From: Paracoccus sp. (in: a-proteobacteria)
GTDB taxonomy: Bacteria; Pseudomonadota; Alphaproteobacteria; Rhodobacterales; Rhodobacteraceae
Direction of reading: 5' to 3'
Assembly (NCBI GenBank): GCA_030538705.1
Contig: JAUNTL010000009.1
Location: 1 to 52,872, forward strand
Length of the DNA: 52,872 bases
Shown: positions 1 through 52,872 of the stretch, piece after piece
Layout of the letters: each line of letters begins with the position of its first letter
Numbering within the stretch: position 1 is the stretch's first letter
Made by a program: the position numbers and the translations under genes
Notes under the pieces: generated by a model
The model's database searches: none
Told to the model about the DNA's origin: nothing
The model's input: the letters and a program-made list of their open reading frames with translations, nothing else

Positions 1-165
1 CCGCCCCTCTTGGCCGTGCCGGCCAATTCACCCCGGGATATTTGCGGACAGAAGAATGCGCCCGCGCCCGGCAATGCCGGCGCTGTGAGGGTGCCGGCCG
101 GCCATGCGGGTCGGGGCTGCGTCACGCGCAGGGTCCGGCGGCCGGCCGCTGCCCTTGCGGCGGGG

Positions 166-1731
166 TCAGGTTGCGGGTCGGGTAAAGCCGCGGATCGTCA
201 TCAGCGCCTCATCCAGAGCCTGCCCCTCTTCATCCATCAGCGCGGCCTCGCGCAGACGCCGTATCCAGTCGGCGGCATCGGCGCGCCCGGTCAGGCTGTC
301 TGCGGCCGCCGTCACCCGGTCAAACTTGCTGATGCCGCGGCCATGCGTGTCGGAATAGCCCTTGATCAGCCGCCGGCAGCGGATCATCTCGACCGCCAGC
401 GCATAATCAGCCGCACGCAGCGACAGCGCACGCCCGAGCCAGAGGTTCAGGTGGTGCTGTTCCTGGGCATGACGAAGGCTGCGCAGGCGCCAGCCCCTCA
501 TGCCGCCCAGCAGATGCAGCAGGGCAAAGCCGATCATCCCGTCGCTGCGCAGCCGGCGGCCGTGGCCGAACAGCCGGTCAAGCCATTTCATCGCGCGCGC
601 GCTGCCCTGAATGCGCCGGCCCAGACCGGCGGGCATCATCCCGGCGATCTCTTCGGCGCGGGGATGCATGAACTCGGTCAGATGCATCAGATTGTCCCCG
701 GACACCCGCATCTCGTCGCGGATACGGCTCATGCGGGCGGGCCGGGTCTTGAGGTCGGCGACGCGGATCACATCGTCATAGGCCATGGCATTGGCGATAT
801 ATTTCGCCGCCTCGGCCGTCAGCAGCCAGTCCTGCGCGGCCTCGTCCCGGGCCAGAACCTCCTCCAGCCGGGCGAGATATTCCGCCCCGTAATCAAGATC
901 CTGAAAATCGACAACCTTGCGCAGACCGTGCCGGGCCATTGCCGCCACCGGCGCCGGCAGCGCCGCCACGCGCGCGGCCAGATCCTGCCAGCGGGCGCGC
1001 AGGGCGGCAGGGCCGGCGGGGCTGTCGGCGACCTGCCGCGCCGGGGCGTCATTATCGGGCGCAGCCGGCACAGAGGGGGCAGATGCCGCATCAAAGCCCG
1101 CGCCAAAGGCACGCAGGCTGGCCTCGACCCCCTTGCCGCCGGCGCGGATCGCATCCTCGAACGCCGCGCGCGGGAAGGGCAACGCCCCCGACCCCGCCAG
1201 CGCCCCGAAAAGCGAGGCCGAGATGACCGAGCCTTTGGCGATGGCCAGCCGGTCGAAATCGGCGGCGACAAGCTGGCGCGCGGCGATCTCGGCCGCGGCC
1301 ATGACCTCGTCCGAGGATGCGATCCCGTCGCCCGGCACCATCTTTTCGGACACCGCCAGCGCGCGATGCGTCGAGGCGATCAGCACGGTGCGGTCAGGCG
1401 TGACAAAGCCGCGCTGGATCGAGCGCCCGGCCTCCATCATCTCGGCCGCGATCATCACATCGACATCGCCGGCCGAAGGCGCCAGCGCAAAGACCGGCGC
1501 GGTGCCGCTGTCGGGTGCCATCTCGATATAATAGACCGTCGCCCCGGTGCGCTGTGCGACACCCGCCACGCTGGTCGCCTGCGCGACATAGCCGCCGCGC
1601 CGGGCCAGATCCTCGATCCAGCTGGTCAGCACGCCACCACCCTGCCCGCCGACGGCGAGGATCGCGACCTTGATGATCCGGTCCAGCCCGGGGTCGGCCG
1701 GCGCGGGCGAGAATGGCTGATGCAGCGTCAT
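166..1731 (-). CDS. iorB: Indolepyruvate ferredoxin oxidoreductase beta subunit (IorB family, with DUF6537-like C-terminus)
   Basis: This is the gamma/beta-type subunit of a 2-oxoacid:ferredoxin oxidoreductase, which with IorA oxidatively decarboxylates an aryl 2-oxoacid with CoA. The N-terminus carries the family nucleotide loop GGQGGG (residues 28-33), followed by the conserved region containing SVAGVAQRTGATVYY. From about residue 200 to 521 there is an extension of the type called DUF6537, mostly helical by eye. The protein is therefore longer than the roughly 200-residue archaeal IorB and is the proteobacterial form. The ATG overlaps the stop of iorA (ATGA), so the two are translationally coupled at the end of the leftward operon. 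I see no ferredoxin gene nearby. The substrate could be indolepyruvate, as named, or isatinate given the adjacent cyclase; this is inference. Confidence 0.88.
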   Translation of the reverse strand: MTLHQPFSPAPADPGLDRIIKVAILAVGGQGGGVLTSWIEDLARRGGYVAQATSVAGVAQRTGATVYYIEMAPDSGTAPVFALAPSAGDVDVMIAAEMMEAGRSIQRGFVTPDRTVLIASTHRALAVSEKMVPGDGIASSDEVMAAAEIAARQLVAADFDRLAIAKGSVISASLFGALAGSGALPFPRAAFEDAIRAGGKGVEASLRAFGAGFDAASAPSVPAAPDNDAPARQVADSPAGPAALRARWQDLAARVAALPAPVAAMARHGLRKVVDFQDLDYGAEYLARLEEVLARDEAAQDWLLTAEAAKYIANAMAYDDVIRVADLKTRPARMSRIRDEMRVSGDNLMHLTEFMHPRAEEIAGMMPAGLGRRIQGSARAMKWLDRLFGHGRRLRSDGMIGFALLHLLGGMRGWRLRSLRHAQEQHHLNLWLGRALSLRAADYALAVEMIRCRRLIKGYSDTHGRGISKFDRVTAAADSLTGRADAADWIRRLREAALMDEEGQALDEALMTIRGFTRPAT

Positions 1732-3875
1732 GGCCGGACCTCGAATGACAGACGGCGGGCGGCACGGCGGGACTGGAGCCAGGCGATAAGCCGGGCGCGC
1801 ATTCCGGCCAGCCGGCGCTCGGACCGGGTGGGGTTATGGATGACATCGGCGCGGTAGAATGACGGGCACAGAATCGCGGCATCCGCGACCTCGCCGCAAT
1901 TGCCACAGCCGACGCAACTGGTGTCGATCGCCGCCACGGGATCGTCGCGCAGGGGATCGTCCAGCCGCTTCAGCCCCAGCGAGGGGCAGCCCGACAGCCG
2001 GATACAGGCATGATCGCCGGTGCAGACATCCTCATCGACACCAAAGCGCGGCGCCTCGACGCGGCGGCCATCGCGGATCGCCTGCGCGCGCAGGGGCTTT
2101 TCGCGGCGCTGTTTGTTGAGCATGCATTCCGACGAGGCAACGATGACACGCGGGCCGGGCGCATCCGTTGTCAGCGCCTCAAGAAAGGTGTCGCGCATCC
2201 GGGCGACGTCATAGGTGCGGTCAATCTGGCGCACCCATTTGATGCCGATGCCCTTCAGCGCCCTGCTGATCGGGTTCTGCGTCGATTTCGTGCGGTTCTC
2301 GGCGCGCGAGGACATGACATCCTGCCCCCCCGTCGCGGCCGAGTAATAGTTATCGACGATCACCGCCACGCCGTCGGATTTGTTAAAGGCCATATTGCCA
2401 AAGCTGGAGGACAGCCCGTTATGCCAGAACCCGCCGTCACCGATAATGGCCACCGGGCGCCTTTCGCCGCCACCGTCAAAAGCGGCATTGGCCGCCGGGC
2501 CAAGACCGTAACCCATCGTCGCGCCGCCGATTTCAAACGGCGGCAGCGCGGCAAACAGGTGACAGCCGATATCTGCCGAGATCTGCAATTTTCCGGTCTC
2601 GCGCTGCGCCAGTTTCAGCGCAGCAAAGATCGGGCGCTCGGGGCAGCCGGTGCAGAACCCCGGCGGTCGGATCGGCACGGTGCGCGACAGATCGGGGATG
2701 GCGGCGCCTTCCGCGTTCGGGGCAAGAACCTGTGCGGGCAACATATCGGGCGCGGCCTCGCGCAGGAACTGCCCGATCGCATCCAGCATGACCTGCCCGG
2801 TATATTCGCCCGCCATCGGAAAGATGTCCTTGCCGCGCAGCCGCAGCCCGGAACCGGCGCGGTAAAGATATGCCGCAAGCTGCTGTTCGATGAACTCGGG
2901 CTGGCCCTCTTCGATCACCAGCACCTGATCCTTGCCCTTGCAGAAATCGGCGAACTCATCGGGCAACAGGGGATAGGTGACATTCAGCACATAAAGCGGG
3001 ATCTGCGAATTGCCGTGCAGATCGGCCAGCCCCAGCCGCTGAAGCGCGCGGATGGTGCTGTTATACATCCCGCCTTGCAAGACCAGACCGACGGGCGCCT
3101 CGGCGGGGCCGAACACCTCGTTCAGGCCCTTGGCGCGGATGAATGCCTCGGCGGCGGGGCGGCGCTTCTCGATCTTGTCGATCTCGTGGCGAAAGCTCAT
3201 CGGCGGCAGAACGACGCGGGCAAAATCGGATTGCGGATTGGACAATGCATCGCGCACCGACAGATCGGGGCGGCGGTTGTCGCGGGTGGGGAAGCTGCCG
3301 GTGACATGGCAGGCGCGAATGCGCACCATCAGCATGACCGGCGTGTTCGACGCCTCGGACAGCGCGAAACCATCGCCGACCGCGCCCACGATCGAGGGCA
3401 GGTTGGGGCGCGGATCGAGCAGCCAGAACTGCGATTTCATCGCGAAGGCATGGCTGCGCTCCTGCATGATGGACGAGCCTTCGCCGTAATCCTCGCCGAC
3501 GATGATCAGCGCGCCCCCGTTGACGCCCGATGACGCAAGGTTCGCCAGCGCGTCCGAGGCGACATTGACGCCGACCGATCCCTTGAAGGTCACCGCGCCG
3601 CGGATCGGATAATGAACCGAGGCCGCCAGCATGGCCGCCGCCGCCGCCTCGTTCGCATTGGCCTCGAAGCGCACGCCCAGTTCGGTCAGCAGATCCTCGG
3701 CATCCGCCAGCACATCCATCAGATGGCTGATCGGCGCGCCCTGATAGCCGCCGACATAGCCGACGCCATTTTCCAAAAGCGCCTTTGTGATCGCCAGAAT
3801 GCCCTCGCCGGTAAAGGTCTCGCCGGCGCCCAGCCGCAGATCCTCGATTTCGGCCTTGAATGATCGTTCCGCCAC
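1728..3875 (-). CDS. iorA: Indolepyruvate ferredoxin oxidoreductase alpha subunit (IorA family, ThDP enzyme with Fe-S tail)
   Basis: This is the thiamine-diphosphate subunit of a 2-oxoacid oxidoreductase. The N-terminal half is the pyrimidine-binding domain (YQGAPISHLMD region). The ThDP/Mg site is GDGGFWHNG around residues 479-487, followed by VDN. The C-terminal ferredoxin-like domain has Cys618, 624 and 630 and Cys654, 657, 660 and 670. The first cluster motif is CxxxxxCxxxxxC, not the CxxCxxC of archaeal IorA, a variant I associate with proteobacterial members. The start is GTG at 3875 with AAAGGAGA at 3881-3888 in ideal spacing. It lies 54 bases after marR and overlaps iorB. Known members make arylacetyl-CoA from arylpyruvate. 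Here the neighbouring isatin-hydrolase-like gene makes 2-aminophenylglyoxylate an alternative substrate, by inference. Confidence 0.9.
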   Translation of the reverse strand: MAERSFKAEIEDLRLGAGETFTGEGILAITKALLENGVGYVGGYQGAPISHLMDVLADAEDLLTELGVRFEANANEAAAAAMLAASVHYPIRGAVTFKGSVGVNVASDALANLASSGVNGGALIIVGEDYGEGSSIMQERSHAFAMKSQFWLLDPRPNLPSIVGAVGDGFALSEASNTPVMLMVRIRACHVTGSFPTRDNRRPDLSVRDALSNPQSDFARVVLPPMSFRHEIDKIEKRRPAAEAFIRAKGLNEVFGPAEAPVGLVLQGGMYNSTIRALQRLGLADLHGNSQIPLYVLNVTYPLLPDEFADFCKGKDQVLVIEEGQPEFIEQQLAAYLYRAGSGLRLRGKDIFPMAGEYTGQVMLDAIGQFLREAAPDMLPAQVLAPNAEGAAIPDLSRTVPIRPPGFCTGCPERPIFAALKLAQRETGKLQISADIGCHLFAALPPFEIGGATMGYGLGPAANAAFDGGGERRPVAIIGDGGFWHNGLSSSFGNMAFNKSDGVAVIVDNYYSAATGGQDVMSSRAENRTKSTQNPISRALKGIGIKWVRQIDRTYDVARMRDTFLEALTTDAPGPRVIVASSECMLNKQRREKPLRAQAIRDGRRVEAPRFGVDEDVCTGDHACIRLSGCPSLGLKRLDDPLRDDPVAAIDTSCVGCGNCGEVADAAILCPSFYRADVIHNPTRSERRLAGMRARLIAWLQSRRAARRLSFEVRP

Positions 3876-3929
3876 AGCCTTCTCCTTTGCGCTGGCGCAT
3901 GAGATCAGGACCGGCCAGGCGGCGGGCGG

Positions 3930-4412
3930 TCAGATCTCGTGCTTGCGAATATTGCGCAGGATCTTTTGCAGCGTGGCGACAAAAGCCTGCTTTTCCTCGG
4001 CCGGGATACCCCGGAACATACGTGCCTCGCTGGCCGCCATATGGGGCCAGAGATCATGGAATGCCGCGCGCCCCGCAGTGGTCAGATGACAGCGCATCGC
4101 GCGGCTGTCACTGGGGTCACGCTCGCGCCGGACCAGACCATCCGCGACCAGTTGATCAAGCGCGCGTGACAAGGTCGATTGCTCGACCACGGCATAGATC
4201 GCCAACTCGCGGATCAGCGGGCCTTCGATCACCGACAGCACCGCGAGAACCCGCATCTTGGGCGTGGTCAGACCGGCCCCCGCCAGTTCCTCGCGCAGCG
4301 AGGCGTTATAGCGCCCCATGATGCGATTCATCAGATAGGGCGGGAAACTGGTCAGCCCGATCTCGCCCAGTCTTTGGGGCGCGGCGCTGTCCTGGATCGG
4401 GGTATCGGTCAT
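3930..4412 (-). CDS. MarR family transcriptional regulator (first)
   Basis: This is a winged-helix regulator of about 160 residues. The visible parts are the dimerisation helix, the HTH (IRELAIYAVVEQSTLSRALDQL), the wing (RRERDPSDSRAM) and a C-terminal helix. I prefer ATG 4412 (MTDTPIQ) because AAGAG sits 8 bases upstream; in-frame GTG 4421 and ATG 4418 are alternatives. It lies between the cyclase gene and iorA in the same direction, 54 bases before iorA and about 120 bases after the cyclase gene, so it is probably in their operon. A role as an aromatic-ligand-responsive repressor of this locus is inference. It could be one of the proteins that reads the shared 17-base element at 5386 and 17351. 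Confidence 0.85.
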   Translation of the reverse strand: MTDTPIQDSAAPQRLGEIGLTSFPPYLMNRIMGRYNASLREELAGAGLTTPKMRVLAVLSVIEGPLIRELAIYAVVEQSTLSRALDQLVADGLVRRERDPSDSRAMRCHLTTAGRAAFHDLWPHMAASEARMFRGIPAEEKQAFVATLQKILRNIRKHEI

Positions 4413-4534
4413 GGGCATCACTCTTGCTTGGCCGGAACTGCGCCCCCTATGGGCCAGCCTCCCGCGAATGCCAAGCCGGCAGGCCCGCGACCACAGCGCG
4501 CATCGCGCGCGCAGGCCCCGGACCGCCCCACCCC

Positions 4535-5326
4535 TCAGCCCCGCGCGACGAGCGCCAGCGCCCGGATCGGAGACCCGGTGCCGCCCTCGATCTTGAGCGG
4601 CGCGGCAATCAGGATCGCCCCTTTCGGCGGCAAACGATCAAGATTGGCAAGCGAGGCCAGTCCGAACATGTTACTTGCATGCAGCAGGTTATGGGCCGGG
4701 AATGGCGGGTCCATGCCGCCGGCCTGTCCGGCATCCGTGCCGATACACTGGCTGCCCCAGCCGGTGATGCCCTTTGCGATCAGATAGCGCATCGCCTCTG
4801 GCGTCGGGCCGGGGCTGTGGGGACCGGTTTCATCGGCATTGAGAAAGCGCGCCTCGTCATCGGCGCGGCGGTCCCAGTCGCTGCGCAGCACGACCCATTC
4901 GCCGGGACCGATCTCGCCATGGGCGGCCTCCCATGCGCGGATATGATCCCCGGTCAGCAGGAAATCGGGGTTTTCGGCCACTTCGGCGCTGAAATCCAGC
5001 ACGTTCAGCGGCCCTATCAGGCGCTGCACATCCAGCGTGTCGGTGGCGCCATCCGCATAATCGCGGCCGGTGATCCAGTGATGCGGGGCATCGAAATGGG
5101 TGCCGGAATGCTCGCCCAGTTCCAGCCAGTTCCACGCCCAGAACGGGCCGTTCTCGTCATATTGGCTGATCTTGTGAATGCGGACCGGCGGCGTATCAAC
5201 GGCAAGCTCCGGCGGCAGCTTGAGCAAGGGCGTCGCCGGGCCGAGCGTCCCGCTGAGATCGACGACCTCGACCCCGCCCGAGACAATGAGCCGCGCCAGC
5301 GCCGCCAGATGATCGCTTGCAGACAT
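4535..5326 (-). CDS. Cyclase family protein, isatin hydrolase / kynurenine formamidase-like (first copy)
   Basis: This is a metal-dependent amide hydrolase of the cyclase (kynurenine formamidase-like) fold. The metal-binding signature HxGTHxDxPxH is complete: His73, His77, Asp79, Pro81 and His83. Length (263 residues) is normal for isatin hydrolase or KynB-like proteins. It has a strong ribosome site, GGAGGG, 4 bases before ATG. The 81-base gap upstream holds a palindromic element shared with a second promoter in the window, so this gene likely has its own regulated promoter as well as read-through from the TRAP genes. With iorAB downstream and a dioxygenase operon opposite, I favour ring-opening of isatin to isatinate. 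Formamidase activity on N-formylkynurenine or another lactam is possible. A paralogue lies at 15807-16592. Confidence 0.8.
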   Translation of the reverse strand: MSASDHLAALARLIVSGGVEVVDLSGTLGPATPLLKLPPELAVDTPPVRIHKISQYDENGPFWAWNWLELGEHSGTHFDAPHHWITGRDYADGATDTLDVQRLIGPLNVLDFSAEVAENPDFLLTGDHIRAWEAAHGEIGPGEWVVLRSDWDRRADDEARFLNADETGPHSPGPTPEAMRYLIAKGITGWGSQCIGTDAGQAGGMDPPFPAHNLLHASNMFGLASLANLDRLPPKGAILIAAPLKIEGGTGSPIRALALVARG

Positions 5327-5407
5327 TATTCCCTCCTGTTGCGGCGCCCCTTGTGGCGGGCGCGCTCACGCATCACGTTACGCCATAAATATGCATTTGC
5401 AAGTATA
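5327..5407. promoter_or_regulatory. Promoter region of the first cyclase gene
   Basis: This short gap lies between the stop of the second MarR gene and the cyclase start. On the minus strand a weak -35 (TTGCAA) lies inside the shared element and a possible -10 (TAACGT) follows 16 bases later. GGAGGG precedes the start codon. Confidence 0.45.
5386..5402. promoter_or_regulatory. Probable MarR-type operator, copy A of an exact 17-base element
   Basis: The plus strand reads TAAATATGCATTTGCAA. Its exact reverse complement recurs at 17351-17367 in front of the opine-dehydrogenase operon. Both copies are AT-rich islands in DNA of much higher GC, and both overlap candidate promoter elements. The copy at 17351 extends to a 20-base imperfect inverted repeat. 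Two MarR genes flank this copy, so binding by one of them is the obvious inference. Confidence 0.7.
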
Positions 5408-5926
5408 TTATTGCGCCGCCCCCGCCACCATCCGCCGCCACCAGCCGCGGCGGATGGCGGCGGTGATATCGCGGCTGGCGCTGCGGATCAGCTTGGACAA
5501 CAGCGCCTTGAGACGCTGCCCCTCGGACGGGGTCAGATGCTCGGCCAGAAAGGCGGCCTCCTGCGCGCGGGCGCGCGCGATCAGACCCGCGGCGATGGCC
5601 GCGCCTTCGGGGGCCAGCCAGACATGAACCTTGCGCCGGTCACCGCCCGCACGGCGCCGGGTGACAAAGCCGCGCCGCTCCATCCGCTCGATCACGCGGG
5701 TCAGGCGCGACTGTTCCATCTGCGCCAGCCGGGCCAGTTCGGTCACCATCTGGCCGTCATTATCCGACAAACAGGCCATGACCCGCCATTCCGCAACGGC
5801 GATGCCCGCGGCCATGACCTGCTGATGAAACGGATGGCTCGCCAGCCCGCTGGAGGTTGCCAGCAGAAATTGCAGGTAATCGTCCAGAAACGGCGCATCC
5901 TGCGCGACATCAGCCAGATCTGTCAT
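5408..5926 (-). CDS. MarR family transcriptional regulator (second)
   Basis: This is a 172-residue winged-helix protein. The recognition helix region is LARLAQMEQSRLTRVIERM and the wing is TRRRAGGDRRKVHVWL, both typical of MarR. GGGAGG lies upstream of ATG, and the gene begins 12 bases after the dctM stop, so it is cotranscribed with the TRAP genes. The shared 17-base element sits immediately beyond its 3' end. This makes it the best candidate for the regulator of the dioxygenase, cyclase and transporter genes, in the manner of MarR proteins that control auxin or aromatic-acid catabolism. Ligand and target are not shown by sequence. It differs clearly from the other two MarR proteins in the window (3930 and 27927). 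Confidence 0.87.
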   Translation of the reverse strand: MTDLADVAQDAPFLDDYLQFLLATSSGLASHPFHQQVMAAGIAVAEWRVMACLSDNDGQMVTELARLAQMEQSRLTRVIERMERRGFVTRRRAGGDRRKVHVWLAPEGAAIAAGLIARARAQEAAFLAEHLTPSEGQRLKALLSKLIRSASRDITAAIRRGWWRRMVAGAAQ

Positions 5927-5937
5927 CTCGGCCTCCC

Positions 5938-7224
5938 TTACATCGAATTCGGGATCACCAATGCCAGCGCCGGCACGAATATCAAGAGCAGCAGGCGCAG
6001 GATGTCCATGATGACAAAGGGACCGACACCGCGAAAGATCTGTCCGACGGGCACGTCACGGGCAACAACGCGCAGCACAAAGACATTCATCCCCATCGGC
6101 GGGGTGATATAGCTCAGCTCAATCGCGATGACGATAAAGATGCCGAACCAGATCGGATCAAACCCGGCCGCCGAAACGATCGGGAACAGCACCGGCACCA
6201 CCAGCATCATCATCGACAGGCTTTCCAGAAGCGCGCCAAGGATCAGCAGCAGCACCGAAAGCAGCAAGATCAGCGCCAGCGGCGACAGGTTCAGCGATGT
6301 CACCCCGGTGCGGATATCCGCCGACAGGCCCGAAAGATTGACATAGTTCATGAAATAAAGCGCGCCCATCAGGATAAAGAACATCGCCGCCGTGGTCTTG
6401 CCCGTCTCGAACAGCGTGGCGAATGTGGCGCGCAATGTCAGCTTGCCGCGCAGCACGGTCAGCAAGAGCGCGCCCGCCGCCCCCATCCCCGCGGCCTCGG
6501 TCACGGTGAACACGCCCATATAGATGCCACCCAGAACAAAGACGAACAGCAACAGCGCCGGAAAGACCCCGCCAAGCGCGCGGATACGGTCGCGCAACGG
6601 CAGCCGCGGCAGGGTCGAGATCTGTTCCGGCCGCCACCACAGCGACAGCCGCACCGCCAGCATGTAACCGATCACCCCGACCAGTCCGGGCAGGATACCC
6701 GCCAGAAACAGCTTGCCGATATCCTGCCGCGTCAGGATGCCATAGATCACCAGAATGACCGAAGGCGGGATGATGATCCCCAGCGTGCCGCCGGCGGCGA
6801 TGCTGCCAGTGGCCAGCGTATCGGAATAGCCGTGCCGGCGCATGGCCGGCAGCGCGATCTTGCCCATCGTCGCCGCTGTCGCCAGAGACGACCCGCAGAC
6901 CGAGCCAAAGCCCCCGCAGGCGACAATCGTGGCCATGGCCAGCCCGCCCTTGCGGTGACGCAGCCAGGCATGGGCGGCGTCATAGATCTCGTCCGCGACA
7001 CCGGACTGGACGATGAAATTCCCCATCAGCAGAAACAGCGGCACCACCGACAGCGAATAGGTCTGCGCGGTATCGAAAAAGATCTGCCCGAGCATCGCCA
7101 GCGCGGGCGATATGCCGACGATGCTGGCCACCCCGACAAGGCCGACAAGGACCAGCGAAAAGCCGATCGGGATGCCGAAAAACAGCAACGCGAAAAGGAT
7201 CAACATTCCAATCGGCCAGTCCAT
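5938..7224 (-). CDS. dctM: TRAP transporter large permease (DctM/TRAP-T 12-TM subunit)
   Basis: This is the large membrane subunit that catalyses Na+-driven uptake in a tripartite ATP-independent periplasmic transporter. Its 428 residues form about 12 hydrophobic segments with the family landmarks (GGFGSVCGSSLATAATM, GGTLGIIIPPSV, ITPPMGMNVFVL). AGGAG precedes the start. It is third in dctPQM order, with a 54-base gap after dctQ. The substrate is most likely an organic or aromatic acid, given the surrounding catabolic genes. Nothing in the permease itself specifies it. Confidence 0.93.
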   Translation of the reverse strand: MDWPIGMLILFALLFFGIPIGFSLVLVGLVGVASIVGISPALAMLGQIFFDTAQTYSLSVVPLFLLMGNFIVQSGVADEIYDAAHAWLRHRKGGLAMATIVACGGFGSVCGSSLATAATMGKIALPAMRRHGYSDTLATGSIAAGGTLGIIIPPSVILVIYGILTRQDIGKLFLAGILPGLVGVIGYMLAVRLSLWWRPEQISTLPRLPLRDRIRALGGVFPALLLFVFVLGGIYMGVFTVTEAAGMGAAGALLLTVLRGKLTLRATFATLFETGKTTAAMFFILMGALYFMNYVNLSGLSADIRTGVTSLNLSPLALILLLSVLLLILGALLESLSMMMLVVPVLFPIVSAAGFDPIWFGIFIVIAIELSYITPPMGMNVFVLRVVARDVPVGQIFRGVGPFVIMDILRLLLLIFVPALALVIPNSM

Positions 7225-7278
7225 GCCTGCTCCTGACTGTGTAAGATCGGGGTGAAATGACGGGCCGTCCGGCCCGGA

Positions 7279-7758
7279 TCAGTTGCCGCGCGGCACGCGT
7301 GCCAGCGCCATGACCAGAACCACCACGCCCGAGACGATGCAGATCACCGAGGCCGCCCATGCCACCGGCCCCTGCGGGATCTTGAGAAACAGCGTCACCT
7401 GCCCGTAACCGGCGATGCGCGCGCCATAAAGCCACAGCTGCCAGCCGCCGATCAGCAGCGCGATCCCCGACAGCGCGCGGGCCAGAAACAGCTGCAATGC
7501 CAGCAAATCCCGGCCGAAACTCTGGGTGAACAGATCGGCGGTGACATGGCCATCATCCAGCGTGATGGCCGGCAGGCCGGCAAAGACCACGCCCATGACC
7601 AGAAGCTCGGTCAGTTCCTTGCCGCCCGACAGCGGGCTTGCGAACAGATAGCGGCCGACGACATCGACGACCGTCACGGCGGTGAGGGCCAGCAAAAGCA
7701 GGCCCAGCACCAGTGCCGTGACGAGACGCGCGCATGCGCGCAGGCGCTCGATCGTCAT
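7279..7758 (-). CDS. dctQ: TRAP transporter small permease (DctQ)
   Basis: This is a 159-residue membrane protein with four hydrophobic segments, the usual size of the DctQ component that pairs with DctM. The segment VVDVVGRYLFASPLSGGKELTELL matches the family's conserved region between helices one and two. Its ATG overlaps the dctP stop (ATGA), so translation is coupled to the binding protein. Confidence 0.9.
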   Translation of the reverse strand: MTIERLRACARLVTALVLGLLLLALTAVTVVDVVGRYLFASPLSGGKELTELLVMGVVFAGLPAITLDDGHVTADLFTQSFGRDLLALQLFLARALSGIALLIGGWQLWLYGARIAGYGQVTLFLKIPQGPVAWAASVICIVSGVVVLVMALARVPRGN

Positions 7759-8777
7759 TGGCCGGATCCGGCCTTTTCGATCTCGGCACGGAAGGCGTCG
7801 AGGATGGTGTCGAAATCCACGCCCTTGCCGGCGTATTTTTCGCGCACAGAGGCATAAATGCCATCGGCCGCGGCCTGCACTGCCGCCAGGTCATCGCCCT
7901 CGGCGGCGGTAAAGCTGACCTTGCCCTCCAGCACCTCGCGGCCCCCGGCATCGGCAGCATCCCATGCCTTGCCGGCCATGCGGACCAGAGCCTCGCCCGA
8001 AACGCTGTCAATCGCGGCGCGGTCGGCCTCGGACAGGCTGTCAAACTTGGCCTGATTCATGATCATGAAGAACGAGACGTTATACATCCCGCCCTCGACC
8101 GTCAGCGCGTGCTTGACCGTGTCGTCAAGGTTGAAGAAGGGCACCGATTCATCGGGAAAGACGATCCCGTCCGCGACACCGTTATGCAGCAGCTCATAGC
8201 TTTCGGATGACGGCGCCTGCACCGAGACCATGCCAAGCCCCTGCACCAGCTTGTCCGTCACCTCGCTGGCGACGCGGATCTTGGCGCCGGCAAGCCCCGA
8301 GACCGGGCTGACCTCGCGCGAGGTGGTGAACAGATGGCCCGGCCCATGACCGAACAGCGCCAGAACCTTGACGCCCGCATGTTCGTTCTGCGCGGCAAGA
8401 TGCTCTTGCCAGATGCGCCAGAAGGCGACGGAGTTGGCCTCTGAGCTGGGGGTGAGAAAGGGCAGTTCCTGCATTTCGGTCAGCACAAAGCGGCCGGGCG
8501 TATAGCCATGGGCGGAAAACGCGACATCGGCCGCGCCCGAGGCGACCAGATCGTAATGCGCCGGCGGCGGCCCCAGCGGCGCGTCAAGCAGTTGCACCGC
8601 GACACGCCCCTCGGTCGCCTCGGCGACCTGTTCGGCCCAGGGCAGCATGATGTCCCTGACCACCGGATGCGAGACCGGCAGCCAGTTCGAGACGCGCAGG
8701 GTCACCTCCTGCGACAGCGCGGGAAGGGCGGTAAGGGCGATGGCGGTCGAAAGCGCCAGGGTCGAGAAGAGTTTCAT
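7755..8777 (-). CDS. dctP: TRAP transporter solute-binding protein (DctP)
   Basis: This is the periplasmic receptor of the first TRAP system, 340 residues. It has an N-terminal Sec signal peptide (MKLFSTLALSTAIALTALPALS, predicted cleavage near residue 22). The family arginine that clamps the substrate carboxylate is seen in GAKIRVASEV. The protein belongs to the DctP family of organic-acid receptors. It is first in the leftward operon, whose promoter region is shared divergently with the dioxygenase operon. Placement suggests it brings in the compound attacked by the dioxygenase, for example indole-3-acetate or a related arylacetate; this is inference. Confidence 0.92.
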   Translation of the reverse strand: MKLFSTLALSTAIALTALPALSQEVTLRVSNWLPVSHPVVRDIMLPWAEQVAEATEGRVAVQLLDAPLGPPPAHYDLVASGAADVAFSAHGYTPGRFVLTEMQELPFLTPSSEANSVAFWRIWQEHLAAQNEHAGVKVLALFGHGPGHLFTTSREVSPVSGLAGAKIRVASEVTDKLVQGLGMVSVQAPSSESYELLHNGVADGIVFPDESVPFFNLDDTVKHALTVEGGMYNVSFFMIMNQAKFDSLSEADRAAIDSVSGEALVRMAGKAWDAADAGGREVLEGKVSFTAAEGDDLAAVQAAADGIYASVREKYAGKGVDFDTILDAFRAEIEKAGSGQ

Positions 8778-8993
8778 CCGGTTGGCTCCCTGAGGGTTGG
8801 GTTGCGATGTGATTCTTTTTCACAAAGCGAAACACCAACCGCATCGCCGATCAATAAAAATATGAAACTGCATCTTTTTAAATTTGAAGTTGACAGGGCT
8901 AAATATGACATTTCATACTTTGCCGACAGGGATAAGAAACCGCCGCCAGCAAGCGCAGACCCACCGCCAGCACGACAGGGAACTGATATCGCC
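8778..8993. promoter_or_regulatory. Divergent promoter region, dctP (left) and dioxygenase operon (right)
   Basis: This 216-base intergenic region has an AT-rich core (about 8850-8925). On the plus strand TTGACA (8890-8895) and CATACT (8914-8919) are 18 bases apart. A 14-base palindrome (8904-8917) overlaps that -10. On the minus strand, toward dctP, TTCAAA and CATATT stand 18 bases apart. No small gene is visible. Confidence 0.6.
8904..8917. promoter_or_regulatory. Palindromic operator overlapping the -10 of the dioxygenase operon
   Basis: TATGACATTTCATA pairs at six of seven positions. It lies within TAAATATGACATTT, which matches the start of the 5386 element (TAAATATG then CATTT) apart from one inserted base. 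It may therefore be a diverged site for the same or a related MarR protein. Confidence 0.55.
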
Positions 8994-9968
8994 ATGCAAC
9001 CACCCGCAGATGCGCCGGCACTCAGGCTGGTCGTCACCCGGATCTCGGATCCCGGCACCGATATACGTGAACTCACGCTTGTCCCGGCGGATGGTGGCGC
9101 GCTTCCGGCCTATGGCGCCGGCGCGCATCTGCGGGTCGAGCTGCCGACAGGCGCAAGCAATGCCTATTCGCTGATCGACCTTGACGGTTCATGCGCGGCG
9201 CCTGCGGCCTATGTGCTGGCCATCCGGCGCGACGATGCCGGGGCGGGCGGTTCAAAACACATGCATGGGCTGGCGGCGGGCGATCAGATCACCGCGCATG
9301 GGCCGCGCAACGACTTTGCCCTTGATGGCGGCGATGCGCCGGTGATCCTGCTGGCCGGGGGGATCGGGGTGACGCCGCTGCTCTCGATGGCGACCGCCCT
9401 AGCGCAGGGTGGGCGCGACTGGCGGATGCATTACGCCGCGCGCGATGCGGCTGCCGGCGCCTATGCCGGCTGGCTGACCGAAAAGCATGGCGCGCGCATC
9501 CATCTGCACCGCGATGACGAGGCCGGCGCGCCGCTGCCGGTGGCACAGATCGTCGCGGCGGCCGCGGCGGGAACGCAGATCTATGTCTGCGGCCCGCGCC
9601 CGATGATCGAGGCGGTGCGCCGCGCCACCGAGGCCGCCGGCCTGCCCTTGGATCATCTGCATATGGAACTGTTCGACACCCCTGCCCCGCAAGCCGGCGA
9701 CGCCCCTTTCGAGGTCGAGATCGCCGCGACCGGACAGGTATTTCAGATCCCGCCCGGCCGCAGCATCATCGAGGTGCTGGAAGAGGGCGGGATTGATCTC
9801 GTTTATGACTGCCAGCGCGGCGATTGCGGGATCTGCCAGACCGACGTTCTGGACGGCATCCCCGATCACCGCGATGTCGTGCTGTCCGATGCCGAGCGCG
9901 CGGCCGGCAAGGTCATGCAGATCTGCGTCAGCCGGGCGAAATCCGCGCGGCTTAAACTCGACCTCTGA
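8994..9968 (+). CDS. Dioxygenase reductase component: PDR/VanB-type flavin and 2Fe-2S oxidoreductase
   Basis: This protein passes electrons from NAD(P)H to the terminal dioxygenase encoded downstream. From N to C it has a flavin-binding barrel (residues about 10-110), a nucleotide-binding domain with GGIGVTPLLSMA, and a plant-type ferredoxin domain with Cys273, 278, 281 and 311 (CxxxxCxxC, then C). The order is that of phthalate dioxygenase reductase and VanB, 324 residues from ATG 8994. The open frame runs further upstream, but 8994 is preceded by AGGGA and lies downstream of a good promoter. It is first in an operon followed 35 bases later by the Rieske alpha subunit. Confidence 0.92.
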   Translation: MQPPADAPALRLVVTRISDPGTDIRELTLVPADGGALPAYGAGAHLRVELPTGASNAYSLIDLDGSCAAPAAYVLAIRRDDAGAGGSKHMHGLAAGDQITAHGPRNDFALDGGDAPVILLAGGIGVTPLLSMATALAQGGRDWRMHYAARDAAAGAYAGWLTEKHGARIHLHRDDEAGAPLPVAQIVAAAAAGTQIYVCGPRPMIEAVRRATEAAGLPLDHLHMELFDTPAPQAGDAPFEVEIAATGQVFQIPPGRSIIEVLEEGGIDLVYDCQRGDCGICQTDVLDGIPDHRDVVLSDAERAAGKVMQICVSRAKSARLKLDL

Positions 9969-10003
9969 CAGGCCAGGCCAGGCCCCAAATCTGCGAGGAA
10001 ACC

Positions 10004-11332
10004 ATGACCTGTGACGACCAGCAGACGCTTCGTGAAACCGTCGACCGCGTGATCCGCCCCCGGCAGGTTCATCGCGACGTCTATACCAGCCCCGAGATAT
10101 TCGCGCTGGAGATGCGCCACCTGTTTCCGAATTGCTGGGTCTATGTCGGCCACGAAAGCCAGACCCCCAAACCCGGCGATTACATCACCGCGCAGATCGG
10201 CGATCAGCCCTTGTTGCAGGTCCGCCATTCGGACGGCGAGATCAAGGTTCTGTATAACCGCTGCCCCCACAAGGGCACCAAGATCGTCATCGACAAGGCC
10301 GGCAATACCGGCAAGTTCTTTCGCTGCCCCTATCATGCATGGTCGTTCAAGACCGATGGCTGCCTGCTCGCGATTCCGCTGAAAAAGGGTTACGAGAACA
10401 CCGGTCTGGAACAGACCGAAGCCGGGCGCGGCATGGCGCCGGTCGGCGCCTGGCATAACTATCGCGGCTTTATCTTTGCGCGGCTGGCGGATGAGGGCAT
10501 CGGGTTTGACGAATTCTTTGGCGCCTCGCTGTCGAGCCTCGACAATATGGTCGACCGCTCGCCCAAAGGGCGGCTGACGGTCGCCGGCGCGCCCCTGCGC
10601 TATATGCATAAATGCAACTGGAAAATGCTGGTCGAGAACCAGACCGATACCTGCCACCCGATGGTCGCCCACGAATCCAGTGCCGGCACGGCGGTGAAAA
10701 TCTGGGAATCGATGGACAAGCCCGAAGGCATGCCCACCCCGCCCGCGATGGAGATCATCGCGCCCTTCATGTCGCCCTATGAATTCTTTGAAAACATGGG
10801 CATCCGCACATGGCCCAATGGCCACGGCCATACCGGGGTCCATCACTCGATCCATTCGGATTACTCGGCGATTCCGGGTTACTATGATGCCATGACCGAG
10901 GCTTATGGCGAAGAGCGCGCGCAGCAGATTCTGGGCGAGAACCGCCATAACACGGTCTATTTTCCCAATATCATGATCAAGGGACCGATCCAGCAGCTGC
11001 GCAATTTCATTCCGCTTGGCCCCGACAAGACGCTGGTCGAAAGCTGGATCTTTGCGCTTGACGGCGCGCCGCCTGAACTGACCGCGCGCACGGCCATGTA
11101 TAACCGCATGATCAATGCGCCGACCTCGATGGTCGGCCATGACGATCTGGAAATGTATGAACGCGCGCAGGAGGGGCTGGCCGCCAACGGGCTGGAATGG
11201 GTCAATATCCAGCGCCTGTTCGAAGAGGATGAGGATTTCACCCACGAGGCGGTTCTGAACGGCACGACAGAGCGGCAGATGCGCAATCAGTTCGATGCGT
11301 GGAAACGCTTCATGATCGGAGGTGCGCCATGA
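10004..11332 (+). CDS. Aromatic ring-hydroxylating dioxygenase, large (alpha) subunit
   Basis: This is the catalytic Rieske non-heme iron oxygenase subunit, 442 residues. The Rieske centre ligands are Cys87, His89, Cys108 and His111 (CPH and CPYH motifs). The mononuclear iron ligands are His218 and His223, with the bridging Asp215, in a DxxHxxxxH pattern. It is paired with a small beta subunit (stop/start overlap) and preceded by its reductase. Known alpha/beta relatives act on benzoate, anthranilate, salicylate and indole-3-acetate. The CoA ligase and thiolase downstream do not fit a simple catechol-forming anthranilate dioxygenase, so I favour indole-ring oxidation of an indole-acetate-like acid. 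This assignment is inference from context. Confidence 0.92.
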   Translation: MTCDDQQTLRETVDRVIRPRQVHRDVYTSPEIFALEMRHLFPNCWVYVGHESQTPKPGDYITAQIGDQPLLQVRHSDGEIKVLYNRCPHKGTKIVIDKAGNTGKFFRCPYHAWSFKTDGCLLAIPLKKGYENTGLEQTEAGRGMAPVGAWHNYRGFIFARLADEGIGFDEFFGASLSSLDNMVDRSPKGRLTVAGAPLRYMHKCNWKMLVENQTDTCHPMVAHESSAGTAVKIWESMDKPEGMPTPPAMEIIAPFMSPYEFFENMGIRTWPNGHGHTGVHHSIHSDYSAIPGYYDAMTEAYGEERAQQILGENRHNTVYFPNIMIKGPIQQLRNFIPLGPDKTLVESWIFALDGAPPELTARTAMYNRMINAPTSMVGHDDLEMYERAQEGLAANGLEWVNIQRLFEEDEDFTHEAVLNGTTERQMRNQFDAWKRFMIGGAP

Positions 11333-11796
11333 GCGCGGCGGATTTCGTTGATTTCATCTATGACGAGGCATGGATGCTGGATCAGGGCCGGTTCCACGAA
11401 TGGATCGACCTGTGGCTGCCGGACGCGGTCTATTGGATGCCGCTCAACTGGAACCAGCAAGATCCGGTCAATGAGACATCCCTGCTTTATGAGGATAACT
11501 TCATGCTGCGTCTGCGGGTCGAGCGGCTGCACGGTGCGCGCACCTTCAGCCAGAAACCCAAAAGCCGCTGTCACCACGTCCTCAACCGTCCCCGCATCGA
11601 AGAGACCGGCGAGGATGCGGCCAAGCTGGTCACGCAGATGCATTATGTCGAGACCCGGCTGGACGAGCAGATGCTGCTGGCGCTGACCGTGCGCCATGAC
11701 CTGCGCCGGGTTGACGGCCGCATCATGATCGCGGGCAAGCGGGTCGATATCCTCAACTGCGACGCCGCCTTCGGCAATATCCAGTTGCTGCCATGA
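11329..11796 (+). CDS. Aromatic ring-hydroxylating dioxygenase, small (beta) subunit
   Basis: This is a 155-residue protein with the SnoaL/NTF2-like pattern of ring-hydroxylating dioxygenase beta subunits (FVDFIYDEAWMLDQGRFHEWIDLW, then DAVYWMPLNW). The ATG at 11329 overlaps the alpha stop and is preceded by GGAGG at 11318-11322, which decides the start over an earlier in-frame ATG. It has a structural role in the alpha3beta3 oxygenase and no catalytic residues. Confidence 0.9.
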   Translation: MSAADFVDFIYDEAWMLDQGRFHEWIDLWLPDAVYWMPLNWNQQDPVNETSLLYEDNFMLRLRVERLHGARTFSQKPKSRCHHVLNRPRIEETGEDAAKLVTQMHYVETRLDEQMLLALTVRHDLRRVDGRIMIAGKRVDILNCDAAFGNIQLLP

Positions 11797-13391
11797 CACC
11801 GATGCAGGCCGACAGCGTGGCCGGGGCATTCAGGCTGGCCGCCACGCAATGGCCCGGGCGCGACTTTCTGGCCGTGATGCCGGGCACAGCCGCAGTTTAC
11901 GACATACCGCCCGGCGCAATCACCTATGGGCGGGCCGCCGCCCTGGTCGGGCAGATTGCCGCGCGGCTGCGTGCGGCCGGCGCGGGCAAGGGCATGCGGC
12001 TGATGCTGCTGCTTGAGAACCGGCCGGATTTCTTTTTGTGGTGGCTGGCAGCGAACGGGCTGGGGATCTCGGTCGTGCCGGTCAACCCCGATCTGCGCGC
12101 GGCCGAGCTGGAACATATGGCGGCGCTGACCCGTCCGGTTCTGGTCGTCGCGATCGCGGCGCGCCACGACGATCTGGCCGCCGCCCTGCCCGGCCTGCCG
12201 GTGATCGCGCCCGATGATCCCATCCCCGCGATCACGGCGGCCCCCGCCTTTGACGATCCGCCCGGCCGCGCCCATGAGGCGGCGGTGCTGTTTACCTCGG
12301 GCAGCACCGGCAGGCCAAAGGGCTGCGTGCTGACGAATGAATATTTCCTGCGCGCCGGGGCATGGTATGCCACCGAGGGCGGGATCTGCGCGCTGCATAT
12401 GGATGGCGAGCGGATGCTGACGCCGCTGCCGGTCTTTCACATGAATGCCATGGCCTATTCCTTCATGGCCATGATCGCGACCGGCGGCTGCCTGATCGCG
12501 CTCGACCGGTTCCATCCCAAAAGCTGGTGGCAGGATGTGGCGGCCAGCAATGCGACCTGCCTGCATTATCTGGGCGTGATCCCCTCGATCCTGATGAACC
12601 TGCCCGAGGGGCCACAGGACCGCGCCCATGCGGTCCGCTTTGGTTTTGGCGCCGGGGTCGATCCCAAGCTTCATGCCGCCTTTGAAACCCGTTTCGGCTT
12701 TCCGCTGGTCGAGGCATGGGCGATGACCGAAACCGGCGCCGGCGCGGTGATCGCGGCCAGCCAGACCCCGCGCCGGGTCGGGCAAAGCGCGCTCGGCCGC
12801 CCGGGTGCGGCGATGGAAATACGGCTGAGCGATGATGACGGCGCCGGGGCCGATCAGGGCGAGCTGCTGGTTCGCGCGGCGGGTGACGATCCGCATCTGG
12901 GGTTCTTTCGCGAATATCTGGGCGATCCCGCCGCCACCGCCGAGGTCTGGGACGGGGGCTGGTTTCATACCGGGGATATCGTGCGGCGCGCGACCGACGG
13001 GCAGATCCATTTCATCGACCGCAAAAAGAACGTCATCCGCCGCTCGGGCGAGAATATCGCGGCGGTCGAGGTCGAATCCATCCTCGCCCGCCATCCTGCG
13101 GTTGCCGGTGTCGGCGTGGCCGCCGTGCCCGATGATCTGCGCGGGGATGAGGTATTCGCGCTGATCATCGCGCGCGGCGCGGCGGATGCGGCAGCGGCGC
13201 GGGCGATTGCTGACTGGGCGCTCGGCCAGATGGCCTATTACAAGATCCCCGGCTATATCGCGTTCAGCGACGCCCTGCCGCTGACCGCGACGGCCAAGCT
13301 GCAACGGGCCGAGCTGAAATCCCGCGCCGCGGCCCTTGCCGGCCAGCCCGGCACCCATGATCTGCGCGCCCTGAAAAAGAGGCAGGCATGA
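11793..13391 (+). CDS. Acyl-CoA / aryl-CoA synthetase (AMP-forming, ANL family)
   Basis: This is an adenylate-forming CoA ligase of 532 residues. The P-loop TSGSTGRPKG starts at residue 168. Further motifs are WAMTET, the hinge region GWFHTGDIVRRATDGQIHFIDRKKN, and the C-terminal catalytic lysine Lys502 in TATAKLQR. It overlaps the dioxygenase beta subunit and the following thiolase by ATGA junctions. In this position it would activate the carboxylate of the dioxygenation product so the side chain can be removed by the next enzymes. It could also be a general aryl-CoA ligase; nothing in the sequence identifies the acid. Confidence 0.9.
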   Translation: MTPMQADSVAGAFRLAATQWPGRDFLAVMPGTAAVYDIPPGAITYGRAAALVGQIAARLRAAGAGKGMRLMLLLENRPDFFLWWLAANGLGISVVPVNPDLRAAELEHMAALTRPVLVVAIAARHDDLAAALPGLPVIAPDDPIPAITAAPAFDDPPGRAHEAAVLFTSGSTGRPKGCVLTNEYFLRAGAWYATEGGICALHMDGERMLTPLPVFHMNAMAYSFMAMIATGGCLIALDRFHPKSWWQDVAASNATCLHYLGVIPSILMNLPEGPQDRAHAVRFGFGAGVDPKLHAAFETRFGFPLVEAWAMTETGAGAVIAASQTPRRVGQSALGRPGAAMEIRLSDDDGAGADQGELLVRAAGDDPHLGFFREYLGDPAATAEVWDGGWFHTGDIVRRATDGQIHFIDRKKNVIRRSGENIAAVEVESILARHPAVAGVGVAAVPDDLRGDEVFALIIARGAADAAAARAIADWALGQMAYYKIPGYIAFSDALPLTATAKLQRAELKSRAAALAGQPGTHDLRALKKRQA

Positions 13392-14560
13392 CCCGCCCCG
13401 CCCCCTATGACGGCATCGTCCTCACCGCGCCCTTCAGCGTGCCCTATCAGCGCTTTTCGCCCCGGCCGGCACAATACTGGATCGGACAGGCGCTGCGCGG
13501 CGCGCTGGCGGCGGCCGGGCTGGGCGCGCGTGATATCGACGGGCTGACGGTTTCCTCGTTCACGTTGTTTCCCGATACCGCGCCGGGGCTGGCCGATCAT
13601 CTGGGGCTGGTGCTGAACTATCTCGATACGGTCACGGTCGGCGGGGCCTGCGGTGTCACCGCCATGCGCCGGGCGGCGCGGGCGGTGGCGGCGGGCGATG
13701 CCGATATTGTCGCCTGCACCGCCGGCGACGCCAATGACATCGACAGTTTCCGCCGCCTGCTGCAAAGCTTCAGCCGCTTTGCGATGGATGCAAGCTATCC
13801 CTACGGGGCCGGCGGGCCGAACGCGGTCTTTGCCCTGCTGACCGATCATTACATGCAGAAATACGGCGCCACGCGCGAACAGTTCGGCGCCATCGCCGTC
13901 GCGCAGCGCGCCAATGCCGCGCATAACCCGCGGGCATTGATGCGCAGCCCGCTGACGCTGGAGGATTATCTGGGCGCGCGGATGATCTCGGACCCGCTGG
14001 GCCTGTTTGACTGTGTCATGCCCTGCGCCGGGGCCGAGGCCTTTCTGGTCATGACCGAGGACCGCGCGCGCGCCCTGGGCCTGCCCTTTGCCCGCATCCT
14101 CTCTGCTGTCGAACGCCACAACGCCTTTCCCGAGGATCCCGCGCAATATCGTGGCGGCTGGGCCGAGAACGGGGCGGCCCTGTGGGCACAGGCCGGCATC
14201 GGCCCGGCGGATGTCGATCTGGTCCAGACCTATGACGATTACCCGGTCATCTGCGCCATGCAGATCGAGGATCTGGGCTTTTGCCCCAAGGGCGAGGGCG
14301 CGGCCTTTATGGCCGGGCGCGACATGACCATCGGGGGCGATTTCGCGCATAATGTCTCGGGCGGGCAACTGTCGGCCGGTCAGGCCGGGGCGGCGGGCGG
14401 TTTTCTGGGCCTGACCGAGGCGATCCGCCAGGTCACCGGCCGGGCCGGGCCGACACAGGTCCGGGGCGCCGGGCGCGCGCTGATCTCGGGGTTCGGGATG
14501 GTCAATTACGATCGCGGCATCTGCTCGGCTGCCGCGGTGATCGCGGGGAACGGGACATGA
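13388..14560 (+). CDS. Thiolase-like protein (lipid-transfer / Ltp2-type; possible retro-aldolase)
   Basis: This is a thiolase-superfamily protein of 390 residues resembling the SCP-x/Ltp group. Cys88 in GACGVTAM occupies the nucleophile position of thiolases. The usual His of the GHPxGA motif is replaced: the segment NVSGGQLSAGQAGAAGG has Gln332 there. The C-terminal region (GFGMVNYDRGICSAAAV) lacks the standard CxGxG cysteine motif. The partner downstream is a DUF35 protein. Thiolase-like/DUF35 pairs are known from steroid side-chain removal (Ltp2-ChsH2), where they perform retro-aldol cleavage of a tertiary 3-hydroxyacyl-CoA. The loss of His argues against simple thiolysis. A role releasing acetyl-CoA and a ketone here is inference. 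Confidence 0.85.
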   Translation: MTRPAPYDGIVLTAPFSVPYQRFSPRPAQYWIGQALRGALAAAGLGARDIDGLTVSSFTLFPDTAPGLADHLGLVLNYLDTVTVGGACGVTAMRRAARAVAAGDADIVACTAGDANDIDSFRRLLQSFSRFAMDASYPYGAGGPNAVFALLTDHYMQKYGATREQFGAIAVAQRANAAHNPRALMRSPLTLEDYLGARMISDPLGLFDCVMPCAGAEAFLVMTEDRARALGLPFARILSAVERHNAFPEDPAQYRGGWAENGAALWAQAGIGPADVDLVQTYDDYPVICAMQIEDLGFCPKGEGAAFMAGRDMTIGGDFAHNVSGGQLSAGQAGAAGGFLGLTEAIRQVTGRAGPTQVRGAGRALISGFGMVNYDRGICSAAAVIAGNGT

Positions 14561-15810
14561 CGCAACCGCTGGCGCCGCCGAAACGCAAGAACCCGCTCAA
14601 GCGGACGCGGGTGCCGGTCGCACCGCCGGGGGTGCGCTCGCGCGCATCGCTCGCCATGGCGATAGCTGCGGCCGAGGGACGTCTGGCGTTCCAGCATTGC
14701 GGCGATTGCGGCACGGTCCAGTATCCCCCGCGAGAGCTGTGCCGGGCCTGTCTCTCGGCGGATTTGCACTGGCGCGACACCGATCCCGCCGGCCGCATCA
14801 TCGCCGAGACTACCATCCGCGCCACGCCCGACACGCATTTCCGTGACCATCTGCCGATCCGTATCGGCACGGTGGCGATGAATGCCGGGCCTTCGGTCAT
14901 CTGCCGCCTGCATGGCGAGACCGGGCGCGGCGATCAGGTCCGTCTGTCAGCGCGGATCGACGCCGCGGGACAGGCAATTCTGCTGGCCCTGCCGATCAAG
15001 GAGCTGCCCCATATGCGCGACGACCCCAGCCTGCGCGAGCTGTCGACCGATCCCCGCCATCGCCGCATCCTGATCACGGATGGCCGCGCGCCCGAGGTGC
15101 CCGCATTGGCGCGTGCCCTGCTGGAGGCGGGGGCGGCCCATGTCTTTATCGGTCTGGCCGAGGGCTGGCGCCCCTTTGCCGGCCGCGACGGGCTGGCCGC
15201 GCTGGAGCATTGCAGCCTTGTGCCGCTGGATGTGACGGATGCCGACAGCCTGCGCGATCTGGCCGGGGATATCGGGGCCAGGGTCGATATCCTCATCAAC
15301 AACGCCCGCCATACCCGTCCCGGCGGCGTGCTGGGGCGCGCTGACACCATCACCGCGCGGCAAGAGCTGGAAACGACGGTCCTCGGGCTGGTCCGTCTGG
15401 CCCACAGCTTTGGTCAGGTCATGCGCGCGCGTGGCGAAGACGGGGTCAACAGTGCGGTCGCCTGGCTGAATATCCTGCCGGTCGGGGCGCTTGTCCCGCA
15501 GGGCGATCATGCGATGACATCGGCCGCCGGCGCGGCGGCGCTGGCGCTGTCGCATGGTCTGCGGGCCGAAATGCGCGGATCGGGCGTGCGGGTGGTCAAT
15601 CTCTATGCCGGGCCGCTCGATGATGAATGGCATCAGGAACTGCCCCCGCCCAAGCTGGCGCCCCGGGCATTGGCGCAGGCCGTGGTCAGGGCGCTGACCG
15701 ACAGCGTTGAAGAGGCCACGGCCGGCGAGGTCGCGCGCGATCTTTACGTCCGCTGGCGCGAAAATCCCGCGCTTGCCATCCGCGAAGCGAACGGAGGCAC
15801 AACCCCATGA
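14557..15810 (+). CDS. Fusion: Zn-ribbon/OB-fold (DUF35) protein with degenerate short-chain dehydrogenase
   Basis: This is a two-part protein of 417 residues. Residues about 40-150 are a Zn-ribbon (Cys48, 51, 62, 65) and acyl-CoA-binding OB-fold, the DUF35 module that partners thiolase-like enzymes. Residues about 165-417 have the SDR fold pattern (ILINNA at 245-250), but the glycine-rich cofactor motif is absent (LITDGRAPE), and the catalytic Tyr and Lys positions appear as Met320 and Ala324. The SDR part is thus probably structural or regulatory. Overlapping junctions tie it to the thiolase before and the cyclase after. It most likely forms a complex with the thiolase-like protein. I know of no defined role for the dead SDR half. 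Confidence 0.85.
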   Translation: MTQPLAPPKRKNPLKRTRVPVAPPGVRSRASLAMAIAAAEGRLAFQHCGDCGTVQYPPRELCRACLSADLHWRDTDPAGRIIAETTIRATPDTHFRDHLPIRIGTVAMNAGPSVICRLHGETGRGDQVRLSARIDAAGQAILLALPIKELPHMRDDPSLRELSTDPRHRRILITDGRAPEVPALARALLEAGAAHVFIGLAEGWRPFAGRDGLAALEHCSLVPLDVTDADSLRDLAGDIGARVDILINNARHTRPGGVLGRADTITARQELETTVLGLVRLAHSFGQVMRARGEDGVNSAVAWLNILPVGALVPQGDHAMTSAAGAAALALSHGLRAEMRGSGVRVVNLYAGPLDDEWHQELPPPKLAPRALAQAVVRALTDSVEEATAGEVARDLYVRWRENPALAIREANGGTTP

Positions 15811-16592
15811 CCCTCGCTGCATTTGCCGATGCCCTCGCCTCGGGGCGGATCGAGGTGATCGACCTGACCCATACGCTGAGCGCCGATTTTCCGGTCATGG
15901 TTCTGCCGCCGGAACTGGGTCAATGCGCGCCGTTCCGCAAGGTCGAGGTCAGCGCCTATGACCATCGCGGCCCGGCATGGCGGTGGAACGAGATCACCAT
16001 GAACGAACATACCGGCACCCATTTCGACGCACCCAGCCACTGGATCACCGGCAAGGATCTGCCCAATGGCGCAACCGATTCAATCCCGGTCTCGGCCTTT
16101 ATCGGGCCGGTCGTGGTCATTGATTTCACCGCCCGGTCGGCCGAAAACGAGGATGCCCTGCTGAGCGTTGCCGATATCGAGGCATGGGAAGCGGTCCATG
16201 GCCGGATCCCGGCCGATGCCTGGGTGTTTCTGCGCACCGACTGGTCAAAGCGGCGCGGCGCCGCCTATCTCAATCTGCGCGAGGACGGGCCGCATTCACC
16301 CGGTCCCTCTGCGGCGGCAATGCAACTGCTGGTCCACGCGCGCGGCATCCGCGGCTTTGGCACCGAAACCGTGGGCACCGATGCCGGACAGGCCGGCCAT
16401 CTTGATCCGCCCTATCCCGCCCATGCGACATTGCACGGCGCCGGGCGTTACGGGCTGCAATGCATGTGCAATCTCGACCTTTTGCCGCCGACCGGCGCGA
16501 TGATCTGTGCCGCGCCGCTGAAGATCGAAAACGGATCGGGCAGCCCGTTGCGGGTGCTGGCACTGGTCGAGCGCAAAGGGACCGCAGCATGA
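15807..16592 (+). CDS. Cyclase family protein, isatin hydrolase / kynurenine formamidase-like (second copy)
   Basis: This is a paralogue of the protein at 4535-5326, 261 residues, similar along its whole length. The metal motif is complete: His68, His72, Asp74, Pro76 and His78. Conserved blocks shared by both include HFDAP, FLRTDW or VLRSDW, GPHSPGP, GTDAGQAG and PAH. It sits inside the dioxygenase operon between the DUF35-SDR fusion and an SDR. I infer hydrolysis of a cyclic amide such as isatin or a related oxindole; which of the two copies does which step cannot be told from sequence. Confidence 0.82.
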   Translation: MTLAAFADALASGRIEVIDLTHTLSADFPVMVLPPELGQCAPFRKVEVSAYDHRGPAWRWNEITMNEHTGTHFDAPSHWITGKDLPNGATDSIPVSAFIGPVVVIDFTARSAENEDALLSVADIEAWEAVHGRIPADAWVFLRTDWSKRRGAAYLNLREDGPHSPGPSAAAMQLLVHARGIRGFGTETVGTDAGQAGHLDPPYPAHATLHGAGRYGLQCMCNLDLLPPTGAMICAAPLKIENGSGSPLRVLALVERKGTAA

Positions 16593-17305
16593 GCTATACC
16601 GCCGTCATCACCGGGGGCAACAAGGGGATCGGCGCCGATCTGGCCGGCGCGATGGCCGCGCGGGGCTGGCATGTGATCTCGGTCGCGCGGCACCGCTCTG
16701 GCGCCGGCGGGATCGAAGAGGTCGAGGCGGATCTGACCGATCCGCGGGCCGTTGCCGCCGCCGCCGCCGATATCGCGGCGCGCCACCGCGTCACCCATCT
16801 GATCAATAATGCCGGCATTATTCTGCCCAACCTGATCGAAGAGGCCGCGCCCGCCGATATGCAGCTGCTGACCCAGCTGCATCTGGGGGCGCCGCTGCAA
16901 CTCTTGCAGGCCTTCCTGCCGGCCATGAAGGCAGGCGGATTCGGGCGGGTGCTGTTTAACGGATCACGCGCGGCACTTGGCGCGAAAACCCGCACGGCCT
17001 ATGCCGCCAGCAAGGCCGGGATCATCGGCATGGCGCGGACCTGGGCGCTGGAACTGGCGCCCCATGGCATCACCGTCAATGTCGTGGCCCCCGGCCCGGT
17101 GCTGACGGATAACTTCTGGGGGATCATCCCCAAGGGCAGCCCGGCCGAGACCGATCTGGCCGCGCGGCTGCCCGTCGGGCGTCTGGGAACGCCGGCCGAT
17201 ATCACCCGCGCCTTCATGTTCTTTGCCGAACCCGAGGCCGGATTCATCACCGGCCAGACGCTTTATGTCTGCGGCGGGGCCAGTATCGGCGGCACGCCGA
17301 TCTGA
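16589..17305 (+). CDS. Short-chain dehydrogenase/reductase (SDR)
   Basis: This is a classical SDR of 238 residues: cofactor motif TGGNKGIG, NNAG, and catalytic Tyr/Lys in YAASK. The ATG at 16589 overlaps the cyclase stop. An in-frame ATG upstream lies inside the cyclase gene and is rejected. It is last in the first part of the rightward operon. It may reduce or oxidise an alcohol/ketone intermediate of the pathway (for example a dioxindole/isatin pair); this is inference. The catalytic residues are all present, in contrast with the SDR half of the protein at 14557. Confidence 0.9.
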   Translation: MSYTAVITGGNKGIGADLAGAMAARGWHVISVARHRSGAGGIEEVEADLTDPRAVAAAAADIAARHRVTHLINNAGIILPNLIEEAAPADMQLLTQLHLGAPLQLLQAFLPAMKAGGFGRVLFNGSRAALGAKTRTAYAASKAGIIGMARTWALELAPHGITVNVVAPGPVLTDNFWGIIPKGSPAETDLAARLPVGRLGTPADITRAFMFFAEPEAGFITGQTLYVCGGASIGGTPI

Positions 17306-17319
17306 TCGCATCTTGCCGC

Positions 17320-17350
17320 TTGACAGGACGGCCTTTGCCCGCGCTACTAT
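17320..17350 (+). promoter_or_regulatory. Candidate sigma-70 promoter for the opine-dehydrogenase/TRAP operon
   Basis: TTGACA at 17320-17325 and TACTAT at 17345-17350 are separated by 19 bases, slightly long. The shared operator begins directly after the -10, so a bound repressor would cover the start site. Confidence 0.55.
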
Positions 17351-17370
17351 TTGCAAATGCATATTTACAA
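17351..17370. promoter_or_regulatory. Probable MarR-type operator, copy B (imperfect inverted repeat)
   Basis: TTGCAAATGCATATTTACAA shows arms TTGnAAAT and ATTTnCAA around a 4-base centre. Its first 17 bases are the exact reverse complement of 5386-5402. An 11-base CAAACTCAAAA element starting at 17368 is shared with the gcdH/lysR gap. Confidence 0.7.
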
Positions 17371-17427
17371 ACTCAAAAGAAACGCGTGAGCCCGGCGGTT
17401 CCTGCCATCCGGGGGGAGGAGGAGAAG

Positions 17428-18510
17428 ATGAAGATCACGGTCATCGGCGGCGGCAACGGCAGTTTCGCAGCGGCGGCAGATATGGTCGAGGCGGGCCATG
17501 ATACGCGCTGGTGGCGGCGCGGCGGCGGGACCGGGGATGTCATCACCCTGACCGACCACACAGGCAGCCGCGAGGTCGCGATTCGCGCAACCGACGATCT
17601 GGCGGCGGCGCTTGACGGGGCCGGGCTGATCATCATTCCGACACCGGCAACCGCGCAGGAGGACATCGCCCGCGCCCTCGCCCCCCATCTGCGCGACGGG
17701 CAGGTGATCTTTCTGCCGCCCGGCACGCTCGGCTCGGTCCGCATGATGCAGATCATCCGCGCGCAAGGCAGCCGCAGCGATATCGCAATCGCCGAAACCG
17801 GCACCCTGCCCTGGCTGGCGCGCAAACAGGGCGCGGACGGGGTGCGGGTGTCGACCCGCGCCTCGCGCCTGCCGACCGGGGTGTTTCCGGCGCGCAAGGC
17901 CGAACAGGCGCTGGCGGTGATCGCGACCGCATTCCCCGGCGTGATCGAGCCTGCGGGCGATGCGCTTTCGGGGGCGCTGATGAATGCCGGGCCGATCATC
18001 CACCCGCCGCTGATCTTGATGAATGCCGGCCCGATCGAGCATTTCGACCGCTGGGATATCCATAACGAGGGCACCCAGCCGGCCATCCGCCGCGTTCATG
18101 ACGCGCTCGATGGCGAGCGGATGGCGCTGCGCGAGGCTCTGGGCTACGGCGCGCCACATTTCCCGCTGCGTGATCATTATGAGACCAGCAACTGGATGTA
18201 TGGCAACCTCGCCCATGACAAGCTGGTCGACAGCGGCGACTGGCATGAAAAGCTCGACCTCACCGATCACCGTTACATGACCGAGGATATCGCCCATGGT
18301 CTGGCATTGCTGGTCTCGGTCGCGGATTGGGCCGGGGTCGATGTGCCGGTGGCGCGCGGGCTTTTGTCGCTGGCCTCGGCGGTGACCGGCAAGGATCTGC
18401 GCGATGGCCCCCGCACGCTGGAGGCGATGGGGCTGGCCGGGCTGAGCCGCGACGAGATGACGGCGCTGCTGCAAGACGGCAACCCCGCCGGCCGGGACAT
18501 CCGGGCATGA
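17428..18510 (+). CDS. NAD/NADP octopine/nopaline dehydrogenase family protein
   Basis: This is a two-domain dehydrogenase of 360 residues. An N-terminal Rossmann domain begins with ITVIGGGNGSFAAAADM, and the C-terminal half resembles the all-helical octopine dehydrogenase domain (NAGPIIHPPLILMNAG, then DHRYMTEDIAHGL). The ATG at 17428 is chosen because GGAGGAGGAG directly precedes it. Such enzymes join or split amino acids and 2-oxoacids reductively (opines), and many bacterial members have no known substrate. It is first in an operon with a 3-hydroxyacyl-CoA dehydrogenase-like gene and a TRAP transporter. Coregulation through the shared operator suggests the substrate belongs to the same pathway, possibly an amino-acid conjugate of the aromatic acid; this is speculative. 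Confidence 0.85.
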   Translation: MKITVIGGGNGSFAAAADMVEAGHDTRWWRRGGGTGDVITLTDHTGSREVAIRATDDLAAALDGAGLIIIPTPATAQEDIARALAPHLRDGQVIFLPPGTLGSVRMMQIIRAQGSRSDIAIAETGTLPWLARKQGADGVRVSTRASRLPTGVFPARKAEQALAVIATAFPGVIEPAGDALSGALMNAGPIIHPPLILMNAGPIEHFDRWDIHNEGTQPAIRRVHDALDGERMALREALGYGAPHFPLRDHYETSNWMYGNLAHDKLVDSGDWHEKLDLTDHRYMTEDIAHGLALLVSVADWAGVDVPVARGLLSLASAVTGKDLRDGPRTLEAMGLAGLSRDEMTALLQDGNPAGRDIRA

Positions 18511-19499
18511 AACGCCCGGTCACCTGCCTGGGCGCGGGGCGCATGGGCAGAGGCATTGCCCATGCCATGGCCCATGGCGGCCATGAGGTCCGGCTGCTGG
18601 ACATGAAGCCCCGCGATCGGGGCGATTTCGACCGCCTCCGTGATGCGGCAATCTCCGAGATCCGCGACAGCCTGACCATGGTCGCCGGGCTGGGTGGCTT
18701 TGATCCCGCGCTTGTCGGGCTGATCATGTCGCGCATCTCGGTCCTGCCGGCGGCGGATGCGGCCAAAGCCTTTGCCGGGGCCGAACTGATCTTTGAGGCA
18801 GTGCCCGAAACGCGCGCCGCCAAAGAGGCCGCCTTTGCCCTGAGCGACGCCCATGCCGGCGATGACGCGATCCTTGCCTCGACCACCTCGACCATTCTGG
18901 CAACCGAGCTGGCGTTGATGACCACGCAGCCCGGCCGCGCGCTGAACGCCCATTGGCTGAACCCCGCCTTTCTGGTGCCACTGGTCGAGATCAGCCCGAA
19001 TGATGACACGGATCCGGCCGTGATCGCGCGGCTGGAACAGATCCTGTCCGACCTTGGCAAGGTGCCGGTGCGCTGCAAGGCATCGCCCGGCTATATCGTG
19101 CCGCGCATTCAGGCACTCGCGATGAATGAGGCCGCCCGGCTGGTGCAGGAAGGCGTGGCAACCCCCGAGGATGTCGACCGCGCCGTGAAATACGGCTTTG
19201 GCCTGCGCTTCGGCGTGCTGGGGCTGCTGGAGTTCATCGACTGGGGCGGCGGGGACATCCTTTATCATGCCAGCCGCTACATGGCCGAGGCGACGGGCGA
19301 GGACCGCTTTTCCGCCCCGGCCATCGTCAATGACAAGATGCAGCGTGGCGAGATCGGCCTGCGCAGCGGCAAGGGGTTCTTTGACCATGCCGGGCGCGAT
19401 CTTGATGCCTATCGCCGCGACCGGCTCGGCGCCTTTCTGAATGCCGTCAGAGAGGCCGGGCTGTGGAACGAACCCGTCACGGCGGCGCCGGAAAAATAA
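18507..19499 (+). CDS. 3-hydroxyacyl-CoA dehydrogenase family protein (single-domain, 330 aa)
   Basis: The NAD-binding motif GAGRMGRGIAHAM starts near residue 9. The catalytic His lies in NAHWLNPAFLVPLVE, and the C-terminal domain follows. The size is that of stand-alone members such as L-carnitine dehydrogenase or lambda-crystallin-like L-gulonate dehydrogenase, not the FadB fusion. The ATG at 18507 overlaps the previous stop. It may oxidise a 3-hydroxy acid or 3-hydroxyacyl-CoA. Its place next to a TRAP transporter and an opine-type enzyme allows a hydroxy-acid substrate, so I would not fix it as a beta-oxidation enzyme. Confidence 0.87.
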   Translation: MKRPVTCLGAGRMGRGIAHAMAHGGHEVRLLDMKPRDRGDFDRLRDAAISEIRDSLTMVAGLGGFDPALVGLIMSRISVLPAADAAKAFAGAELIFEAVPETRAAKEAAFALSDAHAGDDAILASTTSTILATELALMTTQPGRALNAHWLNPAFLVPLVEISPNDDTDPAVIARLEQILSDLGKVPVRCKASPGYIVPRIQALAMNEAARLVQEGVATPEDVDRAVKYGFGLRFGVLGLLEFIDWGGGDILYHASRYMAEATGEDRFSAPAIVNDKMQRGEIGLRSGKGFFDHAGRDLDAYRRDRLGAFLNAVREAGLWNEPVTAAPEK

Positions 19500-19537
19500 G
19501 CCGCCGGACATCAGCAACGACCAACAGGAGAAAACTC

Positions 19538-20530
19538 ATGGACTATCCGCGCAACTTTCTGAACGGGCTGGCCGGCGCCGGACTGGCCCTTTTTGTCGCC
19601 ACGCCGGCCATGGCCGAGACGACGCTGCGGGCGATCGTGGCATTCCCCCAGAACCTCGCCTTTGCCGAGAGCTTCAAGGGGTTTACCGAACTGCTCAATG
19701 AACGCGGCGCCGGTGTCGTGCAGATCCAGATCCTCGGCGGGCCGGAAATGTTCCCGCCCGGCCAGCAGATCGACGCCGTGAACCGTGGCATCGTCGATAT
19801 GCAATACGGCCCGATCACCTATGCCATCGGCACCCTGCCCGAGGCCTATGCCTTTGTCGGCGGGACCGTCGATCCCGTGGAAACCCGCAGCAATGGCGGG
19901 CTTGAGATCATGCGCGAGGCGATGCTGGACAAGCTGGGCGTCTATCTGCTGGGCCGGCCTGACAGTGATATCCGCTTTTATATCTATACCATCGGCGAGC
20001 CAAAGCGGACCGGGGATGGCGGCGTCGATCTGTCGGGCATGCAGCTGCGTTCCCTGCCGATCTATAATGCGTTTTTTGAATCCCTCGGCGCGGTGCCGAT
20101 CTCGGTTCCGGTCCCCGACGTCTATACCGGGCTGGAGCGCAATACCTTTGACGGGCTGGGCTTTCCGCTGATCGGGGTGCAGGATCTGTCATGGGACAAC
20201 TTTCTGAAATACCGCATCGACCCCGGATTTTTTCAGGGTGACCTGACCATCGTGATGAACCCGAAATCATGGGAAAACCTGTCGCCCGAGGCGCAGGAGC
20301 TGCTGACACAGACCGCGGCGGACTGGGAACAGATGTCTGCCGAAGCCTTTGGCACGCAGGCTGGGGAAACCGCCGCCGCGCTTGAGCAAAAAGGCATCAC
20401 GACCGTCACGCTGGAAGGCGAGGCGCGCGAGAAATTCCTCGATGCCGCTTATGACACCTCGTGGCGGGCGCTCGAGGCATCGGGTTCGGCCTATTACGAC
20501 CGGCTGCGCGCCGCCTTCTACGACCGCTGA
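19538..20530 (+). CDS. dctP: TRAP transporter solute-binding protein (second system)
   Basis: This is a periplasmic DctP-family receptor of 330 residues. A Sec signal follows the start (NFLNGLAGAGLALFVATPAMA). The family region DLSGMQLRSLPIYNAFFESLGA contains the conserved arginine. AGGAG at 19526-19530 lies before ATG 19538. It is distant from the first dctP of this window, so the two TRAP systems probably carry different solutes. It is followed 3 bases later by the small permease. Confidence 0.92.
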   Translation: MDYPRNFLNGLAGAGLALFVATPAMAETTLRAIVAFPQNLAFAESFKGFTELLNERGAGVVQIQILGGPEMFPPGQQIDAVNRGIVDMQYGPITYAIGTLPEAYAFVGGTVDPVETRSNGGLEIMREAMLDKLGVYLLGRPDSDIRFYIYTIGEPKRTGDGGVDLSGMQLRSLPIYNAFFESLGAVPISVPVPDVYTGLERNTFDGLGFPLIGVQDLSWDNFLKYRIDPGFFQGDLTIVMNPKSWENLSPEAQELLTQTAADWEQMSAEAFGTQAGETAAALEQKGITTVTLEGEAREKFLDAAYDTSWRALEASGSAYYDRLRAAFYDR

Positions 20531-20533
20531 GCC

Positions 20534-21037
20534 ATGATGCGCATCGTGACAAAAACCTATGACCTGCTGATATTCGGGCTGGCGGGTCTGGCGCTGATGT
20601 CAATCGTGGCGATGGCGGCGCTGATCCTGGGCGATGTCTCGATGCGCTATGCGGGCATCGGCTCGATCCGCGCCTCAAGCACGCTGATCGAATATGCCCT
20701 GCTGTTTTCGACAATGATGGGCGCGCCCTGGCTGGTCCGGCGGCGCGGCCATATCACCGTCACCTCGCTGGTCGACATGCTGCCCGCGGGCGGGCGGCGC
20801 GGGGCGGGGCTGGTGGCACTGGCGGTCTCGATCATCACGCTGGGCATCCTTGGCTGGCGCGCCGCTGTGGTCGCACATCAGAAATGGATGCAGGGCGGAA
20901 TGGATATCCGCTCGATCGCGGTGCCGGACTGGGTGTCCTATGCAATTCTTGCGGCTGGTTTCCTGCTGATGGCGACCGAATGCATCCGTCTGGTCCTGCG
21001 CGGCGAAATCACGCCCGCTGGCGCCGCAGCAAGCTGA
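20534..21037 (+). CDS. dctQ: TRAP transporter small permease (second system)
   Basis: This is a DctQ-type membrane protein of 167 residues with four hydrophobic segments. The LGDVSMRYAGIGSIRASSTLIEYAL region matches the family core. It lies between the binding protein and the large permease in tight spacing. Confidence 0.9.
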   Translation: MMRIVTKTYDLLIFGLAGLALMSIVAMAALILGDVSMRYAGIGSIRASSTLIEYALLFSTMMGAPWLVRRRGHITVTSLVDMLPAGGRRGAGLVALAVSIITLGILGWRAAVVAHQKWMQGGMDIRSIAVPDWVSYAILAAGFLLMATECIRLVLRGEITPAGAAAS

Positions 21038-21049
21038 GGAGCGCGCGCA

Positions 21050-22348
21050 ATGAGCTGGCAGATGGCAGCGCTGATGCTGGGGGGCGGTGTGGTCGCGCTG
21101 ATGGCGCTTGGCACGCCGGTCGTGATCGCCTTTTTCGCGATCAACCTGATCGGGGCGGTGGTGTTCATGGGCGGGCTGGCCGGGATCGACCAGCTGATCG
21201 CCAATGCAACCACCTCGATCACCTCTTTCGCGCTTGTTCCGGTCACGATGTTCATCCTGATGGGCGAGCTTTTGTTCCATACGGGAATGGCGGTACGGGT
21301 CTTTGACGCGCTGGACAAGCTGCTGGGCGCGATCCGGGCGCGGCTGGCCTATCTGACGGTCATCGGGGGCACCCTGTTTGCCACGCTCTCGGGCAGTTCG
21401 ATCGCCAATACCGCGATGCTCGGCTCGACCCTGATGCCGGACATGATCCGGCGCGGCTATCGCAAGAGCCTGATCATGGGGCCGATCGTTGCCACCGGCG
21501 GCATTGCGATGATCATCCCGCCCTCGTCGCTGGCCGTGCTGCTGGGGTCACTGGCCAAGATCAATGTCGGCGCGCTTTTGCTGGCGGGCGTCGTGCCGGG
21601 GCTGGTGCTGGCGGTGATGTATCTCATCATCATCCGGCTGCATGTCTGGATCGACCCCGAGGCCGCGCCGCCGCCCTCGGTCATCAGGGTTCCGACGCGC
21701 GAAAAGCTGCGCGCGCTGATCCGCGATGTGCTGCCCATGGGGCTGGTGATCTTTGCGGTCATCGGGCTGATCATCCTTGGCATCGCCAGCCCGACGGAAT
21801 CGGCGGCCTTTGGCGTGCTGGCGGTGGTGATCCTCGCGCTTGTCTATGGCAGGCTGAACCGCGAGGCGCTGATGCGCGCGCTATGGGGGACATTATCGGT
21901 TTCGGTGATGATGCTGGTCATCATCCTCGCCTCGTCGACATTCTCGCAATTGCTGGCCTTTTCGGGTGCCTCGGCCGGGCTGGTCGGCTGGATGGCGGGG
22001 CTGAACCTCGGGCCGCACGGGATGCTGCTGGCGGTCCTTCTGGTGCTGATCATTCTGGGCATGTTCATGGACCAGCTGTCGATCATGATGCTGACCCTGC
22101 CGGTTTTCATGCCGCTGGTGCTGATGCAGGGGATCGACCCGATCCAGTTCGGCGTCATCATGCTGCTGGCGCTGGAACTCAGCCTGGCGACGCCGCCCTT
22201 CGGGCTGCTGCTGTTCGTGATGATGGGTGTCGCACCCAGGGGCACCACCATCGGCGAGATCGTGCGCGCCTGCCTGCCCTATATCGCCTGTTCGCTGATC
22301 CTGATCCTTGTGCTGATCTGGGTGCCGGGCGTGCTGTTATGGCTGTGA
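21050..22348 (+). CDS. dctM: TRAP transporter large permease (second system)
   Basis: This is a DctM-type permease of 432 residues with about 12 hydrophobic segments. Landmarks are ATLSGSSIANTAMLGSTL, GGIAMIIPPSSLAVLL and LSLATPPFGLLLFVM. GAGGAG lies 8 bases upstream of ATG 21050. It is the last gene of the rightward operon. Downstream is the 218-base gap that carries the gcdH terminator. Confidence 0.93.
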   Translation: MSWQMAALMLGGGVVALMALGTPVVIAFFAINLIGAVVFMGGLAGIDQLIANATTSITSFALVPVTMFILMGELLFHTGMAVRVFDALDKLLGAIRARLAYLTVIGGTLFATLSGSSIANTAMLGSTLMPDMIRRGYRKSLIMGPIVATGGIAMIIPPSSLAVLLGSLAKINVGALLLAGVVPGLVLAVMYLIIIRLHVWIDPEAAPPPSVIRVPTREKLRALIRDVLPMGLVIFAVIGLIILGIASPTESAAFGVLAVVILALVYGRLNREALMRALWGTLSVSVMMLVIILASSTFSQLLAFSGASAGLVGWMAGLNLGPHGMLLAVLLVLIILGMFMDQLSIMMLTLPVFMPLVLMQGIDPIQFGVIMLLALELSLATPPFGLLLFVMMGVAPRGTTIGEIVRACLPYIACSLILILVLIWVPGVLLWL

Positions 22349-22566
22349 CCCCGTAACGAGCGCTGTTGCCCCGGCCGCCAAAAGGGCGGGCAAGATACAA
22401 GGCGCGCCCGGCGGCACCGCATCCCGCGGCCAGGCAAAGGGCCATGTCGCGACCAGACCATCAAAAAGGGGCAAGGCGGGAAATTCCCTGCCTTGCGCCC
22501 CCGCGTGATGGCGAGTCTATCCGTCAGCGGCCCCGGGACAGGCCGCCAAAAACCGCCGGCCGGCGA
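22349..22566. other. Convergent intergenic region between dctM and gcdH
   Basis: This gap has no credible gene. Its only clear feature is the terminator hairpin at 22468-22501, oriented for the leftward gcdH transcript. No good U-tract terminator is seen for the rightward dctM transcript. Confidence 0.7.
22463..22501 (-). terminator. Intrinsic terminator of gcdH
   Basis: On the minus strand a long GC-rich stem (GGGGC/GCCCC outer, AAGGC/GCCTT middle and GGGAA/TTCCC inner pairing, with small bulges) is followed directly by five T residues. This is a classical factor-independent terminator 66 bases after the gcdH stop. Confidence 0.8.
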
Positions 22567-23766
22567 TCAGAAAAACGCCTGCAATCCGGTCTGCGCCCGC
22601 CCGAGGATCAGCGCATGGACGTCATGCGTGCCCTCATATGTGTTCACGGTTTCCAGATTTTGCGCATGGCGCATGACATGAAACTCGATCTGGATGCCGT
22701 TGCCGCCATGCATATCGCGCGCCATCCGCGCGATCTCCAGCGCCTTGCCGCAGTTGTTGCGCTTGACGATCGAGATCATTTCAGGCGCAAAGCGGCCCTC
22801 ATCGAACAGGCGGCCGACGCGCAGGCTGCCTTGCAGGCCAAGCGCGATCTCGGTCTGCATATCGGCCAGCTTTTTCTGGTAAAGCTGCGTCGCGGCCAGC
22901 GGGCGGTTGAACTGATGGCGGTCCAGACCGTATTGACGGGCACGGAACCAGCAATCCTCGGCCGCGCCAAGCGCCCCCCAGGAAATCCCGTAACGCGCGC
23001 GGTTCAGACAGCCGAACGGCCCGCCCATCCCCTCGATTTCGGGCAGGATCGCGTCTTCGGGGATCTCGACATCCTCCATCACGATCTCGCCGGTGATCGA
23101 GGCGCGCAGGCTCAGCTTGCCGTCGATCTTGGGGGCCGACAGACCCTTCATTCCCTTTTCCAGAACAAAGCCGCGGACCTTGCCACCATGGGCATCCGAC
23201 TTGGCCCAGACGACAAAGACATCCGCAATCGGCGCGTTCGAGATCCACATCTTGGACCCATTCAGCACATAGCCGCTATCCGTCTTGCGCGCCCGCGTTT
23301 TCATCCCGCCGGGGTCCGAACCGGCATCCGGCTCGGTCAGGCCAAAGCAGCCGATCCACTCGCCCGAGGCCAGTTTGGGCAGATATTTGCGCCGCTGTGC
23401 GTCGCTGCCATAGGCATAGATCGGAAACATCACCAGCGAGGACTGCACCGACATCATGCTGCGATAACCGCTGTCGATGCGTTCAACCTCGCGCGCAACA
23501 AGGCCATAGGACACATAAGAGGCGCCGACGCCGCCGAACTCTTCGGGCACGGTCACGCCCAAAAGACCCGCCTGCCCCATCTCGGCAAATATCGCCGGAT
23601 CGGTTTCTTCATTGAGATAGGCGTTCTGGACCCGCGGGGCCAGCCGGTCGGCGGCGAATGCGGCCGCGGCATCGCGGATCATCCGCTCTTCCTCGGTCAG
23701 CTGCTCATCCAGCAAGAAAGGGTCGGACCAGGAAAAGGACTGCCCCTTATGCGACGTCGAAGACAT
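22567..23766 (-). CDS. gcdH: Glutaryl-CoA dehydrogenase (decarboxylating)
   Basis: This FAD acyl-CoA dehydrogenase converts glutaryl-CoA to crotonyl-CoA and CO2. It is 399 residues. Diagnostic segments are [17 protein letters not shown], with the substrate-binding Arg, and the catalytic Glu378 in [17 protein letters not shown], which read very like characterised GcdH proteins. A divergent LysR gene lies 103 bases away, and a strong terminator follows. GcdH serves lysine/tryptophan and CoA-dependent aromatic degradation. Here it probably drains the glutaryl-CoA expected from the neighbouring 2-aminobenzoyl-CoA pathway; that link is inference. Confidence 0.94.
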
Positions 23767-23782
23767 GGTATTCCCCCGTTCG

Positions 23783-23804
23783 TTTCAAACTCAAAACATG
23801 TATA
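23783..23804. promoter_or_regulatory. gcdH/lysR divergent control element
   Basis: TTTCAAACTCAAAA at 23783-23796 lies just downstream of a minus-strand -10 (TATACA, the complement of 23799-23804) for gcdH. The 12-base TTTCAAACTCAA is repeated exactly at 24794-24805. Control by the LysR protein encoded next door is likely. Confidence 0.5.
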
Positions 23805-23869
23805 AAGGCTTTGTTCATGCGCAGGGAAGCGGATATCCTCCATGAGATCATGCATTTTGTGAATATTAC

Positions 23870-24793
23870 ATGCGCCCGCGCCGTTTCCTTCCCTCGATGA
23901 GCCTTCTTCTGGCCTTTGAAGCGGTGATGCGCAACCGCACCGTCTCGGACGCGGCGCGCGAACTCAGCCTGACACAGTCAACCGTCAGCCGCCTGATCCG
24001 CACATTGGAAGAGCGGCTCGGACAGGAGTTGTTCTCACGCCAGAAAAAGCGCCTGATCCCGACCGATGCGGCGCTTGCCTATCAGCGTGAACTGGGGCGC
24101 GCGCTTGACATTATCCAGCGCGCCAGCATGGCGGTGACCGCCAACCCCGATGGCGGCAGCCTGTCCCTTGCCGTGCTGCCGACCTTTGGCACACGCTGGC
24201 TGGCCCCGCGTCTGCCGCAATTTCTGTCAGAAAATCCGGGCATTACCGTCAATCTTTCGACCCGGTTCGAACGTTTTGACACATTGGCCGAAAGCTTTGA
24301 TGCCGTCATCCTTTATGGTCAGCCCGACTGGCCGAACATGGGGCGGCTGAAGCTGTTTGACGAACGTCTGACCGCCTGCGCCGCGCCGGATTTTCTGGAC
24401 CGCCACCCTGTCCGCGGGACGCAGGATCTGATCGGGCTGACCCTGTTGCAGCTGGAATCGCGGCCGAGTGAATGGGCAGCCTGGTTCGCCGCCAATGGCC
24501 ACCCCGGTCCGGCGCCACGGGCGGGCATGCTGATGGATCAGTTCGCGATGATGGTGCAGGCGGCCATCGCCGGGCTGGGTGTGGCGCTGCTGCCCGACTA
24601 TCTGGCCCGGATCGAGATCGCCGAGGGCCGGCTCTGTGCGGTGCTGCGCCGCGCGCAGCCCGGCCCCGGCGCCTATTGGCTGGCATGGCCCGAGGACAAG
24701 GCCGAATCGCGGCCGCTTATCGCCTTTCGTGACTGGATTTCGGCGCAGCGCTTTGTCGATACCGGCGATGCCGCACAGGTCGGCGCCGGATAA
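23870..24793 (+). CDS. LysR family regulator (GcvA/GcdR-like)
   Basis: This is a LysR-type regulator of 307 residues. The N-terminal HTH (AARELSLTQSTVSRLIRTLEERLGQELF) is followed by the type-2 periplasmic-binding-like effector domain. I keep the start at 23870, because GcvA-like proteins commonly begin with a short basic leader before LLAFEAV. No clear ribosome site is seen at this or the next ATG (23897). It lies between gcdH (divergent) and the 2-aminobenzoyl-CoA operon (same direction), and both flanking gaps contain the same TTTCAAACTCAA element. It may control both, with glutarate or a CoA-pathway intermediate as effector; this is inference. Confidence 0.88.
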   Translation: MRPRRFLPSMSLLLAFEAVMRNRTVSDAARELSLTQSTVSRLIRTLEERLGQELFSRQKKRLIPTDAALAYQRELGRALDIIQRASMAVTANPDGGSLSLAVLPTFGTRWLAPRLPQFLSENPGITVNLSTRFERFDTLAESFDAVILYGQPDWPNMGRLKLFDERLTACAAPDFLDRHPVRGTQDLIGLTLLQLESRPSEWAAWFAANGHPGPAPRAGMLMDQFAMMVQAAIAGLGVALLPDYLARIEIAEGRLCAVLRRAQPGPGAYWLAWPEDKAESRPLIAFRDWISAQRFVDTGDAAQVGAG

Positions 24794-24822
24794 TTTCAAA
24801 CTCAATTATTTTATGATTGAAA
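24794..24822. promoter_or_regulatory. LysR-type operator upstream of the 2-aminobenzoyl-CoA operon
   Basis: TTTCAA (24794-24799) and TTGAAA (24817-24822) form an inverted repeat across an AT-rich centre, with inner arms TCAAT/ATTGA. It is the second copy of TTTCAAACTCAA. A possible -10 (TGTAAT, 24837-24842) follows. Confidence 0.55.
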
Positions 24823-24898
24823 TATATCGGACCAGATGTAATGCTTTTCCCATCAGGCGGCCGCGCCCGTGCCGCATATGACAGCAGGAAGGCCACGA

Positions 24899-27184
24899 AT
24901 GAAGATCCTCTGCCTTGGCGGCGGTCCCGCCGGTCTCTATTTCGCGATCTCGATGAAGCTGCGCGATCCCGGTCATCAGATCACCGTTCTGGAACGCAAC
25001 AAGCCGAATGACACATTCGGATGGGGCGTGGTCCTGTCTGATGACGCATTGGGGCGGATGGCGCAGAATGATCCGGTCTCGACCCGGACGATCCGTGACA
25101 GCTTTGCCTATTGGGACGATATCGCGGTGATCCATGACGGGGTGCGCACGGTATCGGGCGGGCATGGTTTCGCCGGCATCGGGCGCAAACAGCTGCTTGT
25201 GGTCCTTCAGGCGCGCGCGCGCGAACTTGGCGTCGACCTGCAATTCGAGACCAGTTTCGATGATGTCGAGGCCCTGCGCGGCGATTATGATATCGTCATC
25301 GGCTGCGACGGGATCAACAGCCTGGTGCGCAAGACCTATGAGGATGTCTTTCGCCCCGATATCGACCCGCGCAAGGCCAAGTTCATCTGGCTGGGCACGC
25401 ATCAGAAATTCGACGACGCCTTTACCTTTATCTTCGAGAGGACCGAAGCGGGGTGGATCTGGGCGCATGTCTATCAGTTCGACGACAACACCGCGACCTT
25501 CATCGTCGAGACCCTGCCCGAGACATGGGACAGGCTCGGCTTTGACAAGATGACCAAGGAAGAAAACGTCGAGACCTGCCGCCGTATATTCGAGCGCCAT
25601 CTGGGCGGGCACGACCTGATGTCGAACGCCGCACATCTGCGCGGCTCGGCGGTGTGGATCAACTTTCCGCGCGTCATCTGCGAGACATGGTATCATGAAA
25701 ATGTCGTGCTGATGGGCGATGCGGCGGCGACGGCGCATTTCTCGATCGGCTCGGGCACGCGGCTGGCATTGGACAGCGCCATCGCCCTGGCCGAATATCT
25801 GCATTCCGAACCCGATATCGCAACCGCCTTTCAGCGCTATCAGGACGAGCGCCGCCTTGAGGTGCTGCGCCTGCAATCGGCGGCGCGCAACTCGCTTGAA
25901 TGGTTCGAGGAGGTCGAGCGCTATCTTGACCTGCCGCCAGAGCAGTTCGCCTATTCGCTGCTGACCCGCAGTCAGCGCATCAGCCATGAGAACCTGCGCC
26001 TGCGCGACGCGAACTGGCTGCGCGGGACCGAGGACTGGTTCCAGCGGCAGGCCGGCGGCCAGCCGGGCCGCGCGCCGATGTTCGCGCCCTATCAGCTGCG
26101 CGACATGACATTGAAAAACCGCGTCGTCGTCTCGCCCATGGCGCAATACAAGGCCGTGGACGGCCTGCCCGGCGACTGGCATTTCGCCCATTACGCCGAA
26201 CGCGCCAAGGGCGGTGCCGGGCTGGTCTATACGGAAATGACCTGCGTCTCCCCCGAAGGGCGCATCACGCCGGGCTGTCCGGGCATCTATACGCCCGAAC
26301 AGGAGGCCGCTTGGAAGCGGCTGACAGATTTCGTCCATGCCGAGACCGACGCCAGGATCTGCATGCAGATCGGTCATTCCGGGCGCAAAGGCTCGACCCG
26401 GATCGGCTGGGAGGGGATCGACCAGCCGCTGGAAAGCGGAAACTGGGAACTGATCTCGGCCTCGGCCATCGCCTGGTCGGACGAGAACCAGATCCCGCGC
26501 GAGATGACGCGCGCCGATATGGATATGGTGCGCGACCAGTTCACCGCCGCCACAAGCGCCGCCGCGCGCGCCGGCTTTGACATGATCGAGCTGCATGCCG
26601 CCCATGGCTATCTGATTTCCTCGTTCATCTCGCCGGTCTCGAACCTGCGGACGGATGACTATGGCGGGTCGCTGGAAAACCGCATGCGCTATCCGCTGGA
26701 GGTATTCACCGCCATGCGCGCGGCATGGCCGGCGCAAAAACCGGTCTCGGTGCGTATTTCCGCCAATGACTGGGTCGGCGAGGCCGGCGTGACCCCCGAA
26801 GAGGCCGTCGAGATCGCGCGCATGTTCGCGGATGCGGGCGCCGATATCATCGACGTCTCGGCCGGTCAGACCACGACCGAGGCACGCCCGGTTTACGGGC
26901 GCATGTTCCAGACCCCGTTCTCGGACCGTATCCGCAACGAGACCGGGCTGGCGACGATGGCTGTGGGCAATATCACCGAACCCGATCACGTCAATTCGAT
27001 CCTGCTGGCCGGGCGCGCCGATCTGGTCTGTCTGGCCCGTCCGCATCTGGCTGATCCCTATTGGACGCTTCACGCCGCGACCCTGCTGGGCGATGACGCC
27101 AGCCACTGGCCTGAACCCTATTGGAACGGCCGCGATCAGGCCCGCCGCCTGCGCGAAAAAGCCGCCGAGGCGATCCGGGTATGA
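24899..27184 (+). CDS. 2-aminobenzoyl-CoA monooxygenase/reductase (flavin hydroxylase fused to old yellow enzyme); salicylyl-CoA 5-hydroxylase type
   Basis: This is a bifunctional flavoprotein of 761 residues. Residues 1 to about 380 are a class A FAD monooxygenase: GGGPAG at 7-12, CDGINS, and [14 protein letters not shown] near 272. Residues about 395-760 are an old-yellow-enzyme-like NADH:flavin oxidoreductase: [33 protein letters not shown] and YGGSLENR. This architecture is that of the Azoarcus evansii enzyme, which hydroxylates and then reduces 2-aminobenzoyl-CoA to a non-aromatic 2-amino-5-oxocyclohexenyl-CoA. The start at 24899 is in frame with the conserved MKILCLGGG. Salicylyl-CoA is the alternative substrate often given in annotations. 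The co-operonic Rid and beta-oxidation genes favour the amino substrate. Confidence 0.9.
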
Positions 27185-27930
27185 CCATGGGCGCCATGCA
27201 TGGCAGGCGGGTGCTGGTCACCGGCGGCGGCTCGGGCACCGGCGCCGATCTGGCGCGCGGCTTTGCCGAGGCCGGGGCCGGGGTCGTCATCTGCGGGCGC
27301 CGGCCCGAACCGCTGGCCGAGGTCGCCGCCCGCCATCACGCCATCCGCGCGATAGCCTGTGACATCACCGACGAGGCATCGGTCAGCGACCTGTTCCGTC
27401 AGGCCGGGCCGGTCGACATCGTCATCGCCAATGCCGGGCAGTCGACCTCGGCGCCATTTGTCAAAACCTCGCTTGAGGATTGGCAGCGCATGGCTTCGGT
27501 CAATCTGACAGGCACCTTTCTGACCTTTCGCGAGGGGCTGCGTCAGATGACGGGCTGGGGCCGGCTGATCGCCGTGGCCTCGACCGCCGGGCTGAAGGGC
27601 TATGCGCGCACCGCCCCTTATGCCGCGGCAAAACACGGGGTGATCGGTCTGGTGCGTTCGCTCGCGCTGGAGGTGGCGGCACAGCCGGTCACGGTCAACG
27701 CGCTGTGCCCCGGCTTTCTCGACACCGAAATGACCGCCGCGACGATCCGCAACATCAGCGAAAAGACCGGACGTTCCGCCGGTGATGCCCGCGCCGCGCT
27801 GGAGGCGTTCAGCCCGCAAAAACGCCTGATCCGCCCTGATGAGGTGACGGCGGCGGCGCTGTGGCTGTGCGCGCCGGGGTCCGAGGGCATCAACGGCCAG
27901 CCCATCGCCATCGCCGGGGGCGAGATATGA
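27181..27930 (+). CDS. Short-chain dehydrogenase/reductase of the 2-aminobenzoyl-CoA operon
   Basis: This is an SDR of 249 residues with a [12 protein letters not shown] cofactor motif, NAG in IVIANAG, and catalytic YAAAK. The C-terminus [14 protein letters not shown] is typical. The ATG overlaps the monooxygenase/reductase stop, so it acts in that pathway, probably on the alicyclic 3-hydroxy- or oxo-acyl-CoA. The start could also be an internal ATG (MGAMHGRR) a few codons later. Confidence 0.9.
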
Positions 27931-28406
27931 CCGCCGGTCCCGCCAGCCCGCCCACGCCCGACACAAAGGCGAAAGAGGCGATGTCCAAGGCACGCCTGCG
28001 CATGTGGGTCCGCCTGCTGGGGGTCACGCGGCGCACCGAGGCGCAACTGCGCGAGTTCCTGCGCCTCAACCATGATGCCACCCTGCCGCGCTTTGACGTT
28101 CTGGCCGCGCTCTATCGCCGCGAGAGCGGCATCACCATGACCGAGCTGTCGCGCATGCTGCTGGTCTCGAACGGCAATACGACCGCTGTCGTCGACCGGC
28201 TGGAAAAGGACGGGCTGGCAAGCCGCAGCCCCTCGGCCACCGACCGGCGCACCACCTATGTCACCCTGACGCCCGCAGGGCGCCTGCGGTTTGACGAGAT
28301 GGCCCGCGAACACAGCGCCGAAATCGACCGCATCTTCGCCGCACTCGACAGCGACGAGATCGAACTGCTGACCCGGATTTTCAAGCGCATCGGAGCAACG
28401 ACATGA
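27927..28406 (+). CDS. MarR family transcriptional regulator (third)
   Basis: This is a 159-residue winged-helix regulator. The HTH is [26 protein letters not shown] and the wing is [17 protein letters not shown]. It is embedded in the 2-aminobenzoyl-CoA operon with ATGA overlaps on both sides, an unusual place that would give it operon-linked negative feedback. Such MarR proteins often respond to aryl-CoA thioesters (as BadR or HcaR-type regulators do); the ligand here is unknown. Confidence 0.88.
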
Positions 28407-29215
28407 CCGAACTCGCCGGGCTGCGCCCGAAGCATTTTCTTTGGCAGGTCACCGACCGCGTCGCCACGATCCGCCTTGACCGGCCCGAGCGCAAGAACCC
28501 GCTGACCTTTGACAGCTATGCCGAGCTGCGCGACACATTCCGCGCCCTGCCCTATGCAAGCGATGTCGATATCGTGGTTTTTGCCTCGAATGGCGGGAAT
28601 TTCTGCTCGGGCGGGGATGTCCATGACATCATCGGGCCGCTGGTCGATATGGATATGAAGGGGCTTCTGGCATTCACCCGCATGACCGGCGATCTGGTCA
28701 AGGCGATGATCGGATGCGGCAAGCCGATCATCGCGGCGGTTGACGGCATCTGCGTCGGTGCCGGCGCGATCATCGCCATGGCCTCGGATCTGCGGCTTGC
28801 GACACCGGATGCCAGATGCGCCTTTCTGTTTACCCGCGTGGGCCTTGCCGGCTGCGATATGGGGGCCTGCGCCATGCTGCCGCGCATCATCGGACAGGGC
28901 CGCGCGGCCGAACTGCTGTATACCGGCCGCGTGATGTCGGCGGATGAGGGGGCAGCCTGGGGTTTCTGGAATGCGATCCACCCCGCCGAGGCGCTGGAGG
29001 CCGAGGCCGCGCGCCTGGCCGGCCGCCTTGCCGCCGGGCCGGTCTTTGCCCATGGTATCACCAAGACCCAGCTGAACCAGGAATGGAACATGGGGCTGGA
29101 ACAGGCGATCGAGGCCGAGGCACAGGCACAGGCGATCTGTATGCAGACGCAGGATTTCGCCCGCGCCTATCACGCCTTTGTGGCCCGCGAGAAACCGGTA
29201 TTCGAGGGGAACTGA
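28403..29215 (+). CDS. Enoyl-CoA hydratase/isomerase family protein
   Basis: This is a crotonase-fold protein of 270 residues. The oxyanion-hole segments are GNFCSGGD (65-72) and the ICVGAGAII region (117-124). Comparing with canonical hydratase, the second catalytic Glu is kept (Glu170 in RAAELLYTG), but the first position appears as Phe in [11 protein letters not shown]. This hints at isomerase or ring-hydrolase chemistry instead of simple hydration; the alignment is by eye. It overlaps marR and sits before an acyl-CoA dehydrogenase, consistent with processing the alicyclic CoA thioester made by the monooxygenase/reductase. Confidence 0.87.
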
Positions 29216-29216
29216 C

Positions 29217-30353
29217 ATGGCCGATCACAGTTTTCTCGACTGGCCGTTCTTTGACGAACATCACCGTGAACTGGCCGATGCGCTTGATCAATGGGCGGCG
29301 GCCAACCTGCCGGCCGATCACAGCGACACGGATGCCGCCTGCAAGGGTCTGGTGCGCGATCTGGGCCGCGCCGGCTGGCTGAAACATTCGGGCGCCGACA
29401 GCGGCGAGCGGCTGGACGTGCGCAGCCTGTGCCTGATCCGCGAGACGCTGGCGCGCCATGACGGGCTGGCGGATTTTGCCTTTGCGATGCAGGGTCTGGG
29501 CATGGGCGCGGTCAGCCTCTTTGGCAGCCCGGCTCATCGCCGGTGGCTGGACAAGACGCGCAGCGGACAGGCGATTGCGGCCTTTGCCCTGACCGAGCCG
29601 GGATCAGGTTCGGATGTCGCCGCCACCGCGACCACCGCACAGCGCGACGGCGACGACTGGGTGCTGAACGGCGAAAAGACCTGGATCTCCAACGGCGGAA
29701 TCGCGGATATCCATGTCATCTTTGCCCGCACCGGCGAGGCGCCCGGCGCGCGCGGTCTGTCGGCATTCCTCATGCCCGCCGATACCCCCGGCCTGCATAT
29801 CGCCGAGCGGCTGGAAACCATCGCCCCCCACCCGCTGGCAACCTTGCGGCTGGAAAACCTGCGCCTGCCGGGCGAGGCGCTGATCGGCAATCCCGGCGAG
29901 GGGTTCAAGCTGGCGATGTCGGTTCTGGATGTCTTTCGCCCGACCGTCGGGGCGGCGGCCCTTGGTTTCGCGCGCCGTGCGCTTGACGAGGCGTGCGCGC
30001 GCGCGCGTGCGCGCCGCATTCAGGGCCAGCCGCTGGCCGATCTGCAACTGGTGCAGGGCCATATCGCGGATATGGCGCTTGGCATTGATGCATCCGCGCT
30101 GCTGATCTATCGCGCCGCCTGGGCCAAGGATATGGGCGCCGCCCGCATCACCCGCGAGGCCGCGATGGCCAAGCTGTTCGCGACCGAAACCGCGCAAAAG
30201 GTGATCGACTCGGCCGTGCAGCTGTTTGGCGGCGAAGGCGTGCGTTCGGGCGCCACCGTCGAGCGGCTTTACCGCGAGATCCGGGCGCTGCGCATCTATG
30301 AAGGCGCGAGCGACGTGCAAAAGATCATCATCGCCCGGAGTGTGCTGGCATGA
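29217..30353 (+). CDS. Acyl-CoA dehydrogenase of the 2-aminobenzoyl-CoA operon
   Basis: This is a FAD acyl-CoA dehydrogenase of 378 residues. The family signature [16 protein letters not shown] and the FAD-contacting WISNGG are present. The C-terminal catalytic-type segment is [19 protein letters not shown]. The start is ATG 29217, one base after the preceding stop codon. It differs from the GcdH upstream and would act on an alicyclic or pimelyl-type CoA thioester; the exact substrate is inference. Confidence 0.92.
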
Positions 30354-30757
30354 GCTATCGCCGCGAGATCCGGATCGAGTTCAACCACTGCGACCCGGCG
30401 GGCATCGTCTTTTTCCCGCGTTATTACGAAATGGCCAATTCGGTGATCGAGAATTTCTTCCGCGACGCGGTCGGCTATCCGTTTGAGCGGATGATGGCCG
30501 AGGGCGCCGGATCGCCCACCGCGCGGATCGAGACCGATTTCAGGGCGCCGTCGCGGCTGGGCGAGATGATCGGCTGGACCCTGCGCCTGCGCCGCCTTGG
30601 CGGCAGTTCCGCCACATTCGAGATGCGGGCCGAGGGCGGCGGCGTGACGCGGCTGATCACGACCCATGTTCTGGTCTGGCTGACGCCCGCCGGACGTCCC
30701 GGACCATGGCCCGATACCATTCGCGAAAAACTTGCTGACATGCTGGAGACGACATGA
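30350..30757 (+). CDS. 4-hydroxybenzoyl-CoA thioesterase-like hotdog protein
   Basis: This is an acyl-CoA thioesterase of 135 residues with the Pseudomonas-type active-site motif [16 protein letters not shown] (Asp15 as the catalytic acid). It has ATGA overlaps on both sides. It may release a CoA-bound dead-end intermediate or reset the CoA pool; aryl-CoA pathways commonly carry such a gene. Confidence 0.88.
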
Positions 30758-31155
30758 CCCACCAGTTTCTTAACCCCGCACATTGGAAACGTCCCAGCGG
30801 CTATTCCAACGGCATGGCCGCCTCGGGGCGGCTGGTTGTGACCGGCGGGATTATCGGCTGGAACAACGATTACGAATTCGAGACCGACGATTTCGCCGCC
30901 CAGGTCGATCAGGCCCTGCGCTCGATCGTCGAGGTTCTGGCCGAGGGCGGGGCCAGGCCCGAACATATCGTGCGCATGACCTGGTATGTCACTGACAAGC
31001 AGGAATATCTTGCGGCACTGCGCGACATCGGCCAGTCCTACAAGGCCCATATCGGCCGGCATTACCCGGCTATGGCACTGGTTCAGGTCGTCGCTCTGGT
31101 CGAGGACCGCGCCAAGGTCGAGATCGAGGTCACGGCCGTCATCCCCGAGGGTTAA
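30754..31155 (+). CDS. Rid (RidA/YjgF) family protein lacking the usual arginine
   Basis: This is a trimeric Rid-family protein of 133 residues. The C-terminal signature KVEIEVTAV is conserved. The Arg that binds the substrate carboxylate in imine-deaminating RidA (PARSxVQV) is replaced by Met107 in YPAMALVQVV. It is the last gene of the 2-aminobenzoyl-CoA operon. I infer hydrolysis of the enamine/imine in the aminocyclohexene-CoA intermediate, with release of ammonia; a CoA-ester substrate would not need the carboxylate-binding Arg. Confidence 0.86.
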   Translation: MTHQFLNPAHWKRPSGYSNGMAASGRLVVTGGIIGWNNDYEFETDDFAAQVDQALRSIVEVLAEGGARPEHIVRMTWYVTDKQEYLAALRDIGQSYKAHIGRHYPAMALVQVVALVEDRAKVEIEVTAVIPEG

Positions 31156-31233
31156 GCGCCGCACGCCGGCGACGGGTCGGTTGCAAGCCGACGGGCTCGA
31201 ATAGGCACCGCGCGTCACGCGCCGCGGGTGGCA

Positions 31234-31301
31234 CATCCGCTCATGGCCCGCAGGGGCGCGGGCCGCGCATCCGCTCATGGCCCGCACGGGCGCGGGCCGC
31301 G
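31234..31301. repeat. Tandem repeat, two copies of 34 bases
   Basis: The copies at 31234-31267 and 31268-31301 differ at one base (CAGGGG against CACGGG). The start of a third unit (CATCC) follows at 31302 and merges into the larger block. Confidence 0.85.
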
Positions 31302-31303
31302 CA

Positions 31304-31566
31304 TCCCTCTCTGCCCGGCCATCGGGGCCGGGGCCGCAATCCCCTGCACGCAGCGGCACGCCCCTGTGTGCGATCCGGCGCATGCACTCATGGCCCCCCG
31401 CACGGGCGTGGTCCTCGCCTCTTGGCAAAAGGAGGCGGCACAGCGCGACATGGCCCCCGCACGGGCGCGGTCCTCCCTCCCTCTCTGCCCGGCCATAGGG
31501 GCCGAGGCCGCAACCCCCTGCGCGCAGCCGCGCCGGCACACCCCTGTGCGCGATCCGGCGCATGCA
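31304..31566. repeat. Degenerate direct repeat: two blocks of 83 and 89 bases with a third element between
   Basis: Blocks 31304-31386 and 31478-31566 both run from TCCCTCTCTGCCCGGCCAT to GATCCGGCGCATGCA with scattered substitutions and a 6-base length difference. Between them lie two related segments (about 31387-31420 and 31446-31479) sharing GCACGGGCG and GGTCCTC. No transposase or inverted ends are visible. Confidence 0.8.
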
Positions 31567-31654
31567 CCGGCCGTTCCGGGCGCGTCAAAACCGGGCCGGC
31601 GCGTTCAGTGAACATCCGCCCGCCAGCGAGGACCGCCACGACACAACCGACCGG

Positions 31655-31671
31655 CTTGCGACTGTCGCAAG
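31655..31671. promoter_or_regulatory. Perfect inverted repeat upstream of the nan operon
   Basis: CTTGCGACTGTCGCAAG has 8-base perfect arms around a single T. It ends 24 bases before a -35-like TTGACT (31696-31701). It could be an activator or repressor site distinct from the GntR operator downstream. Confidence 0.5.
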
Positions 31672-31695
31672 ACCATGTGCCGGGCTGTCCGGCGA

Positions 31696-31723
31696 TTGAC
31701 TTCACCCCGGTTTGGTCATACCA
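31696..31723 (+). promoter_or_regulatory. Promoter and GntR-type operator of the nan operon
   Basis: TTGACT at 31696-31701 is followed by TGGTCATACCA at 31713-31723, a TGGT/ACCA inverted repeat typical of FCD-family GntR operators. It lies over the expected -10 (CATACC) and only 10 bases before the gntR start codon, so the transcript may be nearly leaderless. Confidence 0.55.
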
Positions 31724-31733
31724 GATTGCCACT

Positions 31734-32459
31734 ATGGTCAGCGAAATCGAATCCATCCCCGGCGCTGAACATCCGTGCGCCAGCGACCCCATTTATGAGG
31801 CGCTGATCGCCGATATCCGCGCCGGCCGGCTGGCGCCGGGTGCTGCCCTGCCCAGCGAGCGCGCTCTTGGTGAACGTTTCGACGCCTCGCGGCCCACCGT
31901 GCGCGAGGCCTTGTCCAGAATGCAGATGCGCGGCTTTCTCAGCACCGGCGCCGGGCGACGGCCACGTGTCGTTCAGCCCGACATGGCCAGCGTCCTTGCC
32001 TCGGCCGGCGAGCGGTTGCGCGATATCCTCGATGATGCAGAGATCGGCGCCCATCTCGAACAGATGCGCCTGTTCATCGAGACCGGCGCCGCGCGCGAGG
32101 CCGCAAGGCGCAGCGACAATACCCAGATCGCGCTTTTGCAACAGGCCCTGCGCCGCAATGGTCAGGCCATCGGCAGCGATGACTTCGCCCGCACCGATAT
32201 CGGATTTCACCGCGCCCTTGTCGCGGTTATCGGCAATCCGGTGATCCTGACGCTGCACGACCTTTTCGTCAGCCGGTTTCTGGCCACACGCCCGCGCAGC
32301 GGCGACCCCACCGCGCAGGATCGTCAGGCCCATGACGAACACCGCGCCATATTCGACGCCATCACCGCCGGCGATCAGCTCGCCAGCGCCGAGGTGATGG
32401 AGCGCCATCTCGACCGATCCTTCCGCGACCGGCTGCTGGCCGGTCCCGCCCCCGAATGA
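31734..32459 (+). CDS. GntR family regulator (FCD subfamily), nan operon
   Basis: This is a 241-residue regulator. The N-terminal winged helix (LPSERALGERFDASRPTVREALSRMQMRGFL) is followed by a helical FCD effector domain (HLEQMRLFIETGAAREAA, DFARTDIGFHRALV, DEHRAIFDAI). The start at 31734 fits the conserved N-terminus, although no clear ribosome site precedes it. It is followed 21 bases later by nanE, so it probably represses its own operon with a sialic-acid or amino-sugar effector, as NanR does in other bacteria. Confidence 0.9.
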   Translation: MVSEIESIPGAEHPCASDPIYEALIADIRAGRLAPGAALPSERALGERFDASRPTVREALSRMQMRGFLSTGAGRRPRVVQPDMASVLASAGERLRDILDDAEIGAHLEQMRLFIETGAAREAARRSDNTQIALLQQALRRNGQAIGSDDFARTDIGFHRALVAVIGNPVILTLHDLFVSRFLATRPRSGDPTAQDRQAHDEHRAIFDAITAGDQLASAEVMERHLDRSFRDRLLAGPAPE

Positions 32460-32480
32460 TCCCGCCCAAAGGACCGCACC

Positions 32481-33188
32481 ATGCCCACCCGTGCCCGCCC
32501 TGATGCCGATACCGTGCTGGACCGCCTGCGCGGCGGGCTGATCGCCTCGTGCCAGCCGGTTGACGACGGCCCGATGGACCACCCGGGGATCGTCGCGGCC
32601 ATGGCGGCCGCTGTGGTGCGCGGCGGTGCGGCCGGGGTGAGGATCGAGGGGATCGCGAACCTGCGCGCGGCACGGGCGCGGGTCGAGGTGCCGATCATCG
32701 GGCTGATCAAGCGCGACCTGCCCGACAGCCCGGTGCGCATCACCGCCATGATCGAAGATGCGCGGGCACTGATCGCGGCCGGCGCCGATATCATTGCCTA
32801 TGACGCGACCGAACGCCCGCGCCCGACCCCGCCCGATCAGGTGCTGGCCGCGATCCTTGCCGCCGGCCGCATCGCCATGGCCGATTGCGCGACCCTTGAT
32901 GACGGGCACCGCGCCCGCGCCGGCGGCGCCGCGATCATCGGGACGACGCTTTCGGGCTATACCGCCGGGACCGAGGGCCTGCATGACGGTCCCGACTTCG
33001 ATCTGATCGCGGCATTGCGCCGGCGTGATCCCGGTTTCATCATGGCCGAGGGGCGGTTCAACACCCCCGGCCTTGCCGCGCGCGCGCTGCGTGAGGGCGC
33101 CGATGCCGTCACAGTCGGCAGCGCATTGACCCGGCTGGAACATGTCACGGGTTGGTTCGCCGAGGCGATCCGGGGTGCGCGGCCATGA
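32481..33188 (+). CDS. nanE: N-acetylmannosamine-6-phosphate 2-epimerase
   Basis: This is a TIM-barrel NanE protein of 235 residues that converts ManNAc-6-P to GlcNAc-6-P. Family blocks seen are GLIASCQPVDDGPMD, RIEGIANLRA, PIIGLIKRD, ADIIAYDATERPRP, and DCATLDDGHRA. AAAGGA precedes ATG 32481. The first 33 bases of the next frame lie inside this gene, and nanK begins by overlap. Confidence 0.93.
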   Translation: MPTRARPDADTVLDRLRGGLIASCQPVDDGPMDHPGIVAAMAAAVVRGGAAGVRIEGIANLRAARARVEVPIIGLIKRDLPDSPVRITAMIEDARALIAAGADIIAYDATERPRPTPPDQVLAAILAAGRIAMADCATLDDGHRARAGGAAIIGTTLSGYTAGTEGLHDGPDFDLIAALRRRDPGFIMAEGRFNTPGLAARALREGADAVTVGSALTRLEHVTGWFAEAIRGARP

Positions 33189-34045
33189 TCCTGTCGGGCC
33201 ATGCCGTGGATCTGGGCGGCACAAAGCTGGCGGTGGCGCGGATCGAGAGCGGGCAGGTCACCGCACGTCTGCAACAGCCGACCGACCCCGCAGCGGGATG
33301 GCAGGCGCAGCTTGATGCCCTGGCCCTGATGCTGGGCGATCTCGGCTATCTGCGCGACGCGCCGCTTGGTGTCGCGGTCGCCGGCCGGGTTGACCGCGAC
33401 GGGGGATGGCATGCGGTCAACACCGGCACGCTTCGCGCGATCAGCGCGGCCCCCCTTGGCCCGGCGCTGAATGCGCGTTTCGGGGCGCGGGCGCGTGCCA
33501 TCAACGACGCGGCGGCCGCGGCATTAGCGGAATCGCGCCTTGGCGCCGGGCGCGGGGCGGGCAATTTCGTCTATCTGACCGTCTCGACCGGGGTGGGCGG
33601 CGGGCTGATCCTCGGCGGGCGTCTGATCGACAGCGCCAGCGGGCTGGCCGGGCATGTCGGCTTTGCCTCCTCACGTCTGGCAGAGCGGCGCTGCGACAGC
33701 GGCCGGATGGGCACGGTTGAAAGCGTGGCCGGCGGCCGCGCCATCGCCGCAGCCGCCGGCATGAAGGATGCCCGCGCGGTATTCGAGGCCGGCAAAACCC
33801 ATGAGGCGGTCATCGACCGCTCTGCGGCAGCCATCGCGGCGCTGATCGCGGATCTGACGAGCATCCTCGGGCTGGACCGCGTGGCGATCGGCGGCAGTAT
33901 CGGCCTGGCGCCCGGCTATCTCGGGCGTGTTCACACATATCTTGACGCCGAGCCGGCATTGTTCCGGCCCGAACTGGTCCCGGCCGGGCTGGGGCATGAC
34001 AGCGGGCTGACCGGCGCGCTGCTTTTCGCCATGGAGGGCGCATGA
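33185..34045 (+). CDS. nanK: N-acetylmannosamine kinase (ROK family)
   Basis: This is a ROK sugar kinase of 286 residues. The phosphate-binding segment is DLGGTKLAVARI (GGTK 11-14), followed by the catalytic Asp in AINDAAAAALAE and GVGGGLILGG. The ROK zinc motif CxCGxxGCxE is degenerate here (CDSGRMGTVE): only the first Cys and the Glu remain. Such loss also occurs in some bacterial NanK proteins. The start at 33185 overlaps the nanE stop. Context with nanE and nagB makes ManNAc the likely substrate. Confidence 0.88.
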   Translation: MILSGHAVDLGGTKLAVARIESGQVTARLQQPTDPAAGWQAQLDALALMLGDLGYLRDAPLGVAVAGRVDRDGGWHAVNTGTLRAISAAPLGPALNARFGARARAINDAAAAALAESRLGAGRGAGNFVYLTVSTGVGGGLILGGRLIDSASGLAGHVGFASSRLAERRCDSGRMGTVESVAGGRAIAAAAGMKDARAVFEAGKTHEAVIDRSAAAIAALIADLTSILGLDRVAIGGSIGLAPGYLGRVHTYLDAEPALFRPELVPAGLGHDSGLTGALLFAMEGA

Positions 34046-34818
34046 AGGTTCTGATCCTGGACACCCCGGCCGGGGCGGTGGACCGCGCGGCCGGGCTGAT
34101 CGCCGCGCAGTTGCGCCGCGCACCGGCCTCGGTCATCGGGCTTGCCACCGGCGGCACGATGCTGCCGCTTTATGAAAAACTGCGCGCTACCCATGCCGCA
34201 GGGCTGTCATTCGCGGCCACCACCACATTCAATCTGGATGAATATGTCGGCCTGCCGCCCGACGATCCGCGCAGCTATCACAGCTATATGCGCGACCATC
34301 TGTTCAGCCATATCGACATCGACCCCGCCCGCACCCATCTGCCGCGCGGCAATGCCCCCGACCCGGCGGCCGAGGCCGAACGCTATGATGCCGCGATCAC
34401 GGCGGCGGGTGGCCTTGATCTGCAACTTCTGGGTATCGGGCAGAACGGCCATATCGGTTTCAATGAGCCGACCTCCAGCCTGACCTCGCGCACGAGGATA
34501 AAGACGCTGACGCAGGACACGCGCGCGGCCAATGCACAGTATTTCCCCGATGGCGACACGCCGCGTTTCGCCATCACCATGGGCGTAGGCACGATCATGG
34601 ATGCCCGGCACTGCCTGTTGCTGGCGACCGGCGCGGCCAAGGCCGAGGCGGTCGCACGCATGGTCGAGGGGCCGCTTTCGGCCGCCTGCCCGGCCTCGGT
34701 TCTGCAAATGCACCGCCATGCGACCGTGGTTCTGGATCACGCCGCCGCGGCGCGGCTGGAGCTGCTGGAATATTATTTCCACGTTCATCCGAATGGCGAG
34801 ATGCGCGAGGTCCGCTGA
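34042..34818 (+). CDS. nagB: Glucosamine-6-phosphate deaminase
   Basis: This protein isomerises and deaminates GlcN-6-P to fructose-6-P and ammonia. It is 258 residues with the family motifs ATGGTMLPLYE, FNLDEYVGL and GIGQNGHIGFNEP, the last two carrying the catalytic Asp and His. It overlaps nanK. The deacetylase nagA, needed between nanE and nagB, is not in the window. Confidence 0.93.
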   Translation: MKVLILDTPAGAVDRAAGLIAAQLRRAPASVIGLATGGTMLPLYEKLRATHAAGLSFAATTTFNLDEYVGLPPDDPRSYHSYMRDHLFSHIDIDPARTHLPRGNAPDPAAEAERYDAAITAAGGLDLQLLGIGQNGHIGFNEPTSSLTSRTRIKTLTQDTRAANAQYFPDGDTPRFAITMGVGTIMDARHCLLLATGAAKAEAVARMVEGPLSAACPASVLQMHRHATVVLDHAAAARLELLEYYFHVHPNGEMREVR

Positions 34819-34866
34819 CCCCGCGCATCACAGACCCCGGGCCTCCCCCGCCCCCCGGCCGCAACC

Positions 34867-35790
34867 TTATTTCAGCAGGCCGGCCTCGTGCAGGATGGCG
34901 CGGATTTTCTCGACCACCGCGCCGTCAAGCGCCCGGACCGGAAAGGCCATGCTCGCCCCGCTGATCAGCCCGAGCGCCGCCATCGCCGCCTTGAAGGCGC
35001 CGACACCCGCGGCATCCCCCGAACGGCCGGTCGCGACAAAGACGATCTCGAACAGCCGGTTAAGGTATTCCTGCGCCTCTATCGCGCCGGCCATATCACC
35101 GGCCTGCGCCGCCTGCCACAGCCGCACATAGGCCGCAGCATCAACATTGGCGAGACCCGGAACCGCGCCATCGGCACCGATCATCGCCATGGCATCGACG
35201 ACCACCTCATGGCCCGTGAACAGCCTGAGCGGGCGGCCGGCGGCCTTGTTCATCGCGACCAGCCGGCGAAAGCCGACATCATCGCCCGAGGAATCCTTGA
35301 CCCCGGTGATCACCCCCTCGCGGCCCAGATCGACCAGCAGCCACGCCGGCAGCTTGCGATGGACGCGCACCGGCACGTCATAGGCGAAAAGCGGTGCGCC
35401 GACGCCTTCGCGGATGCGGCGGAAGTGATCGGCGATTTCGGTCTCGTCATTGATCGCATAGACCGGCGCGGTCGCCACAATCGCATCGGCACCCGCCGCA
35501 ATCAGGGCGCGCCCGGCCTCGGCCACGCGGGCCGCGGTCAGCTCAATCGCCCCGGCGATCACCGGCACCCGGCCGCCCGCCGTGCGGGCCACCGTTTCAA
35601 CCACGGCCAGCCGTTGGGCATCGCTCAGATAAGCGACCTCACCGGTCGAGCCAAGCGGGAACACCCCGTCCACCCCGGCCGCGATCAGGTGATCGACATG
35701 GCGGGCGAGATCGTCGTGATTGACGCCGCCATCGGGGTTCAGCGGCGTCACGATTGGCGGGATGATTCCGTGAAAACTCTTGTCAGTCAT
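34867..35790 (-). CDS. nanA: N-acetylneuraminate lyase-like DapA-family aldolase
   Basis: This is a class I aldolase of the DHDPS/NAL family, 307 residues. GSTGE (47-51) binds the pyruvate carboxylate, Tyr137 (FAYDVP) is the catalytic tyrosine and Lys165 (GVKDSSGD) forms the Schiff base. In this setting, following the ABC transporter and convergent with nanE-nanK-nagB, cleavage of N-acetylneuraminate to ManNAc and pyruvate is most likely. The family also includes dehydratases and other aldolases. Sequence alone does not separate them. Confidence 0.82.
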   Translation of the reverse strand: MTDKSFHGIIPPIVTPLNPDGGVNHDDLARHVDHLIAAGVDGVFPLGSTGEVAYLSDAQRLAVVETVARTAGGRVPVIAGAIELTAARVAEAGRALIAAGADAIVATAPVYAINDETEIADHFRRIREGVGAPLFAYDVPVRVHRKLPAWLLVDLGREGVITGVKDSSGDDVGFRRLVAMNKAAGRPLRLFTGHEVVVDAMAMIGADGAVPGLANVDAAAYVRLWQAAQAGDMAGAIEAQEYLNRLFEIVFVATGRSGDAAGVGAFKAAMAALGLISGASMAFPVRALDGAVVEKIRAILHEAGLLK

Positions 35791-35816
35791 GATGTTCCGG
35801 TTGTCGGTTGGAGGTG

Positions 35817-36620
35817 TCAGATATGCAAAAGACTGGGCGCCGCGCCCAGCAGGCTGCGCGTATAGTCATGGGCGGGGCGCGCGAATATCTGCGCGCCCGG
35901 GCCGGCCTCGACAATCTTGCCGCCGCGCATGACGATGATGTCGTCCGAGACATGGCGGACGGTCTGGATATCATGCGAGATAAAGACCATGCCGAGGTCA
36001 AGCTCGCGCTTGAGATCCTGCAACAGGTTCAGGATCTGCGCGCGCACCGAAACATCAAGCGCCGAGGTCGGTTCATCCGCAACGATCACCTGCGGCTCCA
36101 GCGCCAGTGCGCGGGCGATGGCGACACGCTGGCGCTGCCCGCCCGAAAGCTGCGCGGGAATGGCATCCAGCACCGATTGCGGCAGACCGACACGGGCGAT
36201 CAGATCCGAGACCCGCGCGCGCCGCGAGGCGGCATTGCCGATGCCATGGACCTCCAGCGGATCGGCAAGCGCATCTGCCACGCGCATCCGCGCGTTCAGC
36301 GCTGTCGCCGGATCCTGAAACACGACCGACACGACACGGCCCAGCCGCCGCCGGGTGGCGGCATCGAAATGGCGCACGGTCTGCCCGGCAAAGCGGACCT
36401 CGCCCCCGCTTGGCTGGACCAGCCCGATCATCACCTTGGCGGCGGTCGATTTGCCCGAACCGGATTCGCCCACAATACCCAGCGTATGCCCGCGCCGGAC
36501 GGCCAGCGATACGCCATCAACCGCGCGCACCGCCTGCGGGCGCCACAGGGTCGAGTTGCGGGCATGAAAATCGACGCTGATATCGCGCAGCTCGATCACC
36601 GGCCGGGAGGTCTCGGTCAT
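35817..36620 (-). CDS. satD: Peptide-type ABC transporter ATPase (DppF/OppF-like; sialic acid SatD-like)
   Basis: This is an ABC ATPase of 267 residues: Walker A GESGSGKS, signature LSGGQRQRVAIARAL and Walker B VIVADEPTSALD. The ATG overlaps the stop of the fused permease-ATPase. It is followed 26 bases later by nanA, so the transporter and lyase form one transcript. The gene symbol is by analogy with the Haemophilus ducreyi system. Confidence 0.85.
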   Translation of the reverse strand: MTETSRPVIELRDISVDFHARNSTLWRPQAVRAVDGVSLAVRRGHTLGIVGESGSGKSTAAKVMIGLVQPSGGEVRFAGQTVRHFDAATRRRLGRVVSVVFQDPATALNARMRVADALADPLEVHGIGNAASRRARVSDLIARVGLPQSVLDAIPAQLSGGQRQRVAIARALALEPQVIVADEPTSALDVSVRAQILNLLQDLKRELDLGMVFISHDIQTVRHVSDDIIVMRGGKIVEAGPGAQIFARPAHDYTRSLLGAAPSLLHI

Positions 36621-38605
36621 GCGTGGTCCTCTGGCATAAGGGGCGGGACGGGCGCATCATCGGGATGCGCGGCATAAAGATGATCCGTGCCTTCGATGCG
36701 GCGCATGACCGCTGTCACCCCGGTCATGCGCGCCGGATCTGATGATCGCGGGGCAAAGCGGTCACCGGGCGGAAATTCGCGCGGGCTGGGGACGGTGCCG
36801 CGGACCTGATGCAGCCGCTCTGCCCCGGCCTCGATCGACAGGACCGCGCCCAGCAGGCCGCGCGTATATTCGTGAACCGGCTGGGTCAGGATTTCCGAGG
36901 TCCGGCCCTGCTCGACCATCTGACCGGCATACATGACCGAGATCCGGTGCGAGATTTCCGCGACAAGCGCAAGATCATGGCTGACAAACAGCATGGCAAA
37001 GCCCAGTTCCTGCCGCAGCCGGTTAAGCAGCTCGATCACCTGTTTCTGGACCGTTACGTCAAGCGCCGTGGTCGGCTCATCGGCGATCACCAGCTTTGGA
37101 TCGCGGGTCAGCGCCATGGCGATCAGCACGCGCTGACGCTGCCCGCCCGACAGCTCATGCGGATAAGAGTTCAGCGTCCGCGCCGGATCAAGCCCGACCA
37201 GCTCCAGCAACTCGGCCGCGCCCCGCGTGCCCCCGCGCGAGGTCAGCTGCGCCATCTGCGCCCGGATCAGCATCGCCGGATTGAGCGAGGACAGCGCATC
37301 CTGATAGATCATCGCGATGCCGCGCCCGCGCAGGGCACCCCGTTCGCGTGCCGACATCTTCAGCAGGTCACGGCCCTGAAACAGGATCTGACCCGAAATG
37401 CGTGCGCGCGCATCAAGCAGCCCCATGATCGCCAGCGCGGTGATCGACTTGCCACAGCCGGATTCGCCCACAAGCGCCATCGTCTCGCCGGGGCGGACAT
37501 CAAAGGAAATATGATCGACGACATTGACCGCGCCGTGGCGGGGAAAACCGATCGAGAGGTCGCGCACCTCCAGCAGCGGCGCGGCCTCCCCCTCATAGAT
37601 CAGCCGGTCGCGGCGCATGCGCTCGACGCGGCGCAGCTCGGCCAGACGGGTGTCGAGCGATTGGGCCATGGCGGCGGCAGGCGCGGCGGGCGCGGCCTCG
37701 ATCTCGGCCTGCACGCGCGCGGGATCAATGGCGGCGCGGGCGCGCGGGGCGGCCATGGCATCGGTCATCCCCTCGGCCAGAATGTTCAGCGCCAGCACGG
37801 TCAGGGTGATCAGCATACCCGCAAAGAAGGTCGGCCACCACGCACCCGCCATGACCAGTTGCCGCCCCGCCGCGATGACATTGCCCCATGAGGGTTCCGG
37901 GTCCGGCACCCCGGCCTGAATAAAAGACAGTGATGCCTCGAACACGATGGCATCGGCCACCAGCACGGTCGCGAAAACAAGGATCGGCGCCATGCAGTTG
38001 CGCGCCACATGGCGCCACAGGATGCGCGGGGTCGAGGCGCCCATGACGCGCACCGCGGCAACGTAATCCTCGCCATACTGGTCGATGATATTGGCGCGGA
38101 TGACGCGGGTCAGCTGGGGCGTGTAAAGAAAGGCGATGGTCAGCACCAGCACCGGCAGGGACTGACCAAAGACGGTGACAAAAACGACCGCCAGAGCAAT
38201 GCCGGGAAAAGACATCACCATATCGAGCAGGCGCATCAGAACCTCGGCCACCCATTTATGCGCGGTCGCCGCAATCGCACCCAGCACCGCCGCCGCCGCC
38301 AGCGCGACACCGGTCGCCGCCAGCCCGATGATCAGCGAATAGCGCGCCCCGTAGACCAGCCGCGAAAAGATATCACGCCCCTGACGGTCGGTGCCGAACC
38401 AATGGGCCGCATCGGGGCCGGCCGGCCCGCGCGTCAGGCCGGTGGTCAGCGGGTCATGGGTCGCGATCAGCGGTGCAAAGATGGCAATCAGGCTGACCGC
38501 CAGCAAAAATCCAAGCGCAAGCTTTGAGCCGAAAGGCAATTGCCGCAGCCCCGACAGGCTGAGACCGGGGATGCTGAGGCGGCGGGTCAGCGCGCTGCGG
38601 ATCAC
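36617..38605 (-). CDS. satC: Fused ABC permease-ATPase (DppC-like plus DppD-like; sialic acid SatC-like)
   Basis: This single protein of 662 residues has an N-terminal DppC-type permease (about residues 1-300; LIIGLAATGVALAAAAVLGAI, then the EAA-like loop RVMGASTPRILWRHVARN) and a C-terminal ATPase. The ATPase has Walker A GESGCGKS, signature LSGGQRQRVLIAMAL and Walker B VIADEPTTALD. A linker of about 45 residues joins them. I choose GTG 38605, which nearly abuts the upstream stop and has AGGA about 11 bases upstream; an earlier ATG lies within the preceding gene. Permease-ATPase fusion is unusual for the Dpp family but is known from the H. ducreyi sialic acid importer SatABCD. Confidence 0.87.
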   Translation of the reverse strand: MIRSALTRRLSIPGLSLSGLRQLPFGSKLALGFLLAVSLIAIFAPLIATHDPLTTGLTRGPAGPDAAHWFGTDRQGRDIFSRLVYGARYSLIIGLAATGVALAAAAVLGAIAATAHKWVAEVLMRLLDMVMSFPGIALAVVFVTVFGQSLPVLVLTIAFLYTPQLTRVIRANIIDQYGEDYVAAVRVMGASTPRILWRHVARNCMAPILVFATVLVADAIVFEASLSFIQAGVPDPEPSWGNVIAAGRQLVMAGAWWPTFFAGMLITLTVLALNILAEGMTDAMAAPRARAAIDPARVQAEIEAAPAAPAAAMAQSLDTRLAELRRVERMRRDRLIYEGEAAPLLEVRDLSIGFPRHGAVNVVDHISFDVRPGETMALVGESGCGKSITALAIMGLLDARARISGQILFQGRDLLKMSARERGALRGRGIAMIYQDALSSLNPAMLIRAQMAQLTSRGGTRGAAELLELVGLDPARTLNSYPHELSGGQRQRVLIAMALTRDPKLVIADEPTTALDVTVQKQVIELLNRLRQELGFAMLFVSHDLALVAEISHRISVMYAGQMVEQGRTSEILTQPVHEYTRGLLGAVLSIEAGAERLHQVRGTVPSPREFPPGDRFAPRSSDPARMTGVTAVMRRIEGTDHLYAAHPDDAPVPPLMPEDHA

Positions 38606-38606
38606 G

Positions 38607-39572
38607 TCACACCGTCCTGATACGCGGGTTGACCAGAACATAAAGCAGGTCAACGATGATATTGATGACGACAAAGGCAAGCGCGACCGTCAGCGTCACA
38701 CCCTGCACGAGATTTGGCTCGTTATTCGTCACACCGTTCAGGATCAGCATACCCATCCCGTTGATATTGAAGATAATCTCGATGATGACCGCGCCCCCCA
38801 TCAGATAGCCGATGCGCAGGCCAAGAACGGTAATCGGGGTAATCAGCGCATTGCGCAGCACATTGCGCCCGACAACGATGCGGCGCGGGATACCCGCCCC
38901 GAGTGCGGTGCGGACGTAATCGCGGTCCAGCTCTTCGACAACGGCCGTTCGCACGACCCGCGACAGCTGCCCGATCACCGGCACCGCCAGCGCAAATGCC
39001 GGAAGCGCCATCCGCGCCAGCCATCCGGCGAAATCCTCACTCATCGCCGGCAGCCGGCCCGAGGTGGGCAGCATCGGAAACAGCCCGACACGCAGGCCGA
39101 ACAACTGGATCAGCAGCACCGCCAGCCAGAAAGACGGCGTCGACAGCGAGGCGATCGAGACGATGCGGATCACCTGATCGGGCCAGCGATCACGCCAGAT
39201 CGCCGCCATCACCCCCAGCACAAGCGCGGCCACAACCGCGATGATCAGCCCCAGAAAGGTCAGCTGCAAGGTGATCGGAAAGGCCCGCGCAATCTCATCC
39301 ATCACGGATAGCTGGCGCGCGGAATAGGTGCCGAGATCGCCCTGCAACAGCCCGCCCAGAAAACTGACATAGCGCGTCAGCAACGGCTCATCCAGCCCGT
39401 GGGCCAGACGATAGGCCGCCCGCGCCTCAAGCGATGCCCCTTCGCCAAGCGCGGTAATCGCCGGGTCGATCTTGGAAAAGGACATCACGAAGAAAACAAG
39501 GAATGTGATGCCCAGGATCATCACCGGCAACTGCACCAGACGCCGGCCGATCAGATTCAGCACTTTGAACAT
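38607..39572 (-). CDS. satB: Peptide-type ABC transporter permease (DppB-like; SatB-like)
   Basis: This is a DppB-family permease of 321 residues with six hydrophobic segments. The cytoplasmic coupling motif region is VRTALGAGIPRRIVVGRNVLRNALI. It is second in the leftward operon, separated from the binding-protein gene by 116 bases that hold two strong hairpins. Confidence 0.88.
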   Translation of the reverse strand: MFKVLNLIGRRLVQLPVMILGITFLVFFVMSFSKIDPAITALGEGASLEARAAYRLAHGLDEPLLTRYVSFLGGLLQGDLGTYSARQLSVMDEIARAFPITLQLTFLGLIIAVVAALVLGVMAAIWRDRWPDQVIRIVSIASLSTPSFWLAVLLIQLFGLRVGLFPMLPTSGRLPAMSEDFAGWLARMALPAFALAVPVIGQLSRVVRTAVVEELDRDYVRTALGAGIPRRIVVGRNVLRNALITPITVLGLRIGYLMGGAVIIEIIFNINGMGMLILNGVTNNEPNLVQGVTLTVALAFVVINIIVDLLYVLVNPRIRTV

Positions 39573-39688
39573 ATCCGGCGGTCTCCGTTGGCATGGGCTG
39601 CGCCACGCGCGCGACGCCCCGCCCTGACCCCGGTTTACGCGGGATCAGGGCCTGTTTTGGACCGGCCCCCGTCCGGGCCGGCGGTTGC
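39573..39688 (-). promoter_or_regulatory. Intercistronic hairpins between satA and satB
   Basis: Hairpin 1 (39621-39651) has arms GCCCTGA/TCAGGGC plus CCCG/CGGG around GTTTACG. Hairpin 2 (39662-39681) has perfect arms CCGGCCC/GGGCCGG. Such structures commonly keep binding-protein mRNA more abundant than permease mRNA. No U-tract follows on the minus strand. Confidence 0.65.
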
Positions 39689-41263
39689 TTACTGGCGCAC
39701 GCCGACGCCGAGAAAGGACAGCCCGGTCGTCGGCACGGGGGCAAAGCCTTCCAGCTCTTCGGCATTCCAGGCGGTCGGCAACTGGCGATGGAACAGCGGA
39801 TAGAGCGGCACCTCATGCGACAAAAGGTCGAAAGCCTCGTTCCATTTGGCCTGTTGGGCATCGCCTTGCAGTTGCAGCGCCTCATTCAGGGTGGCGGTCA
39901 GGGTCTTGTAACCCTCGCTGCCGGCCCAGCGGTAACGGGTCGTCGGCCAGATATTGTCACCATACCACCACTGCATCAGGATATCGGGATCATTGCCGAA
40001 TACCGAAGGGTCGCCCGGCGCGATCATGACCTGCATTTCGCCGGCATCGACCTTGCCATACTGGCCCCCCGACTGGCCGATATCCAGCGTCGTCCGGAAA
40101 CCGACCGCATCAAGCGATTCCTGAATGATCGGGGCAACATCGCGCACCCAGCCGTGGTCCGTCGACATCAGCGTGATCACCGGGTTTTCCTCGCCCGCCT
40201 CGGCCAGCAATGCGCGCGCCTTGTCAGGATCATGGGTATAGACGGTCGCGGCGCGGTGATAGTTCGGATGCGTCTCGGGCAGGAACGAGGTCGCGGCTGC
40301 GGCATTGTCCAGCATGCCGGTGCCGATGATCTTGTCCATATCGAGCGCATAGAAGAACGCCTGACGCACGCGCAGATCGTCGAACGGCTCGGCCTCGGTG
40401 TTGAACATCGCAAACAGCAGGCCGAAGGATTGTGCCTTTTCCAGATCTGCGGTCGCGGCCACGGCATCAGCGTCGATATAGGGCACGTCCTCGATCGCCA
40501 TGACCGTCCCCGAGGACAGCGCATTGACCCGCGCCGTCGGATCCGAGATCAGATCCCAGACCATTTCCTTGGCAAGCGCCGGGCGCGGCCCGCTATAGGC
40601 GTCATTACGCGCGAACACGATCTGAGCCTCAGGCACCGCCGAGATCAGCTGATAGGGGCCAGAGCCGACCGGGTTTTTCCCGAACTCCTCGCCCTGGGCC
40701 TCGACCATTGCCTTGGGCACGATCTTGACCGAGCCGAGACGCTCGTTAAACAGGCTGAAGGGGAATTTCGTCGTGATGCGGACGGTGTTTTCATCGACCG
40801 CCTCGACCGTATCGACGAATGACACAAAGGAACGGAACAGGGATTTCGATTCCGGGTCCAGCACGCGCTCAAAGCTATAGACGACATCCTCGGCCGTGAC
40901 CGCGCTGCCATCATGGAAAACCGCGCCATCACGCAGCCGGATCGTATAGGTGGTGCCATCCTCGCTGACCGGCATCTCGGCGGCAAGGGCGGCATAAGGC
41001 TCGCGCGTGACGGGGTCGAGATCGACAAGCCCCTCGAACACATGCCAGTTCACCGCCAGCGTCACCGCGCCCGAAGCATTCAGCGGATCGAACGTGCCCG
41101 ACAGGCCATAGGCGATGGCGGCCTGAATCGTGGCATCGGGGTCGGTGGCATTCTGGGCGCTGACGCTGCCCCCGGTGCCGATCCAAGACATTGTGGCAAA
41201 TGCACCGGCCGCAAGACCAAGGCAAAGCGCGCGGCGCGAAACGCCGAAACTGATCTGTTTCAT
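39689..41263 (-). CDS. satA: ABC transporter substrate-binding protein, family 5 (SatA-like)
   Basis: This is a periplasmic receptor of the peptide/nickel/opine family, 524 residues. The signal peptide contains an SRRALCLG segment, so Tat export is possible, ending near SVSAQ. Family-5 features are DGTTYTIRLRDGAVFHDGSAVTAEDVVYSFERV and VRQAFFYALD. GGGAGAGGAT precedes ATG. It heads an operon with fused permease-ATPase, ATPase and nanA, opposite a GntR gene. The ligand is probably sialic acid, by analogy with SatA; a peptide ligand cannot be excluded. Confidence 0.86.
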   Translation of the reverse strand: MKQISFGVSRRALCLGLAAGAFATMSWIGTGGSVSAQNATDPDATIQAAIAYGLSGTFDPLNASGAVTLAVNWHVFEGLVDLDPVTREPYAALAAEMPVSEDGTTYTIRLRDGAVFHDGSAVTAEDVVYSFERVLDPESKSLFRSFVSFVDTVEAVDENTVRITTKFPFSLFNERLGSVKIVPKAMVEAQGEEFGKNPVGSGPYQLISAVPEAQIVFARNDAYSGPRPALAKEMVWDLISDPTARVNALSSGTVMAIEDVPYIDADAVAATADLEKAQSFGLLFAMFNTEAEPFDDLRVRQAFFYALDMDKIIGTGMLDNAAAATSFLPETHPNYHRAATVYTHDPDKARALLAEAGEENPVITLMSTDHGWVRDVAPIIQESLDAVGFRTTLDIGQSGGQYGKVDAGEMQVMIAPGDPSVFGNDPDILMQWWYGDNIWPTTRYRWAGSEGYKTLTATLNEALQLQGDAQQAKWNEAFDLLSHEVPLYPLFHRQLPTAWNAEELEGFAPVPTTGLSFLGVGVRQ

Positions 41264-41279
41264 ATCCTCTCCCTGTCAG

Positions 41280-41309
41280 TTGACATCTGACGTCTGATGA
41301 CTCTTAGAT
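41280..41309 (+). promoter_or_regulatory. gntR2 promoter with embedded GntR operator
   Basis: TTGACA (41280-41285) and a weak -10 TTAGAT (41304-41309) are 18 bases apart. The spacer carries CATCTGACGTCTGATG (41284-41299), an inverted repeat with seven of eight pairs. It also lies between satA and its presumed promoter, so one bound dimer could control both directions. Confidence 0.6.
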
Positions 41310-41374
41310 GGACAGGCCGCATCTTGCAAGCGGTTTGTCCATGCCCGCGCCCCCGGCCCTTGCATTCGCGCGGG
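41310..41374. other. Two stem-loops in the satA/gntR2 intergenic region
   Basis: 41310-41340 pairs GGACA/TGTCC, two G-U pairs and CCGC/GCGG around a 9-base loop. 41344-41374 pairs CCCGCGC/GCGCGGG. Both would lie in the gntR2 leader if its promoter is at 41280. Their function is unknown; the first could also be an operator. Confidence 0.5.
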
Positions 41375-41419
41375 GGTTTCAAAACAATGCCGCACCGATA
41401 AAACCGCAGGAGAAGCCGG

Positions 41420-42154
41420 ATGAAGAACGCAGCCAGCACCACGCCCTCGCGGATGCGGCGCGACACCACGGCCGAGCGGATCAAGCGGCTGATCCTGTCG
41501 CGCGGGCTGCGGCCGGGGGATGCGATCCCGCCCGAGCCGGAGCTGTGTCAGGAACTCGGCGTTTCGCGATCATCGCTGCGCGAGGCGATCCGCACATTGG
41601 CCACGCTCGATATCGTCGAGGTCCGCCACGGCTCGGGGACCGTCGTCGGGCAGATGAGCCTCGATTCCCTTGTCGAAACACTGGTTTTCCGGGGCGTTCT
41701 GTCGACGGGTGACGATCTGGCGGTGCTGCGCGAGGTGGTCGAGCTGCGCGCGGCACTGGATCTGGCGCTGGCGGACAAGGTCATTGCCGCCCATCGCGGC
41801 CAATCCAGCAGCTCGCTGGCCGCGCTTGTCGCCGAGATGGTCGCCAGCGCCGGGGCCGGGCAGACCTTTCTTCAGGCGGACCGCCAGTTTCATACCGAAC
41901 TGCTGGCCCCGATCGACAACCAGCTGGCCGGGCAGATGGTCGCGGCATTCTGGGACATTCACAGTGCCGTTCTGCCGCGTCTGGGGCTGGCCCTGCCGGC
42001 CGACCTGCGCCAGACCGCCAAGGCGCATGGCGATATCCTCGCCGCGGCCGAGGCCGGCGATACCGCCGCCTATCGCCGCTCGGTGATCGAACATTACGAG
42101 CCGCTTCAGCGGATGTTGCGGACCACCGCGCGCGCCGGCGATCCGCAGGGCTGA
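41420..42154 (+). CDS. GntR family regulator (FCD subfamily), divergent from satA
   Basis: This is a 244-residue regulator: winged helix (PEPELCQELGVSRSSLREAIRTLATLDIVEVRHGSGTVV) and FCD domain (VLREVVELRAALDLALADKVI, FLQADRQFHTELL). AGGAG precedes ATG 41420. It lies opposite the binding-protein gene and probably represses the importer and itself through the 41284-41299 repeat. It is a distant relative of the GntR at 31734, so the two halves of the sialic acid locus appear to have separate regulators. Confidence 0.9.
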   Translation: MKNAASTTPSRMRRDTTAERIKRLILSRGLRPGDAIPPEPELCQELGVSRSSLREAIRTLATLDIVEVRHGSGTVVGQMSLDSLVETLVFRGVLSTGDDLAVLREVVELRAALDLALADKVIAAHRGQSSSSLAALVAEMVASAGAGQTFLQADRQFHTELLAPIDNQLAGQMVAAFWDIHSAVLPRLGLALPADLRQTAKAHGDILAAAEAGDTAAYRRSVIEHYEPLQRMLRTTARAGDPQG

Positions 42155-42166
42155 GCCGGATCAGCC
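42149..42166. other. Inverted repeat spanning the stop codons of two convergent genes
   Basis: GGCTGA, a 6-base spacer and TCAGCC form a perfect repeat. The TGA of gntR2 (42152-42154) and the complement TCA of the carboxylase gene (42161-42163) are both in the arms. The genes are only 6 bases apart, so it may serve as a short bidirectional stem. Confidence 0.5.
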
Positions 42167-43954
42167 GATCCGCGCCAGCGCCGCACCGAAACCCAGCATT
42201 CCGCCCTCGGCGGCAATGCGGGTCAGCGGGCCGCTGCGATGGGCGGTAATGGGGGTCTCGGTCTTCATCGCCTCGATCACGGCGATGGCCTGCCCCTCCC
42301 CGACCTCATCGCCATCGGCCGCCAGCCACCGGCTCAGCACCCCGGCCATCGGCGCCGCCACAACGGCGGGATCGTCGCCAGAGGCATCCGCCTGACCGGG
42401 TGTCGCTGCGGTGACATGTCCCGGCCCCGCCCCCGTCGCCGGCAGCGCCGCCAGCAGCCCCGCCGGCAGGCCCAGAACATGCCGGCGCCCGTCGATTTCC
42501 ACCGCCAGACGCAGGACCGGCCCGGATTCGGCCGGTTCGACACGCGGATGGGGGACAAGCGCACCCGCGGCCGCGCCCGGCAGATCATCCTCGATCCAGC
42601 GGGTATGGATGCGGAAATCACCGCCATCGGCATAAAAATCCGGGTGATCAAGCACCAGCCGCGCGAATGGCAGGACCGAGGCCACGCCCCCGATACGGAA
42701 TTCACGCAGCGCGCGCGCCGCCCGTGACAGGGCCTCGGCCCGGTTCGCACCGGTCACGATCAGCTTGGCCATCAGTGAATCGAACTGTGCCGGCACCACC
42801 GATCCCGCCGCCACCCCGCTGTCGATCCGCACCCCCGGACCCGATGGCGTGTCAAAGACCGTGACCGGGCCGGGCGTCGGCAAAAACCCCCGCGCCGGGT
42901 CTTCGGCATTGATGCGGAACTCGATCGCATGGCCGCGCGTCTCGGGCAGGCTCTCATCAGCGAGGCGCGCGCCCTGCGCAATACGGATCATCGCGCGCAC
43001 AAGGTCGATGCCTGTCGTCTCTTCGGTCACGGGATGTTCGACCTGAAGGCGGGTATTGACCTCAAGAAAGGACAGCCTGCCATCGCCGGACAGCAGATAT
43101 TCCACCGTCCCGGCCCCGATGTAACCGGCATGGGCACAGATCGCGCGGGCCGATGCGTGGATGCGGCCGCGCAGCTCATCCGAAATGAACGGGGCCGGCG
43201 CCTCTTCGACCAGCTTCTGGTTGCGGCGCTGAAGCGAGCAGTCGCGGGTGCCGATGACCTTGACCGTGCCATGCCCGTCGGCCAGCACCTGCGCCTCGAT
43301 ATGACGGGGCCGGTCGAGATAGCTTTCGACAAAACATTCGCCGCGCCCGAATGCGGCCTCGGCCTCGCGCGTGGCGGCGGCGAAAAGCTCGGCCACCTCA
43401 TCCAGACGCCGGGCAACCCTGAGACCGCGCCCGCCGCCGCCGAAAGCGGCCTTGATCGCGACCGGCAGACCATGACGGCGCGCGAAATCGACGGCCTCTT
43501 CGGCCGAGGCCAGCGGGCCGGGGCTGCCGGCGACCAGCGGCGCGCCGACAGCCTGCGCGATACGGCGCGCCTCGGTCTTGTCGCCAAGCGCCGCGATGAC
43601 TTCGGCCGGCGGCCCGATCCACATGAGGCCGGCCTCTGCGACCGCTTGCGCGAACTCTGCGCGCTCGGACAGAAAGCCATAGCCGGGATGAACCGCATCC
43701 GCCCCCGCCGCAAGCGCCAGATCAATGATCCGGGCGGCGTTCAGATATGTCGCGGCCGGGCTGTCACCGCCAAGCGCATAAGCCTCATCGGCCATCTCCA
43801 CGAAAGGCGCATCACGGTCACAATCGGCATAAACGGCAATGGCGGTCATCCCCTCGTCGCGGCAGGCGCGGATGATGCGCAGCGCGATCTCGCCGCGATT
43901 GGCGATCAGCAGGCGACGGAGCGGACGGAGCGGAGCGGCGGCAAAGATGTTCAT
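42161..43954 (-). CDS. Biotin carboxylase fused to biotin carboxyl carrier domain (acetyl/propionyl-CoA carboxylase alpha type)
   Basis: This is a 597-residue protein. A biotin carboxylase (about residues 14-460; ANRGEIALRIIRACRD, GGGGRGLRVAR, EVNTRLQVEHPVTE) is followed by a variable linker and a C-terminal biotinyl domain with EAMKTE (biotinyl Lys564; most carriers have EAMKM). It overlaps the PxpBC fusion by ATGA. There is no standard carboxyltransferase gene nearby. The PxpB/PxpC domains are homologous to the carboxyltransferase domains of urea carboxylase, so the two proteins may act together. It could alternatively be a carboxylase merely linked to 5-oxoprolinase genes. Confidence 0.88.
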   Translation of the reverse strand: MNIFAAAPLRPLRRLLIANRGEIALRIIRACRDEGMTAIAVYADCDRDAPFVEMADEAYALGGDSPAATYLNAARIIDLALAAGADAVHPGYGFLSERAEFAQAVAEAGLMWIGPPAEVIAALGDKTEARRIAQAVGAPLVAGSPGPLASAEEAVDFARRHGLPVAIKAAFGGGGRGLRVARRLDEVAELFAAATREAEAAFGRGECFVESYLDRPRHIEAQVLADGHGTVKVIGTRDCSLQRRNQKLVEEAPAPFISDELRGRIHASARAICAHAGYIGAGTVEYLLSGDGRLSFLEVNTRLQVEHPVTEETTGIDLVRAMIRIAQGARLADESLPETRGHAIEFRINAEDPARGFLPTPGPVTVFDTPSGPGVRIDSGVAAGSVVPAQFDSLMAKLIVTGANRAEALSRAARALREFRIGGVASVLPFARLVLDHPDFYADGGDFRIHTRWIEDDLPGAAAGALVPHPRVEPAESGPVLRLAVEIDGRRHVLGLPAGLLAALPATGAGPGHVTAATPGQADASGDDPAVVAAPMAGVLSRWLAADGDEVGEGQAIAVIEAMKTETPITAHRSGPLTRIAAEGGMLGFGAALARIG

Positions 43955-45588
43955 ACATTCTCCTGCGGGTGGATCGGCGCGAAAGGCGCGCTTGCGACAA
44001 AGCGGATGCGCGCCCCGGGCGGGATCTGCGCGGCCAGATCGCGCGCATCGGGATGCAGCACCGCGATCACGGGATAACCGCCGGTCAGCGGGTGATCGGC
44101 CAGAAACAGGACCGGCTGGCCGGAATGGGGGATCTGCACCGCCCCCGTCTCGACCCCCTCAGAGGCCAGTTCAGCGCCATCGGCACGCAACAGCGGCCGC
44201 GGCCCCTCAAGACGCATGCCAACACGTGAGATATCAGCCGTAACCATCCATTCCTGCGTCAGAAAATCCTCGACCTCCGCGGCGGAAAAACACCCGGTGC
44301 GGGGGCCGAGGGTGACCTTTAGCCGGACCAGATCGCCGGGCGCCGGCAACGCAGGCTCGGCCACCGGCACGCCAACCGCCCCCGCCCGGTGATGCGCCGG
44401 CAAAAGCACCGCGCCGGCCTCAAGCGGGGCCGGACCGATCGCCGCCAGCGTATCGCGCGAGGCCGAGCCAAGCACCCGCGCGACCTCGAACCCGCCCCGC
44501 AGCGCCAGATAGCTGCGCATCCCGGCGGCCGGGGCGGGGATTTCCAGCTCATCCCCGGCATCCATGGCAAAACCCGCGCCCACCGCCAGCTCGCGCCCGG
44601 CCAGACGCGCGCGGCCCGCCCCGCTCTGGGCGAGAACAAGCGGGCCGAGGGCGCGCAGACGCAGCGGACCAAGGGTGATTTCCAGCGCCGGCGCATCAGA
44701 GGGGTTGCCGACCGCCCGGTTCGCCCGCCACAACGCCCCGATATCCAGCGCGCCGCCCCCGGATATCCCCTGCCCGGTCTGACCGGGCCGGCCCTCATCC
44801 TGGATCAGGACCGCGAAAGCCGTGGAAAGGATCTGCAACCCGCCCGCGCCCTGCGGATCGCGTTGCGCGGGCGGGCAAGGTGACAGGGGCGCAGGCGTTC
44901 CCGCCGCAGCGGCCGCGTGATCGCCAGCCGGGCCGGGAACCGGCCCCGCCCGATAGACCTTGCCCCCGCGCGCGACAAAGCGGCAGCCCATCCCCGGACG
45001 CAAAAGCGCGGGCGGATCGCGCGACAGATCCCAAAGCGGGGCCTCGGTCCGGCCGATCAGTTGCCAGCCGCCCGGCGTCGCCTGCGGATAGATGCCGCAA
45101 AACCGCCCCGCAAGCGCGACCGAGCCGGGCGGTATCTGACGCCGCGGCACCGCGCGGCGCGGCAGATCAAAGCGCGGATCATCACAGATCATATAGGCAA
45201 AACCCGGGGAAAAGCCGCAAAAGGCGACCTGCCAGATCACCGCCTGATGGGCCGCGATCACCCCGGCCCGGTCCAGCCCGAGCCGGGCGGCCACCGCGTC
45301 CAGATCCTCGCCGTCATAGCTAAGCGGCAATTCAATCACCCCCCCTGCCGGTGCGGCGGGGGCCGCGCCGGGCGCCGGACGGCGCGCCATGATCCGGGCC
45401 GCGAGGCGGCCGTCCGCAGCAACCCCCGGCACGGTGCGGATCAGGATTGTGCGCGCCGCCGGGATGATCGCGCCGACCCCCGGCACCGGCCGGGCGACAA
45501 GCGCATCATAAAGCGCAAGCGTCTGATCAAGATCCCCGGCCTCGATGAGCAGCGCGTTGGGCGTGACGGGCAGAAAGCGCAGCTTCAT
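43951..45588 (-). CDS. pxpBC: Fused 5-oxoprolinase subunits B and C (PxpB-PxpC; KipI-KipA / AHS1-AHS2)
   Basis: This is a fusion of 545 residues. Residues about 1-220 are the KipI/PxpB (allophanate hydrolase subunit 1-like) domain with FSPGFAYM and YPQATPGGWQLIGRT. Residues about 245-545 are the KipA/PxpC domain with IQDEGRPGQTGQGISGGGALD. In E. coli and Bacillus these are separate proteins that, with PxpA, cleave 5-oxoproline to glutamate using ATP. The PxpA gene is 28 bases upstream. The same two domains form the carboxyltransferase part of urea carboxylase, and a biotin carboxylase/carrier gene follows here by overlap. Confidence 0.87.
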   Translation of the reverse strand: MKLRFLPVTPNALLIEAGDLDQTLALYDALVARPVPGVGAIIPAARTILIRTVPGVAADGRLAARIMARRPAPGAAPAAPAGGVIELPLSYDGEDLDAVAARLGLDRAGVIAAHQAVIWQVAFCGFSPGFAYMICDDPRFDLPRRAVPRRQIPPGSVALAGRFCGIYPQATPGGWQLIGRTEAPLWDLSRDPPALLRPGMGCRFVARGGKVYRAGPVPGPAGDHAAAAAGTPAPLSPCPPAQRDPQGAGGLQILSTAFAVLIQDEGRPGQTGQGISGGGALDIGALWRANRAVGNPSDAPALEITLGPLRLRALGPLVLAQSGAGRARLAGRELAVGAGFAMDAGDELEIPAPAAGMRSYLALRGGFEVARVLGSASRDTLAAIGPAPLEAGAVLLPAHHRAGAVGVPVAEPALPAPGDLVRLKVTLGPRTGCFSAAEVEDFLTQEWMVTADISRVGMRLEGPRPLLRADGAELASEGVETGAVQIPHSGQPVLFLADHPLTGGYPVIAVLHPDARDLAAQIPPGARIRFVASAPFAPIHPQENV

Positions 45589-45616
45589 CTCGGCCGCTCC
45601 GGCCGGACGCGCCCGC

Positions 45617-46450
45617 TCACAGTGCAGCCCCGGCCGGCGCGGTGATTGCGATCCCGGCCGCAGTCAGCGCGCCATGCAGATGCCGGGCAATCGCGACCGC
45701 AGCCGGGTTGTCGCCATGCACGCATATGCTGTCGGCCGCCAGATGCAGGGTGGACCCGTCGCTGGCCTCGATCTCGCCCGTGGTGACCAGCCGCACCATC
45801 CGCGCGGCGATGATCGCGGGATCATGCAGCACCGCACCGGCCGCGCCGCGTGGCATCAGGCTGCCGTCGGGGCAATAACCACGATCAGCAAACGCCTCGG
45901 CGATGACGGCCAGCCCCGCGTCGCGGGCCTGCGCCAGCAGGGGAGATCCGGCCAGCCCGACCAGCACCAGCCGCGCATCAACCGCGCGGATCGCCGCGAT
46001 CACAGCGCCGGCCTGACGCGCATCACGGGCGATGGTATTGTAAAGCGCGCCATGCGGCTTGACATGGCAAAGCCGCACCCCGGCCGCCGCGCATACACCC
46101 GAGATCGCGCCGATCTGGTAAATCACATCGGCGATCAGCGCCTCGGTCCCCGGCTCCATCGCGCGGCGGCCGAAACCGACAAGGTCGGGATAGGACACAT
46201 GCGCCCCGACCGCGACCCCGCGCGCGGCGGCCGCGCGCACCGTCGTCAACAGCGTCAGCGGATCGCCGGCATGAAAACCACAGGCAATATTCGCCGAGCT
46301 GACGATATCGAGCATGGCCGTATCATCCCCCATCCGCCAGGCGCCATAACCCTCGCCCAGATCACTGTTGAGGTCGATCCGCAAGTGGCCTTCCTGCTGC
46401 CGGGTGGTCATCCTGGCCATGGTGGCGCGATCGGGGGGAATGGCGGGCAC
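45617..46450 (-). CDS. pxpA: 5-oxoprolinase subunit A (PxpA, LamB/YcsF family)
   Basis: This is a 277-residue LamB/YcsF protein: [57 protein letters not shown], and SICVHGDNP near the C-terminus. The start is GTG 46450, decided by AAGGAG 8 bases upstream; a start at one of the later ATGs (MARM or MTTR) is possible. It is first in the group pxpA, pxpBC, biotin carboxylase. Confidence 0.9.
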
Positions 46451-46516
46451 GGGTCAAACTCCTTGCGGCCGTCAGGGCCGGCGGTCGCGCCATCTTGGAA
46501 AAGCCGCGCCGGGTTT

Positions 46517-48547
46517 TCAACCGCCTGTCGGTGCGGGCCTGTCAGACAGAGGCGTATTTTCATCTATACGCCCGGCGCCCTGCGCCGCCGCGATATTGGC
46601 ATCGCTCAGCAGCCGGCGGAATTTCTGCGCCTGACCCAGCACATGCTCGAACCGGGTGATACCCTTGGCCGCCAGGGCGGGCAGCATCCGCAGATAGGCC
46701 TGCGCCGTCGCCTCGGCGTCGCCCATGGCGGTATGGCGCAGCCCCTCGGGGATGGTGATCTCCAGCCGCTCGCAGATCGCATCCAGACTGTGGGTCGCGG
46801 CCTGCCCCCAGATCATCGCGGACAAAAGCACCGTATCCATGACGCGGTTGGGGAAATGCTGCCCGGTCTCGCCCTCGGCCGCACGCAACAGCCCCATGTC
46901 AAAGGGCGCATTATGCGCGATCAGCACGGCGCCCTCGCAAAAATGATGAAAACCGCGCAGGGCCGCGCTCATGTCAGGGGAACCGGCGACCATATCATCG
47001 GTAATCCCGTGTATCGCGGTCGATCCGGGCGGGATCACGCGGCCGGGATTGACCAGCGTCTCGAAACGCTCGCCCGTCAGGCGGCCGCCGGCGATGCGCA
47101 GCCCGGCGATCTGCACGATGCGGTCCGACAGCGAAAGCCCCGTGGTTTCGGTATCAAAGACCACGCAGGTCAGCGCCGCAAGCGGCCGCTGATCCGCGGC
47201 GCCGCGTCCGGCAAGGGCAAAGTCATAAGTGACCGAGGGCCGCGCCTCGCGCGCGATGGGCGAGACAGCCAGCGGCAGCACAAGCTGCTGGCCGCCGCCG
47301 GCATCGGTCTCGGGCCAGATGCCGGTGCCATGTGCGGCCAGAATATCGTCACCGCTGAGTTCGGGATGATCGGGATCGGGTGCGGCGTCCAGCCAGCGGT
47401 CCAGCAGATCAAGCGGCAGCGCCCGCCCCTGCCAGTGCAGATGGATCACCGCACCTGCCGGGGTCCGGGTGATCGTCGCGGTGGGGGCGCGGCCGGTCTC
47501 GGTCAGGTTCTGACCCAAAACAGCGACCAGCCCGCCGATCTGCCAGCCGTCGGCGGCCAGTGTCACCGGCGCGATCTCGCCCAGAGGCAGGCCCAGACCA
47601 CGCGCCAGCTCTTCGGCCGCGACGCGGCGCTGACGCGGGGCGGGCGGGGTCAGCACCCCCTCAAGCGCGCGCAATGCCGCACCCAGACCATGCGATTCCT
47701 CGCGGATCATCGCGCTGAGCGCTTCGGGCAGCGGGGTGTTCAGCTCTCCCAGCAGCGGGACAAGCGCTGCCGCATGGCGGCGCAGGGATTCGAGTGCGGC
47801 ACGCGGCGGCACCGGCTCGCGCCGGGCGGGGCGCAGGATCAGGATGGTGCCGCCCTCTTCATCCATCAGACGCCGCATCCGCCCGCTCAGCCTTGTGCCG
47901 TCGATCCCGATCAGCGCGACATCGGTGCCATCGGCGCCTGCGTCGATCCGTGCCGCCGCCGCCGTCAGCCCGCCCGGGCGCAAAAAGCGCGCCAGCTCGC
48001 GGTCAAGCCCCAAGCCCGGCAGCATCTGGGCGGCGGCGGCATTATAAAACAGCACATGCCCGCCCTGATCGGTCAGCACCGCGCCGGCCCCGATATCCGA
48101 GAGGATCTTTTCCAGCATGGATTTCTCGCGCGCCTGCGCCTCGGCATGGGCGCTCAGCGCGGCCTCCAGCTCGGCACTGGCGCGGGCGCGGGCCTCGGCG
48201 GCGGCGCGGGCGGCGGGCGCCAGATCGGCAAGGTAACGCCCCTCGTCAGGGCCGGGGGTGGCGCCGGTCAGTAATCCGCCGGCCAGCGTCTCGATCGGGC
48301 GCGCGACATTGGTGTCGAACAGATACCAGACCAGCGTCACCAGACCGGCAGCACCCATGATCACGATCAGCCCGGCCAGAATCAGCCCGTCCGCCGCAAA
48401 TAGCTGCGCGACATCACCGAGATCCGGCGCGCTCATCATCTTGCGATAGGCCACGAACAGCGCGGCCACCGCCACCGCCGCAACAGCACCCAGCAGCCCG
48501 GCAAAGATCAGCAGCACCCGCAGCCGCAGCGACAGCCGGGTCAGCAT
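46517..48547 (-). CDS. Membrane-anchored histidine-kinase-like protein with C-terminal DEDDh 3'-5' exonuclease domain
   Basis: This is a 676-residue protein. It has two membrane segments (about 8-32 and 50-75), an Ala-rich coiled region (100-150), and a PAS-like segment (LTDQGGHVLFYNAAAAQML). Next comes a degraded kinase-like region (about 250-440) whose LGQNLTETG and HGTGIWPETDAGGGQQLVLPL recall the N and G boxes of histidine kinases, but with no obvious phospho-His motif. The last 210 residues are a DnaQ-type exonuclease: Asp465 and Glu467 (FDTETTGL), Asp550 (HNAPFD), and HTAMGDAEAT. It is followed downstream by pxpA and lies next to a response regulator and an acetate-symporter cluster. 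Similar proteins occur next to actP/acs genes in proteobacteria, where the role of the nuclease domain is not established. Confidence 0.85.
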   Translation of the reverse strand: MLTRLSLRLRVLLIFAGLLGAVAAVAVAALFVAYRKMMSAPDLGDVAQLFAADGLILAGLIVIMGAAGLVTLVWYLFDTNVARPIETLAGGLLTGATPGPDEGRYLADLAPAARAAAEARARASAELEAALSAHAEAQAREKSMLEKILSDIGAGAVLTDQGGHVLFYNAAAAQMLPGLGLDRELARFLRPGGLTAAAARIDAGADGTDVALIGIDGTRLSGRMRRLMDEEGGTILILRPARREPVPPRAALESLRRHAAALVPLLGELNTPLPEALSAMIREESHGLGAALRALEGVLTPPAPRQRRVAAEELARGLGLPLGEIAPVTLAADGWQIGGLVAVLGQNLTETGRAPTATITRTPAGAVIHLHWQGRALPLDLLDRWLDAAPDPDHPELSGDDILAAHGTGIWPETDAGGGQQLVLPLAVSPIAREARPSVTYDFALAGRGAADQRPLAALTCVVFDTETTGLSLSDRIVQIAGLRIAGGRLTGERFETLVNPGRVIPPGSTAIHGITDDMVAGSPDMSAALRGFHHFCEGAVLIAHNAPFDMGLLRAAEGETGQHFPNRVMDTVLLSAMIWGQAATHSLDAICERLEITIPEGLRHTAMGDAEATAQAYLRMLPALAAKGITRFEHVLGQAQKFRRLLSDANIAAAQGAGRIDENTPLSDRPAPTGG

Positions 48548-48915
48548 CAGCCCTGCCCCAGCACGCGGGCCATCTCGGCGCGCAATTCGGCCATGTCAAA
48601 CGGCTTGGCGATGAACCCGTCCGCGCCAAGCGCCAGCCCCTTGCGCCGTTCCGCGACCGAGCCGCGCGCGGTCATCATCACGACGGGAATATCGGCCAGA
48701 CCGGGATCGGCCCGCATCTCCTGCACGATCTGATAGCCCGAGGCACCGGGCAGCATCACGTCAAGCAACACCAGATCGGGCCGCATCCGGTGCAGCGCGT
48801 CAAGGGCGCCGGCGCCGGTGTTCAGCCGCTGGTGATCATGGCCGTCGCGCGTCAGCAGATAATCCAGCGCGATGGCGATGTTGTCCTCGTCCTCGATCAC
48901 CATCACCCGCGCCAT
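48547..48915 (-). CDS. Single-domain response regulator (CheY-like)
   Basis: This is a receiver domain of 122 residues with no output domain. The acidic pocket (IEDED), phospho-acceptor Asp52 (LLDVMLPG), Thr82 and Lys104 (AKPFD) are all present. It shares one base with the start of the kinase-like exonuclease and sits one base after the membrane-protein stop. It probably receives phosphoryl groups from, or docks to, that protein. Confidence 0.92.
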   Translation of the reverse strand: MARVMVIEDEDNIAIALDYLLTRDGHDHQRLNTGAGALDALHRMRPDLVLLDVMLPGASGYQIVQEMRADPGLADIPVVMMTARGSVAERRKGLALGADGFIAKPFDMAELRAEMARVLGQG

Positions 48916-48916
48916 C

Positions 48917-49423
48917 TCATCCCCCCTTGCAGACCGCAGCCAGAATTGTATCGCCCGGCGGTGCCACCTGCCAGGCGCCGCCGTCCGGCGCGCGGATGCG
49001 CCCGGCCGTGCAATCGACCCCCTGCTCGATCGTGACGCTGCGCCGCCAGCGCTCGACCAGAACGACAGCCACGACCTGCTCGCCCTCGGGTCCGGGGCGG
49101 ATCGCCTGCGGGTCGATCACGGCCAGCCGCGAAACCGGCGCGACCAGATAGGTCCATGGACGCAGCGCCGAGCGGCCCTTGCCCTCGGCCAGGATGACGA
49201 CGCGTTCGGGCAACTGGCCGCGCACCCGCTCGGCCCAGGAATATTCATTCCATGTCGTAAAGCCGATGATCGCTGCCGCGATACCGGCCGGCAGAACCCA
49301 GCGAGGCAGCGGCCGGCCCATGCTGCGCATGGCATGCATCAGCGCATACAGCACCGCAGCCGCCCCGATGGCGACCGCGAAAGTGCCGAACAGATCGCCG
49401 CCGATCCCGCTGAGCTGGCTCAT
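48917..49423 (-). CDS. Hypothetical membrane protein of the acetate-symporter regulatory cluster
   Basis: I do not recognise a characterised family. It has 168 residues: two hydrophobic segments (about 10-30 and 43-60), then a soluble, Arg- and Val-rich domain of about 100 residues with two cysteines (VDCTAG and VCKGG), presumably periplasmic. It overlaps the DUF294 gene by ATGA and precedes the response regulator by one base, so it belongs to the same regulatory operon. No function can be assigned. Confidence 0.78.
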   Translation of the reverse strand: MSQLSGIGGDLFGTFAVAIGAAAVLYALMHAMRSMGRPLPRWVLPAGIAAAIIGFTTWNEYSWAERVRGQLPERVVILAEGKGRSALRPWTYLVAPVSRLAVIDPQAIRPGPEGEQVVAVVLVERWRRSVTIEQGVDCTAGRIRAPDGGAWQVAPPGDTILAAVCKGG

Positions 49424-51234
49424 GACAGCACCCCCTTGCCCTGACCGGCCGCCGATTGCATCGTGCGCACGACGACAAAGGCATCGCGCAGATGGCTGCG
49501 CTCGAAATCCGGCAGGTCCGAAGGCGCGAGGAAATTATCCGGCCGCCGGCCCGCGCGGATCTGGCGGGCCTGATTTTCCAGCCGCAGCGTCTGGATCAGG
49601 TCATAGGCGGCGATCAGATCACGCGCACCGCTGCCCGAGATGACGCCCGCCTCCTCGGCGGCCTCGAGCCGGGGGCGCGTGCCGACCGCAGCCAGCCGGC
49701 CACGCAGCGCATAGACCCGCGCCAGATCGGCCACCGGCACGACCCCGTTCATCTTCATGTCGATCCGGTTGCGATGCTCGCCCGAGCGGATCGTCGCAAA
49801 GCCGCGCAGCAACCCCAGCGGCGGCTGATGCTTTAACGAGTTGGCAATCATATGCGCGGTAAAGATCGAGTTTCTGGACGCCATCTCCAGCGTCTCGGAA
49901 CGCAGACCCGACAGCAGCGTGGCGTCACCGCCGATGGCACGCAGATCAAACATGACCGAGGCCAGCATCTGCGCCTCGGGCGAAGGTTTTTCGATCCAGC
50001 CACGGAAATAATCGCGCCAGACCCGGCGCGGCTGGCGCCAGCGCGGGTTGGTCGCCATCATGTCGCCCGGACAATAGACATAACCCGTCGCGTTCAGGCC
50101 ATCGCTGACAAAGCGGGCAAAGCGCGCGAAATAAGGATCATCGGCCGGCGTCTCATCGGAGAGGATCAGGATATTGTCCTGATCCGAAGTTCCGGTCTGA
50201 TCCTGCCGCCCCTGACTGCCGCAGGCCGCCCAGAGCCAGGGCGCAGGCGCCGGGCCGAGTGTCTCTTCGGCCAGAACCAGCAGGCGGCGGGTGACGGTAT
50301 CGGCAATATCGGTGATCAGCCGGGTCACGACCTCATGACGGTGATTGGCCGCCATCAGGTTGACCAGCAGATCAGGGATGCGCGCGGTGATCACCGCCAT
50401 CTCGGCCGCTGTCGCCGCAGCCTGAATGTCGCGCACCAGAAGCGGCGCCGAAACCGCCTGTATCCGCGTCAGATCGGTCTGGGTAATCATCCCGGCAAAA
50501 CGGCCGCCATCCACCACCGGCAGATGGCCGACACCGCGCTCCAGCATGACGTTCAGCACATCCGAGCCAAGCGCGTCAGGCGGCAGCGCCACCGGATCAG
50601 TGGTCATGATCACGCTGACCGGGGCGGCCGGGTCGCGGCCCTCGGCGACGACGCGGTTCGAGATGTCGCGCACGGTGACAATCCCCAGCAGCTTGCCGGC
50701 CCCGTCCGTCACCCCCAGCGACGAGATCCCGGCATCGCGCATCATCCGCGCGGCCTCGGCAATGGTGGTTCCGGGACCGGTCGCCATCGGATCACGGCCA
50801 AGAAGATCGGCGACCTTCAGCGTCGCGATATCGGCGTTTGCGCGGCCGGGCTGGGCGCGTCCGCGCCGGAAAAAGCGGGCAAATGCCGGGCTTTCGTCCA
50901 GGAGCCTGCGGAACTCTTCTGCGGGCAGCAACAGCACCCTGCCCGCCCCGGTCACGGTCGCGGTTGTCGCCGCGCGCCCGTCACCCAAAAGCCCGCGCTC
51001 GCCAAATGAATTGCCGCGCCCGAGAACCGAGACCGGGGCGCCATTGGCATCCGAGATCGTGACCTCGGCCGAAAAATTCAGATAAAGCCCCGGCAGCAGC
51101 GCGCCGCGCTCATAGATCCGCTCTCCCTCGGCCCGGTCGCTGGGCTGAAACTGCGCGGCCACCTGAGTCAGTTCGGCCGGCGCCAGCGCGTCATAAGGGT
51201 GAAGGGTCGCCAGAAATGGCGCGATCGCGTCCAT
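49420..51234 (-). CDS. cNMP-binding / CBS-domain / DUF294 nucleotidyltransferase protein
   Basis: This is a 604-residue signalling protein. A cyclic-nucleotide-binding domain (about 1-130) is followed by paired CBS domains (about 150-280, LLGIVTVRDISNRVV and FAGMITQTDLTRIQ), and then the GlnD-like DUF294 nucleotidyltransferase with GSQGRQDQTGTSDQDN (about 340-356), carrying the GS and DxD metal-binding residues. A helical C-terminal domain ends the protein. The start at ATG 51234 fits the domain boundary, with GGAG nearby upstream. It is found by known association next to ActP-type symporters. It likely modifies or senses nucleotides to control acetate uptake; the target is unknown. Confidence 0.9.
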   Translation of the reverse strand: MDAIAPFLATLHPYDALAPAELTQVAAQFQPSDRAEGERIYERGALLPGLYLNFSAEVTISDANGAPVSVLGRGNSFGERGLLGDGRAATTATVTGAGRVLLLPAEEFRRLLDESPAFARFFRRGRAQPGRANADIATLKVADLLGRDPMATGPGTTIAEAARMMRDAGISSLGVTDGAGKLLGIVTVRDISNRVVAEGRDPAAPVSVIMTTDPVALPPDALGSDVLNVMLERGVGHLPVVDGGRFAGMITQTDLTRIQAVSAPLLVRDIQAAATAAEMAVITARIPDLLVNLMAANHRHEVVTRLITDIADTVTRRLLVLAEETLGPAPAPWLWAACGSQGRQDQTGTSDQDNILILSDETPADDPYFARFARFVSDGLNATGYVYCPGDMMATNPRWRQPRRVWRDYFRGWIEKPSPEAQMLASVMFDLRAIGGDATLLSGLRSETLEMASRNSIFTAHMIANSLKHQPPLGLLRGFATIRSGEHRNRIDMKMNGVVPVADLARVYALRGRLAAVGTRPRLEAAEEAGVISGSGARDLIAAYDLIQTLRLENQARQIRAGRRPDNFLAPSDLPDFERSHLRDAFVVVRTMQSAAGQGKGVLS

Positions 51235-51263
51235 GAATGCTCCGCTCGATGGGCAAAACGGGA

Positions 51264-51295
51264 TCGCGCCCCCGGACCGTAATCCGGGGGCGCGA
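51264..51295 (-). terminator. Strong hairpin between the symporter and DUF294 genes
   Basis: Perfect 13-base arms (TCGCGCCCCCGGA with TCCGGGGGCGCGA) surround a 6-base loop. On the minus strand GTTTTGCC follows five bases after the stem. It probably attenuates or ends the symporter transcript before the regulatory genes. Confidence 0.75.
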
Positions 51296-51301
51296 CAGGT
51301 T

Positions 51302-52872
51302 TCAGTGATCGACGGCCGTCCCCGCACCGCGCGGGATACGGATCGATTCGACCAGCTCGACAACCTCGGCCGGCGGCTCTTTGGTCATGCTCGACACCAG
51401 ATAGGCCACACCAAAGTTGATCAGCGCACCCACCGTCCCGAACGAGGCCGGCGAGATCCCGAACAGCCAGTTATCCGGCGTATCGGCAAGCATGTTGGTG
51501 CCGGCGATGAAGAACCAGCCCTTGTAGGTAAAGATATAGACCGTGGTCGCAATCATACCTGCCAGCATGCCCCAGATGGCGCCGTGGCTGTTCACACGCT
51601 TGGAGAAGATCCCCATCATCAGCACCGGGAAGATCGACGATGCCGCCAGACCAAAGGCAAGCGCCACGGTCTGCGCCGCAAAGCCCGGCGGGTTCAGCCC
51701 GAGGATCGTCGCCACGAGGATCGAGGCCGCCATCGAGACACGCGCCCACATCAGTTCCTCGCGTTCCGAGATATGCGGCGCGATGGACCCTTTGATGAGG
51801 TCATGCGACACCGCGCCCGAGATCGCCAGCAACAGGCCCGCCGCGGTGGACAAAGCCGCCGCCAGACCACCCGCCGCCACGATGGCGACGACCCAGCCCG
51901 GAAGGTTGGCGATTTCGGGGTTGGCCAGAACCATGATGTCGTTGTTCACGGTCACAAGCTCATTCCCGGCCCAGCCTTGCTCGGCGGCGATTTCTTCCAT
52001 CGGACGGCCCTGACCATCGGTCGCGCCCGCGCGGTCGCTGTAATACTGGATCAGACCATCGCCGTTCTTGTCCTCCCAGTTGAGCAGACCCGTCACCTGC
52101 CAGTTCCGCATCCATTGCAGTTCCGGCGCGGTCTCGATCGCCTCAAGCGAGACGGCCTCACCTTCATAAGCGGTGGCGGTCGTGCTTGATTCCGGCCACA
52201 TGGTCGTGGTGAGGTTCATCCGCGCCATCGCGCCAACCGCCGGGGCGACGGTGTAAAGTGCTGCGATGAACACAAGCGCCCAACCCGCCGAGGACCGCGC
52301 GTCCGAGACCTTCGGCACGGTGAAGAAGCGGATGATGACATGGGGCAGACCGGCGGTGCCGATCATCAGCGCCATGGTGAACAGGAACATATCCAGCGTG
52401 GACATATAATGCCCGGTATAGGACCGGAAGCCCAGGTCGGTCACGATATCATCCAGCTTTTGCAGCAGCGGCATACCGGATTCGGTATGGGTGCCGAACA
52501 GGCCAAGCTGCGGCAGCGGATTGCCGGTCAGTTGCATCGAGATGAACACAGCCGGGATCGTATAGGCGATGATCAGCACGATATATTGCGCGACCTGCGT
52601 ATAGGTGATGCCCTTCATCCCGCCAAGCACGGCATAGCAGAACACCAGTGCCGCCCCGATCCACAGACCGGTCGAGTTCGACACCTCAAGATAGCGCGAG
52701 AAGGTCACGCCGACGCCGGTCATCTGCCCGATCACATAGGTGATCGAGACGACCAGCAGACAGATCACACCGATGATCCGCGCGGTCTGGCTGTAGAAGC
52801 GGTCGCCGATGAACTCGGGCACGGTGAACTTGCCGAACTTGCGCAGATAGGGCGCCAGCAGCAGCGCCAGCA
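51302..52872 (-). CDS. actP: Sodium:solute symporter, acetate permease ActP-like (VC_2705 type), 5'-truncated by window edge
   Basis: This is an SSS-family transporter for acetate or short monocarboxylates. About 523 residues are visible. The reading frame runs through the window edge (…LAPYLRKFGKFTVPEFIGDR), so the N-terminus lies outside. About 11 membrane segments are visible, with family landmarks PEFIGDRF, GGMKGITYTQVAQY, and AGGLAAALSTAAGLLLAISGAVSHDL. A hydrophilic loop of about 90 residues in the middle (EGEAVSLEAIETAPEL region) is characteristic of the VC_2705 subgroup. It probably starts an operon with a small DUF4212 protein upstream, which I cannot see. Confidence 0.9.
   Translation of the reverse strand, partial: LALLLAPYLRKFGKFTVPEFIGDRFYSQTARIIGVICLLVVSITYVIGQMTGVGVTFSRYLEVSNSTGLWIGAALVFCYAVLGGMKGITYTQVAQYIVLIIAYTIPAVFISMQLTGNPLPQLGLFGTHTESGMPLLQKLDDIVTDLGFRSYTGHYMSTLDMFLFTMALMIGTAGLPHVIIRFFTVPKVSDARSSAGWALVFIAALYTVAPAVGAMARMNLTTTMWPESSTTATAYEGEAVSLEAIETAPELQWMRNWQVTGLLNWEDKNGDGLIQYYSDRAGATDGQGRPMEEIAAEQGWAGNELVTVNNDIMVLANPEIANLPGWVVAIVAAGGLAAALSTAAGLLLAISGAVSHDLIKGSIAPHISEREELMWARVSMAASILVATILGLNPPGFAAQTVALAFGLAASSIFPVLMMGIFSKRVNSHGAIWGMLAGMIATTVYIFTYKGWFFIAGTNMLADTPDNWLFGISPASFGTVGALINFGVAYLVSSMTKEPPAEVVELVESIRIPRGAGTAVDH

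Follow-up and report, generated by a model that had tools for sequence, protein, structure and literature searches.

A complete iad-type auxin-degradation pathway of Paracoccus sp. probably feeds isatin into ring cleavage by way of a CoA-acylating 2-oxoacid oxidoreductase. Within 31 kb of the window (i.e., the whole stretch of 52,872 nucleotides analysed here) we found iadCDEFGHIJ together with two isatin hydrolases, the IorA/IorB-type pair iadAB and the operon of a 2-aminobenzoyl-CoA monooxygenase/reductase (ACMR; Table 1). Judging from the company that these genes keep across genomes, IadAB most likely makes 2-aminobenzoyl-CoA from isatinate. A broader proposal, to which we give roughly even chances, assigns IadAB the activity of an isatinate:acceptor oxidoreductase (CoA-acylating) and places it at the centre of a widespread isatin module (isatin hydrolase, MarR, IadA and IadB). 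This module would carry auxin, indole and perhaps further indolics into 2-aminobenzoyl-CoA without passing through free anthranilate; in the same proposal, iad pathways lose the side chain through an IadGH retro-aldol reaction that releases isatin directly. Among the matches listed, we recognised no open-access paper in which an Ior-type enzyme turns isatinate into 2-aminobenzoyl-CoA or in which an iad pathway includes a retro-aldol cleavage.

Layout of the locus and its auxin half

The first half of the joined route belongs to an iad auxin-degradation locus, and its course from auxin to isatin is known rather than new. The IadD assignment is based on a 585-bit match to PDB 9o71 and on a clear gap in our family survey (63% vs 35% identity), and the window also carries both iadB and iadA (iorB/iotA), which have been published as exclusive markers of iad-like loci (PMC9613470). 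An earlier note on this DNA had named the direct coupling of two known routes, with CoA esters on both sides of isatin, as what would be new; the part from indole-3-acetate (IAA) to isatin has been published as the iad route (PMC9613470), and it is the join to 2-aminobenzoyl-CoA that is new. Within what homology and gene context can show, the note's substrate class (IAA) and its order from IAA through isatin to isatinate hold, the former given an IadD orthologue and a MarR protein whose best structural match is 3CDH, the IAA-binding protein of R. pomeroyi.

Table 1. Features of the Paracoccus sp. window, with the matches on which each assignment is based
Feature	Position	Strand	Basis
iadB, fusion of IorB-type gamma domain and DUF6537	166..1731	-	NCBIfam PRK08312 687 bits (cut-off 348); POR PF01558 and DUF6537 PF20169
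iadA, IorA-type TPP subunit, C-terminal Cys cluster	1728..3875	-	TIGR03336 257 bits (below cut-off 651); TPP_enzyme_C
MarR regulator accompanying iadAB and isatin hydrolase	3930..4421	-	best PDB 3cjn 188 bits, next 7kym 82 bits
Second isatin hydrolase (hydrolase-B type)	4535..5326	-	PF04199; 459 bits to PDB 4j0n (isatin hydrolase B)
iadR, probable IAA-sensing MarR repressor (predicted)	5408..5926	-	best PDB 3cdh 122 bits, then MarR_73 structures
TRAP importer dctM-dctQ-dctP	5938..8777	-	TIGR00786, PF04290, TIGR00787
Two putative IadR operator copies (ATATGANNNTTCATA)	8860..8918	.	divergent dctP1/iadC region
iadC, reductase (Fer2 and NAD-binding)	8994..9968	+	PF00111, PF00175; 44% to R. pomeroyi
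iadD, Rieske oxygenase alpha	10004..11332	+	585 bits to Variovorax IadD PDB 9O71; 64% to R. pomeroyi
iadE, Rieske oxygenase beta	11329..11796	+	family match; ORF as listed begins 11299
iadF, AMP-forming CoA ligase	11793..13391	+	family match; 26% to anthranilate-CoA ligase
iadG, thiolase-family protein	13388..14560	+	family match; active-site residues
iadH, DUF35 (ChsH2-type zinc ribbon and OB fold) fused to SDR domain without YxxxK	14557..15810	+	PF12172, PF01796, SDR Pfam matches
iadI, isatin hydrolase (hydrolase-A type)	15807..16592	+	413 bits to PDB 5nnb (isatin hydrolase A)
iadJ, SDR dehydrogenase	16589..17305	+	53% to R. pomeroyi SPO_RS20465; ORF as listed begins 16460
Octopine-dehydrogenase-like gene, 3-hydroxyacyl-CoA dehydrogenase, second TRAP importer (19463-22348)	17428..22348	+	family matches
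Acyl-CoA dehydrogenase near ACMR operon	22567..23766	-	family match
LysR regulator (GcvA type)	23870..24793	+	family match
ACMR, 2-aminobenzoyl-CoA (or salicylyl-CoA) monooxygenase/reductase	24869..27184	+	PRK08255 1296 bits (cut-off 1078); FAD and OYE domains
ACMR operon remainder: SDR, MarR (27861-28406), enoyl-CoA hydratase, acyl-CoA dehydrogenase, thioesterase, RidA	27181..31155	+	family matches

Family-model and PDB matches recovered all the enzyme types that the earlier note had named, along with its two TRAP importers and three MarR genes, subject to two corrections. Both members of its thiolase-like/DUF35 pair are present, with the DUF35 domain fused to an SDR domain in a single protein, and the name glutaryl-CoA dehydrogenase could not be established for the acyl-CoA dehydrogenase at 22567-23766, because its score of 213 bits falls under the model cut-off of 470. 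Matches to this acyl-CoA dehydrogenase at 68-83% identity lie near ACMR in five other loci. The dctM-dctQ-dctP genes share their strand with iadR, the second isatin hydrolase, the MarR gene and iadAB and lie close upstream of them, and on the other strand the reductase gene iadC sits upstream of the oxygenase genes. The octopine-dehydrogenase-like, 3-hydroxyacyl-CoA dehydrogenase and TRAP set occurs near iadAB in some other genomes (three loci).

The iad-like loci of Variovorax paradoxus CL14, Bradyrhizobium japonicum and Ruegeria pomeroyi DSS-3 share with the window the gene order C-D-E-F-G-H-I-J, an IadR-type MarR regulator and the iadAB markers. In R. pomeroyi the iad genes follow the same order at 44-64% identity, and the three parts lie apart on one megaplasmid. 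The window differs from these loci in its second isatin hydrolase, in having iadAB on the divergent strand and in the ACMR operon located 14 kb from iadD, and from Variovorax in the TRAP importers found beside the operon in place of an ABC binding protein.

In the proposed pathway, IadCDE and IadJ would oxidise IAA to dioxindole-3-acetate, as published for Variovorax and assumed here by homology, and IadF would then form dioxindole-3-acetyl-CoA, as has also been proposed in print (at 26% identity to anthranilate-CoA ligase, we do not take IadF to be that enzyme). IadG and the DUF35 domain of IadH may next split this beta-hydroxyacyl-CoA by a retro-aldol reaction into isatin and acetyl-CoA, a step suggested by active-site residues. 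Isatin would be opened to isatinate (2-aminophenylglyoxylate) by IadI and the second hydrolase, both homologous to characterised isatin hydrolases; their metal motifs (HTGTHFDAPSH and HSGTHFDAPHH, respectively) fit the isatin hydrolase motif HxG[T/A]HxDxPxH (PMC6117287). In the new step, IadAB would use TPP and [4Fe-4S] clusters to convert isatinate and CoA into 2-aminobenzoyl-CoA and CO2, passing electrons to an acceptor, with IadB as a proposed subunit of this isatinate:acceptor oxidoreductase (CoA-acylating). Finally, ACMR and the beta-oxidation-like genes would, by their families, degrade 2-aminobenzoyl-CoA.

IadAB and the probable join to 2-aminobenzoyl-CoA

IadAB bears the hallmarks of the phenylglyoxylate:acceptor/indolepyruvate oxidoreductases (OFOR), i.e., a TPP domain, a POR gamma domain and conserved cysteines of the Fe-S type. 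Across 16 sequences, IadA residues C408, C411, C438 and C584 (which we take to be ligands of the proximal cluster) and seven cysteines within C618-C670 were invariant. The conversion of an aryl 2-oxoacid to an aryl-CoA by phenylglyoxylate:acceptor oxidoreductase provides a chemical precedent, from which IadAB differs in its two-subunit form with DUF6537, its proposed substrate isatinate and its aerobic setting. The NCBIfam names and the homology to IorA and IorB would also suit a true indolepyruvate oxidoreductase that turns tryptophan-derived indolepyruvate into indoleacetyl-CoA upstream of the pathway. We consider this very improbable, given that the IorA score of 257 is far under the equivalog cut-off of 651 and that IadA keeps the company of isatin hydrolase and ACMR in genomes lacking IadD, where indoleacetyl-CoA has no evident use.

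The join to 2-aminobenzoyl-CoA is borne out as far as gene company shows. In a survey of 394 genomes of the family (393 genera), ACMR was present in 77 of 84 genomes with IadA and in 67 of 310 without it (p = 5e-33, counting genomes regardless of size or descent). The 84 were what remained of 93 genomes after setting apart nine that bear only a sister IorA subfamily at 51-57% identity, and ACMR was found in just one of those nine. Among IadA-bearing genomes without IadD, 45 of 49 had ACMR; of the seven IadA-bearing genomes that lacked ACMR, three had IadD. A class-wide draw of 162 genomes gave ACMR in 16 of 20 with IadA and in 9 of 142 others (p = 1.6e-12), the weaker IadA matches (52-55% identity) scoring 4 of 7 and those of at least 56% scoring 11 of 12 with the window excluded. 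IadA lay no more than 30 kb from ACMR in 24 of 77 genomes, against a random expectation of about 1, and on the same contig in 31; in a tree built from 78 IadA rows, this linkage changes at least 14 times.

We also inspected named genomes with IadA loci, drawn from 80 of at least 582 relatives, and found ACMR in 31 of 32 (33 of the 80 loci were chosen, one of which was unavailable). Counting only the 60 of the 80 loci that are at least 20 kb long, an isatin hydrolase accompanied full-length IadA in 45, a MarR gene like that at 3930..4421 in 53, and IadD in 2. This set partly overlaps the family draw (L187 and L030 share the same IadA gene, L122, L128, L150 and L157 equal contigs of G285, G148, G280 and G355 in length, and the L156 genome has the same ACMR place as G497) and is thus not fully independent. 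As for the possibility, raised in the earlier note, that the dioxygenase/thiolase set occurs without isatin hydrolase and iorAB, all 35 IadD-bearing genomes have IadA, and of the 34 IadD stretches that were fetched, some of which break off at a contig end, 27 contain the isatin hydrolase gene iadI. IadA itself is present in just 8 of these 34 stretches and hence mostly does not adjoin IadD. A match to IadA that we examined on a Variovorax plasmid is a lone gene with a copy of IS1071 on each side.

These patterns have to be weighed against an ordinary iad locus that ends in free anthranilate, where a ligase encoded elsewhere would make 2-aminobenzoyl-CoA, IadAB would have another role or serve as a minor bypass, and the adjacency of ACMR would reflect a general clustering of aromatic genes. 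Variovorax iadC-K2 alone yields anthranilate without iadAB (PMC12633357), so IadAB is dispensable for reaching anthranilate there. The same source reports that C8H7NO3 strongly accumulates in Variovorax strains that overexpress iadC-K2, a region named without iadAB (PMC12633357); this is the formula of isatinic acid, and by our own reading it counts in favour of IadAB acting on isatinate. Outside the window, contig C193 of the Paracoccus genome encodes a probable anthranilate-CoA ligase (77% identity), which means that free anthranilate could also feed ACMR and that direct coupling is not exclusive; on this ground we rejected a clean replacement of the ligase by IadAB in this genome. The ACMR operon moreover has separate regulators and no shared operator ahead of it, and 68 of 134 genomes with both ACMR and ligase also have IadA. 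We nevertheless regard an anthranilate-terminated locus as unlikely: IadA predicts ACMR in the absence of IadD and the sister subfamily does not, nine ACMR-bearing genomes have IadA and no ligase match, and isatin hydrolase and IadAB occur together away from IadD, once, among the matches listed, with indole monooxygenase and ACMR. This last case is a plasmid of Alloyangia pacifica, with no Rieske gene listed, which also bears an anthranilate-CoA ligase (70.6%).

An isatinate-oxidising IadAB would supply the CoA ester at a locus where the usual ligase is missing. From genomes without IadD, 35 of 112 ACMR loci were fetched, and 34 of these have the ligase close by; it is absent from the ACMR operon of the window. 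The ACMR operon of R. pomeroyi includes a ligase (SPO_RS21865) with 84% identity to the ligase that served as our reference. Nine of the ten ACMR-bearing genomes without a ligase match have IadA, compared to 68 of the 134 with one, a modest difference (p = 0.016) resting on ten genomes of which several are incomplete. G138 was counted as lacking the ligase even though the contig that bears its ACMR stops shortly past that gene. A thioesterase beside iadAB was discarded as a general sign of a CoA product, being found within 1.5 kb in just 2 of 77 loci with 2 kb on both sides (one of them R. pomeroyi; a further case, L016, was excluded since its iadAB lies at the stretch edge).

ACMR of Azoarcus/Aromatoleum evansii is an enzyme of the aerobic anthraniloyl-CoA pathway, with which the window shares a fused FAD monooxygenase/OYE reductase and beta-oxidation-type genes. 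This aerobic 2-aminobenzoyl-CoA pathway is also treated in PMC6221969. The PRK08255 model that the ACMR-type protein passes is named salicylyl-CoA 5-hydroxylase and sequence leaves the substrate unsettled; we infer 2-aminobenzoyl-CoA, and the closest PDB structure to the ligase of ACMR operons is 4wv3, an anthranilate-CoA ligase. Tryptophan 2,3-dioxygenase accompanies ACMR in 17 of 80 stretches, counting the R. pomeroyi query. The iaa pathway of Aromatoleum likewise starts from IAA and ends in 2-aminobenzoyl-CoA; it differs in being anaerobic and in using other genes, iaaABC and further ones (PMC9613470), and no iaa-pathway enzyme was named among the family matches of the window that we looked at (a comparison of names).

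The genes iadA and iadB serve as markers (PMC9613470) of auxin-degrading loci that alter plant root growth, and in the accessible open-access literature we found neither a published role for them nor an assay of any IadAB. Should IadAB act on isatinate, the two markers would gain a function, and the presence of ACMR in most IadA genomes would be explained. Anthranilate would be a side product wherever the IadAB route runs, and the fate of auxin carbon could be reduced to a two-enzyme assay. The activity itself, an isatinate:acceptor oxidoreductase (CoA-acylating), would be one not assigned to any enzyme that we found in the open-access literature.

Proposed side-chain cleavage by IadG and IadH

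IadG and IadH resemble the Ltp2/Sal retro-aldolases (PMC12329534) in belonging to the thiolase superfamily, in the DUF35 partner, in the tyrosine of a YDxY/F motif and in a glutamine pair as in Sal. All 34 aligned rows (32 distinct sequences) have Y282-D-D284-Y as well as Q327 and Q332, and the residues Y282, D284, Q327 and Q332 line up at a constant offset with Tyr302, Cys304, Gln347 and Gln352 of Sal. Among the differences, IadG carries Asp at the position of Cys in Sal and His in Ltp2, the fusion partner of DUF35 is an SDR-like domain rather than a hydratase, and the substrate would be an indolic tertiary alcohol. Given its resemblance to steroid retro-aldolases, IadG may cleave dioxindole-acetyl-CoA in a single step to isatin and acetyl-CoA. 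If so, thiolase-fold retro-aldolase chemistry would extend from steroids to indoles.

IadG has been published as a thiolase, and an iadI mutant accumulates C8H7NO2 (PMC12633357), which is taken to agree with that annotation; C8H7NO2 could also be isatin after reduction in the cell. At the position of the presumed thiolase nucleophile, three of the 34 rows, including the copy in the window, have the Cys of a thiolase; 30 have Ser and one has Ala. GQ replaces GHP, a thiolase motif, in all 34 rows. The SDR domain of IadH has no Y...K at 301-340 (i.e., no YxxxK) in any of 32 aligned rows, and on general chemistry a tertiary C3 alcohol is not oxidisable to a 3-oxoacyl-CoA. We find a thiolase role for IadG rather unlikely, and lean towards the retro-aldol reading.

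Regulation

The genes for the steps from IAA to 2-aminobenzoyl-CoA form two divergent units, which could share one IadR-controlled promoter region, with the ACMR operon under its own regulators. A single regulon for all three operons, joint induction of which the earlier note had suggested testing, was rejected for want of an operator: the putative IadR operator was found ahead of ACMR in 0 of 78 upstream regions, and in the window it occurs only in the divergent dctP1/iadC region. There, the exact copy of ATATGANNNTTCATA (8903-8917) shares bases with the top-scoring sigma-70-like site (8890-8919). When scored on the 35 distinct iadC upstream regions from which it had itself been derived, the IadR motif reached at least 11 of 13 in 25, compared to 0 of 552 random windows.

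The R. pomeroyi MarR protein 3cdh, the closest structure to iadR, binds IAA with a KD of 0.237 uM, and 7kym, the second match of the MarR at 3930..4421, is a B. japonicum MarR treated as an IAA-binding IadR (PMC9613470). The iadR product has Ser and Arg at the positions of S28 and R46 in MarR_73 (numbering inferred from spacing), and the Ser is kept in 22 of 23 aligned relatives, the remaining one having a gap.

Gene groups of the window and their known relatives

The window is contig C69 of a 3.4 Mb genome that is 87% complete, and the enzyme types that the earlier note had observed across three adjacent gene groups were all found between 166 and 31155. The leftward group comprises a TRAP transporter (dctP-dctQ-dctM), an iadR-type MarR gene, an isatin hydrolase gene, a second MarR gene, iadA and iadB. 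Because its gaps from dctM onward are short (11, 81, 113 and 54 bases, calculated from coordinates) and contain no reported leftward terminator-like site, this group is possibly a single transcript. It diverges from a common 216-base intergenic region with the rightward group, which consists of iadC, D, E, F, G, H, I and J, an octopine-dehydrogenase-like gene, a 3-hydroxyacyl-CoA dehydrogenase gene and a second TRAP set. The third group contains an acyl-CoA dehydrogenase gene, a LysR gene and the operon of ACMR, a 2-aminobenzoyl-CoA (or salicylyl-CoA) monooxygenase/reductase named by family homology.

Features of the window with their coordinates
Feature	Position	Strand
iadB (IorB-type subunit)	166..1731	-
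iadA (IorA-type subunit)	1728..3875	-
Second MarR	3930-4421	
Second isatin hydrolase (B type)	4535-5326	
iadR-type MarR	5408-5926	
iadD (Rieske oxygenase alpha)	10004..11332	+
Octopine-dehydrogenase-like, 3-hydroxyacyl-CoA dehydrogenase and TRAP genes	17428-22348	
ACMR	24869..27184	+
Amino-sugar/sialic-acid-type genes (NanR-like regulator, nanE, nanK-like, nagB, DapA-family, Opp-type ABC importer)	31368-41263	
Permease-ATPase fusion ORF of that importer	36617-38680	
Biotin carboxylase with 5-oxoprolinase-type carboxyltransferase domains, and LamB/YcsF, as in 5-oxoproline use	42161-46450	

IadD matched Variovorax IadD (PDB 9o71) with 585 bits and the next entry, 7yls, with 580, the next family being far behind (151 bits). 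The iad order from C to J is the same as in the nine-gene Variovorax region, as named in excerpts of PMC12633357, and on the Ruegeria pomeroyi megaplasmid (44-64% identity gene by gene). According to excerpts of PMC9613470, R. pomeroyi degrades indole-3-acetate (IAA), its MarR 3CDH binds IAA, and iorB/iotA already serve as markers exclusive to iad-like loci. Among solved structures, the nearest relative of the iadR-type MarR is 3CDH. Neither the IAA-to-isatin half nor the occurrence of IorAB is therefore new. Thus, of the route from IAA to 2-aminobenzoyl-CoA proposed in the earlier note, the first half had already been published, while the putative join of isatin to 2-aminobenzoyl-CoA is well supported by gene association and, as far as literature searches show, apparently new. 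The main text of the pathway-assigning preprint does not mention iadA or iadB, and among the matches listed no role for IadAB was recognised in the literature. Genes of the 17428-22348 type also lie beside IadAB in one other locus (L157) and near it in two (L128, L129).

IadAB and the proposed step to 2-aminobenzoyl-CoA

Isatinate is 2-aminophenylglyoxylate, an aryl 2-oxoacid, and OFOR enzymes convert a 2-oxoacid and CoA to acyl-CoA and CO2, with phenylglyoxylate to benzoyl-CoA as a precedent. IadAB, of OFOR type, would convert isatinate and CoA to 2-aminobenzoyl-CoA and CO2, an assignment that gene association makes probable. IadA residues C408, C411, C438 and C584 and the C-terminal cluster C618-C670 were kept in 16/16 aligned sequences. 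In Variovorax, strong build-up of C8H7NO3 and C7H7NO was reported only when strains overexpressed iadC-K2, a region whose name does not include iadAB (PMC12633357, excerpts). We take the two compounds to be isatinate and the product of its decarboxylation, building up because IadAB is missing, a reading that the authors do not give in those excerpts.

We judged the place of IadAB in the 2-aminobenzoyl-CoA route by gene company, not by name. The same 394 family genomes were searched four times, yielding IadD in 35 (63-100% identity; next best 35%), ACMR in 144, IadA in 93 (9 of them with a 51-57% subfamily only) and the ligase usually near ACMR, which is closest to an anthranilate-CoA ligase (PDB 4wv3), in 135. 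All 35 IadD-positive genomes carried IadA. Without correction for genome size, ACMR was present in 77 of 84 IadA-positive genomes vs. 67 of 310 others; among IadD-negative genomes the figures were 45/49 with IadA and 67/310 without. In the sister IorA subfamily ACMR occurred in 1/9 genomes. IadA and ACMR shared a contig in 31 of the 77 genomes and lay at most 30 kb apart in 24 (15 of them IadD-negative), while random placement in 4 Mb would give about one such pair. A modest contrast concerned the ligase: IadA was found in 9/10 ACMR-positive genomes lacking it vs. 68/134 possessing it (p 0.016), and the single ligase-negative genome without IadA is 62% complete.

The association recurred in 162 genomes (151 genera) drawn across the class, with IadA in 20, ACMR in 25 and both in 16 (p 1.6e-12, or 8e-12 minus the window's own genome; genome size uncorrected). 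Excluding the window, ACMR accompanied 11/12 IadA matches of at least 56% identity and 4/7 weaker ones, so the family boundary is not sharp at class distance. Named IadA loci represented 80 of at least 582 relatives; 33 were chosen for whole-genome search and 32 genomes searched, a set partly overlapping the family and class draws. ACMR was present in 31/32 among the matches listed, with Mesorhizobium, Hoeflea and Bradyrhizobium represented. At least 14 changes of ACMR-linked state were required on a quickly built tree of 78 IadA proteins (77 different), where 'not linked' means, for named loci, that ACMR was not within the stretch covered.

Among the matches listed, the 60 full-length named IadA loci contained IadB in 60, MarR in 53, isatin hydrolase in 45, ACMR in 9 and IadD in only 2. 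A 17-kb stretch of an Alloyangia pacifica plasmid contains indole monooxygenase, flavin reductase, ACMR, isatin hydrolase and IadAB; the plasmid also has an anthranilate-CoA ligase orthologue (70.6%). No Rieske gene was listed in the 32 kb shown, and the plasmid is absent from the 35 with an IadD match. Indole monooxygenase recurred near IadA or ACMR in five further loci (L078, L080, L087, L127, L145). Because of this company (isatin hydrolase, indole monooxygenase and ACMR, rarely IadD), a general isatin-to-2-aminobenzoyl-CoA function would fit IadAB better than an auxin-only or indolepyruvate function.

Isatin hydrolase, an FAD amine-oxidase-like gene and an Opp-type binding protein occurred together in 38/99 IadA loci; such FAD gene/Opp-type ABC importer loci lie among L113-L192 (e.g., L115:7953-9512 (+)) and are perhaps tied to an isatin source where a genome has neither iad nor indole monooxygenase genes. 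In L027, L030, L186 and L189, isatin hydrolase and IadAB are linked to an ACMR cluster of a distinct kind, which includes a cupin and a fumarylacetoacetate-hydrolase-like gene, and these stretches show no ligase; L030 and L187 contain the same IadA gene. Tryptophan 2,3-dioxygenase was found in 17/80 stretches with ACMR, including L194 (R. pomeroyi megaplasmid 442000-464000), where it adjoins a ligase-bearing ACMR operon, pointing to a kynurenine-anthranilate feed. Finally, a lone IadA-like gene on conjugative plasmid 3 of Variovorax sp. PBS-H4 (L196) is flanked on both sides by IS1071 transposases; equal-score matches came from three Hydrogenophaga, one more Variovorax and one uncultured-bacterium record.

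Possible release of isatin by IadG and IadH

In dioxindole-3-acetyl-CoA the carbon beta to the thioester bears a tertiary alcohol, which makes ordinary beta-oxidation to a 3-oxoacyl-CoA impossible. IadG and the DUF35 domain of IadH would instead cleave it by a retro-aldol reaction; combined with the IadAB assignment, we give this whole reading an even chance. IadG carries Tyr282-Asp-Asp284-Tyr and Gln327/Gln332 in 34/34 rows (32 distinct), at the same positions in R. pomeroyi as in the window. In Sal, a retro-aldolase with a DUF35 partner, the residues used are Tyr302 and Cys304, and Gln347 and Gln352 lie close to them (PMC12329534, excerpts). Motif and spacing thus suggest an IadG-Sal correspondence, each Sal residue being offset by 20 and IadG having Asp where Sal has Cys. 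At the presumed thiolase-nucleophile position, the 34 IadG rows have Ser in 30, Cys in 3 (window copy included) and Ala in 1. IadH fuses its DUF35 domain to an SDR domain in which YxxxK was absent in 32/32 rows.

Putative regulation of the gene groups

A palindromic motif, ATATGANNNTTCATAT, was read from k-mers common to iadC upstream regions. At a threshold of at least 11 of 13 it occurred upstream of iadC in 26/36 loci (25/35 distinct), a figure that is not an independent test since the motif was derived from these regions; the contrast between iadC and the other genes is one. The motif preceded 12/23 dctP1-type and 12/23 IadR-type MarR genes, 4/101 IadA and 4/63 isatin-hydrolase-B genes, and was found in 0/552 random windows, 0/78 ACMR and 0/77 MarR_R2 upstream regions. 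It was absent from the 400 bases upstream of R. pomeroyi iadC (8 of 13). The window has it nowhere but in the dctP1-iadC intergenic region, where it overlaps the best promoter-like site. For this reason IAA could control the iad operon and also, via the leftward unit, IadAB together with the second isatin hydrolase.

The second MarR is nearest to 3CJN, followed by 7KYM, a MarR from B. japonicum that is counted as an IadR binding IAA (PMC9613470, excerpts). A separate MarR belongs to the ACMR operon; the solved structure nearest to it, 3BOQ, is identical in sequence to SPO_RS20370 over the stretch shown, and in R. pomeroyi SPO_RS20370 adjoins a thioesterase and IadAB.
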